Assembly (NCBI GenBank): GCA_037576195.1
Contig: CM075101.1
Span: forward strand, 49,662,001-49,726,000
Reading direction: 5' to 3'
DNA length: 64,000 nt
Origin: Phytoseiulus persimilis
Taxonomy: Eukaryota; Arthropoda; Arachnida; Mesostigmata; Phytoseiidae
In this document: positions 1-64,000 of the stretch, in pieces
Layout of the letters: each line of letters begins with the position of its first letter
How positions within the stretch are numbered: the first letter of the stretch is position 1
Position numbers and translations under genes: made by a program
The notes under the pieces: generated by a model
Databases searched by the model: none
What the model was told of the DNA's origin: nothing
What the model saw: the letters and a program-made list of their open reading frames with translations, nothing else

Positions 1-1
1 C

Positions 2-1091
2 GTCGGACAACACGCGATGTACACTCTGACCCAACTGGTGTTGGGTACAGCCCTCGACTTGGCGGACAGCGATGTCCTTCCCTTCAAGGTGCGTTGTCTG
101 AGTGGGTTAACGCTCTCCGCTTCCGCAAAGGGAACGGAGTCGGCGAATTCACATCGGAGGCACAAGCGTTAGGATTCCTCTGTCAATCGGGATGACGTCT
201 TTTCAGGCCGTCGACTATGCAAATCAAATTTCCGCCGATTTCGCGATGTTCCAGCGCGAGCACAGAGAATTTTTCAGAGCCAACGGTGTTCCAATGGAGC
301 CGCTGACGAAGTCGGTGAAGGCTTTCCGACTCGCATCTCTGGCTTTCCAAGAAGAGGCGTTGCACGACGCAGTGTCTACACATAACAACGCATCGCTGAA
401 TCGTAAGTTCTGCTTCGGAGACGTTCGCGAGACACTTTCGGGAAACAACAAAGCGGAAACCACCGTGCCCTCATGATAATGAAGACTCAGATCGCACCGG
501 TGACTCGACGCGGCGTCGATGGCAGACGGGAGTGCAGGGCACCGTTCCAATCGGCCGACGCGGGCAGCGCTTCGGAGTTTCAGATTTCCCATCGCATGCC
601 ACAGTGGAGGACACCCGCGATCCCGACAAGTCCGTCGAGCGACCCCAGACGGTCGGGGAGGTTATTGTATTCCCGACTCACTTGCAATATTCGATTTCAG
701 ACTGTGGGATCTTTAAAATTCAGGACCACAACGACCGTTTGCTCAGAATCGAGAAGAGCTTCCTCTTCCCCGAAGGTTATCCATCCGCTCAGCCACATCT
801 GAGGTATGCCCGCTCTCGAACAGAACAGCAGCTTCCTCAGGTCAAGAAGTTTTCACTAAGCTCGGACTCCAACCGCTCCGCAGGCACATAGTGTACGGGA
901 TCGACGAGGACAACGTGGACCGGAGTTTGCTATTCCCCCATCTGACGAAAACGATCCGAGAATTTCGGAGAAAACCCAAATCGTTGGCTCTGCATTCGGT
1001 CCGCGAACACCTAAGTATGGCTCTCAACGCTCTTCGAAAAGCCACTGACCTACTCAACCGCAGTTTGCTGACTGGCAAATCCACTCTATGA
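2..1091 (+). CDS. Glutamate carboxypeptidase II / NAALADase-like peptidase, 3' end (partial)
   Basis: Four exons fit in frame: 2-88, 207-402, 701-775 and 841-1091 (TGA). All introns are GT-AG, and the junction phases 0, 1, 1 match. The product is the C-terminal helical dimerisation region of the M28 zinc peptidase family. Visible family-like stretches are LADSDVLPF, the YANQIS...VKAF helix, KIQDHNDRLLRIEKSFLFPEG (family form MNDQLMLLERAFIDPLGL) and LRRHIVYGIDEDN (family form YRHVIYAPSSHN). The metal-binding catalytic domain lies upstream, outside the window. Family members are usually type II membrane or secreted ectopeptidases that trim acidic dipeptides, but with only this end visible the substrate cannot be inferred. 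An AATAAA lies at about 1338. Residue identities come from translation; family assignment is from memory of the GCPII C-terminus. Confidence 0.82.
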
Positions 1092-1792
1092 GGACGTGGA
1101 AGAGATTTCGTGGAGTGAAGTGGTCGTTTGCGGGCTCTGCCGCTCTCTCGAGCGATCCCGAAAGTTCTCCGGTCGCTCGAATCTCAACTTGGCTGCAAAC
1201 GGACAGAGAGTTCGTTCCTTCTCCCTGAGTTTACCCGGAACTTGTTTCTCCGGGATGTTCCCCTGTGAATTTGTTGACTACATGTACAGCTGAAGATAAT
1301 GTTCAAGTGTGAGAGGAATTCGCGTCAAGATTGGAGCAATAAAATCACTGAAGAGTTTCACGATGTCTCGCGTTCGCGAGTGAAGTTTTGTGAGTGCGGC
1401 GTCAGGAATAAAGAGTCATGAGCATCTCCTCAGTTTCCGTGTGCGACGAAGCCCGGGAGTATTTTGGATCCTCATGAGGACACTCTCGCGCACATGACCG
1501 AGCACAATCCCTCCTCAGTATGGGCGGCTTTCCTGCTCGGGCTATAGTCCTGGGCGACAGATGTTTCCTCCAAAAGCAGTCCTTCTCTATTGTTATTCTG
1601 ATCCCGTCTGGTCGCTGGCCTCGAAGCGGACCTTGCGGCCGTGTTAATCGATTCGCTAAGGCTTCCTCCGATCGGGAGTTTCCAGCTTCGTACAATACGA
1701 GCAAATTCCAGAACAGGTATCTCGAACCATCGGAGAGTCGGAACCAGATCTTCCGCCTGAGCACGATTATTGTGACATGATCCACGCGTGGC
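1092..1792. other. Intergenic, 3' UTR of the peptidase gene
   Basis: No coding signal was recognised. Possible polyadenylation signals AATAAA lie near 1338 and 1409. Open frames on the minus strand here look like chance and run into the repeat that follows. Confidence 0.5.
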
Positions 1793-2021
1793 CAATGGCG
1801 TGCCCAGAGCGGTTGGGGCATGAGGGACATGCCCCCGCCCCAAAACTCTCCGAAATTATCGGGGAGGGTGGATGAAATTCTACTCTGATGGACGGAAGAG
1901 CTCCTCAGTGTTATCAGGAAAATACCCACAGGCTCGAAAACCATGTTGACTGCGTCATGAAAACCTCGCGACGATGATGATGATCATCATCACATCCTCG
2001 GCCCAAAAAAAAAACTGGTCA
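1793..2021 (+). mobile_element. Non-autonomous hAT-like element, copy 1 (degraded)
   Basis: This segment matches 40117-40345 over its whole length in the same orientation. Shared stretches include CAAAACTCT, GGAGGGTGGAT, TTATCAGGAAA, CGAAAACCATGTTGA and the GATGATGATCATCATCAC core. The left end CAATGGCGTGCCCAG resembles the hAT-type terminus CAGNGGCGTNCCCAG. The right end is decayed. It has no coding capacity. Confidence 0.55.
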
Positions 2022-5000
2022 GACATCGAATGTTCTCGTCTAACGGTTGACAATGCTTCTTCCGAAATCTGAATCCTCGATGAGGGAATCCGCAGCGCGA
2101 AAGCAACAATGCTCTTCATATCAAGCTAGTTAGGTCACGCAAAATGTTTGAAGTAACGGGTGAGTCGAAGTAGGGAACGGGCGACGGTATTTCTCTCGTT
2201 TTATACAGAAAGGACTTTGTATCGAGCCCGGGCAATGTAACTTCGGTTGGGATCGTGACACCTGAAAGATGATACGTCTCACGCGGAGGGTTGAAGCGCC
2301 GCTAGCTCCCAGTGAGCAATCTGATCAAAACAATATCGGGCCATTGATCCCATCCGCAATCGAGGAATACACTTGATGGGCTAAGTGAGCCCTCAAGTTC
2401 CGGAGACCAGCCACGAAAATCGCTTTTTATGACGGGCGTTTCTCCTGGAAAACTCGGAGAGCGGGAGATCGTCGAATTCCATGCGAATGAGGTCGTAATC
2501 CTAATTTTTCTGAGGTTAGCTGGGCCTGCGAAGTTGAGGAGTCGATCAAATCCCTCTTGACCTCAGTGACAACATTCTATCGATGACGAGAAGCGTCATC
2601 TTCCGTGTTCAGTTTCTCAAAAGAGTGTAGGCTCAAGTCTGAGAAGCCCACTGAGAAGAGTCTGTCACGTCTCTTTTTGGATTCCGAGAGAGGCAATCCA
2701 TTACAGTTTTCGCTCCGGGACGCGATGCCTTCGAGGAAAACTGTCGAGGGCACACATCATGCACCGGGTTAGAATTGTCGAGCTTTTTTACTCATTTTCT
2801 GATCTTCCGTAGCGATGCGGCGACTGTGCGTGGGAACACTGGCTCTGAGAGCATTGGAGTCCGCTTACTTCTTCTCTCCCTTCCTCTATTCCCCTCTCCG
2901 CATCCCCGAATTCGGCGTTTGACGAATTACCCGAACCCCCGTGTCCGTGACGAGCGCCCTCGAAGCTTGTCTGTATTGCGAGAGCTATCTGAGATATCTG
3001 GTCCGACGTCTTTTGAAATATATATTCAAAACATTCCTCCAGAAACTCCGGGAATCATTCGCGAACCAGTATAGCAGCTGCTCGGACTTTCCATGACTGA
3101 CTATGTTGAGCTTGAGCGTCCCCTCTCGCAGCCTCGGGTGAACACAAAAGACAGCACTTCTCCATTCTATGAAGCGCGGGGAGAAAGAAAACGGAAAACT
3201 AGTGATGATTTAAGATCCTTCCAGTGAAGCCGAATCCAGCTTGTGAAGACTCGACTGTCCCACGACTCAGGTGGACATAATCGAATATGGGATTGAATGC
3301 GTTACATTATCTAGAACATGGGTTTACGCAGCAAGTGACTGACAAGGTGACGGAGTCGAATTCCAGTCCTCGGATATTCTTATGCTGGGTTCGGAGAGTA
3401 ACGGCCCAGAGTTCTGAATCATCAATATATTAAGCGTGAACTTAAATCGTGGGCTCCTGCGGTCATCCCAGTTCATTCCCGAGTCGTAATTCAAGCTCGA
3501 GAAAACCATGTTCGAATCCGATCTTGCCCTTTCCCCCATTGGTTCAGTGATTCTTCCGCGAGCTCCTCATCCAGAACGATTTTCTGGCTTTGGAATCCCT
3601 CCGTCGCGGAGAACGGCCAAAGATCGCGGATCTCTGGATTCGAGCGCGGACAAACATTAATGATTCGTCAAAGCTCACGATACATAATTCCAGGTAGTGC
3701 AAGCACTGTTTCTCTCATTGGTTTCCCTAAATCGATGTCATGATTGAAAACTCGAGAAGAGGAAGTATCCTAGTCGTTTCGAGTGAAGAGAACACTTGGT
3801 CTCTCTCTTTCGGTGGCTGACTGCAGTCGATCGACTGATTCCGGCAATCAGATCGGATTTTCTGTCTTTTCCGCTGCGAGTGATGTCATATTGGTGTTTA
3901 CCGTGTCGACCTCGACCTTTTTTTCCCCTTCGGAACGGACTCGATGGCTGGATTAAGCTGAACGGCATTCGAAACGGCGACTTCGGCGAGCCATGACTTC
4001 ATGCGTTTGCGCAATGATCCGCTGAGTCAATAATGGGTTCCCACCGAAAAAATCGACCTCTAATTCTTGCTAAATATTGACGAGACTCGAGTACTTGTTA
4101 CGCTATTTTTTCAGCATTTGGCCGCGGAGTGTTGTGAAGTCGCTGTGTTAGTAGACCCGTGACGTTAACTACCCAATCAGTGTAAGGTTGGGACATCGGT
4201 TCGTGTTGCTCTAATCGAAACAACAGTGTTATCGTCGCGCTCGCATACGGACCGTTGGGTTCCGGAAGAAGGAACTCCGAGTTGACTCTGCAGGGAGAAT
4301 TCCGATAACTGTTGCCAACGAGAGTTTTGAACACTGAGGTAACACAATCCGGTTGGCGCGCTTGTGAAAACTGTGCGACTCGTCTGTTCAAAATGTGTTC
4401 CGCTGTCTGGCGACAGCGAAAATTCCTGGTGCCTGTCGAAACTGATTTCGCAACTTTCGCTGACAGAAAAAAAGACGTAATTAGTTCTGCTCGACACCGT
4501 TAGGCTTTTCGCACCGGATCTTTGCCAAAGGATGCTTATCTCTGTACGTTCCGTCCGGCTTCTTTCTGGACGCCAGAGCATGGGTGGTGTTATCAGCTGG
4601 AGAAATGGAAGATTTGAATCTTGAATTCACCACACAGTTCTCAGATAGGCGCTACGAAACTGGTGCGAGTCTTACTCAAAAGGGTGGATGAGAATCAACC
4701 AGAAAACTTTGCTCTCTGAGGAACTCTCGCCTGTGAACATAGGCTAGTCTTCGCCCGGATCCCCGCTCGCATTTTCCACGGGCTTGAACGGGTTTTCCCT
4801 GATTTCTGGCTTCTGCCGACTGGAAACCCGGAGTCCGAGCTGCTCTCCGGTCGAAGTCTATATGCAGAACCTTCGCACGTCCAGCCCCCTATCAAAGAAT
4901 TCGGTATATCATGAACACATCGATGGTTTACATATACTTTCTCGCTCATCCGTCTCCCGATTTCGTAGAGGCGCTGGAATTCACTCGGCCTCTGATTAGA

Positions 5001-7071
5001 GCAGATCAGAGTATGCACTTGGTCGACGTGATACGGGTGGCAATCATTTATGCAAAATTTTCCGTGATTGCTAGTCTCACTGTCGGAGCGACTCTAAAGG
5101 GGCTTCGAAATCATCGAGGCGGTCGGAATTAGTCTGATCGTCACATAGTTTCCCGAGCCTGATATGAAGCTGAGCAGTTCGATAAATGTGGAGGCGGTGC
5201 GGAGTCGCGCGCAGAGCCCCGGTCTTCAAAAACTCTGCAAGAGGCTAGATATCAATACAGTTCATCAGGAACTGGTTCGAGGGCCTAGACTTCTTCAGCC
5301 GTTTCGCTCTCGAGCTTCCCTTGGACCTTAATATTCAGAGAGTCGTCTACCTCGATATCGCGCGTTAGAACACCGAAGACACAAGAGCACACCAATCGTC
5401 TATTGTTACGAAGCTGATAAATTCCGCGTGTCGCATGGGTTTCCTTCATGGACTCTACGCGCGACAAAAGGCGAGTGAAGCGGGGAAAGGGGAGCTCTTC
5501 GCGAGTGAACTTCAGCGAAACTCTGTTGTCGTGCCCACATGTCTTGCGGTTCATTGTACGATGGATGAGTCTTCTGCTGGTCCTGACGGAGACAGGCTTC
5601 CTTTCCCCCTGGATTTGAAGAAATTCTGGCTCTCTTTCCAGACAGTACCGAGACGCCATTTCGTGTTATCAGAGGTTGCTTGTTCTGCACTAGGCCAGTT
5701 GTGAACCGGGAGTGTTTCCTCCTGCTCTTCTTGCACCAAACTAGCTCCGGTAAAGGTCTGTCGAACTTTTTTCAAGCTCAATCAGTCAAGATTCCGCAAG
5801 CAAACCCTCTGTCTTCCTACGCAATCGTCCTCCGATACCGTTATCTCAAATAACACCAATCCGGCACAATTGATTTCGGCTGGAAACTTCTACGTTGTCA
5901 CCTAAGATCAGAAGCAACAGATGACAACTGCATCACATCTCTGTGAAGTAATTAATGTGGAGCGAATGGGAGGAACCATCTTCTGGCGGAAAAGTATGCC
6001 GTTGCATTCCGAGATGAGAGGAACGATAACGCGCGAATCGGGGGCAATATATTGTCAACGATTCACCGGTACCGAGATAAGATCCGGAGAATCTTCGGAC
6101 AATGACAGAGCGTCGCTTCCGATCCGAGAGGACAAGCGCATCGAGAAAATATGAAGTTTCTCTAGGGGATGGGTTAAGGAAGGATGTGGCCACTGATTTC
6201 CGAGAGAGATTCTGTTTCGGAATACTTCCACGCTGCAGATTTCTTTCCTCTTGGGCGCGCGCCCAGTGAAATTCTGAAAGGCGAAGCTTAGCCATTCCGT
6301 AGCGGCATTATCGGCTCATCGCACGTAATGACAATTACTGATCATTCTAGATCAATGCTCTGTGAACCGAGTCACGCGACGGATGGCTTGCGGACATCCT
6401 GTGCTAGGAGCCTGCATGAGAGTTGTTTTGCGCGTAATTGTGCCGGCAAATAGTTTCTCTCTGTTCTCAATACTGGAGGCGAAGCGGAACTCTGCGGAGT
6501 CTGGAAAGTTGAATAGAGATGGCCGCGGAGATCAATCTCGGAAAAATGCCACAGCCTCGGGACCGGATCTGGAATTCCTGTCGGCTCTTATCCGCATCCC
6601 GGTATGAACGATCGTTTCCTCAACGTGAAGACTGGAATGCGTTCTCGCATTACGAAAGCCTCCAGCGACGTGAAAACAGCCGATGTTAGCGGTAGATACG
6701 ACGTTGATGATGATAGTCACAGCGATCGCGACAAGCGTTCACGGGGCGAGCGGACGCCGTCAGAAGGAATCAAACGACCGCAGCGTCGAGCGACGTGACG
6801 TCTATCGCCTCGGAGCTTTCGCGACCCGACCCTTTTGTTCGATTGAGACTGCGATCGTTACAGAAATCCGGTATCTCGGATTCAGCAGCTGCCTCCTCGG
6901 TGGTTGTGTGCATCCTACGATGCAGATGTCAAACAGCGTCGCCCAGCATGTAATCTTACTGCTACCGGCTTCCGCTCCGCTCTTTGTGACTTCCTGTCGA
7001 GAAGTATCCGTTCATTGCTCCGACGAGGGTCGATGTGGTAGTAACCCCGCTCACGTAACCTTTCCTTTCAG
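2022..7071. other. Long intergenic stretch without a recognised gene
   Basis: About 5 kb was read on both strands. Open frames are short, lack family resemblance and overlap on opposite strands. I see no splice-consistent exon chain. The last part, ending in a strong acceptor (CCTTTCCTTTCAG at 7071), probably contains a 5' UTR exon and promoter of the carboxylesterase gene. Confidence 0.45.
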
Positions 7072-10000
7072 ATGAGAAAGCAGCTTTTGATACTTCGAGT
7101 AATTTTGACACCAATAATCCTGGGCCGCTGTCGATGCGAAGAGAACCTCGTTTCCAGTCCGGGAACCACGGGTAAGGAAGCAACATCTCGACTCCCCCCC
7201 CCCCCCCCCCCACTCTCGATCTACTCGAAGCAACCAGCAACTTTCACATTTCGCTGCGAAACATTCCGATCCTCACCTATAAGTCTCTTGAAGTCGAGAC
7301 ACATCTCGGGATGAATAACATTTCGCAAACTGGCCGGGGAAGTTAGAGAGGTGGCCGATGGCTGGATGGCAAACATAAAGAGATCGATTTGATCATTGAA
7401 TATCTGCCAAAGACCTTCCTGCGAACTTTGAACGATCAGAAACAGTCAGAGACATCAAACGTAAAGCGCTGATCTGTTTCGAAACGGGTGAGTCTATCAG
7501 GTGTTGCAAAGAAGCTTCTTCATCACTTCTCGCCAACCGTTCCAATCCGCCTCCTCCAGATCCGGTCGTAACATCTGCATCCGGAACAGTCAGGGGTGTC
7601 ACCCAGAACGTGTTGGGCGTCGAAGTTGATGCGTTCTTCGGTATCCCGTACGCGAAACCTCCGCTTGATGAGCTCCGTTTCGAGAAACCGGTACCGGTGG
7701 CGCCATGGGACGGCATCCTCGAGGTTCGTTCTCATAGTCCCTGTAGTTCGGAAAGAATCAGATCAGGGAGTCAAAGAAACAGGAGGAGATTCGCGACTCA
7801 GAAGTTTTTCTATATTGGTCCATCGTTCTCTGTGGAATCATGAGGCATCTCAGCTGGTTATGAGATTGGTTGCAGGCTCGAGAGAAAAAATTCGGCTGCC
7901 CTCAAGCAAATCAATTCCTGTCATCACACATCCAACTCCTTTACGCGAATCACACTACCGAAGACTGCCTAACGCTCAACATTTGGAGGCCTAAGGTGAG
8001 TCTTGAGCTTTCAATGCATGCAATATTTTTGCGTGACTCATACGAGATGAAACATTGCATCCATACTCACTGCGGCAGGTTCCGTGATGTGGAACACCAC
8101 GGTCTGTAGCGATGTCACCCGCGCGCCCCGCAGGATCGGGTGGCACTTGCTGTTGCGAGCACCCTCGTGGAAACCCAGGAACCACCTAACGCTTCGCGTT
8201 CAAAACACTCTCCGAGAACAGAGGAGTTAGCGAAGAGTCCAATTTCAAAGCGCTCATTTATCGACCCCCTTGGGACTTGATCCCGAATCCAGTGCCTCCC
8301 TCTTAATCCGATGTCCCTCCGAACCGGTGGTGAAGAGCTTTCGATCCTACCATCGACGGCCGTACGCAGCTCTACCAACATTTTGAACTCAGATTTCGTG
8401 GATCAGGGTTCTCTGTTTGATCCGACGGAGTGGAACTAAAATCTATCGGAGTTTCATCGTTCCTTCCGTTTCCAGCGCCAAAATAGAGCCCGAATCCGAT
8501 TCCCGCGGAAGCAGGAGCCAGTCGACTCGATTCTGCGCAGTCATGGGAGAAGCGAGATTTGAATAGACTACTAAGAAGGACTGTAGCAATGAAATCAGGC
8601 TCCAAGCCTATTATTTGAATCAGGTTAATGCTCCGAAATCAATCCGAATATTGATTCCCGCGTGCACGGAGAGCGTCGCTAGATGGTAATTACCGCATTT
8701 TGTGGTGCTGGGTGACTTTGCAAGTGATATTCGAGTCTTGTACAGTCTCTTCCACAACTTCCGCCGTTTGTCGAGTCTCCAGCCGCCATCAGCTTCCCCG
8801 TTTTCGGTGCAGACTAACTTCTTCGAGTTTTTCATCCCACCAAGAGGGTATCCGAGCTTCACGCACGTGGTCTGGAGCGTGCTCGGGGGGGCTAAGTGAA
8901 CAAATTTTCCAGAAGATTCTGTTTCGCTTCCGGCAGCATGCCTCATAGTGACTGCAGTCGTTCATTGAGAGGTAGCCGTGTTTCCGACGAATACAAACGT
9001 TCCGATAACCCGAACTCTTTACGAGCAACCAATGCAATTTGGGAGACGTGAACCCACGACATTCTTCCTCTGAATATGGCCTTCGGCATACTTTCCTCAG
9101 CGAGACAGCGAGGAATGCTTGATAAGTTATTTTCGTTCGCTCCTCAGATCGCCGATAAATCGGCTCGAAAACCGGTTCTTGTGTTCATCTACGGAGGAGC
9201 TTTCCAATGGGGCAGTGCGGACCTTTTCCTGTATGATGGCGCGGCCAGCACAGCATTGAACGACCACATCTTCGTATCCCTCAACTATCGCGTGGGTATC
9301 TTCGGCTTCCTCAATCGTCCGGATCTCTCGTCCCTCTCCGGATCGATAGGGTTCTGGGATCAGAACATGGCCCTCCGGTGGGTGAAGGATAACATCCATC
9401 ACTTTGGAGGTTTGTTTTTTGAGCCGACTTCCCGAATTTCTGACACCCATTAGAGCTCTTGGAAAAACATGTGAACCTCGATCAAACCCCAGGGGACCCC
9501 GATCAGATCACGGTGTGCGGTCACAGCGCTGGCGCAATTTCTGCCGCAGTCCACGCCATTTCCCCTCACGCTCAAGGTGAACTATTGTAATTGGAATTCC
9601 TTGTCCAGACTGGGCGTAGAAACGGAATAATGATTCTTCTGTGGAGCGGCTTCCGTGGAGTGTTCGGATATTCCCTAACACAGCATAAACCTTTCAAGGG
9701 CTTTTCCGACGTGTAATTCTTCAAAGCGGAACGACGTTGTCGATCGGAACTCTCAGTCGGATACCGAGAGACAGCTTAACGAGAATCGCGGAACAATTGG
9801 GTTGCGAAGGAAATCCCGCAGAACTTGTGGATTGCCTGCGGGGCTTCAAGGCATCGGAACTCGTAGATGGTATCGAAGCTCTCGGTGCGTTCGAATTCCG
9901 GTCATTGCTGTGTTCGAACTCTTAGGAGGTCCATGATCTTGACTACATTTCGGGGGTAGGGTTGAGTGGTGGGAGGCAGAAGTTAATGGAAGATGAATTT

Positions 10001-11308
10001 CTCTGAAAAGTCAGGTTTCGAGGGCCTGGTCCTGCCTCCGTACGAATCCGACTACGTTTCCCTGTCGCCGCAGTATCTCGAGAATGCAACCTTCAACGTC
10101 GAGGAGATAATCATCGGGACGAATGAGCACGAAGCAAGGCTTTTCGCCGAGCGCATCGTGGATTCCCACAGGAGCTTGAAGTAGGCTCCCAACTCCCGTT
10201 TCCCTCGATCACTCCGATAGGGAGCTATGTTGTTTCTTCTTTTCGGGAACTCATTCGCATACCGATGGGGACTCTATCTAGAGCACTTTTTCCAGGACTC
10301 TCTTCGCGGACGTTGGCGGCATGGCTCCCTTCGCTGGGCTGCTGAGAAACATTTTTCAAATATCTATATCGGACGCCAGAACTATTGTTTCCGAATATTT
10401 CCCGGTTCACGAGGAGCTATCCGAATCTGAAGTCATCGCTTTGGCCTCGCAGGCAGCAACGGATCTCTTCTTCCTATGTCCCGCTCAATTTTTCTCTCAG
10501 GTGGGCGCTGCGAGGTCGCTTTCTCCGCCGTTCCGTGATGCAAAGTTGGAGACTCAATTCTGGCCTTGGAGTGGGATTCCTGGGGAAAGGGGAACGTGGG
10601 CCGCACTGTTGATCGCTAACTGAGCGGAGTTTCGTTTTCAAGATCGCCGCTTCCAGGAATGTTGCAGTCTTCCGGTACCTGTTCAGACACCGCCCGAGCT
10701 TCACGCTCTACGAGGTGGTTCTCTTCTAGATTCCGGCAGTCTCGGTTGCATTCCAACCGTCTCACTCTGAATTCTCACGTCTTCTTTCATACCCCAAACC
10801 CGAAGGAAATACCTGGTGTCCTGCACGGCGACGAGCTGCTGTTCACAGTGGGCAACCTGCCGGTCATAAAAGAGCTCCTGAGAAACGATATCGTGGCGCG
10901 GTCAGATGACTACGTATTTAACCTCACCCACTCGGCTGAGGAGGATGTCCTGTTCGCGAATATTCAGAACGCGTGGCGCGGCTTCGTTAGGAATGGGTGA
11001 GCTCTCTGTTCCCATCCTCCATTCCCCTCGTTTTGCTCAGCTGGGTTTCTCGACGGAATAATCCTTTGAGTAGGAGTCCCCTTTCGAAACGAGACAGAAA
11101 CTCAGTTGCCATTTATGAGACTTACCATGGTCAACAGGTAACGTTGTAAAATTACAGACTCCCAACACTACCGGGTGGAAGAGCGTGGCCGCGGTTTACG
11201 ACTTCTCGCAATATGTATGTGGAAATTAAAGAAGATTTCCAGGTTCGCCGGAGCTTACCGAACGCGAAGCGCTGCGTGGTTTGGGAAAAACTCATAATGC
11301 AGAGGTGA
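7072..11308 (+). CDS. Carboxylesterase / cholinesterase-family type B esterase, 11 exons, complete
   Basis: Exons are 7072-7171, 7560-7723, 7876-7995, 9148-9409, 9493-9576, 9699-9884, 10015-10180, 10296-10500, 10643-10714, 10806-10996 and 11158-11308 (TGA). They sum to 1701 nt (566 aa), and every junction is GT-AG and phase-consistent. The ATG directly follows an acceptor, so a 5' UTR exon lies upstream. Residues 1 to about 20 (RKQLLILRVILTPIILG) look like a signal peptide, so the enzyme is probably secreted or luminal. It hydrolyses carboxylic esters. Visible motifs are FFGIPYAKPP, the EDCLTLNIW loop, oxyanion-hole YGGAF, nucleophile elbow GHSAG (Ser227), acid Glu345 in IIGTNEHEA, and His460 in VLHGDE. 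The triad is intact. It ends WEKLIMQR without a visible GPI or tetramerisation tail, so a general carboxylesterase is more likely than acetylcholinesterase. AATAAA lies at 11774. Confidence 0.93.
7194..7211 (+). repeat. Poly-C run (18 nt)
   Basis: An uninterrupted run of 18 C lies in the first coding intron of the carboxylesterase gene, 22 nt after the donor. A similar C14 run lies at 58272-58285 and G14 at 40119-40132. Confidence 0.9.
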
Positions 11309-12059
11309 GACCTTACTGTACGTCCGTGGTCAGGTAAAGGTTATCTCGTAATTCCGCCTGGATTCCCGGCCAAGCTACGAAATTCCCGAATCAGGACCTA
11401 TCCACCCTCGATTCGTGGAGCGGTGTCTCCTGGTAGATGTTCGTCCAAACTGAGTATCGAACACCTTCGAGCTCATCGGATGTTCCTCGGTTACAGGGCG
11501 GCGTTTTATAATCTAGATAAGCTGGACGGTGACATCGAGTCAGGTCACGAGGACAACCTCCTTCAATCTTCAGACGCTCACGTTTCGAGTGCAACAGGTC
11601 GCTTCTGGTCCGAGAGCCGGATACTCCTTTTTTGCATTCTTCTGCTTCAGCGAATGTGTCCCTAGGCGATGGGATGATTCGTGTGTTTGCTGTGTTATCC
11701 GTGCGAGATGCATCGGCTTCCCTGTTTGTGAATAATCCGTCTGTGAACTAGTCAAATTTTCCGAAGCTATGTAAATAAATCACATTATTTATGAATGCTT
11801 CCTTCTAAATGACAGGACGACAACACCTAGTGCCGTCTGAATAAATGGTTGTCAAGAATTTCGATTGACTTTTGTTGATGTCAACACTTTCGTTCAACCA
11901 TGAGCTCCACACGAGATCCTGCTGCTGCCAGTCTCTGGGAATTTTCGAGTGGCAACACTGAGTTCGGGATGGGGACCGAGGCTTTGCCTTGGCTTCCACC
12001 AGTTTGCAAAGAAAAGCAGGATTTCATTCCTCAAATTTCGAAGTCCTGCGACCGAATTC

Positions 12060-14381
12060 CTACCTTGAGGCACATTTTGGCGGCACGTTCTTCGAGCTAG
12101 CTTTACTCTTGATAGGCATGCCGGATTTAGGATCCCCAAAGACAAACAATGACGGGTCTTCCCAGTCTCTCCTGATCTTCTTCGCAGATGGACGAAACCT
12201 CGATGCGATCGGCGGGGGACCTCGCGAAATCTTCCTCAGGGAGAATTTTCGTTGTCTCATTTCCTCCGTGACCATCTTCGATGAATTATCGTCGTCATCT
12301 TCTCGTCCTTGCTGGTTCCTGTCCTCCAACAAAAGTGTTGTGGGGGGTCGATCAACTGTACCAGTATATTTGGACGGCCCACAGTTTGCTTTCCTTGCAA
12401 GTTGGGTTGGCGCGGGAGGTCCTACGTTGAGCTTCGTTTCAACCATTGTCTTCACACGGGTAACTTTCGTGGGTGGACCGATCGGACCACATGATTGTGT
12501 TGTGACGGAAGCAGACTCCGCCTGTCGTGGAGTCGTCGCCCGTGGAAACTGCATATGTCCAGGGGCGTTCTGGGTTCTCGGTCGATCGAAGCAAGCGTTG
12601 ATTTGAGACGGCTGGAGCTTCGGTGGGATCTTGGAAGTTTTACGAAAAATCGGGGCGACTTCTGGATTCTTCTTCGTGATTTGAGACGCTCCCGTCGGCA
12701 GCGGCCCCTGTAGAAACCCCTTTCCGACCTTCGAGAGGCCTGAATAAAATTTAGAAGTACTTTGCTTACGTAACGGCTTGCCCAACATCGCGTGCCTCCG
12801 TTTCGGTGAATCAAAAACATTCTCCAGAGTTCTCTTTGGCGCTCGTTCCGTCATAAAATCGCGGTCGTCCAGATCGCCCAGCATGTCTTGGAACAGCTGA
12901 TGCAGATCGAACACGACTCGTTTTGGGAGCCTCTTGATGATTTCCCCATCGTCCAAACTGTGGCGGACATCGCAGCAGGTTATCGGTCGCGCGGTGTCTT
13001 CCGAATTTCGACTTCTTTCTGCGGGACTCCCGGACTTCGCGCCCATGTTTACAGCTTTGTTCAGGAAGCTCTTTGAATTTTTCGGGGCCGCCCTTCCAAA
13101 AGGGGCATCTTTCAACTTCGGGGCGGGCTTGAAACCTCTGAGGATGCTTCTGCGCGGAGTTGACTTTTCCAGGCTCCCGGCGGAAACTTTCGGAGCCACA
13201 TTTGCCAGGGACGGCTCAGTAACTGGTTTCGGTGTAAGGCCTTTTGCACACACCGGTAGCAGGGCTGTGGATTTCGTTGTGACACTCTTGGCTCGTTTGA
13301 GAGACTTTGCCGTGAATGGGAACTTAGATTTGGAGGGTGGGCTCAACGGTTTCGACTGCACAGCGTTTATTGTTTTGATTGCTCGTGCGTTCTTCGACGA
13401 GCTCGGGAAGTCATTGGCTCGCTCGATTCTCGCTCCAGACAGACTCTTCACAGGGAGTGGAGAATTCATTTCATTACTCTCGGCCCTTCCGGACTGGCGA
13501 CTGCCTTCTTTGATGAGTTGCAGCACTTCCTTGGAAATAGCTCCCCGTCGACGATGTTTCTTGAGTGACCCTCCAGTGCTCGAAGAGGTTCCGGATTCGA
13601 ACGATTCGAGAATATCTTCCTTATTCATTTCCACGGCGTTCGGCAGCCGAACTTTCGCCCTGATCCCCGAACCGACGTCCTCTGTGTTCGGCTGCATCCG
13701 AGCACCACTCTCCCTCGTTGGCGCAATACTTCCACGAACCGACCTCTCCTGCGAGCGACCTGGAGCAGTCTTTTTGGCTCCCGTGGAGCCATTGTCTCTC
13801 TCGAAATTCCCTGAAATGGGAGCTCTCTGGCGTCTCGTGAGAGCACGATTCTCCCTCTTGTGGGAGGAGTTTCGCACGTCGGAGGTCCGGCTCAATCCCT
13901 TGTTTTCCGCAATGGTCCGTTTGCTCGAGAGATTGGCTTCCTTGGTTCTCGGAAGACTCCCGCTCCTCTGGCTGCACATTGAATCCTGATCGTCCTCTCC
14001 TGTTTTCGGGGAGGACTCACCGCGTCTGGCACGGTGTTTCTCGTCTTCGGAGTTGTCTTGGCCTGGTCGTTGCGCGCCCATACCATGCAACATTCGGCCT
14101 CCCAAGCAGCGAGCGAGCATCGTCCTTCCCTCCCACTGGTGGCCGCTTGGATTGTTTTTCCTCTCAAGGAGAGAGTTTTGGTCGTGGAACGCGACCCTAC
14201 GACTCTCGAACGCCTGCAACTTTGGACCCGGTTGGTTTTGATAGAGAAACGAGCCATGGCTTTGCTCGCGACATCGCTTGCGAAGAGGACACATCCGACA
14301 CGCAGATGATTCTCTCTCAGCTTCCGAAGTTTCGGGTGAAGTCTCCTCAGATTGGTGCGAATTTTCCTGCTGCCGGGCCAT
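12060..14381 (-). CDS. Intronless 773-aa disordered basic protein with PP1-docking-like motifs
   Basis: A single uninterrupted frame of 773 codons runs on the minus strand, far longer than chance in this window. The protein is rich in K, R, S, P and N, with almost no hydrophobic segments, no signal peptide and no recognisable folded domain. Short motifs suggest a regulatory scaffold: RVAF at 62-65, SILR at 412-415 and KRVVF at 487-491. SILR followed by RVxF is the order seen in several protein phosphatase 1 regulators. Many S/T-P and SPKR-type sites (for example 408-411 and 525-528) would suit proline-directed kinases. An acidic cluster (EDDDD) sits near 694-698 and a WEDPSLF segment near 740-746. 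I do not recognise the family. A mitotic or cytoskeletal phosphoprotein is only a guess. The 351-aa frame on the opposite strand (12934-13989) is a shadow. Confidence 0.7.
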   Translation of the reverse strand: MARQQENSHQSEETSPETSEAERESSACRMCPLRKRCREQSHGSFLYQNQPGPKLQAFESRRVAFHDQNSLLERKNNPSGHQWEGRTMLARCLGGRMLHGMGAQRPGQDNSEDEKHRARRGESSPKTGEDDQDSMCSQRSGSLPRTKEANLSSKRTIAENKGLSRTSDVRNSSHKRENRALTRRQRAPISGNFERDNGSTGAKKTAPGRSQERSVRGSIAPTRESGARMQPNTEDVGSGIRAKVRLPNAVEMNKEDILESFESGTSSSTGGSLKKHRRRGAISKEVLQLIKEGSRQSGRAESNEMNSPLPVKSLSGARIERANDFPSSSKNARAIKTINAVQSKPLSPPSKSKFPFTAKSLKRAKSVTTKSTALLPVCAKGLTPKPVTEPSLANVAPKVSAGSLEKSTPRRSILRGFKPAPKLKDAPFGRAAPKNSKSFLNKAVNMGAKSGSPAERSRNSEDTARPITCCDVRHSLDDGEIIKRLPKRVVFDLHQLFQDMLGDLDDRDFMTERAPKRTLENVFDSPKRRHAMLGKPLRKQSTSKFYSGLSKVGKGFLQGPLPTGASQITKKNPEVAPIFRKTSKIPPKLQPSQINACFDRPRTQNAPGHMQFPRATTPRQAESASVTTQSCGPIGPPTKVTRVKTMVETKLNVGPPAPTQLARKANCGPSKYTGTVDRPPTTLLLEDRNQQGREDDDDNSSKMVTEEMRQRKFSLRKISRGPPPIASRFRPSAKKIRRDWEDPSLFVFGDPKSGMPIKSKASSKNVPPKCASR

Positions 14382-15797
14382 TGAAAAGACTCACTCCCGG
14401 TGGACAGGACCGGAAATGAATCTGAACCGTTGCGAATTTCCTGATTGATCGATTATCGACCGGAAAACGGTTGACATGAATGCATTATCTCCGCGACTTG
14501 ACCCAAACAAATAATGCTGTAGCGACAGCTGAGAAACTTCGTCGTTGGAATTCCTTTGAAATTGTTTCGTTGGACCGCTAAAATCCTCCATTCATTCATT
14601 CGGCAAGGAAGCTCAGAATTATGAATATGAAAGTCACGTAAAATTTGCGCTCTCGCCACCGCTCTCGGAGTCCAAGAGAATTGACGCTTCCACAAGCTTT
14701 CGATTGATCGAATGAGCGATTCATTCCTCTGCACGTGCTCGCGAACAAGATCTTGAAGGAAAAAACTATAACGGCCGTCGAGTTAACCGATGAGAGGTCG
14801 TTGCATCGTGCCCAGTTATCGAGCTCGACGATGGTACTTCGCCCAAGAGCTATCTCTTGCCTGCTGAGCTTGCTTGTCTTGTAGATGCAGCTGGTTCCTC
14901 CGCGGAAGAGACCAAATATGTTTATCGACTGTTTACAGTGCCCGAATCTCAATCATGGAGAACTCGTCCTCGAGAGCACTGAATGATCATTTTTGCTCTC
15001 GGAGCCACGAGCGGGGCTGAAATGCGTACAACGGTTGTTGCTGGCTCACCCGATGCTCGAAAACTGTAGTTTCAGCCCGAATTCGAGTCCTCGAGAGCCG
15101 AGGAGGGTTCACGTCAGAACGGTCCGCCCTCAGTAATGCAATCCCACCGAACCCAGACAGTAATGGTCGACGCTGCCGAGAGATTTCCAAGTTTACAGCA
15201 TCGAGCCGACTACGGAATCGCTCCGTCTTCCCCAGAGACTACCGGTTGTAAAATATATGTTGAAAACAGCGATGAGGCCCTATTTCGTAGACTTTATCAC
15301 CCTGAATAACGTGGAAGCGCCCGCGCGGCGATAATTATTTTGGAAGAACGTTACGATTCAATGGGGACCGCGCTATATCGGCCTCAGTTCGTCTGTGCCT
15401 CGAGAGAGCTCTCAGTAAAAAAGAGGAATGATTCCAAAACCAAGTGCAGGACACGATTATTCACGAGGAATCCCCACTGGGGAAGAATTTTTCGGAAGTT
15501 GACAAACTAGTATCGGAGGAAGAGAACAGCGAGCCCATCGGTTCGTTGAACTGCTCGTAGTCGAGCTGACTGTCAACGCCCCTCGTTGAAGATACCTCTT
15601 GTTAGAGCTGTTAGAGAGTATTCCGATAGTCAGAATTACGACGTGAGCAGCGATCGCATGACGTTGGAATCGTCTCGATGAAACATGGGACCAGTGGAGC
15701 CTCCTTTTCTATGAGATAGGCAGACAACTCACTAACGACTTCTCCTGGAGGGAGCAGACATTTATGACGGAGCTGTGAGCACAAGTTAAGAAGCGCA
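14382..15797. other. Divergent intergenic region
   Basis: This lies between the minus-strand 773-aa gene and the plus-strand orphan at 15798, so it should hold both promoters. No gene, tRNA or repeat was recognised. Short minus-strand frames at 14453-14952 lack support. Confidence 0.45.
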
Positions 15798-17554
15798 ATG
15801 GCTCGTAGCCGTTCACAGTCGTGCCGACTCCGGAAAGGTTGCGTCAAGCTCTTCTTCTTTGCTCTGACTTTCATCGTCTTCGTGGTACTTCAGTACCTGC
15901 TGCAGTTCGTCGGTAAGTAATCATGTGGGTTCACTGCTGTCGAGAAAACGGGGATCGCTGTAACCCCGCGACCATTGTATCTCTCGGAGCGGTTGAAACT
16001 CACTCCGTGCTCCAAGTTCGAAAGCACGGGAGGGCGAGAATGTGCTCGCTAGCTTCACAGAAGATTCGTTTGCTTAACGCAAATGTCCTCATTTTGCGCG
16101 GAAATTTTCATTAACATCGTGGCTTCAATCGTGACAGGGCCTGCATGGAAGACCATCCAGCAAGAGACAGCCGGGATCCCAGGCTTGATCCTTTTTCTCG
16201 CGTGCCTCGGAGTCGTCCCGGTTGTGTGGGTCGTCCTTCTCGGCGTCGATGAAGTTCTGCAACGGTGTGTGAAGAGGCAATTCCAGTTCACGGGGGGTTC
16301 GATGCTGGAGCAATCTGTTCGAGTACAGACACGAGTTGTGGAAAACCTCACTTTGTCTAGATCAGGGATGGGCAACTTGGTGCAGCCTGCGGGACGCAAA
16401 ATCTGGCTCGCCGACACAGCGGCGGGCACAGTGATCCACGCGCGGGCCACTTTGCCCACCCCTGGACTAGACCATCTCGGTCTTGCTGTCATAGAAATTC
16501 CGAGAATGAATTGAACTTCAGGGTGTGTGAGAGCCGCCAAAATCCTTACGGGAATGTCAGTTCGGACGAAGACTCTGATGATGTTGAAACAGGATCGAAG
16601 TACCAGGTGAACTACACCAAGGACACGAAAAAGAAGAAACCGAAAGTATGTAGGAGCTTTGGAATGTCCTGATTTGTACGAAATATTCTCCGAGAATTCA
16701 CGAAATGATCAATGGAACCCCGTTGAATAGGGGAATTATCGGTTCATCTTCTCGCAGAAATCTTCTACAATGAAGTCTTCCCAGGAGCGTTCACCAGCTC
16801 GGAAGAGCAATCAGTGCGAGAACGATGAAGATGCAAGAGGGACTCCGACCGACGTTGACGTTTCTGTGCATCCCGTGGACACGACGATCGCAGGTATTCA
16901 TATGGGTGCATGAGAGACCATGCTTCAACCGGAGCGTCGACGAATTATTCGAGACAGCGATTGCAGTCATCTGCAGCGAACATAAATCTCGCCTGAATCC
17001 TCAACCTACTTATTCCTACCGTAAATTCGAATACGTTCATGAGAGACTGCCAAGGAAACAAACAGGAATCCCCCATTTGGCTACCATGTTATCTGGTGCT
17101 CCAAGTCGACGACTTCCCATGGAGGCATGTTCGTGACGTGTCGAAACTCGTGAACTTGACCTGCCCCGGGACGAAGGCCAGCAAATCCCGATTTGTCTCA
17201 AGCATGCGAGTCCTGGTCACAGTTTCTCTGCTGGATGCCACTCTGTCGTGAGCGGGTCTCTCATGGGGGGTTTCTACTTCTCTTTCGAGTTGATGAAATA
17301 GCCAGATATGCTCGCCCTCGAAAAGCTAGACGGAATGCCGAGTCGAAGGTTCTGCCGGTTTGTCAACGGGCTATTGGAGCGTTTTTCTGTTTGCAGCGGG
17401 TGGTGAAGCCCGGGTTTCACCGTACTACAACGTTTCCCTCATGAACTTCGCGAATGACAGCCCCTCCTGTCCTCGGAACGAAGCCACGAACCGACTGTTT
17501 CCCTCGGCCCCGATGATGCTTGGGGGACCCGCCCTCTTCAAAAGAGAATTCTGA
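15798..17554 (+). CDS. Orphan protein with two membrane segments, five exons
   Basis: Exons are 15798-15912, 16138-16264, 16522-16645, 16758-16893 and 17397-17554 (TGA). They total 660 nt, 219 aa, all GT-AG with matching phases. A basic N-terminus (ARSRSQSCRLRKG) precedes membrane segment 1 (KLFFFALTFIVFVVLQYLL, about 18-36). Segment 2 follows (GLILFLACLGVVPVVWVVLL, about 53-72). The rest is a hydrophilic tail with an acidic patch (SSDEDSDDVE) and a lysine cluster (KKKKPKK), then a Pro/Asn-rich end. The first N-terminal charges and the short loop suggest both ends are cytosolic. I do not recognise the family. The last exon is the least certain, but it restores frame and is followed by AATAAA at 17765. 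Confidence 0.6.
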
Positions 17555-19702
17555 ACAACGAAGCTTCTCTCCAGAACTTTGCCGGAAATACAACCTGTGA
17601 GCCAGCTGAAGCCTCTCCTGGTTTTCTCTGTCTCAGTATTTATTCCGATCCACCATTGTAGTCAATCATTCCGTGAGGTTACTGTGAGGACATTCTGTGA
17701 GATAGACGCGGTGCCAATAGTGCGGGCGCCGCGGAGTCATCCTCAGTATCTATTGGAAAAATTGAATAAATTCCTTGTGTGCTGAGATCTGAAGGTGAGA
17801 TTTGTTTCCTTCTGGCGATCGGGATGTCCTTCGTCGCCGTGCGCTCGGTTGCTGAAAAATTGGAGTCCGATACACAGTCATCCAGGAATCCCTCTCGAAC
17901 CCTACCTCTGCGTCGTTCTGCGCTGAGATTCTCCAGCTTTTCGCTACAATAAGCGGCCGCGAGCGAGGAAAATTTCTAGCCTGAGGAACGGAGTCGGGCG
18001 CAATGGGCTGCTCGATCATGGCTTCATGATTGTGTACACAGGAAGACTTCCGAGTTACAGACTTCAGGCAGACAATTAGCCTGGGAGAATTTCTTTGACA
18101 CTCGTGTTGCCAGAGTGGCAGCCACGGAAACATCTTCTGAAGAAGTCCGACGAGCCGAAGACCGAACCTGCGATCTACGCGTTGAGACTTTTGCCCATCC
18201 TGTCAACGTGGCCGTAACACCACCAACGATAGCGCAAGTGGCAATCCAGTAGACAAACTCGTTGGTTCGGTACAGCGAATACCGTCTTCGAGCAGAGCTT
18301 CTTCTGTAATAAGACGAGACATCGGTCCAACAAGGCCTCGGTTTCCGCCATGAGAAGCTGTCAAGAAACAGGACGTCCACGGTCCTTTCCTCCTCACTGC
18401 CGGATGGGTTCGGAGCACAACCTTATGGATCAGGCTGGAGGCCAAGCTCCGGGGATGGACTTCACCTCCCGTTTACGCGCTGACCCGTTGAAAACAGCAC
18501 TCGTCACACGTTAATGATCAGCTGTGTTCCCTGGCGATGCGGAAGACCGATAACAGCTCATTCGATTGGCTTGCAAAGCGGTAGAGCCACTATTTTTGAG
18601 GACGTTCGAGCTCGGGTATGACGATGTATAGGAGGGCATCGGCTGAACCAAGACCATGACACCGGTCTCATGACTCATTCTGCTCGCTTTCGAGAACAGT
18701 GCAAGGTGTCGCGGAACTCAGCTTGCTTTCATCTGGAGGAAGAAATCGCAAATCGCGGTGCATACCACCAGAAACCCTCAGTCTGACAGAGTCGCGAGTC
18801 ACAACCAGAATCTTCGAACTGGAAGAATGGAAACTCCGTTGCTAACGAGCGCCTTGGGAAGTGAGAAAGAGATGTTTTGCCGCACGCCCTGACGCGGTCG
18901 ACCGGCTGCCTTTGTGGGAGTTTGAAAGCGAGGGAGGCTGAACCAGCGACTGTGGCTGTGGCCACCAGCCGCCGGCTCACACTCTGCCACTGTTTTGAGG
19001 TAGCTGGTGAGAAGGTAAGTCGTCTCTTTGCAGTCCCTCAGGCGTCCACATGTTCGTGAGATCCACAATCGAGAATCATCTGACCGGCACCCCGTCTTTC
19101 AAAGTTTTTCCGCTCGATCGTTTCCCCGCTCCGGATCGTTTGGAGTGCGCGATTCAGGAGGAGGCCTCTGGATGGCTCGAAAGAAAAGGAACGCACTTTT
19201 GAGCCGATCCTTGATATCGAGCAGTACAAATCTCGACTCCAGGCACCTTCTTGTTCAGAGCTCATGGTTCCAACTTCGAGGGATACAAACACCCGTTGAT
19301 CAGTCTGACCTGCCTCAACTAGGACATAGCTCTCGCATGCCTCATCAGGCAACAACTCCGAACGAGCTCAATAGCACCGTGTCGAGCTGTCGGGAGCATT
19401 CAGCCATTTTCTGAAGCGCACTCCCATTCCCAGAAAGTTATCGGGCGGAAATTCTCGACTTCAGTCCTCGCAGGAATCATGCCGATTTCCGTATACGTCC
19501 CAAGGGCTCGACACCTGCCGCGGTATGGTCTTATGGACAGTCCGTACGTCAATAACAGGTGAATATTCGCAAGTTGTCGAGCAGAAACTAGCTCGGTTGT
19601 GCGCACTGAGAGTAGAGAGCATCGGGAAATTCATATGATTCAAGCAAACTTGTCATCCTGACAGTTACATTGAGTTGAGTTCCCGATTTCAGAGCACTGG
19701 TG
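17555..19702. other. Intergenic stretch, possible undetected small exons
   Basis: No family was recognised. On the minus strand 18024-18445 two overlapping frames are open and one has a hydrophobic stretch (FVYWIATCAIVGGV), so a small membrane-protein exon is conceivable but unsupported. A plausible acceptor at 19692 (CCGATTTCAG) just before the acylphosphatase start implies a 5' UTR exon upstream. Confidence 0.35.
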
Positions 19703-20561
19703 ATGCACGAGCCCCTAGTACAAGTTGATTTCGAGCTCTTCGGTGACGTGGAAGGTGAGTTTTTCAACTCGTTTGCTGTGAATTAATCAAAACAAAATCT
19801 CCTGTGGGGTCCTTCCTTCAACTCTGACTTGAACAACTTCGATCTTTCCATCCCATGCTGCTCGACCCAGGCTTCAACTTCAGGGCTGTGAGTATTCGGT
19901 TTGATTTGATTGGAACGTGGTGACTGCGTTCGGTGACCGCATTTTCAGAATGCAGTCGCTCCGATCAACTGAGAGTTGGATTAAGTACTCCTCCACGATT
20001 CCAGTACACCAAAGAGAAGGCCCTTCAGTTGGGTGTGACCGGCTGGATGAAATGTTCGAGGAAACACACTGTGGTCGGCCAACTTCAAGGAGATAAGGAC
20101 CGAGTGAACGATATGTTAGTGAACTGAATATTCTCTAGTCTAAATATAAGGCCCCGGTAGGCCCCCTTTGCAGGGCACCGGATGATAAATGTGTTCGAGT
20201 GAGAGGGCTGAAACACCAGACCGCCTTTACATTTCAGGGCTAAATGGCTGGCAGCTCAAGGTGCTCCTGGTTCGAAGGTACGTCAATGAAATAGTTTCGA
20301 AAGCCTCAATTCCAAATGAAAATCGTGGTCAACGCATTTGCCGTGGAGTATGAATCTCCGACGGCAACCCAGTCGATCGAAGCTGAAACTTCCGATCGAC
20401 ACGACGAGTTCCCTCGTGCCTTCAAGAAGAGCGCTACTGAGTGCGTGAGAAGTCAAGCTCGCGTTAAAATATTCGTTCTTTCTCAGGTTAGTCGCCTCGA
20501 GCTTCGACACTGGCAGATCATCGACGGCCTCACCATGCGCGACTTTTCGTTGAGATTCTAG
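19703..20561 (+). CDS. Acylphosphatase-like protein, five exons, catalytic Asn replaced
   Basis: Exons are 19703-19754, 19871-19887 (a 17-nt microexon), 20005-20114, 20238-20277 and 20487-20561 (TAG). They sum to 294 nt, 97 aa, close to the usual 98-99 of common acylphosphatases, and all phases fit. The enzyme family hydrolyses carboxyl-phosphate bonds such as acetyl phosphate in the cytosol. The fold signature is clear: VDFELFGDVEGFNFRA (family form VDYEVFGRVQGVCFRM), YTKEKALQLGVTGWMK, VVGQLQGDKDRVNDM, and the end DFSLRF (family form NFSIRY). The catalytic Arg is present (Arg22), but the catalytic Asn after GWMK is Cys40. The loop Q-G-V is E-G-F. Activity is therefore doubtful. AATAAA at 20677 supports the 3' end. 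Recognition is confident; exact start less so. Confidence 0.88.
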
Positions 20562-21223
20562 GAAAAACCACTGATTCTTGACGGCGATCATGAGCATAGC
20601 TCTGTATACATGAAGACTACCGTTTCAGATATTGTTAAATTATGCTGAATATTAACGTCGTATTTTTCATCTGCACAATAAAAATGTGCACACGGAATGT
20701 TGATCCATTAAACGTTCTCATCTGTGGAGCTCATTTGATCATTTCCATTCGAAACGAGAGATGAGAACGAGTTTCTGTAACGGGGGTCGAGTTTTGTGAT
20801 TCAAGAACGTCTGAGCCCCGGGAATGTAAGCATTGCCGGGAGAAAGGCGATTTGCTCAGTTGGAGGCAGTGAGAATGCAGGGAATGTCTCCAACGGAACC
20901 TCGGCTCGGTGGTGTGTATTCTACGGGAGGAAGCCTGATTGCAGCGTAGAAGTCCCCTCAATGAGGAAAATTTATTTTGACTCATGAGTCCGCGCGGGAT
21001 TTCGATGATATAGTAGCAAGATCAAATATATGAGAGTCAGTAGAGTCCCGATACCACAAGCCATAACCTACATTCCACGAAAAGGCTCCAAATCGCAACA
21101 AATCTTCCAGTTGATCATGACCACAGCAATCTTCACCAATTCCGTCTCTGCCTGGCCCGTGCGGTCCGGTTGTGTTAGCCCCTATTTCTCTGCGCTAGCA
21201 CCGTCGATCGGAAGTTCACAATT

Positions 21224-21862
21224 TCAGTCCTCCCATTTCAGCAGCGGGGAATCTTTCTTTCCTACTTCGTCGTTACAAACCACGTAGTTAATCGAGCCAG
21301 TCTCCAGACCCAATGAGTTTTTCCACGATTGCGCTATGTCGAAGATTGTCTCTTCCCTGGTCTTACATTCAGATGAGAATTTTTGTAGTCCGTAAAACCA
21401 GAAGGAGAGACCGAACGAGTGCGGGCGTATTGTCATGTACAATCCTGAGACTGGCTCTAAATCACGACGGTAGAATAACATCATCAGAGTTCGAATCCAT
21501 ATCGAGTCGATGTCGGCGTAACCATCCATTTTAAGCTGGAGTTCTCCGTGCTCTGAGTGGCCGTTAGTCTCCCACATGGGAACCATATCACTACGGAATA
21601 CACAGATGTCCATGCTCGATTCGGATCTGAACTTCAGCTCTGAAGGCAGACCAAGCTCACCCAAACAATTCAGGATTACGGTCGGCGACCCGGAGTCAAG
21701 TTCCACGAGGTCATCAACCCACGAATACTTTCTCGAAACTCTTCTCGCGTGCTGCCAAACCGTGAAACATGCGCCATCTGGAAATCGCAGAAGCCGTTAT
21801 GAACTGCGCATTCATCCCGAGGTTTCATGGTGTACCACGGACCGGGATGTAATATCGGGAAC
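21224..21862 (-). CDS. Divergent eIF4E-family cap-binding-like protein (5' incomplete)
   Basis: Two exons are proposed: 21862-21690 and 21639-21224 (TGA), joined over a 50-nt intron. The intron ends in a good acceptor (GCCTTCAG), but its donor (GTCGCC) is weak. Features like eIF4E in order are HPGPWY near the start, RFGSTREEFRE (family form FDTVEDFW), CVFRSDMVPMWE (family form SLFKDGIEPMWE, holding the Trp-Glu pair that binds the cap), DIDSIWIRTLMMLFY, an IR followed by LSFWFYG at the third cap-binding Trp position, and KNSLGLE. The Lys expected before that Trp is not visible and the GGRW motif is lost, so cap affinity may be weak. One or more 5' exons, phase 2 at the join, were not found. 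Known relatives bind the mRNA 5' cap in the cytosol or as 4EHP-type repressors. Confidence 0.62.
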
Positions 21863-23744
21863 CTGGGAACTCACCCAAGGTCTCCATGATAGAATATCGG
21901 ACCACTCAATTTCGATTCAAGCGAGCACTGCAAGTCGGGGGAATGGAACTATCTCACGTTGTGGCAATGGCGCGTTGTTTTGATTCCGAGATTTTCCCGC
22001 GATGGTGAGATTTAAATTCGAAATCGCGCGGAGTATGGCGCTCATGTTCGCTCCCTCGTGATCCTCGGATAGTTGCGGATCAAGGGTAGGTCTCGAGGGT
22101 CGATGGATCTCGACTGGCTTCAAGGAAGAAATGCCTTATAGGCTCCTCCAACCGTTCCCAGCCCGCGAAATCGCACTGTCAACTTCCTTTCCACGGGTTC
22201 CCACCAGGATACAAACGCCCAGGCCGTAAAGCCTCCTTCGCCCCACTTCTATTCTCACATTTTCTGGATGCTCCGAACCGGGGGCTCGTCCAGAGCCGGA
22301 ATCCTTTGGACAGATGGTCTCACATATTGAGTCTCATTCTGGTTTCCAAGTAGAATCTCAATTTCAAGGAGTCATGGAATGCCGTCTCTGCGCGCCGGAG
22401 CCGTTGGCCCTCAAATTCTTGCCGTCCCACAAAGGAATTCGATCTGAGCCGCAGCAGGAGAACAGTCAAGTCTCTTTGCCATTATGCCGAATCGTCGAAT
22501 CACAAGCTGTGTGGGGGCCAAATAGCTCTCGCGGCAGATATTTTAGTCTTCAAGCGGTTATCACGGAATCCGCGTTCAGGAGAGGGGTGAGAACCTCACC
22601 TATTTAATTCCCGTTTTTCCATTGATCGATTAGAATGCTAAGTTCTATCCGATTCAAATTCGCTTGGCGGCGGCCAAGGCGCATAAGAAGCCCGGTAACC
22701 CACCAAAGAGACGATATCGAGATATCCTGAGACCCCGAACATGAACGACGCATCTTATCCAGCTTGTTTTGAGGGCCTTCCCACTTGATGAATCCCGTTC
22801 TTATCGCGATGCCTCATCGAACACTGAATTGGCGATCTATCCCTGGGTAGATACACACGGAAACCGGACTACCCGAATGTGATGTTGTCGGGTCAATCTG
22901 ACGATTTCCGTTCCGCCGTGAATCAGCCTGCTCCGATTTTCCGTCATAGATCCCCGAAACATTCCCGAAACCAATCGACGATTCTCGTCGGCGCTGCGGC
23001 TTTCGATGGATAGCGCTCCGTCAACCGAGTGGACGCGGTGGGTCTGCTACGAGCTTCCACGCTCGTCAACGGTGGAACTAGCGAAAATATTCGCAGTGGA
23101 TCTACAATACGAGTTTTCTCTATCAGTTACTCCGCGAAACTGTGAGGAATGAGCGCATATGTGCTCATTCGTGCTGTTCGTGAGCCACGCATCCGTGGGT
23201 TCTCATACTCAGACCGCTACAAATGTTTGTGACCATTGCAGAAATTGTTTGAACAAAACGGTTCATTCCAGCTCGACATCCTATGACGTCCATGACAGCT
23301 GGGGCGAACTTGATAGACCTCAGAGAGAGACTCTCATGGACTCTACTGAAACAGCGTTGAGCGAAAGTTCATGTCGGAAGTTCGTGATATTTCGTCGAGA
23401 TAAACAGTCCGCGAGTCGATTCTTTCCCCTCTCTAAACTGCACTCAAAGACGCCATCTCAGCTGTTCGGTTGACTCGTGGTAGCTCTACTTAAATCTACG
23501 CTGAATAGCCCGTTGGAGCAAACGGCCGCGCATGAATTTCTGAGACTGCGCGGGATGCTGGAACGGTGCGCTAACCACGCCACGAAGCGTTTTCTCGAGG
23601 CCGTTCTTCTGATGAATGAGTGCTCTTTGCGCTCATTCAGTGATGCGGTGAAGATTTTCGGGACCTTATATGTGACAACAAATCTTTTTCAATGGCCTGT
23701 CGGTTTTTTCTCGAATCCCGCAAAGAATCCATGTCTGAAGAGCG
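21863..23744. other. Region upstream of the eIF4E-like gene, no gene recognised
   Basis: Missing 5' exons of the eIF4E-like gene should lie here. A minus-strand frame near 21917-22123 with a possible donor (CAAC|GTGAGA) does not fit the required phase. The plus-strand frames at 22314-22607 and 23159-23473 have no visible support. Confidence 0.35.
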
Positions 23745-24205
23745 TCCTATCCCAGTTACCCGAATCCCAGTTACCGGAATCCCAGTTACCCGACTCCAAA
23801 TTGCCCTCTCTCACCGCCAAATCCTCACGCTCTAGAGTCTAGGTCTAGAGTCACGACGGATCCCTAGGAGAAGCATAGGAACTGACTGAAAGAGATATCC
23901 AAAAAGATTATCCAAAGTCGTGTTCGTGCAGTGAAGTACAGTGCTGGGTTAGGTTCGGTTGGGTTGGGCTCTTTGTGAAGGACGTCTCCACGGAGACCTA
24001 CTAGAAATATCGTGAACTTCAATCGGGATAGGAGACTGGAACTCTTGGGTAACGTCATCCTTGAGGGAGAGGCAGTATTGGCTGACTTGAGCTTCCGGAG
24101 TTCTGTCGGCGCGCGAATCGGACATGGAGTTCAGCGCATGAGGATTTAGCGGTGAGAGAGGTTAATTTGAATTCGGGTAACTGGGATTCGGGTAACTGGT
24201 ACCCG
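23745..24205. mobile_element. Foldback element with long inverted arms
   Basis: The left arm (about 23745-23835) and right arm (about 24125-24205) are imperfect reverse complements over about 75 nt. Each contains the stretch GCGTGAGGATTTGGCGGTGAG or a near copy. The outer parts are 15-nt tandem units built on AATCCCAGTTACCCG, three on the left and two inverted on the right. The spacer is about 290 nt, non-coding, with a TTAGGTTCGGTTGGGTTGGG stretch near 23947. It looks like a non-autonomous foldback or MITE. No target duplication was identified. Confidence 0.55.
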
Positions 24206-25854
24206 ACCCTGAAGAGAACGTGAGAATCTTCTCTTCCCGTTTTTGACCCTCAGCTCTCGTACCATGCTGGTTATCTCATAGAAATCGGGTAGAGTGTAGA
24301 AGTAGAAGCCCCCGCTGGGTTCTAACTTGGGTACGACGAGTATGGAATATTCTCTTAACATAGAACTCTTGTCTGACTACATTTCACACCAACCCGACTC
24401 CGGATGGGGCTGAAGACGATAAGCTGTCGCCACCAAAACCGACCTGAACTTCATCGAGTTAGCTACATCGTCGTCGCACGATTGAGCTGTGCGTTCGTGC
24501 TACCGTAGATGGAACAGTGATCGGTCGTCCGAGTCAATGGCGGGGATTCACGAATCTTCAGGAATGTTGGCGTCCCCAGCCATGCCTCTAAAAATACTTC
24601 CAAGGTTCTGGAACAGGGCTCATGGCGAGCCTATTCCGCGCACTTTTCCTCGATCCTGCGGAAAATGTTCGGTTCAGGCAGATAGAGTCACATGGACAGT
24701 CTTTCTCTCCGAGCTTGGATATCAGGCTCAAAACGTGGGCTCCATTGGCCTTCAACGCGATCAATGCGGCGACTGCAGTGTCAATCACAGTCGGCGAGCT
24801 GCGTACTTGTCATGGTCCATGACGGTATGCAGTCTAAGAGCGATGGTTATTACAGTGTTTCTTCTGAAATTTCTTCGTATCGTGCGCTGTATGAGAACGG
24901 CTGAGTGTGAGTAAATCAGTATTCCACTGGTTTCAAGTACGCCATTGTTCTGTTTTTTTCTCGTCGCACGATTGTCGTCCGAGAGTGGAAATAACTGTTC
25001 TCTCTTATTGAAATTGTATTGAATCGGAATACGTTGGACGAAAGAATGTTCCCGTCGAACGGGAGAATGGAATACAAGAGGGCTCCGCAAACGTAGTTAT
25101 TGGGCGGGACCAGTGATTATCCGAGTCACCAACGGCGTGATGGTGGCCCACCTTCTCTTGGCGCCATGCCTAGAATTGCGTGTCTCAGAGAGGACCGAAA
25201 GCAGAAGAGGGCCACCACCACACGCGAATCTCATTCAATGAGCACCGTAACGTGGGTCCCCTCGGGGGTCTGCCGACTCAAAAAGGTTCGAAAGCCCTGC
25301 TCTGACTGCAAGAACGATCTTGCCTCAGTTCCCGCTAGCATTCCAAACGTGGATGAGTGAGTCGCCCTGGTGAGCTCGGAGGATAGAGGTCCGCAGACTC
25401 TACCTGAGCGTCGAATGTCACAATCCAACATAACGCTGATAAAGCTCGCAGCGATATGCTGAAAGTCAGGGCTGCGATCCCGCTGTCGATCTGGCCGCGG
25501 AAATGGAGGAGCATACAACATACTCCGAAGTCGATCAGGCTTTCGAGGAAATCCGAACGCACCGCTAGCCATCTACGTAGATGAAGCAATTGAGAACGGG
25601 CGACCACGTTATGGCATCAAGACGTTCGAATTGCCGAGAGGACACAATGTACAACTTTTGCAGTGCAATGATTGCCCTCAATTAAGCTGTTCGGAGAAGT
25701 TGGCGGATTCTGGAGACTCGGAGCGAGTTGCGAGTGAAATTTTCGTCGGCTGACCACTTCCGAGTTGTCCCCTCCCGTGACGTTCTCTCGATTCGAGTCT
25801 CCAGAATCCGCCGTTCTGAAGCGCCCACCTTGATATTGTTGAGTATTTCGGTTA
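24206..25854. other. No gene recognised
   Basis: Several overlapping frames exist on both strands (for example 24489-24914 and 25231-25572) but none shows family motifs or splice-consistent neighbours. Confidence 0.35.
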
Positions 25855-26112
25855 TCAGCTCCATGCGAACATCTTCCCCCCCTCCATTTGTTCATCTTGC
25901 AGGAAACCCCTTAGCTCCGAAATGAGCATTACGAAGGTAGCAAAGAGCATTATTGCCAAGGCTCCGGCCAACAAATATATTCCTAGGTATTGGTGGATGA
26001 GTACGTGAGTGAGAATGAGCTGCGACAACGAGCCAGTGTGAGTCTCGGGAGCCTGTGACCCGTGACGGATGGACGCATCGATTGAATATGATGCTCGATT
26101 GCACAGAGCCAG
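25855..26112 (-). CDS. Candidate terminal exon of a one-pass membrane protein
   Basis: An 86-codon open stretch begins right after an acceptor-like CTGATCACAG and ends at TGA. It contains a convincing hydrophobic helix (YLLAGALAIMLFATFVMLI) followed by an acidic, Met-rich tail. There is no ATG before the helix in this frame, so if real it is a downstream exon, and upstream exons were not found. It resembles in layout the small membrane proteins at 32754 and in the 34-62 kb array, but shares no motif with them. Confidence 0.3.
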   Translation of the reverse strand: MALCNRASYSIDASIRHGSQAPETHTGSLSQLILTHVLIHQYLGIYLLAGALAIMLFATFVMLISELRGFLQDEQMEGGKMFAWS

Positions 26113-27069
26113 CTGTGATCAGGCAGTAATTGTGAGCCGAATGTTGATGCTCCTTCGTTCGGTAAATCTGCTCACAGTGGATGGCGCGCCCCACAGTGTG
26201 CAGTAAGACATCACCGATTCTCTAACGCTCGCAAGATCAACCGATATCGGACTGAAGGTGTCACCTGTCAGAAATTCCCTCGAAGCCATGGGCGATATCC
26301 TCAGGCACTGTGTTCGAAATAATGCTCTGGAAACGGGCTGATATTGGCACTTACCGAATCGAAGTCTACAAATCGTTGACGAGTGGAGCTATCTAAGCTT
26401 CGCGGTTCTTGGAAAGGTCTGAGCAAACCCTGGAAAGATCTAAGCAGAGGTATATGGCAGGTGAGAACCCTGCTCGCAGCTTGAAAGAACCGTTGTACGG
26501 AATCCACTGAGAGCGCGCGAAGAGCAACGAACTCAGTTTCCGCGATTAGAACAGGCTCGTAGGCTTGAATTGAGCTTCAACGCCCCGGTCCGTATGATGA
26601 TCCTGTGACGCATACTGGGCAGACCTGTCTTCGAACTCCGCTTCCTGACACGGAGTAAAACAGGTCCGCTTCCCACTCGTAGAATTCGATGACGTTAACG
26701 GGTCACTGTCTCTGTCTACCAACGGCGCTTCGGAATAACTCTGACATCTCAGCATCGGCGAGTTGATCATTCTCGTTACAACGAGACTAGTCCTAGTTGA
26801 CCAGGTTTAACTGACTCATGGGTTCACGTTTCACGGCTATGACCGGGAGTACCACACCCCGCAGCGAACAGGGCAATGGCGTGGGACTTGGCAGGCTGGC
26901 TCACTCCATGAGATGTCCGAAGGAAGCGATGTCCCAAACGTTGTACTTCTGTGGAGTGTAACGACAATCCATCGGATCCTCAGAGGATTCTGCATTCCCG
27001 CGCGGGGAGGGCTCGTACCCAGTCCTTCGGATCCCAGATCTCAGTGAATCTGAAGAAAGGGAAAACGGA
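26113..27069. other. No gene recognised
   Basis: Short minus-strand frames at 26301-26507 and 26546-26770 have no visible support. Confidence 0.35.
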
Positions 27070-27560
27070 GAGTTCAGTTTCAGTTCAGTTCAGTAACTCT
27101 TTATTTAAATAGATAGCTGTAAAACATCACAGCAGCGCCGACAAAAATAGATCACTGGCGATGTGCCCGTTCGTGATTTGTGAACAAATACGCCACGAGT
27201 AGCAGTGTTCTTTGCGATCGTTCTTTGAAACGACAAAATAGTGTTCTGTGTCGCCTGATAATATAATCTGCGTTAGCACCCGTGTATCCTGATTTGCCAG
27301 CAGATCAGTAATTTGCTGAAGGGAGACCACTCCATGATGAGTGGGACATCGTTGATTTAGTCTCCTAATGAAGTATTTCTGTACCGATTCTATCATTTTA
27401 ACGTGTTTCACTTTGTAAGGAAGCCAAACTTGACAACAGTAGAGAAATTTCGGGATGACTAGCGAGTTGTAGAGAGACGTATGAAATTCGTCTACTTTCT
27501 TGTGAGAATTTGTGATCTGGGTCCGGCTCGACGACTCTTTGTATGGATGAGCCATTTGTC
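27070..27560 (-). mobile_element. 3' end of a non-LTR retrotransposon (LINE), 5'-truncated
   Basis: A 142-codon minus-strand frame (27555-27127) carries the post-reverse-transcriptase segment typical of CR1/Jockey-like LINE ORF2: LYNSLVIPKFLYCCQVW followed by MIESVQKYFIRRL (common form PILEYASPVW...ESVQRRF). Immediately downstream comes an AATAAA in ATTTAAATAAAGAG and a short ACTGA tandem tail (27075-27105), as expected at a LINE 3' end. The frame stays open to that point, so the copy may be fairly young. The 5' break lies somewhere beyond 27560. Confidence 0.75.
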
Positions 27561-28979
27561 GCTACAATGGCACTGCCCCGTTCGCAGTCGTCTTTCCGTG
27601 ACGATCTCAACCAGTGGGATGCACTGGAGCACGGCAGTGGGAATCTTTCCTATACGATTGACAGAACCATCCACTAACAGAACCTGAATCGAGTTACTTA
27701 GCACAGTCTTAAGGCTCGTCCCAGCTGTACGACTCCACGGAGGTTCGGAGAGAATCGCTGGAGAGCTCGAGGAGAAGCCTCAGGTTCCGGCGTTTTTAGT
27801 ACACCAACCCCTTAATTCCTCGCTCTGAGCACGGAGATTCTCTGTGAAAGGAGAGCAGAGCGATCATGACGAACTTCATACATGTGATTTTTGCGAAGCT
27901 GCTATGTCATGGCAACGAAGCACGCCAACGTCACAAACATCACAGATGATAGAATCTGTCGCTCTGAATCCGATCACTCCGAGTTCTGGTGAGCTCGACG
28001 GAACCCGCGACGAAAGCGTCCAATCGGAAAGAGTCGCACGCTTCTGGCGAACAGCTGTCACACGGAATTTGATTCAGTAGCTCTGTTCGCGGTTGCTGCG
28101 AGCTTGGAGGTGTATTTCTTGCGTGAGCTCACCTTGGATGCTGCCAGCCACGTCATACTGAGTTCCCGCTTCACCAGCTGGAGGCGATTCTATCGTCTTC
28201 GGAATCAGAGACCGCTCTCCTTAATCGCCCGCGCAAGAATTGACAGCGGGCTAAGCCGTCTTGTGCGGTCATGGAGTTCTAAAAATCGGCGCCGTTCAAC
28301 GTGCGGTTCGGAGAGGTCCTGCGGGGCCCTGACAGCATCCCAGGGTCGAGTTGGAAGAAGATACTTCAGAAGCGTCAGTTCGTACTCTCCTGAAATCCGG
28401 ATTCCGACCGCGTGAGAATTGAAGGCCATGCTGAGCGACTGAAGACGCAACTTCACGTTCGAAAACTTGTAGATGTCCCTGGCTGCATACTGCAACCATG
28501 AATCATGTCGCTTCCGGTCCGATGCTCGAAAAATCAAAAATGCATATCTGTGGCATTTAAATACTCATTTTCCTTGTGTTCAGTCCGTATTTCAGTTTTT
28601 TGGTGCATGAACGTTCGCAGCCTCCTCTTCGCTCGCGAATTTCTTTCTTCGCTGACTTTTCCGGGAAACTACGTTCGACAATGTTGTGGACCCGGAACGG
28701 ACCCGACTCTCACAAGCTCCGGGGACTATGAATACGTGCGATGTGGCTACACGTAGAGCGTTTTGAAGGTTGGAACCGTACGGCTGGTGAGACATGCTCA
28801 CAGAGGGCATTCACACTGAGGGCTGACGCGCTTCGACGAATGTTGAGAAAGCCGCCCTTCCACGGCGTTCTGGAGGGTTCAAGCACAGATAGTTTCCTGC
28901 GCTTCGTCCCAAGTATCGAACCCGCTGCATCGACGGAAATATCGTTATTCCTCGTAATCGGAAAATAATAGAAGTCTGG
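27561..28979. other. No gene recognised
   Basis: This may include decayed upstream LINE sequence near 27560-27700. Other open frames lack support. Confidence 0.35.
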
Positions 28980-31500
28980 TATGATATGGTATGGTATTTA
29001 TTGTTCCTGATATGGTTTAGTGAGCCTAGGACATAGCAATCGGCCTTTGGCCCACTGAAGTCGGCCGCCCTTCGGGCGGTTGAAGTGTGGTCCCCCGCAC
29101 GGGAGTGCTTTTCTCTCTCTTCATTTGGTCAGCATCGTTCGTGGAACTATCTCCGCAATCGATTGATTGAAACATGTTGTTATGGTCGGATAGACTCCGC
29201 AATCACCGAAAAGTATGGTCTGATTGGTCCTGGAATCACCCCGATATATTCTAGAACGACGGCGGACAAACTGGCAGGCGAAGCCGACTAGATGAAGTGA
29301 GAATCTATCACCAGTGCTCCTTTCGTGTCAGGAGCTCTCCAGCAGATCTTCTCTCTTTCTCAGTTCTCCAGCACCCGTTTCGTTCGTATCACGATTGAGG
29401 AATCTCTCATTTCCTCCTGGAGGCTCAGCGTGAAGAGGTGATCCTCATCCGTGTACTATGGAGTCATAAATCACGTGTTTCATGGTTTCTTCATACAAGC
29501 TGCATCGATGGCGAATGCGTCTGTTTCTATTTTCATGACCATTGTCATTGAATGGGTTCTGCCCCCCATGGCGTTGTCTCGGCATTTTACCGGCTCTTGC
29601 CAGGGCCAGAGGGGCATCGCCTCTTCAGCTTCGGTAGAGGAAGGATCTCATACCAAGGCCTGTTTTGCCTTGCCGGTCGAACTCCAGACTTGGTTCAAGT
29701 GACATATCTTGCTTCCAGTTAATCTCTCGTGTTTCTATAATCCCCTTTCTCATCTGTGAACAAAAGGTGTTCATGCCTCGCTCTTCTCTTGCTGTATATA
29801 TAAATTCGATATTTCCGCAGTTATACCTCTCTTCCAGCCATTCAGTTCTGTTCCATGCCCCAGTATAGATACCCACAATGGACGTCACGTTCAGAACGCC
29901 TCTTGGCCAACATCCAAGATCCATGACCTCAATTCTTTTCATGTATCTAATTTCGCTCTGCGCTTCTCTCGCCCAAAACGAGAACCAGCTGAGTTCACCA
30001 GCGATGAAATTTTTCGCGACTCTCGTTGTAGGGATGCCTAGTGCCCATCTGCCCTATTCCCGTTGCCCCTTTTCCAGCGCCCCGAGGAGCTTCCCTGTAA
30101 TCAGGAGCGAATTCGCCCGAGTTGGTTACGGAACTGCGGTCGCTTCGCATTGTGCTCTGAAACCTCCAAATCTCTCAGAGCTCCACATGGAAGTCGCCTG
30201 CATTCGGTCCAATCAATGCGTGGCTTGTAAGTCCCGAAGGTATTCCTGCTTTGCCAGGTAGTTTTTTGAGTTGGACAAGTGTGTCCCCAAATATTTGTAT
30301 TCGTTTGTATCGTTGTATTGCCACTGCAACCGGGGTTCCTTGCATCTGTGTTCCTTCGCAGTTCGTTTCTCTTACTCGCTGCGTTTATAACGATGGCACT
30401 CTTTGTTGGGTGGCAGGAAAAGTCTTTCTTATCTCCGGAGGAACTTGTTACGTGGAGGAGAGCTCGCATTTCGTTTCTGCTCGTCGCCATCAGTACGATA
30501 TCGTCGTTGAAGAGAATGCATGGTATTACTAGAGGCTTTCCAACCTCCAGATTCCATTGACATTTTTCCGGTTTTCTGCCAGTTTTTCACGTCTACTATG
30601 TAAAGAGTGAACAGTGCGTTCGGTGGGGGCCACCGCCCTCCAGTGGCTTGTGATTTGATTCCTCTTTTCATCTTGTTCGAGGAGTATAGAGCGTGGCTTG
30701 TCTCGATCCAGGGAATCGGACAATTCGGCGCCACCGTTTCGGCGCCGTCATTTTGGCGCTGGAGGATTCGAACGGGCGAGCGGAGCGAGTAGACCTGCAG
30801 CAAGCGCACGCGACCCGTTCTGGCGGTGTAGGTTTCGAACGGGCGGGCGAAGCGAGCAGTCGCGTAACAAGCGCATGCGTTTCGATGCGGGGGGATTGGG
30901 TCAGGTTAGGTTAGATCGGGGCGAGCGAGCGAAGCGACGCGAGCACGTTCCCTTTGAGTCACTGTGAGGTGATTAACTTGGGGTTATAGCCGAACCACAC
31001 TGGAAGCCAACGCACAATAGCCAGCGCTTTTTTAGTTCGTAATCATGATTCAATGTGATACTTTCTCGATGATGGAAACGCGTTTCAGGTTATCATAAGG
31101 TCCGATTGACATGTTGAGAAGCGAAGCTGAATGAGATGGCTGGCAGGTAAATTCAAAATGATCCGCGAGAGTAGCAAGCGGGCCTGGCTCATGGAGGTTT
31201 GATAGTGGCGGTGCTTTGTCAAGAAAAAAACGGAGACCGGTCGCGCCAAAACGGTGGCGCCGAAATGGGAGCGCCCAAAACGTCAGCGCCGAAACCGCGG
31301 CGCCGAAATGTTCTGGACCCCTCGATCCAGCCTGAGGCCGTTCCTCGATTCCGGAGAATGGAGCTGAGTTCCTCTCGATCGATTCTGTCGTATGCTTTGG
31401 TTTCATCCAGGAAAGAACGCATAAGTCCCGCTTCCTGTCTACGAAAGGCGAGAGTTCACCCGTTCGGCGATATCCATAGTCACTATCGGTGATCACCTTC
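28980..31500 (-). mobile_element. Degraded LINE, minus strand, interrupted by a DNA transposon
   Basis: Reverse-transcriptase pieces appear in order from right to left in different frames: FLDETKAYDRIDREEL (31422-31360; common form FLDFSKAFDRVDREKL), then after the insertion at 30712-31320 LFTLYIVDV, then FNDDIVLMATSRNEM containing the YADD-box position as FNDD (about 30500), then NPTKSAIV. The 3' end near 28980-29020 has AATAAA followed by a TACCATACCATATCATACC tail. Stops and frameshifts between the pieces show it is dead. Confidence 0.75.
30712..31320. mobile_element. Mutator-like non-autonomous element inside the LINE
   Basis: The 609-bp insert is flanked by the identical 10-mer CTCGATCCAG at 30702-30711 and 31321-31330. 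Its ends are inverted repeats of about 45 nt. The left starts GGAATCGGACAATTCGGCG and the right, read in reverse complement, GGGTCCAGAACATTTCGGCG; both continue with TTTCGGCGC, then TTTTGG and CGCT units. The interior is GC-rich, with a roughly 65-nt duplication built on TTCGAACGGGCG at 30768-30880. Target duplications of 9-10 bp and long subdivided termini fit the Mutator superfamily. It has no coding capacity. Confidence 0.7.
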
Positions 31501-32753
31501 CTTGAGAGCTATCAAAGTGCGTTCAGGAGCGAAAACGACTCGAGTCTGCAGACGGCTGGTAGCGACAGCGCTTCTTTCGGTCCCTAAAATTTTTTTTCGT
31601 CACACGGCGAGCACCAGGATCAGTGGAAGATTCGCTTCAATCGGTTTTGAAGTACCTGAGAAATACGTGTTTCGAGATCTCTCAGTCTCAGAAGTAGCGA
31701 CTCGAATCTGGAACTCACCCCACTCGACTTCGTCTCTAGTTACTCGAGGCATTATGGCTCGTCGCTGGATTCATATAAACAAAGTACTTGATCATTGGAG
31801 TTCATTCATCTGGTTCTGAAACTTTAGGCTCGGTCAAGTCTGGAAACCTGACGATGAAATCATCAACATGGTCTGAAAATCATGCAGTGAGCTCTGAATA
31901 GGACCGTTTCGTGATATCAGCTCTCAGATTCCTCAAGGAGTTCCCTCCTTCTCAGATCAGATGGCAAACAGGTGTCAGTTCTTGCGGAATCCACGCCTGA
32001 CCAGAAAATAAGACACAACGGCTCTTTTTTCCTATGCCTCCAGATCTGAGACGCAAATATCTCAGACTGATCTCTAGTCAAAGTCCGTTTTAACCCAACA
32101 TATCTCGAGGAACCCAATCAATATCTATGATATTCTGCATTCGGTGAGCCGTAACGAACAAATGGTTTTTCGATCGCGCTCTTCTCCAAGGGAACCTCAT
32201 TGAATCCACTTAAAGCCGGAGATCTTCATACTTCGGATCATCTGAGGATGAAGTATGGACACTCCTGCTCCAGAGAGGCTTCATGTTGCCGTCTGCATCG
32301 TTGATGATTGCACCTGATGACAATCTGGAATCAGTTTGGATCATCAACTATGGATAACAGCTTACGATAGAATCTGCAAGGTTTCGGAATGGGAGTGATC
32401 AAGTCTTCATATGGTTCTCAAATCATCCTTCCAATCACTTTTCGAGCTCAGGTTCCAAGCCATCTCGCTCACTCTCATCATTCGTGAGAAGAATCTTCTG
32501 GGTGAGTCAGTAATAGAACCTGATTCGTTTCGTGAACATCAACAGTTCTCTTCGGTGAGCCATTGAATCAGGCCGGTAGAGATTCTACGAAGCGGCCCTC
32601 CATCGATTCGATTGCGCTTCTCAGAGAAAGAAGGAAGAGTCGAGGAAGCCACGCCCATCTCAACTTCAAGCGATCCGGCGTCCAATATAACGGTATCCCA
32701 TTTCAATGCTGCATCATCTTCAAACGTTTGCCATCAGCTTCGAGAAGCCGATC
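31501..32753. other. No gene recognised; possible 5' part of the 32754 gene
   Basis: Only short unsupported frames are visible on either strand. Confidence 0.35.
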
Positions 32754-33032
32754 ATGGCGTCAGAAGTACTCGCTTACAGTGCCGAGCCTGTTGATATGGT
32801 GCTCATCGAGATACCGTTGGGAGACACGGATTCCGCCGAAGCTGCTCTCGTGGAAAAAATCCACCGTTTTCAGGGAGCTGATGAAGCGCAGGGACTCATT
32901 CTGAATGTGTGTTTCATTCTCTTGGTAATGCTCTTCATCCTTGTCGCTTCGTATCTACGGATTGAAGAGAGTGTGCACCAGAGAGCGATCGCTGGCTACA
33001 AAATCGTTTATCCAGAGGCAGTATTCCGGTGA
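32754..33032 (+). CDS. Small one-pass membrane protein (92 aa), unknown
   Basis: The ATG at 32754 opens a 93-codon frame ending in TGA, followed by AATAAA at 33252. The N-terminal 50 residues are acidic, with a strand-like MVLIEIPLG. One hydrophobic helix follows (LILNVCFILLVMLFILVASYL, about 51-71), then a short basic/aromatic tail. It has no signal peptide, so it should be N-in, C-out. Layout (short strand motif, about 30 residues, helix, short tail) resembles the array proteins to the right, including the PLIEIEAKE segment of the 61.6-62.5 kb gene, but sequence identity is too low to claim homology. A longer form with an upstream exon is possible. Confidence 0.5.
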   Translation: MASEVLAYSAEPVDMVLIEIPLGDTDSAEAALVEKIHRFQGADEAQGLILNVCFILLVMLFILVASYLRIEESVHQRAIAGYKIVYPEAVFR

Positions 33033-34317
33033 GACTCATCGGGGTAACACTCCATGTCATAGAGTCTATGACATTGATCACTCAGAGAGAGTTCGGTTGG
33101 GTCGAGCTCCGCGGATCTTCGATACGTCCAAGCTCTGATGGAAGTCCGAGGACGCGCAGTGAGAGGTCTGATTCCGTTTCGAGATCCCATCGCAGCGATG
33201 TCTTCGCGAGCCACGAAGTGGGACTCGTCAATGTTCTGTATCAGTAACTTGAATAAAGATGGATTTCGTGCAAAAAGGTGACTTTATCTCTATACTTGAT
33301 TAGCGGTGAGACACACGTGCGGATTACTGCACAGTACCGCCAGCTCACTCATTCCATGAGCAAGATCCAACAACCGTAAAGCGCTCGACTTTCACTCGGC
33401 ACAAGATGTTGTGACCCGGCACAGGGTAGCAGAAATGACTCCGATGATAGCATTTAAAATTTCATATTCGAAAGAAGATCGAGTTTCAGGGCAGGAAGAA
33501 AGCTGGAACGAGGCTGACATCCGGAAGATTGTCAATATTCGCTCCCGCCGCCATTTTGAAAAACACTGCATCCTGAGGGTCAAAACATCGAAACCTTCAA
33601 TCGGATTTTTTTGTGCAATCGTGTTTGAATCAGCCAGCGCCGCCGAGTTCTCGACGCATCGGATACTTCAAATCACCCAGAGCAGTCATGCAAACGGGAA
33701 CTCATTTCACCGGGAGCCCGTTAGGCCGGCCCTAGACGTCACTCTGCCGCTCATCGAGAGTTCGCCTTGATAGTTGCATCCAGTTTGATTCCTAATATTG
33801 CACCTATATCATTCCATCAGCTCCAGAGTGTCCATGTTGAGTCCCATGGATTGGAAAAAAAAATTCTCTTGATCTTCTTCGCCATGCAACCCCAAATCGA
33901 TGAGGCAACGCCATGGTTCACCCTAACGGCGGCGCAACCAGGAATCCGGCCCTGAATAATGGGTAGACGTTGTGAGAAGCACTCAAATGAGAACATGGAA
34001 CAAACTCGTGATCAGATGCTCACGAAGCATTGTTCGTAACAGGTGGGGAGAACGAACAGAAGGATTTCATCAACGCTGGTGCGGAGCGCGTATTGTGGGG
34101 CCACCGAGGGATCGGCAGAAGTAGAGCCGGTGTTGTCTAACTGTCCTTGCTATCAATCGTACGATATCAAACGGGTGGAAGTCAGGCTACAGCGGGAAGG
34201 AATAGCACAATCGGGGAACAGAGAGCGAACTACGGATAGTCAGGGCAGACTTCTTCGGATGGAGTTCAAGAGCGAAACGTATGCAAGAACGGAACGGTGG
34301 AGATGGCCTGATGTAAT
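33033..34317. other. No gene recognised
   Basis: It contains the AATAAA of the 32754 gene at 33252. The plus-strand frame at 33411-33770 has no visible support. Confidence 0.35.
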
Positions 34318-34611
34318 TTATTCAATGGATGTAAGTTTGGAGTCTTGACCACTACAACAATGGCGGTAGAGCGTATAACACAGAGATCCGATGGAAGCGA
34401 TGACTACTATCACCATGATGAAGTACAAGAATTTGAACAAGGGACCACAACACTTCCCTGTGCCCCGGTTCTCGGCTGAGATGCTCCTTTCCGGGCCGAT
34501 TCCGTCCAGAAGCGTGCTGGACATTCCGAGATGTGTGTTTTCCGCCGAGTCGAGCTCTTGGACGCGCACGACGGTAAATCTCGAGGGCTCGGTGCTTGGA
34601 ATCGTCGTCAT
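34318..34611 (-). CDS. RFTV-family small membrane protein, short form, copy 1 (97 aa)
   Basis: The start MTTIPSTEP matches the shared start of all copies, so the longer upstream open frame is treated as 5' UTR. Residues 9-17 are PSRFTVVRV. A Ser/Gly-rich linker is followed by a membrane helix at about 61-83 (FKFLYFIMVIVVIASIGSLCY) and a short Cys-containing tail. There is no signal peptide, and a type II, N-in topology is inferred. The stop TAA lies inside the polyadenylation signal (GAATAAAT), implying a very short 3' UTR. The protein lacks the ectodomain found in the 36.5-kb copy. Function unknown; RFxV is the docking motif for SPAK/OSR1-type kinases, which is suggestive only. Confidence 0.65.
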   Translation of the reverse strand: MTTIPSTEPSRFTVVRVQELDSAENTHLGMSSTLLDGIGPERSISAENRGTGKCCGPLFKFLYFIMVIVVIASIGSLCYTLYRHCCSGQDSKLTSIE

Positions 34612-34781
34612 CGTGGGATGCTTAAGCGTTCTTCGTCCGGTCGGTTGTTCGGTCTTGGTATGAATGTGGCCGCAACGGAGGTGCACTCGGAGTGCCTGTT
34701 GAGTGCGAGGGACTCTCTCAAATGAGGGGCGATGGTTCGGAATGCCGGGACGGCGTCGTTCCAAGCGTACCTCTCTCCGTT

Positions 34782-34823
34782 CGTTATCAGTTCCGAGATT
34801 CTTCGCGGAATTTTCCAGGATTC
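34782..34823 (-). promoter_or_regulatory. Conserved upstream block of the RFTV genes
   Basis: Near-identical blocks built on GATTCTTCGCGGAATTTTCC sit 150-240 nt upstream of each RFTV start: here, 36714-36756, 40083-40120 (cut by the hAT-like element), 44217-44255, 46767-46805 and 49526-49564. Conservation could reflect a core promoter or only the shared duplication history. Confidence 0.35.
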
Positions 34824-35669
34824 GTCCAAGAACCGATAGCTGTGTGGCGAGTCACAAGCAAGTCTGTGAAGCAGCTCGGAATCAGTGATCGGGAGCTCGA
34901 GGATAATCAGCAGTATCTCGGAAATCCATCCGTTAAACTCAAATATTTGTGTTCAAACAGCCGATTGAACACGGCGTTGAGTGCTTTCTTTTTAGAGCGG
35001 GCGGAGAAGTGATCCATTCGGCTATGCGTTCCCCATCACGAGAACTTCTCATTCTTTCACTTCGAGAAAAATTCCGAATAAGCGGATGATCCAATTATCC
35101 GGTGTTCCCATTAAGCAGAGCCCGCTATATTACAATGTTGTGAGCAGATGCCCACAAATCGTGGCTCTGAGCACTTTTTGAAGAGACGGAGGGTACGAAC
35201 GCGAGGATGCCACCGCTGCTGGTGCGAAACACGCGTCGTTGAATTGCCGAGGAGCCTCGGTCTACTAAAACTTCGTTCGGTTGCATGCCACGCCTATCAT
35301 TAAGCGGTTTGTAAGACAATCAATGTCTTCGGAAGAATCAGTGAAAATCGCGGAGAGAAAGGATCCGGCCAATATCTCATCATCACTCGTAAACATTTAG
35401 AAAATGGATTTGTTGTACAACTCCCGGAAGAGATTTCGAAAACTGCGAAAAGCTCATGAGTTTCCGACCGAACAAAACTCCGGCCTCATGGGTTTCCGGC
35501 TTAAACCGTCCATCCCCCACAAAGTTGACATTATTCGGGAGCTCCCAGAGCCCAGGTTGACCGCGAAAAGAAATCACAACAGCGTGGGAAAAAGAGCAAA
35601 CTCGGGCTCTTCGAAGCAGATTTCTTCGGAGTACGACAGCGATATCGGATTTCAAGTTTTTATTCAAAG

Positions 35670-36513
35670 TTAACCTCTGGTCCTGATCTTGACTAGGATA
35701 GCGGGAATCGAGTCGAAAACGTCATTGCACATCTCTTGCATACATCAACAATACACTGCGTTGAATCCTGTGTCCAGTTTGTTGAGAACACAAGCTTCTG
35801 GTGCAGCGCTGCTCTTTGCTGCTCTCATGCATTCGCTTGAGTCCTCATCTTCCGTCGCCAAGCACCCGGAAGCCGTCAACTGGAATAGGGAATGAGGTCA
35901 GTTTACAATTTTCCCGAGCTTGGGGTGAATGAAACTCACGAGCGCTCAATTAGAACAACTGTCTTGGCGGATCTGAGGGTGGGTACAACCGTTTCGCATG
36001 GCAACGGAGGGTGACTCGTATGAAGCATTCCCAACTCACCTCGTTATTGTGCGTTTTCTCTTCTTGTCGAAACACGGAGAAGCAGAAGGGAGCCATGGTG
36101 GAATTCTCCCGAACATCACAGGGTTCCGTTCGCTGCTCCCCTGGTTCCATCGCTCCGTCGAAGAAGTTACACTTGAACTCGACGACTCCGGAGTCGTTTC
36201 TCGTTTCATCGGAGTCGACTTCTTGGGCGGCCACTGCGGACCGCTCAAGACGGCAGAGCATCCAATACCCGAAGCCGATGGACAATATCAGCAGAAGCGC
36301 CATGGCGAAACATAACAATCTGAGCAAGGGACCCGCACACTTCCCTGTGCCCCCATGATCGGCTGAGATGTTACCCAGAACCTGTCCGTTCTGACTTACT
36401 GGGCCGTAACTATCCAGGAGCGTACTCGAAAATCCGAGTTGTTCCGCAGCCTGTGGCTCCGGGACGCGAACCACGGTGAATCTCGACGGCTTGCTGACCT
36501 GAATCGTCGTCAT
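35670..36513 (-). CDS. RFTV-family long form: type II membrane protein with activin-receptor-like ectodomain and in-frame TGA
   Basis: Exon 1 is 36513-36040 (158 codons, donor GAG|GTGAGT). Exon 2 is 35879-35670 (70 codons, acceptor CTATTCCAG), ending TAA with AATAAA directly after. Order: PSRFTVVRV at 9-17, membrane helix about 61-83, linker, then a ten-position cysteine domain: Cys115, 132, 144 | 164, 175, 188, 202, [203], 204, 209. Pieces FKCNFF, NSTMAPFCF, SGC and YC-x-C...CN match the pattern and spacing of the activin type II receptor three-finger ectodomain. N137 is in an NST glycosylation site. Codon 203 (35747-35745) is TGA where the 61.6-kb relative has TGC, so the product is 202 aa unless the stop is read through (227 aa). 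No signal peptide and no kinase are present. A decoy or pseudo-receptor role is inference. Confidence 0.6.
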
Positions 36514-37629
36514 TGTAGCTCGATTGTGCGTTTTTCGTCCGCTCGGTTGTTCGGTCTGGATGTAAGTGAGTCCGCCACGAAGGTGCCTACAGATAACCAC
36601 GTGGCGTCAGGCACACCACTTGCTCTGTTGAGTACGAGGGAGTTTTTGAAACAAGTGGGGATGGTTGGAAATGCCGGGGAGGTTTCGTTCTAACTGCACT
36701 TCCTTCCAGTCGTGATCAGTTTCGAGATTCTTCGCGGAATTTCTCGGGATTCGAACCAGGTCCCGGGACCAAGAACCGGTAACTATGTGCCTTTGCCCCC
36801 TCTCCAAGCAGGCGGTCTGCGAAGCAACTCACAATCAGCGAACAGGAGCCCGGGAATGAATCAATAGCATCACACTTCAACCATTGTTGGAAAAACTCAT
36901 TCAGAACGAGAGCTCGCGTGTCTCCGCGACGCTCAGGTCTCCCTCGAGGTTCTGATCTCCCTCGAGGTTCTGATCTCACGACCCGTGGAGCTTCAGTGCT
37001 AGCTAACTGAACCGCCATGTCCGGCCCGAGTCCAGAGAACAGCTTCGGAACTTCCAAACAAGAGCCAGATATGCATTTAAGGCCGGTCGCATTTCTGACA
37101 TCATCACTGCCGGATTCGCCATCTTCTGAGTCTTACCCAAGCTCAGCGTTCGTGCCTACAGGAGTCAAAGAGGTCAGCCAAGGTGGCTTGATCTCGAGCG
37201 CACCCGAGCGGCGTGCCGACATGAGTAAACTGAGTAGAGAATCATGCGAGGCGTCGGTCAGGAGGGGACAGGTTTTTCCGAAATATTCCAACCCGGGGCC
37301 GTTTTATCATTCATCTCGAACACATATTTGGAAGGAACTAGTTCGGGAATTTCTGCTATATGTGCGCACCGTTCCGTATCCCGCGGGGCGGGGTGTCAGT
37401 GCCTCCTGTGTGGAGTGGGCTTCTTCGTAGCATACGTTCGGATATTCGGAATGAGAACTGGTCTAGAGTGCCGAATCCGGCCATACCAGGCCGACAAAAG
37501 CCGTACCATAGAAAATTCCAATCGAAGATTCTGGTAAATCAGCCGGCTTTTCCCTGGAAAACGACGATCGATGCCGGAGTCGACGCGAGCCTCGTCCTTA
37601 GGGTCGAAAAACCGGAGTGTAACCATTCC

Positions 37630-37830
37630 TCAAGAAATCGTCCGTCGACGAAGAGGAGACGCTCCAGGTGTCTGAAAACGCACGTGGGATAATCGCAGCT
37701 GAGGGCAGTCTCGCCGCACACATGGAGGCTTTTCCGAGATCTTGCTCGTGACTGGCATCATCTCAGAAAGGAGATCGGCTACAGTCGGAGCGTTCATTCC
37801 GATTTCGATGGAATCGACCTCAGTATCCAT
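37630..37830 (-). pseudogene. VxSIEI-type small ORF, unit 1
   Basis: The start MDTEVDSIEIGMNAPT aligns with the other VxSIEI units at 40940, 43284, 47588 and about 50290. The conserved pattern V-x-S-[IV]-x-I-x-x-N-A lies near the N-terminus. No SYGxNPIY end is found in this copy, and downstream sequence drifts from the others. Whether any transcript is made is unknown. Confidence 0.3.
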
Positions 37831-38788
37831 TGAAGGAAACTACTGAGACCAACTGAGAATGTTGATTGAGGAGCGAGATCCCACTCCCTTCCGGGGCGGA
37901 GCCGGGAGGAATTCCAGGCCAGAAGTATGAACTCTACACAGACATATCTCCACAGATTCACATTGGTAAGCTGCAACGCAGTCCGCATCGGGCGACTTAT
38001 CTCAGGGCGGCCCCAAAGGCGGCGATTTCGCTCCTGGCTTTCTTCATCGAGATGCTCTGGTTTATTGGCAAGAAAAACCAAGAATTCCAGCGGGACTTAT
38101 TCGCGATATCTCCCGAGCTCGGCTTGCTTGGAGTCCGGTAAGCTATTGGAAGAGCGAGAACGATGAACCGGAGAAAAGTCAATTACCTGTGGCAGATCGA
38201 TAAACGACACAAGGAGATTCGATAGAACAAGAACGCGGGCTTAGCGGAGCTTATTTCAATCCATGCGTCGGTCCATTTTCACTCAGGTCACACTCCACGT
38301 AATATCAGAGATCGTGAGAACAAAGGGGTGTTGCACTCGAACCAATAACAACACATTTCGCACAGCAGTTGATAATACACGTGCATCTCTTCATCAGTTC
38401 GACCGTTGCACGGATGAGGAGAAAAAAGCGTCTTCATGAAGACTTCCTCCTGATTACGATCTCGAACGGAAAAAAAAAAACAAATTCTCCAGACTCGGGT
38501 GCAACCTCCGATATCTCTAGCTCAGCGCATTGCCTCGATCATAGAGTTATTCGAGAAACTGGTACCCCAAAGTTGCGAAACTGGCGCTGGGGGAGCGAAA
38601 GAGAGTCTTCTACATGTCGCCTATGATTCGAAATGAGATAATCGCTCTCCTGGGAAACCAGTCTCGGTGAAAGTTTCGAAGCAGGTGTCTTGAGCCAAAT
38701 ATTCTAGCAACTTTGTCGACAGCGCGCCAAACGTGTCGCATGACGATCAGATGAGCCAGATACTGCGCGAAAATCGACAGATCCCATT

Positions 38789-39120
38789 TCAGCGTGGTCG
38801 AATCTCTCGTCGATTTGATCGAACCGGAGGATCAATCTTAAGAGGAGCTGTCACAGTTGATTCTACAGACGATAGGATCAGACGATATCGAGGAGGAAAA
38901 TTCCAAAGTCGAGCGAGAACGGCTTCAGCAACTTCCTGAAAGTTCTTTAACGCAGGGAGGGAAGCTGTTGTCGGAAAAAGTCCGTTTGAACTTCTGCAGC
39001 TCATAGACAACTCCAAGCTCGATATTTTCCTCGCAATCATGGTAGCTCACTTGCGAATCATATCGGCAGTAGCGATAAGCTCTGTTGGCTGTCAGAGAAG
39101 TACAATATTCTCTCAACATT
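38789..39120. other. Ambiguous coding-like segment, both strands
   Basis: Plus strand: an acidic open stretch (DDIEEENSKVERERLQQLP) and, in a shifted frame, a hydrophobic run (LDIFLAIMVAHLRIISAVAI). Minus strand: a Cys-rich frame with FSDNSFPPC, similar to the N-S-x-x-P-x-C stretch of the array ectodomains. I cannot decide which is real; a decayed array member is one possibility. Confidence 0.25.
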
Positions 39121-39644
39121 CCATAGCGAATTTCTGGCGTATTTCCCTCAGATTCGGCTGCACGAGGTCACGCATTAGAGCTTTCTGAGCTGGTGGTAGA
39201 TTCATGCCTAGCCCGGTGGGATTCCAGTTATAGAGGCCAGGGAGCTCACTATGAGATTCGTTACTTCGAGTTTCTGAAGCTCCCCAGAACGACCAAATCA
39301 ACTGTTCGATCCAGCCGCGTTTTCACAATACGACTAGCCTCGCCAAAGAGAATTCGCACTGAAGTTTTTCAGCCGGGCAATGGATGTGAAGGGTGAACTC
39401 TCTGATGCTCCGCTCGGGGGGTCGCAATCCTGTGTTTGTATGCTCCCGGCATTTCGGGATTGGGGCTATTCGATAGCGTGGGAGTTATTTTGAACCCTCA
39501 GCCTCTTTCAAACGGAACGAAGTCGCGGAGAGACGGCTTATCTCACACAGTGCATTCCTCTCAGAGGCACTTCTAGAGCGATACCAAATAAGCATGCAGA
39601 AACGGAACGGTCGTAACGGCTTCATATGGTTTATTCAATGAACG

Positions 39645-39935
39645 TCAATTTGGTCCACTGCAGAGGTGGCGGTGGAGCGTCCAACATCCGAAGCCGATGG
39701 AGAAGATGAAAAGCAGCGCCATGATGAAGCACAGCGACCTGGGCAAGGAGTCAGCACAGTTCCTTGTGCTCTGATGATCGAATGAGGAGCTTCTCAGAGC
39801 CTGTCCGTTTCGACTCCCCGGGCCGATTCCATCCAGAAGCGTATGAGACACTCTGAGAATGTTTCCCACAGCCTCTGGCTCCGGGACGCGCACCACGGTG
39901 AATCTCGACGGCTTGCTGACCTGAATCGTCGTCAT
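39645..39935 (-). CDS. RFTV-family small membrane protein, short form, copy 3 (96 aa)
   Basis: The start MTTIQVSKPSRFTVVRVPEPEA is nearly the family consensus. The membrane helix (LCFIMALLFIFSIGFGCWTL) is at about 70-89, with the tail ending CSGPN. TGA is followed 16 nt later by AATAAA. The frame is intact. Its conserved upstream block (40083-40120) is broken at position 40117 by the hAT-like element, which could affect expression. It is the duplicate partner of the pseudogene at 49.05-49.35 kb. Confidence 0.62.
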   Translation of the reverse strand: MTTIQVSKPSRFTVVRVPEPEAVGNILRVSHTLLDGIGPGSRNGQALRSSSFDHQSTRNCADSLPRSLCFIMALLFIFSIGFGCWTLHRHLCSGPN

Positions 39936-40116
39936 TGTAGCTTGATTGGGCGTTGTTCGTCCGCTCGGTTGTTCGGTCCGGATATGACCGAGTCCGCGAC
40001 GCAGGTTCACTCAGAGGCTCTGTTGAGTGCGAGGGATCCTCCTAAATGAGTAAGTGGCGTTCTGACCGCAGCCCTCTCGGTTCGTGATTAAGTCCGAAAG
40101 TCTTTGCGTGATTTCT

Positions 40117-40345
40117 CAGGGGGGGGGGGGGGCGGGGGCAAGGGGGCCATGGCCCCCCACAAAACTCTTCGATAATACTGGGAAGGGTGGATTATATTCT
40201 ATTTTAATGGACGAAAAACGTTCCACAAAGATTCAGTCTTATCAGGAAACTCTCACAGGTTTGAAAACCATGTTGATTGCGACGATGATGATCATCATCA
40301 TCATCACATCCTTGCCGCCCCCAAAAAAAGCTGGGTACGCCCCTG
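40117..40345 (+). mobile_element. Non-autonomous hAT-like element, copy 2
   Basis: 229 bp bounded by CAGGGG and CCCCTG; the right end reads CAGGGGCGTACCCAGC in reverse, a hAT-type terminus. The left terminus has expanded to G14. It is homologous to 1793-2021. It has no ORF, and no clear 8-bp target duplication. It sits in the conserved upstream block of the RFTV gene at 39645-39935. Confidence 0.6.
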
Positions 40346-40691
40346 ACCGGTGCAGGAGATAACTCCAGCCTCGTGTATGCGGTCTGATGTCGGGCTGAAA
40401 ACACTCTTCAAGGAATCGTCCACCAACGTAGAGGAGACGCTTCAGGGGTCTCACATGGGATAATCGCAGCCGTGGGCAGTCTCGCAGCACACATGGAGAC
40501 TACTTCCCGGGAATCTCGTTCGTCGGGAGGCTTGCGTCATCTCATAGGACAAATTCGCAGCCCAAGTCGCAAGAAGGCCCGAGATTTGCAACCTGGTTCA
40601 GAGCAGTTATGTACCGCTTGGTCGAATCATCGTACGCTTGAATCAACCTTGAGAGCTACGGAGTGAATCGTTTCGAAGCCGTACTTGCATG

Positions 40692-40940
40692 CTACATGTG
40701 CCGGAGGCGACAGTTAGTATAAATGGGATTGTATCCATAGCTTACCCTGAGCAATGTGCACTTTGTCTCGTCATCGTTTTGCTTGCCCACTTCAACGTAT
40801 TGTCGCTTTCTCGGCTTCTCCCGGCCGACAGCCAACGGAAATGATCTAGAATCAGAGAGATTGGCGTCAGTCGAGGCGTTCGAATCAATTTCGATGGATT
40901 CGACCCGATAAGCCGTTGAACGAAACCACTGAGACTCCAT
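40692..40940 (-). CDS. VxSIEI / SYGxNPIY small protein (82 aa), best-preserved copy
   Basis: The frame is intact from an ATG at 40940. The N-terminus has YRVESIEIDSNASTDANLS and the C-terminus KQNDDETKC then SYGYNPIYTNC. Two other copies keep the C-terminal motif (47360-47588 and 50091-50300). Between the copies at 40.7 and 47.4 kb, differences over SYG-NPIY-NC fall mostly at third codon positions (AGC/AGT, TAT/TAC, GGA/GGG, AAT/AAC, CCC/CCA), a sign of past selection on protein. No signal peptide or membrane helix is seen. It may be one exon of a longer gene. Function unknown. Confidence 0.42.
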   Translation of the reverse strand: MESQWFRSTAYRVESIEIDSNASTDANLSDSRSFPLAVGREKPRKRQYVEVGKQNDDETKCTLLRVSYGYNPIYTNCRLRHM

Positions 40941-42223
40941 GGAAACATATCTCTGCAGATTCACATTAGTAGCCCCTTTCACGTTGGCGATTTCACATCC
41001 CCCAGTTTTCCGGCCAGCCCCGCTGCTTCGCTCGGTCTCAATGAGGAGCGAAGCGGTTGATCTGAGTGACAGAAAGCGTCAAAGCGGAAGTGTCATGGGC
41101 GTCGTTCAGCCAGTCGAGTGGACAAAACGAGCCTCCGTCGATATAACAGATGACCGTACAGCTTCATATTGGAAACCTTCGCTAGGATCCTTCTCGGAAG
41201 GCCTCGGGAAGAATGTACTTTTCTGACTTTTGGCGGAAAATATCGATCGACTCCCCGCCAGAGATTCGCCTCAGATGATGCGGAAATTGAAATTTTGCTT
41301 TGCTGGATCACGAGGTTCTCTGGAACCCTAGAGTATTTTGATTCTGAACTCCCTAAATGCGCGCAGAAATTCCACTCGCAATCGAAAATCGCTCTCCGTG
41401 GTCTGCGGTCTCTGAGACCGTACGCTGACGTCATGGCGCGCGCCGTCACTGCGTATTTTCAGTCCACCAGCTCAGGTGAATTCTGGGATAGAAGCCGGTC
41501 CCGTCCGCATTGTATACATCAACATGTCTGTACTGTGCGATTACTTCATCGATCCCGTTTCCTCTTTACTCCCTCCCAGTTTCTGTGGGAGCGTCGGCCG
41601 ACTCACCGCACAGCGGTCTGCTGCTGAAGCCCCCTCGACCTCGGAAGCGGGCCAGCCATCGCTGCTCAACGTTGAGGCATACTGCAACGCTTTCTCCTGA
41701 AGCAAGGTACCGGAGATCGGAAGTGATCGCGACCATCACGAGCAGCATGGGTGCGTCCGTAAAACAGCGCCGACTTTGCGCCCGGATGAACTTCCGAACC
41801 TGCTCTCACGGGTTTTTGTTGGAAGCGATGTTTCGAGGATTCGTTCGCTTGCGTGCACGTGATCAACGTGCCGATGTCACAGCGCGGGTCATCATGATTC
41901 GCTGTAGCGAGTGTTTCGGCCTCCAAGATGGCGCTTTCTTGGTTCTTTGTAAATGAAACAAGCTGAAGCGAAGTTCGTTTTAGCGAACGGTTTTCAACGT
42001 GCTTCCTGAGGCGGGTCGGGCAGAAAAATCTTTGGCGTCCGTTGCACCGAAATTTCGTGGTGACGGTGCTCGTTGTTACGATGTTCCACCTTATACCCGA
42101 GCTCGGATGAGATGCATCGAACCAGGGTTCAACCGCAAGAATCCTTTGGGCGGATCTGAGCATGAGTGGAGCCGGTATGCATAGCAATGAAGGTTGTACT
42201 CGGATGAAGCATCCTCAAGTCAC

Positions 42224-42480
42224 CTCGTTGTCCTCTCGTTTCCCTCGTCCTGTTGGGACATGGAGGGGGAAATCTGCGGACACCACAAGTTTCCGCTCGC
42301 TGCTCCCATGGCTCCATAAATCCGCCGAAGAAATTGCACTTGAATTAGAAGACTTCGGTGCCGTTTCTCGTTTCACTGGAGACGACTCTTCGGGCACCGC
42401 TGCGGACCTCTCATGAAGGTGAAGCGTCCAACATCCGAAGCCGATGGAAGTGAGGAGAAGTAGCGCAAGGTGATGAGAGC
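42224..42480 (-). pseudogene. RFTV-family long form, decayed copy
   Basis: The helix remnant (LALLLLTSIGFGCWTL) and the linker (HERSAAVPEESS) match the 36.5-kb gene. Then a frameshift and an in-frame stop just before FKCNFFGGFMEP. The third-cysteine region is shortened, and the donor after AACGAG is kept (GTGACT). The RFTV-bearing 5' part and the second ectodomain exon are absent. Confidence 0.6.
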
Positions 42481-42739
42481 TGTTCGCCGTGGGAGTTTTC
42501 ATTTCAATGGGCGGAGAGCACGAGTGGGGAACCGAGATTCCATGGCGACGCGCACAGCGCAGGATGACTTGCGGAGAGACCTGTCGCCTATTTCAAAGAG
42601 GAATCGGGAAGAACGATCTCTAGGGGGGAACAGCAGTCGATCTGATCTCCGTAATCTTACTCAGTCGCGATGAATGTGATCCTTCATCCTCACGGAGGAC
42701 TTCTCGACCCCGAATCCGGCAGAGCCGCATGATTGATGT

Positions 42740-43060
42740 GTCTACCGCCGGCGAGCCAACGGGGAAATGAGGCAACGGGCCCTGCCAGAGCTGCGGAAAC
42801 TCGATGGCGGCGGAAATCCAACTGCGGCTAGTCGCCGAGCCGGCGGATGGGCGGCGCGGCGCATACCTCCGACTGTGAAGTATAGGAAGCTCTGGGAGCT
42901 AATTTGTAGGATGCTGAAGCTAGCCGGTAGTCCTGTGCGCGCCGTAGGAGGGGAGCCGATTATTATTCCAGGGCGTTCTATAGGAGATTGTTCCACGACG
43001 GAGACGGCAGATCTCGCCGAAAGTTGCGCGGGAGAGAACTTAGGCTTCGTCTTCGCGGTC
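42740..43060. other. GC-rich insert between array units
   Basis: Base composition differs from its flanks (for example CGCCGAGCCGGCGGATGGGC). It has no counterpart in the duplicate at 52.8 kb. No coding or terminal-repeat structure is recognised. Confidence 0.3.
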
Positions 43061-43173
43061 TGATGACCACAGTTGGACCACTGCTCAAAAAATCGTCCGC
43101 CGACAGGAGGTAACACTTCAGATGTCTGAACACGCACGTAGGGTAATCCCAGCTGTGGGAAGCCTCCTGCTAC

Positions 43174-43284
43174 TCATGGAGGCTTCTTTACGGGGATCTT
43201 GCTCGAGACTTGCATTGCCTCGAAAAAGAGATCGGTCTCAGCTGAGGCTTTCGATTCAATTTCGAAGTTGACCTGAGGAATCAT
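43174..43284 (-). pseudogene. VxSIEI-type small ORF, unit 3 (36 codons)
   Basis: The start MIPQVNFEIESKASAETDL aligns with the other units. The frame ends early, and the SYGxNPIY end is missing. Probably a decayed copy. Confidence 0.3.
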
Positions 43285-43424
43285 TCAAGGAAACCACTGA
43301 GACTGTTGGATGAGAGAATCGGAGCCTATTTCGTTTTGGGGTGGAGTCGCGAGTAATGCCGGGCCAAAAGTATGAACTTTGTGAAGACATATTTCCCGAT
43401 ATCCGAATCGGTCTAAGCTAGCAA

Positions 43425-43455
43425 TCGCGGGTTCGATCCCCGGCCGGGACAACAA
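43425..43455 (+). other. tRNA-like T-arm / B-box fragment
   Basis: GCGGGTTCGATCCCCGGCC has the T-stem-loop and the B-box GGTTCGANNCC of a tRNA. No matching acceptor 5' strand lies 70-90 nt upstream, so this is not a complete tRNA. A SINE or tRNA-derived fragment is likely. Confidence 0.4.
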
Positions 43456-43760
43456 ATTTCTTATGTGGTAAAAAGAGGATTCAATTTATATCAGAATCAA
43501 ACCTGAACCATCTCAAGACCCAAGCCCACCGCCCGCAATGGGATATGCGAGGCGTTACTGAAGCAATACCGAAAGGTGATTCCGGGATACTTCTGAGGGC
43601 TGGCTGAGAAGTTCAGCCGGAAAACAAAGGATATTCGAATCGGTAAGCTGCGTTCCAGACAAGGCCAAGTGCGCTCAATCATCATGGAACGATCTTGGGT
43701 TCGTGAAGACGCATTTCTTCGGACAGAGTTGAAGAGCGATATCAAATTCGTATGGTTTAT

Positions 43761-44066
43761 TCAATGTAACTTAGTATCTCGTTCTCTACATAGATGGCGG
43801 TAAAGCGTCCAACTCCCAAGGCCGATCGATGCGAAGAGGAGAAACGCCATGATGAAGCACAGCGAGCTGGAGAAGGTTCTAGGATACGCCCTTGTGCCCC
43901 GATTGTTGGCTGAGGAGCTCCTCAGAACCTGATCGTTTCGACTTGCCGGGCCGTTTCCATCCAAACGAGTATAACACATCCCGAGATGTGTAATTTCCGC
44001 AGCCTCTGGCTCCGGGACGCGGACCACGGTAAATCTTGAGGGCCTGCTGACCTGGTTCGTCGTCAT
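43761..44066 (-). CDS. RFTV-family small membrane protein, short form, copy 4 (101 aa)
   Basis: The start is MTTNQVSRPSRFTVVRVPEP. Membrane helix LCFIMAFLLFASIGLGSWTL at about 71-90, tail RHLCRERDTKLH. The stop TGA overlaps the signal (TGAATAAA). Frame intact. It is closest to the 46.3-kb copy, sharing EAAEITHLGMCYTRLDG. Confidence 0.63.
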   Translation of the reverse strand: MTTNQVSRPSRFTVVRVPEPEAAEITHLGMCYTRLDGNGPASRNDQVLRSSSANNRGTRAYPRTFSSSLCFIMAFLLFASIGLGSWTLYRHLCRERDTKLH

Positions 44067-44754
44067 TGTAGGTCGCTTGCGCGTTTTTCGTCCGCTCGGT
44101 TGTACGGTCTGGGTTTGACTGGACCCGCGGAGGAGGTGCACTCGTAGTCTCTATTGAGCGGGAGGGAGTCTCTTAAATGAGCGGCGATGGTCGTTCTGAC
44201 CGCGAATCTCTCCATTCGTGATCAGGTCAAAATTATTCGAGGAGTCTTCTGTGATGACACGAAAAACCGGTAGCTATATGGCTCACCCGAGCAGGCGATC
44301 TGTGAAGCAATTCACAACCAGCGAACGAGAGCTCGAGAGTTATCAGCAGTATCGCGGAAACCGACCCCTCTGACTCCAATGTTTGTGTTCGAACGGCCGA
44401 TTGAGCAGATTGCAGCCGTTGCCCGGAATCAGTTTCACTGAATTCGTTTCCCCGAAGCCGTTCTCCCGACCAGAAACCCTTTCCCCATTCCGAGACCCTA
44501 CGAGCGGATGAGGCCTCTATGCCCCGCGCTCTATACGCTGCCTCCTCTCCAGATGTCTCAGAACTAATGATCTGAGTAACTCATTTGGCCGGACCGAGAT
44601 CTTGAAATGAAACTCCAGTTCCAGCACCATCATCGCCGTAGCCGACGATCAGCGTCCATTGTCGGCCGACTTCGCATTTCTTCCCTACTTCGCAGCGTAA
44701 CTCGTCTCGACTCCACGATCTACATAGAGGCCTCATTCACTGGGAGGATCGTGA

Positions 44755-44960
44755 AAATAGGGCCGGGCATCTGGTCGAGGAATCGGTTCGGGAGGAATGG
44801 AGTCGGTTTCGGGAAAACGGATTCGAGGACGCGGATTTGAGAGATGGGTTACGGGGAAACGGGTTCGGGAATCGGTTTCGGGTAAGCGGATTTGAGAAAT
44901 CGGGCTTGGACGAAAGGTTCCGAGGAGGATAGATTCGAGTGATCGGTTCCGAAGGAAGGG
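44755..44960 (+). repeat. Degenerate G-rich TTCGGG-type array
   Basis: Loose repeats of ATTCGGG, GGTTCGGGAA and GGATTTGAG over about 200 nt. Both strands stay open by composition (the reverse gives Pro/Arg/Ser-rich peptide), which is not evidence of coding. Confidence 0.5.
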
Positions 44961-46278
44961 TTCCGGGGAACCTGGAGAGAACCATTGAAAATGGCGCCGA
45001 GGTTTATCAACCGCCATTGCTGGTACTCGCTGGACCTTCGTGCCTATTCTTGCGCTCGAGCATCGTATACCTCAAGCATCGCTGACGAAAACTTCACCGT
45101 GATGTACACGTGAAGCCGAGTTCAGTATGGTTTACTCAATCAACGTTGATTTCATCCTTCGTGCTCTACAAAGATGAAAGCAGCCTACTGCTTCGTATCC
45201 CCCTCCGCTGAAACTCACAGCCCAGTTTCCTCTGATGCCGCACACAGTCTACTATTTGCTACCCGTCCGCCGTCGGCATGTTCTTTCTTCCCCTCGCGTC
45301 GATGATATCCCTCATTTTCGTTCCTCTCTCAAGGCAGGAGTTACTATCTGATCGGTGCCCCGCAGCATCACAGATGTCGCATCTGGGTGGGACTGCGACG
45401 CAGTCCTTTGCCGATTACTACCCCACTCCCCAAGTCCATTCCATAACCCCATTACATTACTCTACCATGCCCTCTCAGAATCGACACCCTATGTTTTTGT
45501 GCGTTAGTAGTACGGCATGTCTTCCAACGCTCTGTTCTCGACGTCGTGCGCTCTGGGTTGGCTCCTTTAGGGGCGATTCCTCCTTGAAGACTACAGATCC
45601 CGACTCGAGTCGAATGCTGACTCGCGATGCACCGGGACATGACACCTGAAGCAGGTCTGGACCTCAACCGATCGCTCGGTCCGTCAACACCGGCTTCCAT
45701 CGGTCGCGACCTAGACACTCTCTGGGACTCGCACCAGACTCCGGAGAGTTCTTTCGGCTTCCTCCGGTGGGACAAGCGGATCGTACACCCACAGAGTCAC
45801 TGGTCTCAGCCCAGCTTCCTCGCTCGCCTCAGCCTCCAAGTTGGGGTTCTCCTTCGGCACCCTCACGAAATGTCTTCCCGATTATTTGATCGGCCAAATT
45901 TCCAGACTGACTCGTAGAAGTCCCCGGGTCAAACTCCAGCTCGACACTACAAACTCACACCTTCTATTCGGTAGCTCCCGGAAAGATGGCCCGTTTTTTT
46001 TCGTCTGGGCACCAAATCTACCTCGAAAGGAGGCTTATCACCCGGGCCACAGCTCAGTGACTAAAGCAAAACAACGAAGCTCGCAAAACTCCGTGGCTCG
46101 ACGCTGGTTGATAGAACTGGCCTGATCAACCGTTAAAGGTAACCACTGAGACCGATTAAGACTGTTGGTTGACGAACCGGAGCTTACTCCCTTCCGGGGT
46201 GGAGCCGAAAGGAATGCTTCGGACGCGCAATCAAATTCATATGCAAAAACGGAACGGTAGGGCTGGTTCAGTTATATT
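44961..46278. other. Insert without recognised gene
   Basis: C/T-rich sequence at 45180-46050 is unlike its neighbours and absent from other units. Open frames such as 45627-45917 have no motif. It could be an unrecognised mobile element. Confidence 0.3.
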
Positions 46279-46593
46279 TTATTCAGAGAACGTCGATTCT
46301 GTATCTTGATCTCCACGGAGCTGGCGGTGAAGCGTCCAACTTCCGAAGCCGATCGATGCGAAGAGAAGAATCGCCATGATGAAGCACAGCGACCTGGAGA
46401 AGGTTCCAGGACACCTTGTTGTGCCCCGAGTATCCGCTGAGGAGCTCCTCAAAACCTGATCGTTCCGACTTGCCGGGCCGATTCCATCCAAACGAGTATA
46501 ACACATCCCGAGATGTGTAATTTCCGCAGCCTCTGGCTCCGGGACGCGCACCACGGTGAATCTTGAGGGCTTGCTGACCTGAATCGTCGTCAT
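46279..46593 (-). CDS. RFTV-family small membrane protein, short form, copy 5 (104 aa)
   Basis: The start is MTTIQVSKPSRFTVVRVPEP. Membrane helix LCFIMAILLFASIGFGSWTL at about 71-90, then the tail RQLRGDQDTESTFSE. The stop TAA is inside GAATAAAA. Intact and near the family consensus, with its conserved upstream block at 46767-46805. No ectodomain exon is present to the left. Confidence 0.65.
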   Translation of the reverse strand: MTTIQVSKPSRFTVVRVPEPEAAEITHLGMCYTRLDGIGPASRNDQVLRSSSADTRGTTRCPGTFSRSLCFIMAILLFASIGFGSWTLHRQLRGDQDTESTFSE

Positions 46594-47359
46594 TGTAGCT
46601 CGATTGTGCGTTTTCGTCCGCTCGGTTGTACGGTCTGGATTTGACTGAGTCAGCGACGGAGGTGCACTCGTAGTCTCTATTGAGTGGGAGGGAGTTTCTT
46701 AAATGAGTGGCTATGGTTGGGAATGCCGAGGTCGGCTTCGTTCTAACCGCAAATCTCTCCGTCTATCGTCAGTTCCAATATTCTTCGCGGGATCGCCCAA
46801 GATTCTACTGAGAGCCCGTAGCTATATAACTATGCCCCCTCCCCGAGCAGGCTGTCTGCGAGGCAACTCCCATTTAGCGAACGGGACCTCGAGAACAATC
46901 GGCAGTACCTCGGGAATCAACCCGTTAGACTTGAATCTTCATATTCGAAGAGCTAATTGAACATGGCGCTGAGGTGGATCAACAAGTGCTTCCGGTCATC
47001 GCTGGCCATGCTCGCAGAGACTTGCGGAGGAGAGAACGCGAGCCTCGTCTGTACGGTCTAATAACCAAGATGAAATCACTCCTCAAAGAATCGTCCCCCG
47101 ACGAACAGGGGACGCGTCAGGTGTCTCAGCACATACGTGGTATCTTCCAATCTGTGGGAATTCCGCTCGAGACGTGCGTTACCGCCATAGAGAAACTCGG
47201 ACCCCGAGACCCACCGAGACCGGTCATGTTAAAATTGGCCGCCTCGGTGGGAATAGTCAAGTACCCTGTGGTCGAATCATCTGGGCGCATCCATCCAGGC
47301 GGTTCATTCTACGCTCGAGTCAACCCTGAGAGCTATCTATTCGAAATCGTACTTGGATG

Positions 47360-47588
47360 TCACATGTACCGGGAGCAACAGTTACTATAAATTGGGTTGT
47401 CCCCGTAACTCTTCTTGAGCAGTAGGCACGGTGTCCCGTCATCGTTTTTCTTGACCTCTTCAACGGATTGTTGCTCACTTGGCTTCCTCCCGACCGTCAG
47501 ACAACAAAAGTAATCTGAGATCAAACAGATCAGCGTCATCATTAGGGGCGTTCAACTCAATTTGGACGGAATTGACTCGAGAAATCAT
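47360..47588 (-). pseudogene. VxSIEI / SYGxNPIY unit 4, frameshifted
   Basis: MISRVNSVQIELNAPNDDADL opens at 47588 and stops at 47475. The continuation (VGRKPSEQQSVEEVKK, then SYGDNPIYSNC) is in the next frame, ending TGA at 47360. A one-base shift at the GREEAK/VGRKP point separates the halves. An unrecognised tiny intron is less likely. Confidence 0.4.
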
Positions 47589-48189
47589 CGTAAAAACCTT
47601 CCGAAACGAACTGGAGCTTCCTTCCTCGCGGGGTGGAGCCGCGAGGCATGCCAGGCCGAAAGTACAAACTCTATGAAGAAACTCTCTACAGATTCGTATT
47701 GGGCTACACGTCCACGTGGAGCCGAGCTTTTTCAAGCATCTCATCCAGCCAATCGTCCGTTGAATGCGACAAATGCACCCTTGTGCGAGGTATCGCTGTG
47801 AGCGGGGGATCCTACTCGGAGCACTCCGCAGCCAGCGGAGCGCCAGCTCATAGCCTCATCGGACTAAGGCTAGATGCTTATTGAGGACGATGAATTGCAC
47901 ACGGAGGATGTCTGCTATTTTCCCAGGAGTAGATTGGAAAGTCAGACTTCAGTCTGTAATCCCAGAATTTTCATCGATTATAGCATTAAAAGTGCATCCG
48001 ATTGTGCCCACTTCGAGAGCCGGAGCGTTTCCGAAGATAATTACTAGCGGGAAAGAGATTCCTGAATTGGAAGCGCATAGACCTAGTATGGTGACGACGA
48101 ACATATCCGAAGCCTGTTGCCCCTCCCCAGACTCACAAGGAAAGCGCAACTGGAAAAAGCGGTTCCAAAGCTAGGAACGGGTCTAAACC

Positions 48190-48960
48190 GTGTCTTATCA
48201 AATGATGGATGTTCGAGATTCCAGTTTTGAATTACGAGAGGAGCTCAAAGTTCAACTCCATTATCAGAAGTCTATTTGTCCCGTTTGAGTACGAGACGCA
48301 TCGGAACGAGAAGCCCGGAGCAACCCCTGGCGATCGAAGAAACTGATTGGCTCCGAACTTTAAAATTTCCGTTGGCTCGCCAGAAGTCGTGGTTCTTCTC
48401 CGGCTACCGCACGATATCCTTGTGCCCGGTGACTGATTGACTCGAGATTTCGACGACTTCCATACGTAAGAGTATTCAGCAATACGGGTCTGTGGACGCA
48501 TGATCACAATGAGAGAGCCCGAGCCCGATTTCGTGGCATTTCAGTCTATCGCCCATTGGGAGACACCGAGCGCTCAGACAGCCATTGCGATTCTTCGTCG
48601 GTTGATCCGGTTAAACTTGTTTACTACTGCATAATTTTCCATCATTAAGTTAGAAGATTTTCAGATCCACGGTGTTCCATTTACAAGCGGCGGTCATGAC
48701 GCTCCGGGCCATCTATTTGTATCTTTGACCGAGACCCCTCTAATGACGCCAGTCCTCGAGAAGGTACCCAATCATCAGGAATAGGATGAGGGAGACGGCG
48801 CCGATCGCCCTCATGACATCTCCTTCCCATTCCGACTCGAGGGAACCGCGGAGTTTCTGTAGCAGCCAAGTATTGGTTTTCGAGCGTTTGTGGAAAACGC
48901 GATCTCCTATCTTGGACGAGCTTCCTGAACTCAGAGGTAATAGACAGGGAAAAGAGACAA
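48190..48960. repeat. Segmental duplication B, left copy
   Basis: Colinear with about 52850-53960: CTATCAAATGA, CGAGATTCC, GAAGCCCGGA, CACGATATCC and GACTGATTGACTC-like landmarks occur in the same order, ending in a small membrane-protein gene (pseudogene here, intact at 53683). Confidence 0.65.
48740..48960 (-). pseudogene. Decayed paralogue of the 53.7-kb small membrane protein
   Basis: The helix end (RAIGAVSLILFLMIGYLLEDWRH) matches the 53.7-kb gene. Aligning the two DNAs shows a one-base loss (CGCATAACGATCG to CACAAACGCTCG) and, about 35 nt on, a two-base loss, so frame is restored with about a dozen changed residues between. The region homologous to the start has no ATG, and the AATAAA is lost. 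Confidence 0.55.
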
Positions 48961-49049
48961 AACCTGTGTACGTCAGGGTGGATCTATCAGGATGGCGTTT
49001 AAGAGCGAAACGTATGCAGGAAAGGTCGGGGCGGCTTCATATGATTTAT

Positions 49050-49351
49050 TAAATAAACGTTTGGTGTCTTGATTTCTACAAAGATGGCGGTAAAACGTCC
49101 AACAGCCGAAGCCCGATGGAAGCGATGACTACTATCACCATGGTGAAGCACAAGTATCTGAACAAGGGAACGGAGCACTTCCCCTTTGCTCCGATGATCG
49201 GCTGAGAAGCTTCTCAAAACCGGTCCGTTTTGACTTTCCGGTTCCATCCAGAAGCGTGCTGGACATCCCGAAATGTGTTTTCCGTAGGCTGCGCTTTTGG
49301 GACGCGCACCACGGTGAATCTGGAGGGCTTGGTGCTGGGAATCGTCGCCAT
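49050..49351 (-). pseudogene. RFTV-family short form, decayed copy
   Basis: The start MATIPSTKPSRFTVVRVPKAQ is preserved, but a two-base deletion after GAAAACACA (compare 34.5 kb) shifts the frame. The helix (LCFTMVIVVIASIGL) is readable only in another frame and is shifted again near its end. The polyadenylation signal survives as TTAATAAATC. Confidence 0.65.
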
Positions 49352-50090
49352 GGTAGAATGCTTGAGCGTTCTTCGTCCGGTCGGCTTTCCGGTCTGGATG
49401 AGACTGAGTCCGCGACGGAGATGCTCTCGGAGGCTCTGCTGAGTGGGAGGGAGTCTCTTAAATGAATGGCTATGGTTGGGAGTGCCGAAATTGGCTTCGC
49501 TCTGGCCGCTCATCTCTCCGTTCGTGATTAGTTCCACGATTCTTCGCGGAATTTTCCAGGATATGACGGGGAACCGATGGTTATATGAGCAAGCATGCGG
49601 TTTGCGAAGCAACTCACAACCAGCGAACGAGAGCTCGAGAATGATCAGCAGCATCCCGAAAATCAACTAGTTAGACTTCGAATTTTTGTGTTCGAACAGC
49701 CAGTTGAACACGGCACTGAGGCGTAACAACGGGTGCTACTGTTACTCGTTAAACATCCTCGCGGAAACTTGGGCACGAGGAAGAGCGAGCCTCGTATGTG
49801 CAGTCATAATGTCAATGTGAAACCACCGACGAAGAGGACGCGCTTCTGGTATTTCAACACGGATGTGGGGTTGTCTAAGATGTGGGTATTCTCGCAAAAC
49901 ACATGGAGACTCTTTTCCGAGAATCATGCTCAAGACTTGCATCACCCCGAAAGAGGAACACGGACCACATAACCAAGCGAGGCCGGTCGTGACACGATTG
50001 GCGATCGGGGGTGGGAGTCGTCAAGTACCATACGCTGGGATCATTGAACGCTTGAATCAATCTCGAGAACTACGGGGGGCATCGTGCCTG

Positions 50091-50300
50091 TTATATGTGC
50101 CGGAGGCAACGGTCAGTATACCTGGGGCTGTATCCGTAGCTTACCCTGAGCAGCAGGCGCGCCTTCCCGCCATCGTTTTGATTGGCCATTTCCGCCGACA
50201 ACCGATGTAAATTATCTGGAATCAAAGAGATCGCGTCAGTAGAGGCGTTCAATTCGATCTTGATGGAGTGTCGTCAGCAATCATTGGTGGAACCTACTGA
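50091..50300 (-). pseudogene. VxSIEI / SYGxNPIY unit 5, no start codon
   Basis: An open stretch reads HSIKIELNASTDA and later KARLLLRVSYGYSPRYTDRC before TAA at 50091. The expected ATG position is frameshifted. The conserved Cys before LLL is replaced. Confidence 0.35.
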
Positions 50301-50650
50301 GACCGTGTGAAAGTTTCGGTTGGCGAACGGACGCGTCCTCTCTCTCGGGTCGTAGCTGTAAAGAAGGTCAGGCCAGTAGTATGAACTCTCCACGAACACA
50401 TCCCTACGGATTCACACCATAAGCTGCAATCCCAGATTGAGGCAAGTTTCCTCAAGCATCATAGAGCTGAATAGGAATTTGCGCATTTCTCCGGACAGAG
50501 TCGAATTGGTATGAGAACCGGAACAGTCGGGGCAGCCTAATACGGTTCATTCAAACAACGTTGAGTTCGTGTCTTGTTCCCACCGGGGATGGCCGTGATG
50601 GAATAAACACATGACGTCGGATCCATTTTTCAGTTGGTTAAGGACTGCTG

Positions 50651-50740
50651 GCGTAGCAGCTCAGTGGTATCGTCCGCAAGGCCGTGCGTCCCGCCCCGAA
50701 TCCGTCCGATTTGACGGGTGACGGGGCTGGATCAGGGGCA
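50651..50740 (+). other. tRNA 5'-half-like (A-box) fragment
   Basis: GTAGCAGCTCAGTGGTATCG matches a tRNA D-arm and A-box. No T-arm follows at the right distance, so it is not a functional tRNA. It may be the head of a SINE. Confidence 0.35.
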
Positions 50741-51398
50741 GAAGTATTGAGAATCAAATGAGAAGAGAAAACGGAGTGAGATAGAAGAGGTTCGAAATAG
50801 CTCGAGCAGCGATCTAGGCGGACACATCTTCGTTCTTCGGACTTGTCTGTTCGTGGAAGACCCCGGTAAGGATGTGCCGTTTTCTGATTTTCGGCGGGAG
50901 ATACCCGGTTCCCGGGCTTTTCGGGGTTCTAACTCCGTTCTCGGAGTTTCATTCATGCGAGCGGGTCGAAAATTCGATCGACTTCCCAACAGAGTTTCGT
51001 CTAAGATGGTGAAGAATTAGAAATCCTGCTTTGTTGGATCACGAGGTCTCTCTTGGAACCCTCGGGTCTTCAAATTCCAAACTTACTACAAAGGAGGAGA
51101 AATTCCACGCCCATTCGAGAATCGCTCTTAAGTTCCGCAATCCTTGAGACCTTATGGTGACGTCAGGGCACGCCACCGCTGCGAGCTTTCCAGTTCGCCG
51201 CCCTCGCCGTCAAAATCTCAACGGCGCGCAGCTCTGACTGTCAGTCACACCTTGGATTTCTCGATCGAACGTCTACAAGCCAGGCATGAGCTGCTCCGTC
51301 AACGTCCTCGTACTAGGCTCTTCGGAAGGGCTTTCGTTCTGACTCGAAAGCTGCGCCCGCAGTTCGGCTTTCAATTCTATCGGAATCCCTGATTAACG

Positions 51399-51450
51399 TG
51401 AATTTACTTTGACCCTCCATATGTGCATATGGAGGGTCGAAGTGAATTCA
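51399..51450. repeat. 52-bp near-perfect palindrome
   Basis: Arms 51399-51423 and 51426-51450 pair over 25 bp with two G-T-type mismatches around a 2-nt loop (TG). The core GACCCTCCATATG/CATATGGAGGGTC is perfect. It is absent from the duplicate at 41.4-41.5 kb. Confidence 0.85.
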
Positions 51451-52112
51451 ATCCAATTCCAGGCAATACTGGTGTTTCTTCCCGCCCTGGGCGGTTGCCA
51501 TGAAATAACGAGGAGCCGAATTCTCGCGCAAAAAAACGCAACTGAAACAACGTGATCGCAACAATCACGAGCAGAATGGGTGCTTCCGGAGAACTGTGCC
51601 GTCTATGCGCCCGGGAAGACTCCCGTAGGTTCGCTCGGCCTGTATCGAGGAGGGACATCTTCCTGGCTTGCCTTTCCTGGCCGGTTCTTGCGAGAAATTA
51701 GAAGGACCGTCGAAGGGATGCTTCGAGCATTCGTTCGGTTGGGTGCACGTGATCGACGTGCTAACGAAACAGCGCGGGTCATCATGACTGGCTATGATGA
51801 GTGTTTCAGGCTTCAGAATGGCGCGCGTTTGATTCGTTGTAGCGAAAAATCCGCTCCCACGGAGTTCGTTTCAACGAACGATTTTTAACGCGCTCCCTAC
51901 GGCGGGCCAAACAGAAAAATATTTTGCGTTTGTTACATCGAAACCTCGCAACAACGGTTGTCGTTGTAACAAACTGTTTCTGTATCCCCAGGCTCGGAGA
52001 GTGGGGATCGATCGAGCGTAGAACCAGAACAGTCCTTTCGGTGGATCTGAACTTGGGCGACGCCGGTTCAAATGGTAGCCATGGTCAACTCAGATGGAAC
52101 AAAATCAACTTA

Positions 52113-52385
52113 CCTCGTTGTCTGCGTTCGTTCGGTGTGTCGGAACCTGGACAACCAAAACGGGAGCATCGAGGAGTTCCTCCGGAGATCAAAAGTTTCC
52201 GCTCGCTGCTCCCCTGGTTCCATCAATCCGTCGAAGGGGTTGCACTTGAAGTCGAAGCCGTTTTTCGGTTCACTAGAGACGACTTTTCGGCACCACTGCG
52301 GACCCCTCATGAAGGTGAAGCGTCCAACTTCCAAAGCCGATGGGAGCGAAGAGAAGCAGCGCAATGATGAAGCACAACTGTGAAG
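52113..52385 (-). pseudogene. RFTV-family long form, decayed copy 2
   Basis: The helix reads LCFIIALLLFAPIGFGSWTL in one frame and stops soon after. The ectodomain (FKCNPFDGLMEPGEQRAE, then NSSMLP) is in another frame and has lost two of its three cysteines (ETF and PFW for EPC and PFC). The donor is kept. A GC-rich insert begins at 52385, where the RFTV part should be. Confidence 0.6.
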
Positions 52386-52849
52386 AGAGCGTAGCGCCGC
52401 GGGAGATCACGGCGGCGGCTGAAGAAAGAAACGGCGGCGACGTTTGTCGCAGCGCGCCGTGGCGGAGGGCTGCCTCCCTCCCATCGCTGCGTGCAATGGT
52501 GGACGCGCTACTGTCGACAGTTCATCGGTGGTTGAAGAAATTCGATGTCCAACTTCAGAGCCAAGTTACTCGAGTCAAGGAAAGAACATCGGTAGAAACA
52601 ACGCAGGCCCTGAAACGCCGGAGATCTGCAGCCGATATCGATGGGCGAAGAGCACGATCTCAGAGCCGCGGATCCAATCGCAACGTGCACAATGCAGGGA
52701 GACTTGTGTAGAGGGTTGTTGCCTATTTCATTGAAGAATCCATAATGGTGACCTGGGAGAGGACTGCAGTCGATCTGGTCTCCATTATCTTCCTCAGTAG
52801 GGATGAATGTAATGATTTATCCTCACCGAGGACTCCTCGTCCCTGACGC

Positions 52850-53960
52850 CAAACTGTATTCTATCAAATGAGGGATGTCCGAGATTCCGGTTCCAAACCA
52901 CGACAGAAGCTCAACGCTCAACCCCCGTCTGTTTGTCCGCTCGGCTCTCTGCTCACTCATCTGAGTAGAACCCGCGTCGGAAGAGGAAGAAGCCCGGAAC
53001 AAACCCTGATGCTCACAGAATTTCGATAACTCCAAGCTGAGGAACATTTCATTGCCATTTCTCAGCCATCACACGATATCCTGCGCCAGGTCAACTTCTC
53101 CAACACTGATTGACTCAAGTTTTCGACCACATCCGCATCAGCTTTAAGGGATATGCTCCCGTTGACTCGAGATCACAATGAGAATCAGAACCCGGAACGT
53201 ATCAGCGGAGAAGTCTATGAATGCAAACTTCCGCCTGGTTTTGCGCGAGCCATCAAAAAAGCTGCGAGCCAGTCTTCTACTATCAACATCACCACACTGT
53301 CAAGCCTCCACCTGTTGCAGGATCGAAATCCTGGAGCAGAACCAGGACTCCGACTGTTGACGCTTTCGATGAACCCAGTTGAGGAGTCGGTTAGCAGTTG
53401 TTCCCTCCCAGTGTCTGTGTCTTCAGTGGAGTTCCGCAAGCAGACTGTCCGAGTCCAAGAGGATCATTCTAGGCAATTCAGTTTATTGCGCATTGAGAGA
53501 CACCGAGTTTCCATGACTTGCGATTTTTCGTCGCATGATTGGTTCCGAATTGATTGTGAGTGCCCAGTTTTTGATCTTATCAAAGAGTGAGAAGAGTCAT
53601 ATCGCTTCCACAAATGTTTTATTTACAAGGCGTTTCATTTACAAGAGGCGTTCATGACGCTCCAGGTCATCTATTAGTGTACTTAACCGAAACCTCTCTG
53701 ACGACGCCATTCCTCGATAAAATACCCAGTGCAAATCATCAGGAGCAGGATGAGGGAGACGGCGCCGATCGCCCTCGTGACATCTCCTTTCCATTCTGAA
53801 TCGAGGGAACGGTTGAGTCTCTCTGTAGCAGCCAAGTATTGGCTTTCGATCGTTATGCGGAAAACGCGGTCTTCGGCCATGCACGAATTTCCTGAGTTCG
53901 GAGGTATCACGGCTGCTGATTTGCTTGAGCTGGTCTTGCTGGTAGAATGCATGATTGAGG
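52850..53960. repeat. Segmental duplication B, right copy
   Basis: Counterpart of 48190-48960, longer by an extra stretch at about 53130-53600. Confidence 0.6.
53683..53952 (-). CDS. Small membrane protein, FRITIES subfamily (89 aa)
   Basis: The ATG at 53952 gives 90 codons, with AATAAA at 53618-53623 downstream. The N-terminus is Ser-rich (STSKTSSSKSAAV), followed by DRVFRITIESQYLAATERLNRS, SEWKGDV, one membrane helix (AIGAVSLILLLMICTGYFI, about 60-78) and a basic tail (EEWRRQRGFG). Same length and plan as the plus-strand gene at 55932, with which it forms a head-to-head pair. The ITIES strand before the helix is placed like VVRV in the RFTV proteins. No signal peptide. Function unknown. 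Confidence 0.65.
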   Translation of the reverse strand: MHSTSKTSSSKSAAVIPPNSGNSCMAEDRVFRITIESQYLAATERLNRSLDSEWKGDVTRAIGAVSLILLLMICTGYFIEEWRRQRGFG

Positions 53961-55931
53961 GTTTCTTCGCTGGTTGCGCTCGTCAGAGGGAATGAGCTGT
54001 ACCGCCGATGCTGGTCTTCATATAGGAATTATCTCCAAGTAGGGACCGCCTTCGATCACCCTTGCAGTCTCCATTGCGATTCCTCCTCGCCTTCGTCTTG
54101 AGCCCTCGCCGATTCCGCAAACGCGTCAATGTGCGTCAATGTCTCGATGCGAGGGACGAGAAACCACAGGAAGCCCCACAGGAAGCTGTGAATCGGAATT
54201 CTTCGCAGGAATGAACTCCTCCTTGAACTACGGGTTGACATCTATGGTTCGCATACAGGATTTCAAGGCTCGATACTTTGTCTCAAGAGGACCGGGACGA
54301 ACGAGACGAGCGACGATAAACCAAAAGAAGCGCGATGAGATTGACGACTGTAGAGTTGCTGTTATCAAGTTATGATGCTTAGATAAGCGAACCAGGAAGG
54401 GGGAAGCATCCCTGTTCCCGTGTTTCGACGGACGTCAACACTCCGAGAATCGCCTTGGAGTGAACCGATTCAAGAGGATCTGTTCTTCGTCTGACTTGTA
54501 CACGAGCTTTCGGGACGGGTCCAGTTGGCTGGTTATTGTTAAATTTCTCGGGAAGTCTGAAGCCAAAGGCTGCCGAATTCCCGTCGCACTCCAGAGGAAT
54601 CGATAATAGGGTTCGGAATCCTAACTGTAGCTCAACAGTTGTTCATGAGGCGCACAATATATTCGCAAAGGAAGGGTCAAATTGGAGAAATTCGATCGTG
54701 CGCAGCGGCCGGAAAGTTGATGAGTCGTGGGATCCGGATCGCGACTCGTGATCAAGTTTGATCGGAGACCCACTACCTGTTGACCTCGGAATTGGTCGCT
54801 AAGGTCATCGGAGTAGCTCGCTTCAGGGGACGCGTAGGCCCTGTTCACCAGCAGCGCACGCAATGCACTGCCGAGTCGAATAATGCACTTCCAACATGAC
54901 GACGATCGAGTACCTCGGAATGCTGCTAGAGACAATGCAACATCCCCAGCATTCAGATTGCAACTCACATCTGAGGCTCTGTCTTCGGGCGTTTCTCACA
55001 ATCAGTGTGTCTCTGACGAGAATCCATATCACTCTCAGCGGTTTCCAGATCTGACCTAGCAAAACCGAGGACAGGCGAGTATGCTATGTTTCGGAGCCTT
55101 GTGGACATGAACGTTGAGTTTTCAGTCGCGGGACGCCGGAGGCGAACTGGGGCGTTTCTGGCGACTGGTCTTGGTGACTTACCCAACAGACGCAAGCTCT
55201 TCAGCTATACCTGCCGACGATGCGGTCAGCTGAGGCGTCTGTGTTCGCTTTGCGTAAGCGGAGTTCGAGATCCGTGTCAAGAAAACGCCTAGGTGCCTGA
55301 AGAACTTGACAACGGGGGTAGAATGTTCGTTGATGGAGTATCTCTAAATTGTCAGAGAGCATCTTTGGGAATGCGCATTCGGGGATAGGGGGGACCATTT
55401 TGATCGACTGCCTAAGTGTCATTGGTCATTATAAGTGGAGGGGCTGGTGATCGGAGAGTGCAACTTGAGATCGTTGACATATGCCAGGTATCGAATGAGT
55501 TGAGCCGTTAGGGTTCGGTCTGGGTCATTTGAGAGAAGATTGAGGAGCAACGCATCAGCCGCAGAATCTTGGTGGCACTTCCGACGGGGCAGGGTCCACC
55601 TCAGGGAGGGTTCCACTTATTCGAAGGATTCGCACTCGGAGTGTCGACGATCGCTCCTAAATTCTCATTGTGGTCTCTCCGCATGGTATGGGGAGGCCTG
55701 TGCGAGCCTTGAAATCCGCGGTTTTCTTGAAGAAATCGATGATTTCCAACTCGACGCGGCTGCGCGAAATCAGCGAGAGTTCTAGAATGAGGCGAGAAGG
55801 AATCGCAATAGAGACGGTAGGGGGCGGTCGGAGGGCGGTCCTTGTTCGAAGTTATTGCCTTTATAAAGGTCGGCATCTGCTTCACACCTCATTCGCTCTA
55901 ACAGATGCCAGCATCCAGAGAATATCCAATC
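53961..55931. other. Intergenic region between the head-to-head pair
   Basis: It should contain both promoters. No gene is recognised. Frames such as 54621-54968 (-) have no support. Confidence 0.4.
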
Positions 55932-56201
55932 ATGAACATGCCCAACACGACCAGCTCGGGCAAATCAGCAGCCGTGGACTCAGGAATCTCGAGAACTACA
56001 GAAGACGGCGTCTTTCACATAACCATTGAGAGCCAGAACGTGACTACCACATTCAGACTCAACCGCTCGCTGGAGTCGCAATGGAAGCTAGATGTCATGG
56101 GAGCTATCGGAGCTATCTCTCTCATGTTGTTCCTCATGACTTGCACTGGGTACCTGATCGGAGAATGGCGTCGTCAGGGGGGTTCCGGACTTGGGGACTA
56201 G
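55932..56201 (+). CDS. Small membrane protein, FRITIES subfamily (89 aa), inverted partner
   Basis: The start at 55932 (MNMPNTTSSGKSAAV) was chosen over the in-frame ATG at 55905 because it matches the 53.7-kb partner in position and length. It shares SGKSAAV, VFHITIESQN, LNRSLESQWK, the helix AIGAISLMLFLMTCTGYLI and the tail EWRRQ with that partner. AATAAA is at 56257. It is the only array-type gene on the plus strand, so the segment was inverted or copied in inverted orientation. Confidence 0.68.
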   Translation: MNMPNTTSSGKSAAVDSGISRTTEDGVFHITIESQNVTTTFRLNRSLESQWKLDVMGAIGAISLMLFLMTCTGYLIGEWRRQGGSGLGD

Positions 56202-58760
56202 CCGCGACGCTCGCCGCCGTAAACAGGTCGGAAGAACTTAAAAAATGTCCCTCGTGAATAAAATGTTGAGTTTAACAATACAACTCTTCTGATTCCATGA
56301 TAACATTAGAAATGAGGCAGTCAGAAACGACCCCGTGGGGTCTCCGGATCAAGAGTGAACCAAAGTGATATCAATGGTCCTCCAAGTTCGGATCTTTGAA
56401 CTCAAGCACTCTCGTCGCTGATATTCTTCGAAGGAACAGGTATTGAGAGGCAAGGATCCCTGACTCGCTTCTAGGATCGCTTCATCAGAAGCTATCAAAG
56501 TAGGAGTTCCAGTTCTCTCCAACGATCTCGACCCTGACATGATGGAGGGCTGACATGTGGCGATGTCGACACTGAAAGACTTGTTTGCAGCTTTGACGCA
56601 AAGAGTCACTACTCTGGCGTGTGCTGCGTGTGTCATTCGCTCTCCTCAAACTTGTCGTAAGGGCAACCTATTCTACGAGTGGTACTCCGTCGTCCGAGCG
56701 ACGGATATCCGATGAAGCTCGTGGCTGATTGTTGTCAAACTTTGCTCGGAACGATGCGGAGCGACTCTTCTTTGAAAAGCAGGAATCTACCAATCGTTTC
56801 TATCTTTCATTTAGATGCGAATCGACGCAGAGGGATCGGGCATTTCGAAAATAGGAATCGTGGTTGGTTTCTTGTCACGCACCTTCCAATTCAGGATCGA
56901 ACTAATTCACGCTCTAAGTGTGATTGCCCAGGACCCTCAGCAAGTTCGAGAGCTGATCCAATGAATTCAGAGACGATACACGGTGGGAAACGCGGACGCT
57001 GGATCGCGACCTCCCGCAGCGTCTCAAGTCTTCGTGCGGTGGAGATATACATGTGCGAATCTCAGAGAATAGTGCAGCACAGATGAGGCGGAGATTCCGG
57101 GACGATGACATGAAAATGTCATCCAAACATCGAAGTGCGTTGAGGCATTTCAGCCAGTTACAGCCTTCGGACCTCAATTGGTTTGTTCGACGTGTGAGCC
57201 TCCCTAGATATCGGTCGAATCTCCGATCCGACTCCGGCGCCAACAACCTGGCCGAAATGCGCAATTGGCTCTCCATCCCGCTGTTTGGGCGAACGATTGC
57301 TTTCCCCGCTGTGGAGGTTGCAACGCGTGATGCCCATCTCCTCTCGTACAAAGACAGATCTGATCCCCGCTATCGTAGCAGCTTCGGACCAGATTCGCAG
57401 GTTCTGATTATGACCTCGTATAAGACGTTCTCGCGAAATCTCTCCCGGTGGTGTGGGATGTCATTCACAAACCCTTCCACTGAACCGGTCAGGTTTCTGA
57501 TTTTCGTCGTGATCTCAAGCCCACAGAAGCATGGTCCTGAGCTTCGTTGCGGAGACACCTTGTTCCGAAAAGGATCGGGGCAGTGGGAATAGAGGTCTTC
57601 CGGATTCTGAGGCACTGGTTCTTGAATGTTCGAGGTCAATGTAGACCCTCGTTCGGAGTGATACCAGCGACGTACCCCGGAGCAGCGATCCAAGGAATAT
57701 CCAAACTCCGAGTTAGCGCTCGAAATTTTCATCGAGTCGCTCAGAGACTCTCCCAGCCATTCTGATCTCGAACCTGAAGCTCTTCTTGCTATCAAGCTTC
57801 GGAACCCATCCGAGGTCGAGTCACGCGTTATTCGAGTCGAGAACAGCTGAACCAGCGTGGTAAGCGATATCGAGCGATCCGACCGACGGCGTGTGGCGTA
57901 AATTTCATATGAAGAGGAAGACCAGCATACTCTCAAATCGACTCAGATCAGAAAGGAACTCGCCCATTCCGGCTAACCTCCGCTGCATCACATCATTTCT
58001 CAGGGAGGAGAGTATCGAGAATGTCTCCCTTACGGAGGCCTGAACTCGAGCCCCCGGCCCGCCGATGGTGAGCTTGTGGCAATGCCCTCGAAAACGGAAC
58101 CCATCCTCAACGGAAGCGCAGGGGATCCAAAGAAATCGTTCGAGGAGCGAATATCCTCTCCCATTGAATAATGCAGTTCATTCTTTAGAGCCTCTGTTCC
58201 CTATGATATACCTCTATCAGTTCGTCGCGGAAGGGGACCCACTGAATTGCACTCGCCCGACTTCCTCAGGTCCCCCCCCCCCCCCAGATTGGACACGGAA
58301 AATTTCTCGTTCAAATGATGGAGCCTCGGTAACGATCGGAAGAGTCCCACAGTGTCGAGAAGTCGGCCCGTGTTCGGAGAATCGTCGAGGGAGCATCCCC
58401 GAAACCAGAACTCGTCAACGATTTTTCCCTCGTCCAGCTGATGTTTAAAATCTTTGTGAATATCATAACGATGCAACTCCATCGAGCACCGTCTGCCACC
58501 AATCCATTCGTAAAGCCTCTACGCAAAACAGCGGCATCGATTAACTCTCTCAACCATTCATCCGTCCGTATATTGGGTCGTTTCATCTCCCCCTCAAATG
58601 TCTGAGGCCCTCGCTGTCGTCAAGTCCAAAAATCGGTATTCCCAAAATGCTGGGAGATGCATCACGGGAAGGTTACTATTCTTGGACAATCCAGCGAATC
58701 ATCACAAGGAAACGGGATCATCTTGAGAAAAGTCATCGTCATATAGCGATGGCTTAACAG
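56202..58760. other. No gene recognised
   Basis: Long overlapping frames exist on both strands at 56900-57940 (for example 57053-57592 + and 57370-57936 -). The minus frame has SSGPCFCGL and IRNLTGS, weakly like a three-finger segment, but nothing decides between strands. C14 run at 58272. Confidence 0.3.
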
Positions 58761-59340
58761 CTACGATATCGAGGAGGAAGAAGTGCGGTCAGAGTCCCAT
58801 GAAGTTTTAGGCGGGATGCGTTCTCCCGAGCATTCGAAAACTTCAATATCGAAGGACAACAACAAGATGACGTTCCACGAGAACTCGACCAACAGCCCGG
58901 AGTCGATCTGCGGGCAATGATATCTTGATCTCACGTGGATTCTGGTCAATGGTCCCGCTGGTTTCTCCCACGGAAAAAACGCTTCTCTAACTTCGTGAGT
59001 CGCAATGTCAGATCCGCAATGTCGCCACCATCGCGGGAATCCCTGGAACCGGGGGTAGAAGACTCGGACTCGTCGGTCTCGCGAGTCCAAGTCCACGAGT
59101 TCAGATGAAGGCGCAAAATCCTTTCTTCGAAGCCAGATCCGTATCTCGGTCATTGCGTGAAACAAGTCGTTGTGCTGATATTTTTGGAGGTATTTGAGGT
59201 TTTCGCGGTCTTCGTAAGCCATGCATCGCTGGGGCACCGTCGTGTTTGCAACAGTTCGAGTCTCCAACCGCTTGTCTGCAGTTTCGTGAGGTGCCGTAAG
59301 ACGATGTTCGTCGAAGAACGATCACGATCGAGAGCGATTC
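58761..59340 (-). pseudogene. Possible relic of an array ectodomain gene
   Basis: The minus-strand reading SFFDEHRLTAPHETADKRL, then NTTVPQRCMAYED, parallels FKCNFFDGAMEP...NSTMAPFCFSVF of the 36.5-kb gene. A TGA stands where the first cysteine codon would be. The long continuation (to TAG at 58761) has no second-exon cysteine pattern. All three frames are open here, so this is tentative. Confidence 0.25.
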
Positions 59341-61573
59341 GAAGGGCGAGGTCACAAGATTGTTGAACTACTGGACTGAAATCCGGGTTCTGACAGCTTC
59401 ATGGGCCAGAGCACGTGAGGACAAGATGAGTCCGACAAAGTCTATAGCAAAGCGAGACCGAAGGAGAAATGTCCAAGACGCCGTTTCCACTGCTTCGTGA
59501 AATTACTTGTCCTTTCGGTCTCAAATGCGAGTCTCTCTCACTCGGGATGCAATGAGTCGAATCGGCAGTACTCTGAATCGCCTCATGGACCTGCAATCAA
59601 TCCACCAGTGGAATAATATCATCAGGGGGAACGTCTCCTCGAATGACATCAGCAACTGCGTTGCTCTTGGAAGTGACATGTATCACAACGAAGGCGAAGG
59701 AGGGCAACTAGTAGACGAATCCAAGGAGAACTTTGATTGTTTCGGAACGCCGGGCCCGGAAATTGACGATATCTACCCGATATCTTGTTGGAGATCTCTT
59801 GAAGTTATCGATGGCATGATGTTGAAGAATCCATCGCGCAGCGGATGTAAGCAGCACGAATGCAGAGCGCTTAACTCGCCGCTGATCGTTCTGAGGATAC
59901 ACGTGTTTCCCGTCTAGCTCCGTTCGGCGACTCTGGAGCATTTTTCCTCGGCATGAATCTTCCCCGACTTGAGTGCGGTCGACCACATCTGAAAGCATTG
60001 GAATAAACTTCACTCTTGAAGGTCAAGAACTTTACGAGAATATATCGAGCAGATGTTGGCTCGGAATCTTTCATGAAAGATATGAATCATATTACGATGA
60101 TTGACACGCCTGACCGAGGGCCAAAGCCCGCATCACAAACCGGATGGAGAACGAGAATTCGCTACCGCAGTCGGCTTTACTGCCGCCCTTGGCTACCATA
60201 GATATATTTTCGCAGCTAAAAACCTTCCGCTGGTTGAGAAAAGCTTCAAGCTGAATACGAATACTGGATGTCGAAACCCTGTCTCACAAGGGATTGAAAT
60301 CGAATAACTCTCATCGTTCATAACCACTTACGTCTTGCAACGAGACTCTCCGAGGCAAGCCATTCGCAGAGGGAGCAGGGCACGCTCCTTACGGAGGAAT
60401 TTCGAGGGGTTGCCATCTCGACGCGAGCTGTGTGACGTTCTCGAGGAAAGATGAGGAGCCAATCAGATGTTGGAGGTCTCCAGGTTTATTCACGAATGTG
60501 GGCCTTCAAGTTGATCCTCTAACGTCCAGGGCTTATTTTCTCGGCAGCACCGCCCATCATGAGAATCGTTATTGAGGATCAAACTAGGATGAAATCCTCC
60601 TGAACCTTCGGGGCTCTACGGCTCGTGGAGAGAGCTCCGCGCTCCGCCGGAGGAGGTTACTGTATCCCTCGATTAGAGAACTTGCTAGACTTCGCAAGAA
60701 TTGGTTCCTTGGACAGTGAAATCGATCATCCGGTGAACCAATCGAGCACACTCTACGGCATGTTCTTCTGGTCTATGAAGGCCATCCGGTGTTGCACAGA
60801 GCTGTACGCAGCTTCGATATGAAGCGGGACTCGATGCGAACGCTTTCCGGAGGCGCCCACTGAACAGTAACTCATTCAGAAGGCGTAGACGGGAGGACGG
60901 ATCCGAAATGACGCCTTCGTGTGAGGGCCCTGCGATGCGAACGTTCGAACGGCCATCGTGAACTCACAGAGGGACGCGGAGAGCGGCTTCCCACTGACAT
61001 CGCAAGTCAGCAAGGACGTTCTCAAGATTCATCCCTCCGACAATAATCTTGTTTCGCTGCCAGAAATCAGCGTCACAACGCAGGAATGTCCCGACTGAGG
61101 ATTCCGCAGAAGCGATCCTGGGCGAGTCGTCCGCAGGTGTGGGGACTAAACCAGAACCAAGTCGACGCGCGCTCCAACTCCGAATCAATGGTACGAAGCA
61201 TCAACCTTAAATCAACCGAAGCAAGCGAGCTTCGTTTCGATCGACAGAATGCAAATAATTGAGTGCTCCCGAACGAGACAGTTTCAAATGAAACCGTCGT
61301 TAGAGAGTCGACACATCGCTTCAGTCTTCCGGACCTCGCGTCTCCTCTAGTTCGTCCATTCTCCTATGCCCACCCGGTTGAGCGATCTCGTGATCCTTGA
61401 TTTCATCATCGCCATGACGCAGTCTGCTTCTTGGTTGATATTTTTTTTTTTTTTCTGATTTCGCTGTCCGGCTGGAGATTTACTCGAGGCAATCCGGAGC
61501 TTCTCCAATCTCCTTTCACGAGGACCACAAAAAAAAACAAATGTGCTACTGGAACGTTGTGTCATCGGATGTT
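59341..61573. other. No gene recognised
   Basis: The plus-strand frame at 59507-59917 is open for 136 codons but lacks motifs. A T run is at 61440-61454. Confidence 0.35.
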
Positions 61574-62473
61574 TTATTGTACTTCCCTGACAACGAGCGA
61601 CGGCATTGTTTTGAATGCGCTGTTGCACAATCGACGCAGGCAGCAACAATACAGAGCTTTGTATCCGCCGTTGATATTCTGCAGAATGCACGCGCTCTGC
61701 GTCTCGCTCTGCTTAGCTAGTCCAACACAATCTTCAGTTGCGTTGTTGTTCTGAGTCCAGCAGCCTGTCGACGACACCTGTAATCAAGCCGTAAGCTCAG
61801 CATCCGGACGCCATCGAACCCGAGTCTTCATACGGGCCCGAGCACGAATTGAAACATAGACTGAACTCTCCCGACTCACCTTGAAATTATGAGTTCTGAT
61901 GTCATGGCTGTATGCCGCGTAACAGTATGGAAGCATCGACGAGTTTTTGGGAGTTTCACAAGATTCTGTCGAATATTCAATCGCTTCATGCGTATTGGAC
62001 GGAGACACGAAGTGGCAGGCGAGAAGGTCCTTTGGACTGGTGAGGTTCCAAAAGCGTGTGCGTTGGCGAGCGGCATCGGTAGCTCGTTGTCTGCGTTCGA
62101 ACTCGACAACGACATCGGCAATTGTCGCGATCGCTATCGCAAAAAGCAGGCACCAGAGTAACAAGAGACACAGTAGTTGCATTGCGAGACGGCCGTCGCT
62201 CTTTTGCGTCGCACGCCTCCTCGGCTCCTTGGCCTCAATCTCAATGAGCGGCTGCATTGGACCGCTCAACTTGCCTGCACTTCCTGACTGCGTTGGTGCC
62301 GCATTCGACGGATTCGCAGCAGTGCTGACTCGGGACATCGTCGCGGCACAAAAACTTCGACTGAACAGGGTGCTTCGAGCGCAGGCTTCTTTAAAGAGAA
62401 GATCGTGCCGGAGTGGGCGGTGCTCAACCCTTCGTTTTGCCTCCCCGCAACCTTCGGATAATTGCTTCGCCAT
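61574..62473 (-). CDS. Type II membrane protein with intact activin-receptor-like three-finger ectodomain
   Basis: Exon 1 is 62473-61880 (donor AAG|GTGAGT) and exon 2 is 61777-61574 (acceptor GATTACAG), phase 0. The length is 265 aa from the first ATG, or 220 aa from MSRVS at 62338; the start is uncertain. The basic cytosolic part includes PLIEIEAKEPRRR. The helix LLCLLLLWCLLFAIAIATIA is at about 99-118. The ectodomain has ten cysteines: 153, 172, 184, 204, 215, 228, 242-244 and 249. Signatures ACHF, NSSMLPYCYAAY, TGCW and YCCCLRRLCN match the order and spacing of activin type II receptors (CFATW, QGCW, FCCC..NMCN). N177 and N210 are possible glycosylation sites. No signal peptide or kinase is present. 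The TAA stop lies inside AATAAA. It is the best-conserved relative of the array, possibly founder-like. Ligand binding is inference. Confidence 0.72.
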
Positions 62474-64000
62474 CCCGGGTTCGTGTTCTGAGCTCGGGCG
62501 AGCATCTTCAAGCACGACGAGCCCTGCAGACTCGGTTGAGCTCGAAGTCGCATCCGCTGGCTGCGATGAGTTTTTTCTGAGGGATTCTCTGAGAAACGAA
62601 ATTCTTCCGAAACGATTCGAGCTAATCCGAGCGAATGCTCACGATGAAATCGAACCACTGCAGCAGAATAGCCATGCCTATTCTTCATGATCTGGATTGA
62701 TTTGTCTGCTTCGAGAATCGGCCAAAGAAACTGTGCCTGGCAGGGGAACCCATTGTCGAGCAGATTCAGTCAACACCGCTCGCTTTCTGGAGGGGCTTGA
62801 GAAGATCGGGGTAGCTGTGGTGAAATCCTCACGAAAGGTTGCAGACTGGGGGACGACTTTCTTTCATGCGTTGGAGACCTCTGCTGGGATACCCTTCGCG
62901 GCTTCGAATCGAGGTCCTGCTTGATAAACTTTTGAAAATGTTCATCTTGACATTGTTCTTGCTCGCTGTTTGCGGTGTGGGTCCGAACAGCGAGACAGAA
63001 GTCGAGTTTTGGCCAGCTCATTTATCGAGACGTCAGTTCACCAGGGAACCCTCGGGCACGTCGAGCTGTTCCAAGGAAAATAAATAGGGAGTCTGGAGAA
63101 TTCCAGCATGATAGGTGAGACTGCATCCAGCAATTGTGAGCTGGTGAACGCATCTGATCCATTACAATGAGTACGACCTACACGAGCATAGAACAAATCC
63201 AACAGCATCAAGACAGACTCGATTCGGCCGAAGCAGAAGAACCCTCATCAATCTTCGCTCTAGGTTCGCGGAACTGGCTTAGATCTCTTTATTTTGAGCC
63301 CACAATAGAAATCTGGACTGGCTATGGGATTGATATCAGCGCCACTGCCCGTCTCTTTTTGATCGGACGAGATAAAGTATCGAGGCCGAAAACAAGGGGA
63401 GACATTCTCCTTTGCCAGGACACGAGGAGGCGGCTGATGAGAACGAGCATGTCCATGCCGTTCACAGGATGAGACGATTCGCGGATGCCAACGTGTCTCG
63501 CGGCAGTCTCCATCAAGGAGATGCCACATTCGTGATCATAGTTTTGGACGGCTCATGAATGCCGAGTTGGGAGGAGACAGCACTTCCGATAGACGGACGA
63601 TACTGGCTGCCAGAGTTCCGCAACATTCGGGATATTGGATTGTATGCTGATTTCCTGACTGGCACTTGAAGCATATTGCGATCTGAGAGCCTCTTAACGA
63701 ACATGGGATTCGCCAATCTTGAAAGATATTCATCGGACCGTGGTTTCCGAAGAGCTAAACGGAGGCTCGCATTCTTTCTCGCGCGCAATCCATGAGGATC
63801 TCCGTTCTTCAGCGGAGAGCTACCTCCTTCTTGTTAATCCACAATGTTCTTCGCCTTCGATTGAGGGAATTCGCAAACTCCTTCTGAAGGAAAATACGTC
63901 GAATATTCCGGGAACATCGGGATAGTTGAAATCCGCTGGTGTGGTGACGAGGGGTCTACGAGAAAATCCACGAGTCCGAGTCCGAATCTGCTACCCCTAG
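62474..64000. other. No secure gene; two weak small-ORF candidates
   Basis: 62938-63087 (+) encodes 49 aa starting with a hydrophobic MFILTLFLLAVCGVG, like a signal peptide. 63167-63472 (+) starts MSTTYTSIEQIQQHQDRL, an acidic N-terminus with good composition, possibly a first exon (donor-like TCTAG|GTTCGC near 63264). Neither has a recognised family. Confidence 0.3.

What the first reader, a model, noticed from the sequence alone, without database searches (positions are those of the whole stretch)
34318..62473. Tandem family of type II membrane proteins related to an activin-receptor-like three-finger ectodomain
Two genes (36.5 and 61.6-62.5 kb) place a ten-cysteine domain C-terminal to a single membrane helix. 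Cysteine order and exon split match the activin type II receptor ectodomain, ending CCC..xCN. Established: real activin receptors are type I proteins with a signal peptide N-terminal to the domain and a cytosolic kinase. Here the topology is inverted and the kinase is absent. Inference: secreted-face decoys or co-receptors for TGF-beta/activin ligands, or an unrelated use of the fold, expanded in this lineage.
Basis: partly seen in the sequence, partly recalled or inferred. Interest (0 to 1): 0.85.

Follow-up and report, generated by a model that had tools for sequence, protein, structure and literature searches.

The report
Kinase-less, membrane-inverted activin receptor genes
This animal genome carries a small gene family that keeps only the ligand-catching outer part of an activin receptor, apparently hung in the membrane the opposite way round and with no signalling kinase, so it probably mops up growth-factor signals rather than passing them on.

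Summary
The core observation holds. The 61.6-62.3 kb gene encodes N-tail, one hydrophobic helix, then a ten-cysteine domain ending CCC..CN; an intact relative of the 36.5 kb gene lies 0.7 kb beyond the window, and a third intact member sits on another contig. Homology to type II activin receptors (ActRII) is well supported: same-genome matches to three kinase-bearing ActRII genes, the intron position and phase of the canonical one, and a PDB profile search listing only ActRII/BMPR2. Pfam finds no kinase in the four family proteins scanned. Corrections: the 36.5 kb copy is broken (TGA at the middle Cys of CCC; key Trp is Leu), and most array copies are ectodomain-less short genes or relics. The canonical gene encodes its signal peptide in the same exon as half the ectodomain, so an N-terminal extension turning signal peptide into anchor would explain the inversion. 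Three ActRIIB hot-spot aromatics are kept in all three intact members, favouring ligand capture (decoy or competitor). One clade has a conserved SRFTVV[R/P]V tail fitting SPAK/OSR1 docking. Topology and function are inferred; the canonical signal peptide looks much the same by hydropathy and charge, so a secreted form is not excluded. Structure prediction was uninformative.

The parts
61880..62338 (-). exon 1 of the intact 220-aa gene (G61): N-tail, hydrophobic helix (residues 55-73), stalk, first half of ActRII-like ectodomain
   Evidence: homology to exon 1 of other members
61778..61879 (-). intron (gtgagt..cag), phase 0, four residues before GCW, same site as in the canonical ActRII gene
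61574..61777 (-). exon 2 of G61: second half of ectodomain, CCC..CN, stop codon overlapping AATAAA; no second membrane helix, no kinase
36040..36513 (-). exon 1 of G36: N-tail with SRFTVVRV, hydrophobic helix (residues 63-81), stalk, first half of ectodomain
35880..36039 (-). intron of G36 (gtgagt..ccag), same site and phase
35673..35879 (-). exon 2 of G36, broken: in-frame TGA (35747-35745) at the middle Cys of CCC, and GCL instead of GCW
   Evidence: no SECIS match
34318..34611 (-). short copy S34: N-tail + helix, no ectodomain, AATAAA at stop
39645..39935 (-). short copy S39: N-tail + helix, no ectodomain
43761..44066 (-). short copy S44: N-tail + helix, no ectodomain
46279..46593 (-). short copy S46: N-tail + helix, no ectodomain
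48985..49351 (-). frame-broken short copy
42215..42470 (-). relic of an ectodomain exon 1 (frame broken)
52110..52406 (-). relic of an ectodomain exon 1 (cysteines lost)
59788..59994 (-). relic of a G61-like exon 2 (TAG, cysteines lost)

Best explanation
A duplicate of the first two exons of a type II activin receptor gene lost the membrane-spanning segment and the kinase and gained a longer N-terminus, so that the former signal peptide now serves as an uncleaved signal anchor. The products are type II single-pass proteins that present a ten-cysteine ActRII three-finger domain outside the cell. They most likely bind activin/BMP-type ligands (or the ligand surface that ActRII recognises) and, having no kinase, dampen or redirect signalling as a membrane-tethered decoy or cis-competitor. 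Shown: gene structure, homology, shared intron, lack of a kinase, retained cysteines and hot-spot residues. Inferred: topology, fold, ligand binding, inhibitory effect.
For: Same-genome homology: G61 to an intronless ActRII-kinase gene on C3, E 1.8e-15; the C2:39.2 Mb member to the same gene, 2.1e-14. Reciprocal search with the canonical ActRII ectodomain: 8 of 8 matches at E <= 5 are its own two exons, the two C3 receptor genes and four family loci (G61, C1:49.727, C2:39.2, C2:3.67). Profile of the three intact members only against the PDB: 18 of 18 sequences at E <= 10 are ActRIIA/B (one a fusion with type-1B) or BMPR2, best E 0.002. Pfam Activin_recp passes its cut-off for the copy at C1:49.7267 Mb (22.9 vs 20.9 bits). 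Intron phase 0, four residues before GC, in canonical ActRII, G61, C2:39.2, C1:49.7267 and G36. Ten cysteines in 3 of 3 intact members. The hot-spot residues Y42, W60, F83 of ActRIIB (PMC1802081 Table 1, passages seen) correspond to Y/F, W, Y/F in 3 of 3 intact members (alignments). Ectodomain under purifying selection between G36 and its C1:49.7267 copy: 19.5 of 70.9 silent vs 25.5 of 265 replacement sites, Fisher p 3e-4 on rounded counts. Helix KD19 2.2-2.9 and hydrophobic runs of 20-23 in the four ectodomain proteins; N-flank more positive than C-flank in G61 (+4/-1) and C2:39.2 (+3/-2); at least one sequon after the helix in each of the four.
Against: The canonical ActRII signal peptide has a similar profile (KD19 2.26, run 18, flanks +4/-1), so hydropathy and charge alone do not tell an anchor from a cleaved signal. 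Flank charge does not discriminate for the G36 clade (+0/+1 and +1/+1), and sequons also occur before the helix in G36, C1:49.7267 and C2:39.2. The N half shows no sign of constraint between G36 and its copy (p 0.83). A methionine in or just before the helix could start an ordinary signal peptide. Single-sequence structure prediction failed (pLDDT 43.7; 147 PDB matches at E <= 10, none at E <= 0.001). G61 and the C2:39.2 member score below the Pfam cut-off (15.5 and 20.1 vs 20.9) and G36 is not listed; one of the true C3 receptors is also below it (12.8). phmmer of the G61 domain alone against the PDB is not significant (best E 0.076). No transcript evidence.
Confidence: 0.53

Rival explanations
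1. Secreted decoy: the hydrophobic stretch is a cleaved signal peptide with a long n-region (or translation starts at the internal Met), so the ectodomain is released as a soluble ligand trap.
For: The stretch sits where the canonical ActRII signal peptide sits, in the same exon, and the two are similar in hydropathy and flank charge. G61 and the C2:39.2 gene have a Met at the start of the stretch and small residues after it.
Against: 54-62 residues before the stretch, against 13 in the canonical gene; hydrophobic runs of 20-23 in the four ectodomain proteins, against 18; in the G36 clade the N-tail motif keeps its amino acids while codons vary silently.
Confidence: 0.27
2. Unrelated reuse of the scaffold: the domain folds like ActRII but binds no TGF-beta ligand (for example adhesion, or binding of another protein).
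For: Only 20-37% ectodomain identity to the receptors or between clades; no ligand data.
Against: The three hot-spot aromatics are kept in 3 of 3 intact members.
Confidence: 0.15
3. Decaying duplicates without function.
For: Within the array G36 is broken, relics abound, and four open copies lost the ectodomain; the C2:3.67 Mb copy is broken.
Against: Three members are intact, two of them diverged to 37% ectodomain identity with all ten cysteines kept; ectodomain selection p 3e-4.
Confidence: 0.05

Closest known systems
Type II activin receptors (ActRIIA/ACVR2A, ActRIIB/ACVR2B, punt)
   Same: Ten-cysteine ectodomain, CCC..CN ending, hot-spot aromatics, and the intron site of the canonical ActRII gene of this genome
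   Different: No kinase, no helix after the domain; helix before the domain; chain ends 14-15 residues after the CN motif
BAMBI, kinase-less pseudoreceptor (start of abstract seen in listing: PMC9964332)
   Same: Kinase-less membrane protein with an activin-receptor-type ectodomain; antagonist logic
   Different: BAMBI is related to type I receptors; a gene that looks BAMBI-like (my reading; Pfam lists only Activin_recp above cut-off) is present separately at C2:15.755 Mb with the hydrophobic helix AFTER the domain
Soluble ActRII ectodomain ligand traps (recalled; engineered Fc fusions)
   Same: Ectodomain alone would compete for ligand
   Different: Here natural genes, probably membrane-tethered
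QVR/Ly6 three-finger proteins
   Same: Three-finger type cysteine pattern (recalled)
   Different: Pfam QVR is not listed at E <= 1 for the four family proteins scanned; it is listed weakly, below cut-off, for the two C3 receptors

Membership tests
Type II activin receptor (ActRII) | ectodomain homologous to ActRII | tested here: met
Type II activin receptor (ActRII) | ten cysteines ending CCC..CN | tested here: met
   3 of 3 intact members; not met by the broken 36.5 kb copy
Type II activin receptor (ActRII) | intron site and phase of the canonical gene | tested here: met
Type II activin receptor (ActRII) | ligand hot-spot residues 42, 60, 83 | tested here: met
   aromatic, W, aromatic in 3 of 3 intact members (hot spot from PMC1802081 passages); W lost in the 36.5 kb copy
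Type II activin receptor (ActRII) | membrane helix after the ectodomain and cytosolic Ser/Thr kinase | tested here: not met
   stop codon 14-15 residues after the CN motif in 3 of 3 intact members; no kinase in Pfam for the four proteins; kinase found in the two C3 receptor genes and in the canonical gene
Type II activin receptor (ActRII) | cleaved N-terminal signal peptide, type I topology | tested here: inconclusive
   long N-tail and helix favour a signal anchor, but the canonical signal peptide is similar in hydropathy and charge; no cleavage predictor available
Three-finger fold | three-finger fold in a structure model | tested here: inconclusive
   model of an unspliced reading, pLDDT 43.7, no PDB match at E <= 0.001; fold inferred from homology only
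BAMBI | type I-receptor-like ectodomain followed by a helix | tested here: not met
   ectodomain matches ActRII/BMPR2 in the PDB, helix precedes the domain
SPAK/OSR1 docking proteins (RFxV motif) | [S/G/V]RFx[V/I]xx[V/I/T/S] (wider consensus recalled; RFXV/I core seen in PMC4512625 passages) | tested here: met
   7 of 7 N-tails of the G36 clade examined; not seen in the G61 and C2:39.2 N-tails. Binding not tested

The most novel reading that the evidence does not exclude
In this lineage an activin receptor was turned inside out: its signal peptide became a signal anchor, making kinase-less type II receptors whose cytosolic tail, in one clade, docks SPAK/OSR1 kinases through an RFxV motif, so that activin/BMP-type ligand capture would couple to WNK-SPAK ion/volume signalling instead of Smads; the ectodomain-less short paralogs would act as competing tails.
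Probability: 0.1. Interest if true: 0.82.

Novelty: new variant of a known kind. Interest (0 to 1): 0.58.

Why it matters
Natural kinase-less regulators of TGF-beta-superfamily signalling that I know of (BAMBI, soluble forms; recalled) keep type I topology or are secreted. A receptor ectodomain re-hung as a type II protein would be a new route to a decoy and a clear case of signal-peptide-to-anchor conversion by N-terminal extension. Because a kinase-bearing gene with the same intron is present in the same genome, the steps can be read directly. The listings of seven literature searches aimed at this question (titles and starts of abstracts, and only 12 of 52 and 15 of 300 papers shown) contained no description of such a protein; the library is incomplete.

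Tried and rejected
Selenocysteine reading of the TGA in the 36.5 kb copy: no SECIS match in 34000-37000 (one chance-level match to another family), and TGC stands at that codon in the C1:49.7267 Mb copy; rejected as the likeliest reading. Structure prediction: an unspliced reading of the 61.6 kb domain (intron retained, TGA read as W), a contiguous form readable from the window letter for letter, gave pLDDT 43.7 and no PDB match at E <= 0.001; uninformative either way. The second structure job was not used. Pfam alone: below cut-off for two of the three intact members and not listed for G36, so homology rests on same-genome, intron and PDB-profile evidence. The PDB search with alignment A1 (best E 2.2e-6; 18 of its 19 matches are ActRII/BMPR2, one a nanobody at E 0.13) includes two true receptors among its five rows, so I rely on the search with members only. 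A first model of the 36.5 kb gene picked up the wrong ATG (39935) and was corrected (36513). Single-sequence PDB search with the G61 domain: best E 0.076, not significant alone, though all 12 listed matches are activin type II receptors.

Literature: no paper on such a family in the listings seen. A first search for the hot-spot residues found nothing; a second found PMC1802081. A size like that of a predatory mite (N. cucumeris 173 Mb, PMC6902594 passages) is only compatible.
Full report
What is there. The window is C1:49662001-49726000 of an unnamed 181 Mb genome in 127 contigs. On the minus strand the gene at 62338-61574 (here G61) has two exons, a 102-base GT-AG intron, and encodes 220 aa: a 54-residue N-tail, a helix (KD19 2.92), a stalk and a ten-cysteine domain ending YCCC..LCN, with the stop codon overlapping AATAAA. 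The gene at 36513-35673 (G36) has the same plan, but its CCC is TGT TGA TGT and its GCW is GCL; I read it as broken. No SECIS match was found in 34000-37000. A copy with 81% ectodomain identity (88 of 109) and all ten cysteines lies just outside the window at C1:49726714-49727553, plus strand, and a third intact member is at C2:39246507-39245684. A further copy at C2:3.67 Mb is broken within exon 1.

The array. Between 34 and 47 kb four copies (34.3, 39.6, 43.8, 46.3 kb) keep only N-tail and helix, and carry AATAAA at or within about 10 bases of the stop; a fifth is frame-broken (49.0-49.35 kb). Relics of ectodomain exons lie at 42.2-42.5, 52.1-52.4 and 59.8-60.0 kb, with weak exon-2-like traces at 40.7 and 50.1 kb (E 0.008 and 4.2).

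Homology. G61 finds an ActRII-kinase gene on C3 at E 1.8e-15 and the C2:39.2 member at 1.5e-17. The ectodomain of the canonical ActRII gene (C1:11.61 Mb) returns 8 matches at E <= 5: its own two exons, two intronless receptor genes on C3, and four family loci (G61, C1:49.727, C2:39.2, C2:3.67; G36 is not among them). The two C3 genes and the canonical gene score as kinases in Pfam. A profile of the three intact members against 177,635 PDB sequences lists 18 at E <= 10, all ActRIIA/B (one fused to type-1B) or BMPR2, best E 0.002. By contrast the Pfam Activin_recp cut-off is passed by only one of the four family proteins (22.9 bits; G61 15.5, C2:39.2 20.1, G36 not listed); one of the two C3 receptors also fails it. 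The tree separates family members from the kinase receptors with UFBoot 84 (nine sequences, so modest evidence); order within the family is unresolved (47).

Origin of the topology. In the canonical ActRII gene one exon encodes the signal peptide (13 residues, then a hydrophobic run of 18) and the first half of the ectodomain up to the intron. In the family the same exon encodes 54-62 residues, a hydrophobic run of 20-23 in the four ectodomain proteins, and the same half-domain, with the intron at the same site and phase, four residues before the GC motif. The simplest history (inference) is duplication of the first two exons, a stop after the domain, and an N-terminal extension that made the signal peptide an anchor. 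The stop falls 14-15 residues after CN in all three intact members, suggesting one origin. The intronless C3 receptors are unlikely parents because the family keeps the intron. Against certainty on topology: the canonical signal peptide itself has KD19 2.26 and flanks +4/-1, much like G61 (+4/-1); the G36 clade's flanks are uninformative (+0/+1, +1/+1); and sequons occur on both sides of the helix in three of the four proteins.

Selection. Between G36 and its C1:49.7267 copy, ectodomain changes are 19.5 of 70.9 silent and 25.5 of 265 replacement sites (Fisher p 3e-4 on rounded counts), while tail, helix and stalk show no constraint (p 0.83). The low silent divergence of the N half (dS 0.05-0.12 against 0.23-0.43 in the ectodomain) may reflect gene conversion. 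Among the four short copies dN/dS is 0.40-0.77 over six pairs; I tested three of those six pairs: S44/S46 p 0.022, S34/S46 p 0.0005 and S39/S46 p 0.50; also G36/S34 p 0.054. The pairs share copies and are not independent.

Function. PMC1802081 (passages and Table 1 seen) gives Y42, W60 and F83 as ActRIIB residues whose change to Ala strongly reduces or abolishes ligand binding (F83A perhaps non-native, as the authors note). The family has Y-W-Y (G61), F-W-F (C2:39.2) and F-W-Y (C1:49.7267); the broken G36 has lost the Trp. With no kinase, ligand capture by a tethered decoy is the likeliest role; co-receptor or other uses remain open.

A further lead. All 7 N-tails of the G36 clade that I tested carry SRFTVV[R/P]V; the frame-broken 49 kb copy was left out of the test, though its open piece reads the same motif. 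In the six copies compared by codon, codons 10, 12, 14 and 15 differ silently, and within SRFTVVRV the only amino-acid change is at a position the motif leaves free; pairwise identity is 90% in columns 9-18 against 56-67% elsewhere in the tail. This fits the RFXV/I motif read by the SPAK/OSR1 CCT domain (PMC4512625 passages); OSR1_C matches are present in this genome (4 matches; of the 14 control genomes one rings, below the cut-off). The match is post hoc and binding is untested; G61 and the C2:39.2 gene lack the motif.

Limits. No transcripts, no other chelicerate genomes, no signal-peptide predictor; the structure model was too poor to use.

Noticed in passing
C3:1434 kb (L005) and C3:1447 kb (L013), outside the window: Two intronless open ActRII-like receptor genes with ectodomain and kinase, beside the canonical intron-bearing ActRII at C1:11.61 Mb: probable retrogenes, so at least three ActRII-type kinases in one genome.
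   Followed up: partly
window 53952-53686 (-), 55932-56198 (+), 48904-48728 (-, broken): A second small family of about 89-aa proteins with one hydrophobic stretch (VF.ITIESQ..), no convincing Pfam match for the two scanned, interleaved with the array.
   Followed up: partly
C2:15755367-15755591 (L001), outside the window: Gene with an Activin_recp domain, then a hydrophobic helix and a short tail with no kinase: BAMBI-like by my reading, type I orientation.
   Followed up: partly
window 41.8-42.7 kb and 51.7-52.8 kb: About 10 kb-spaced repeats (families D11, D16, D19) that carry the two ectodomain exon-1 relics.
   Followed up: no
window about 40.15-40.35 kb and C2:3.6732-3.6733 Mb (L036): A shared insert-like stretch (GGTGGATTATATTCTA.. 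and a poly-C run) lies beside the 39.6 kb short copy and inside the broken C2:3.67 Mb copy.
   Followed up: no
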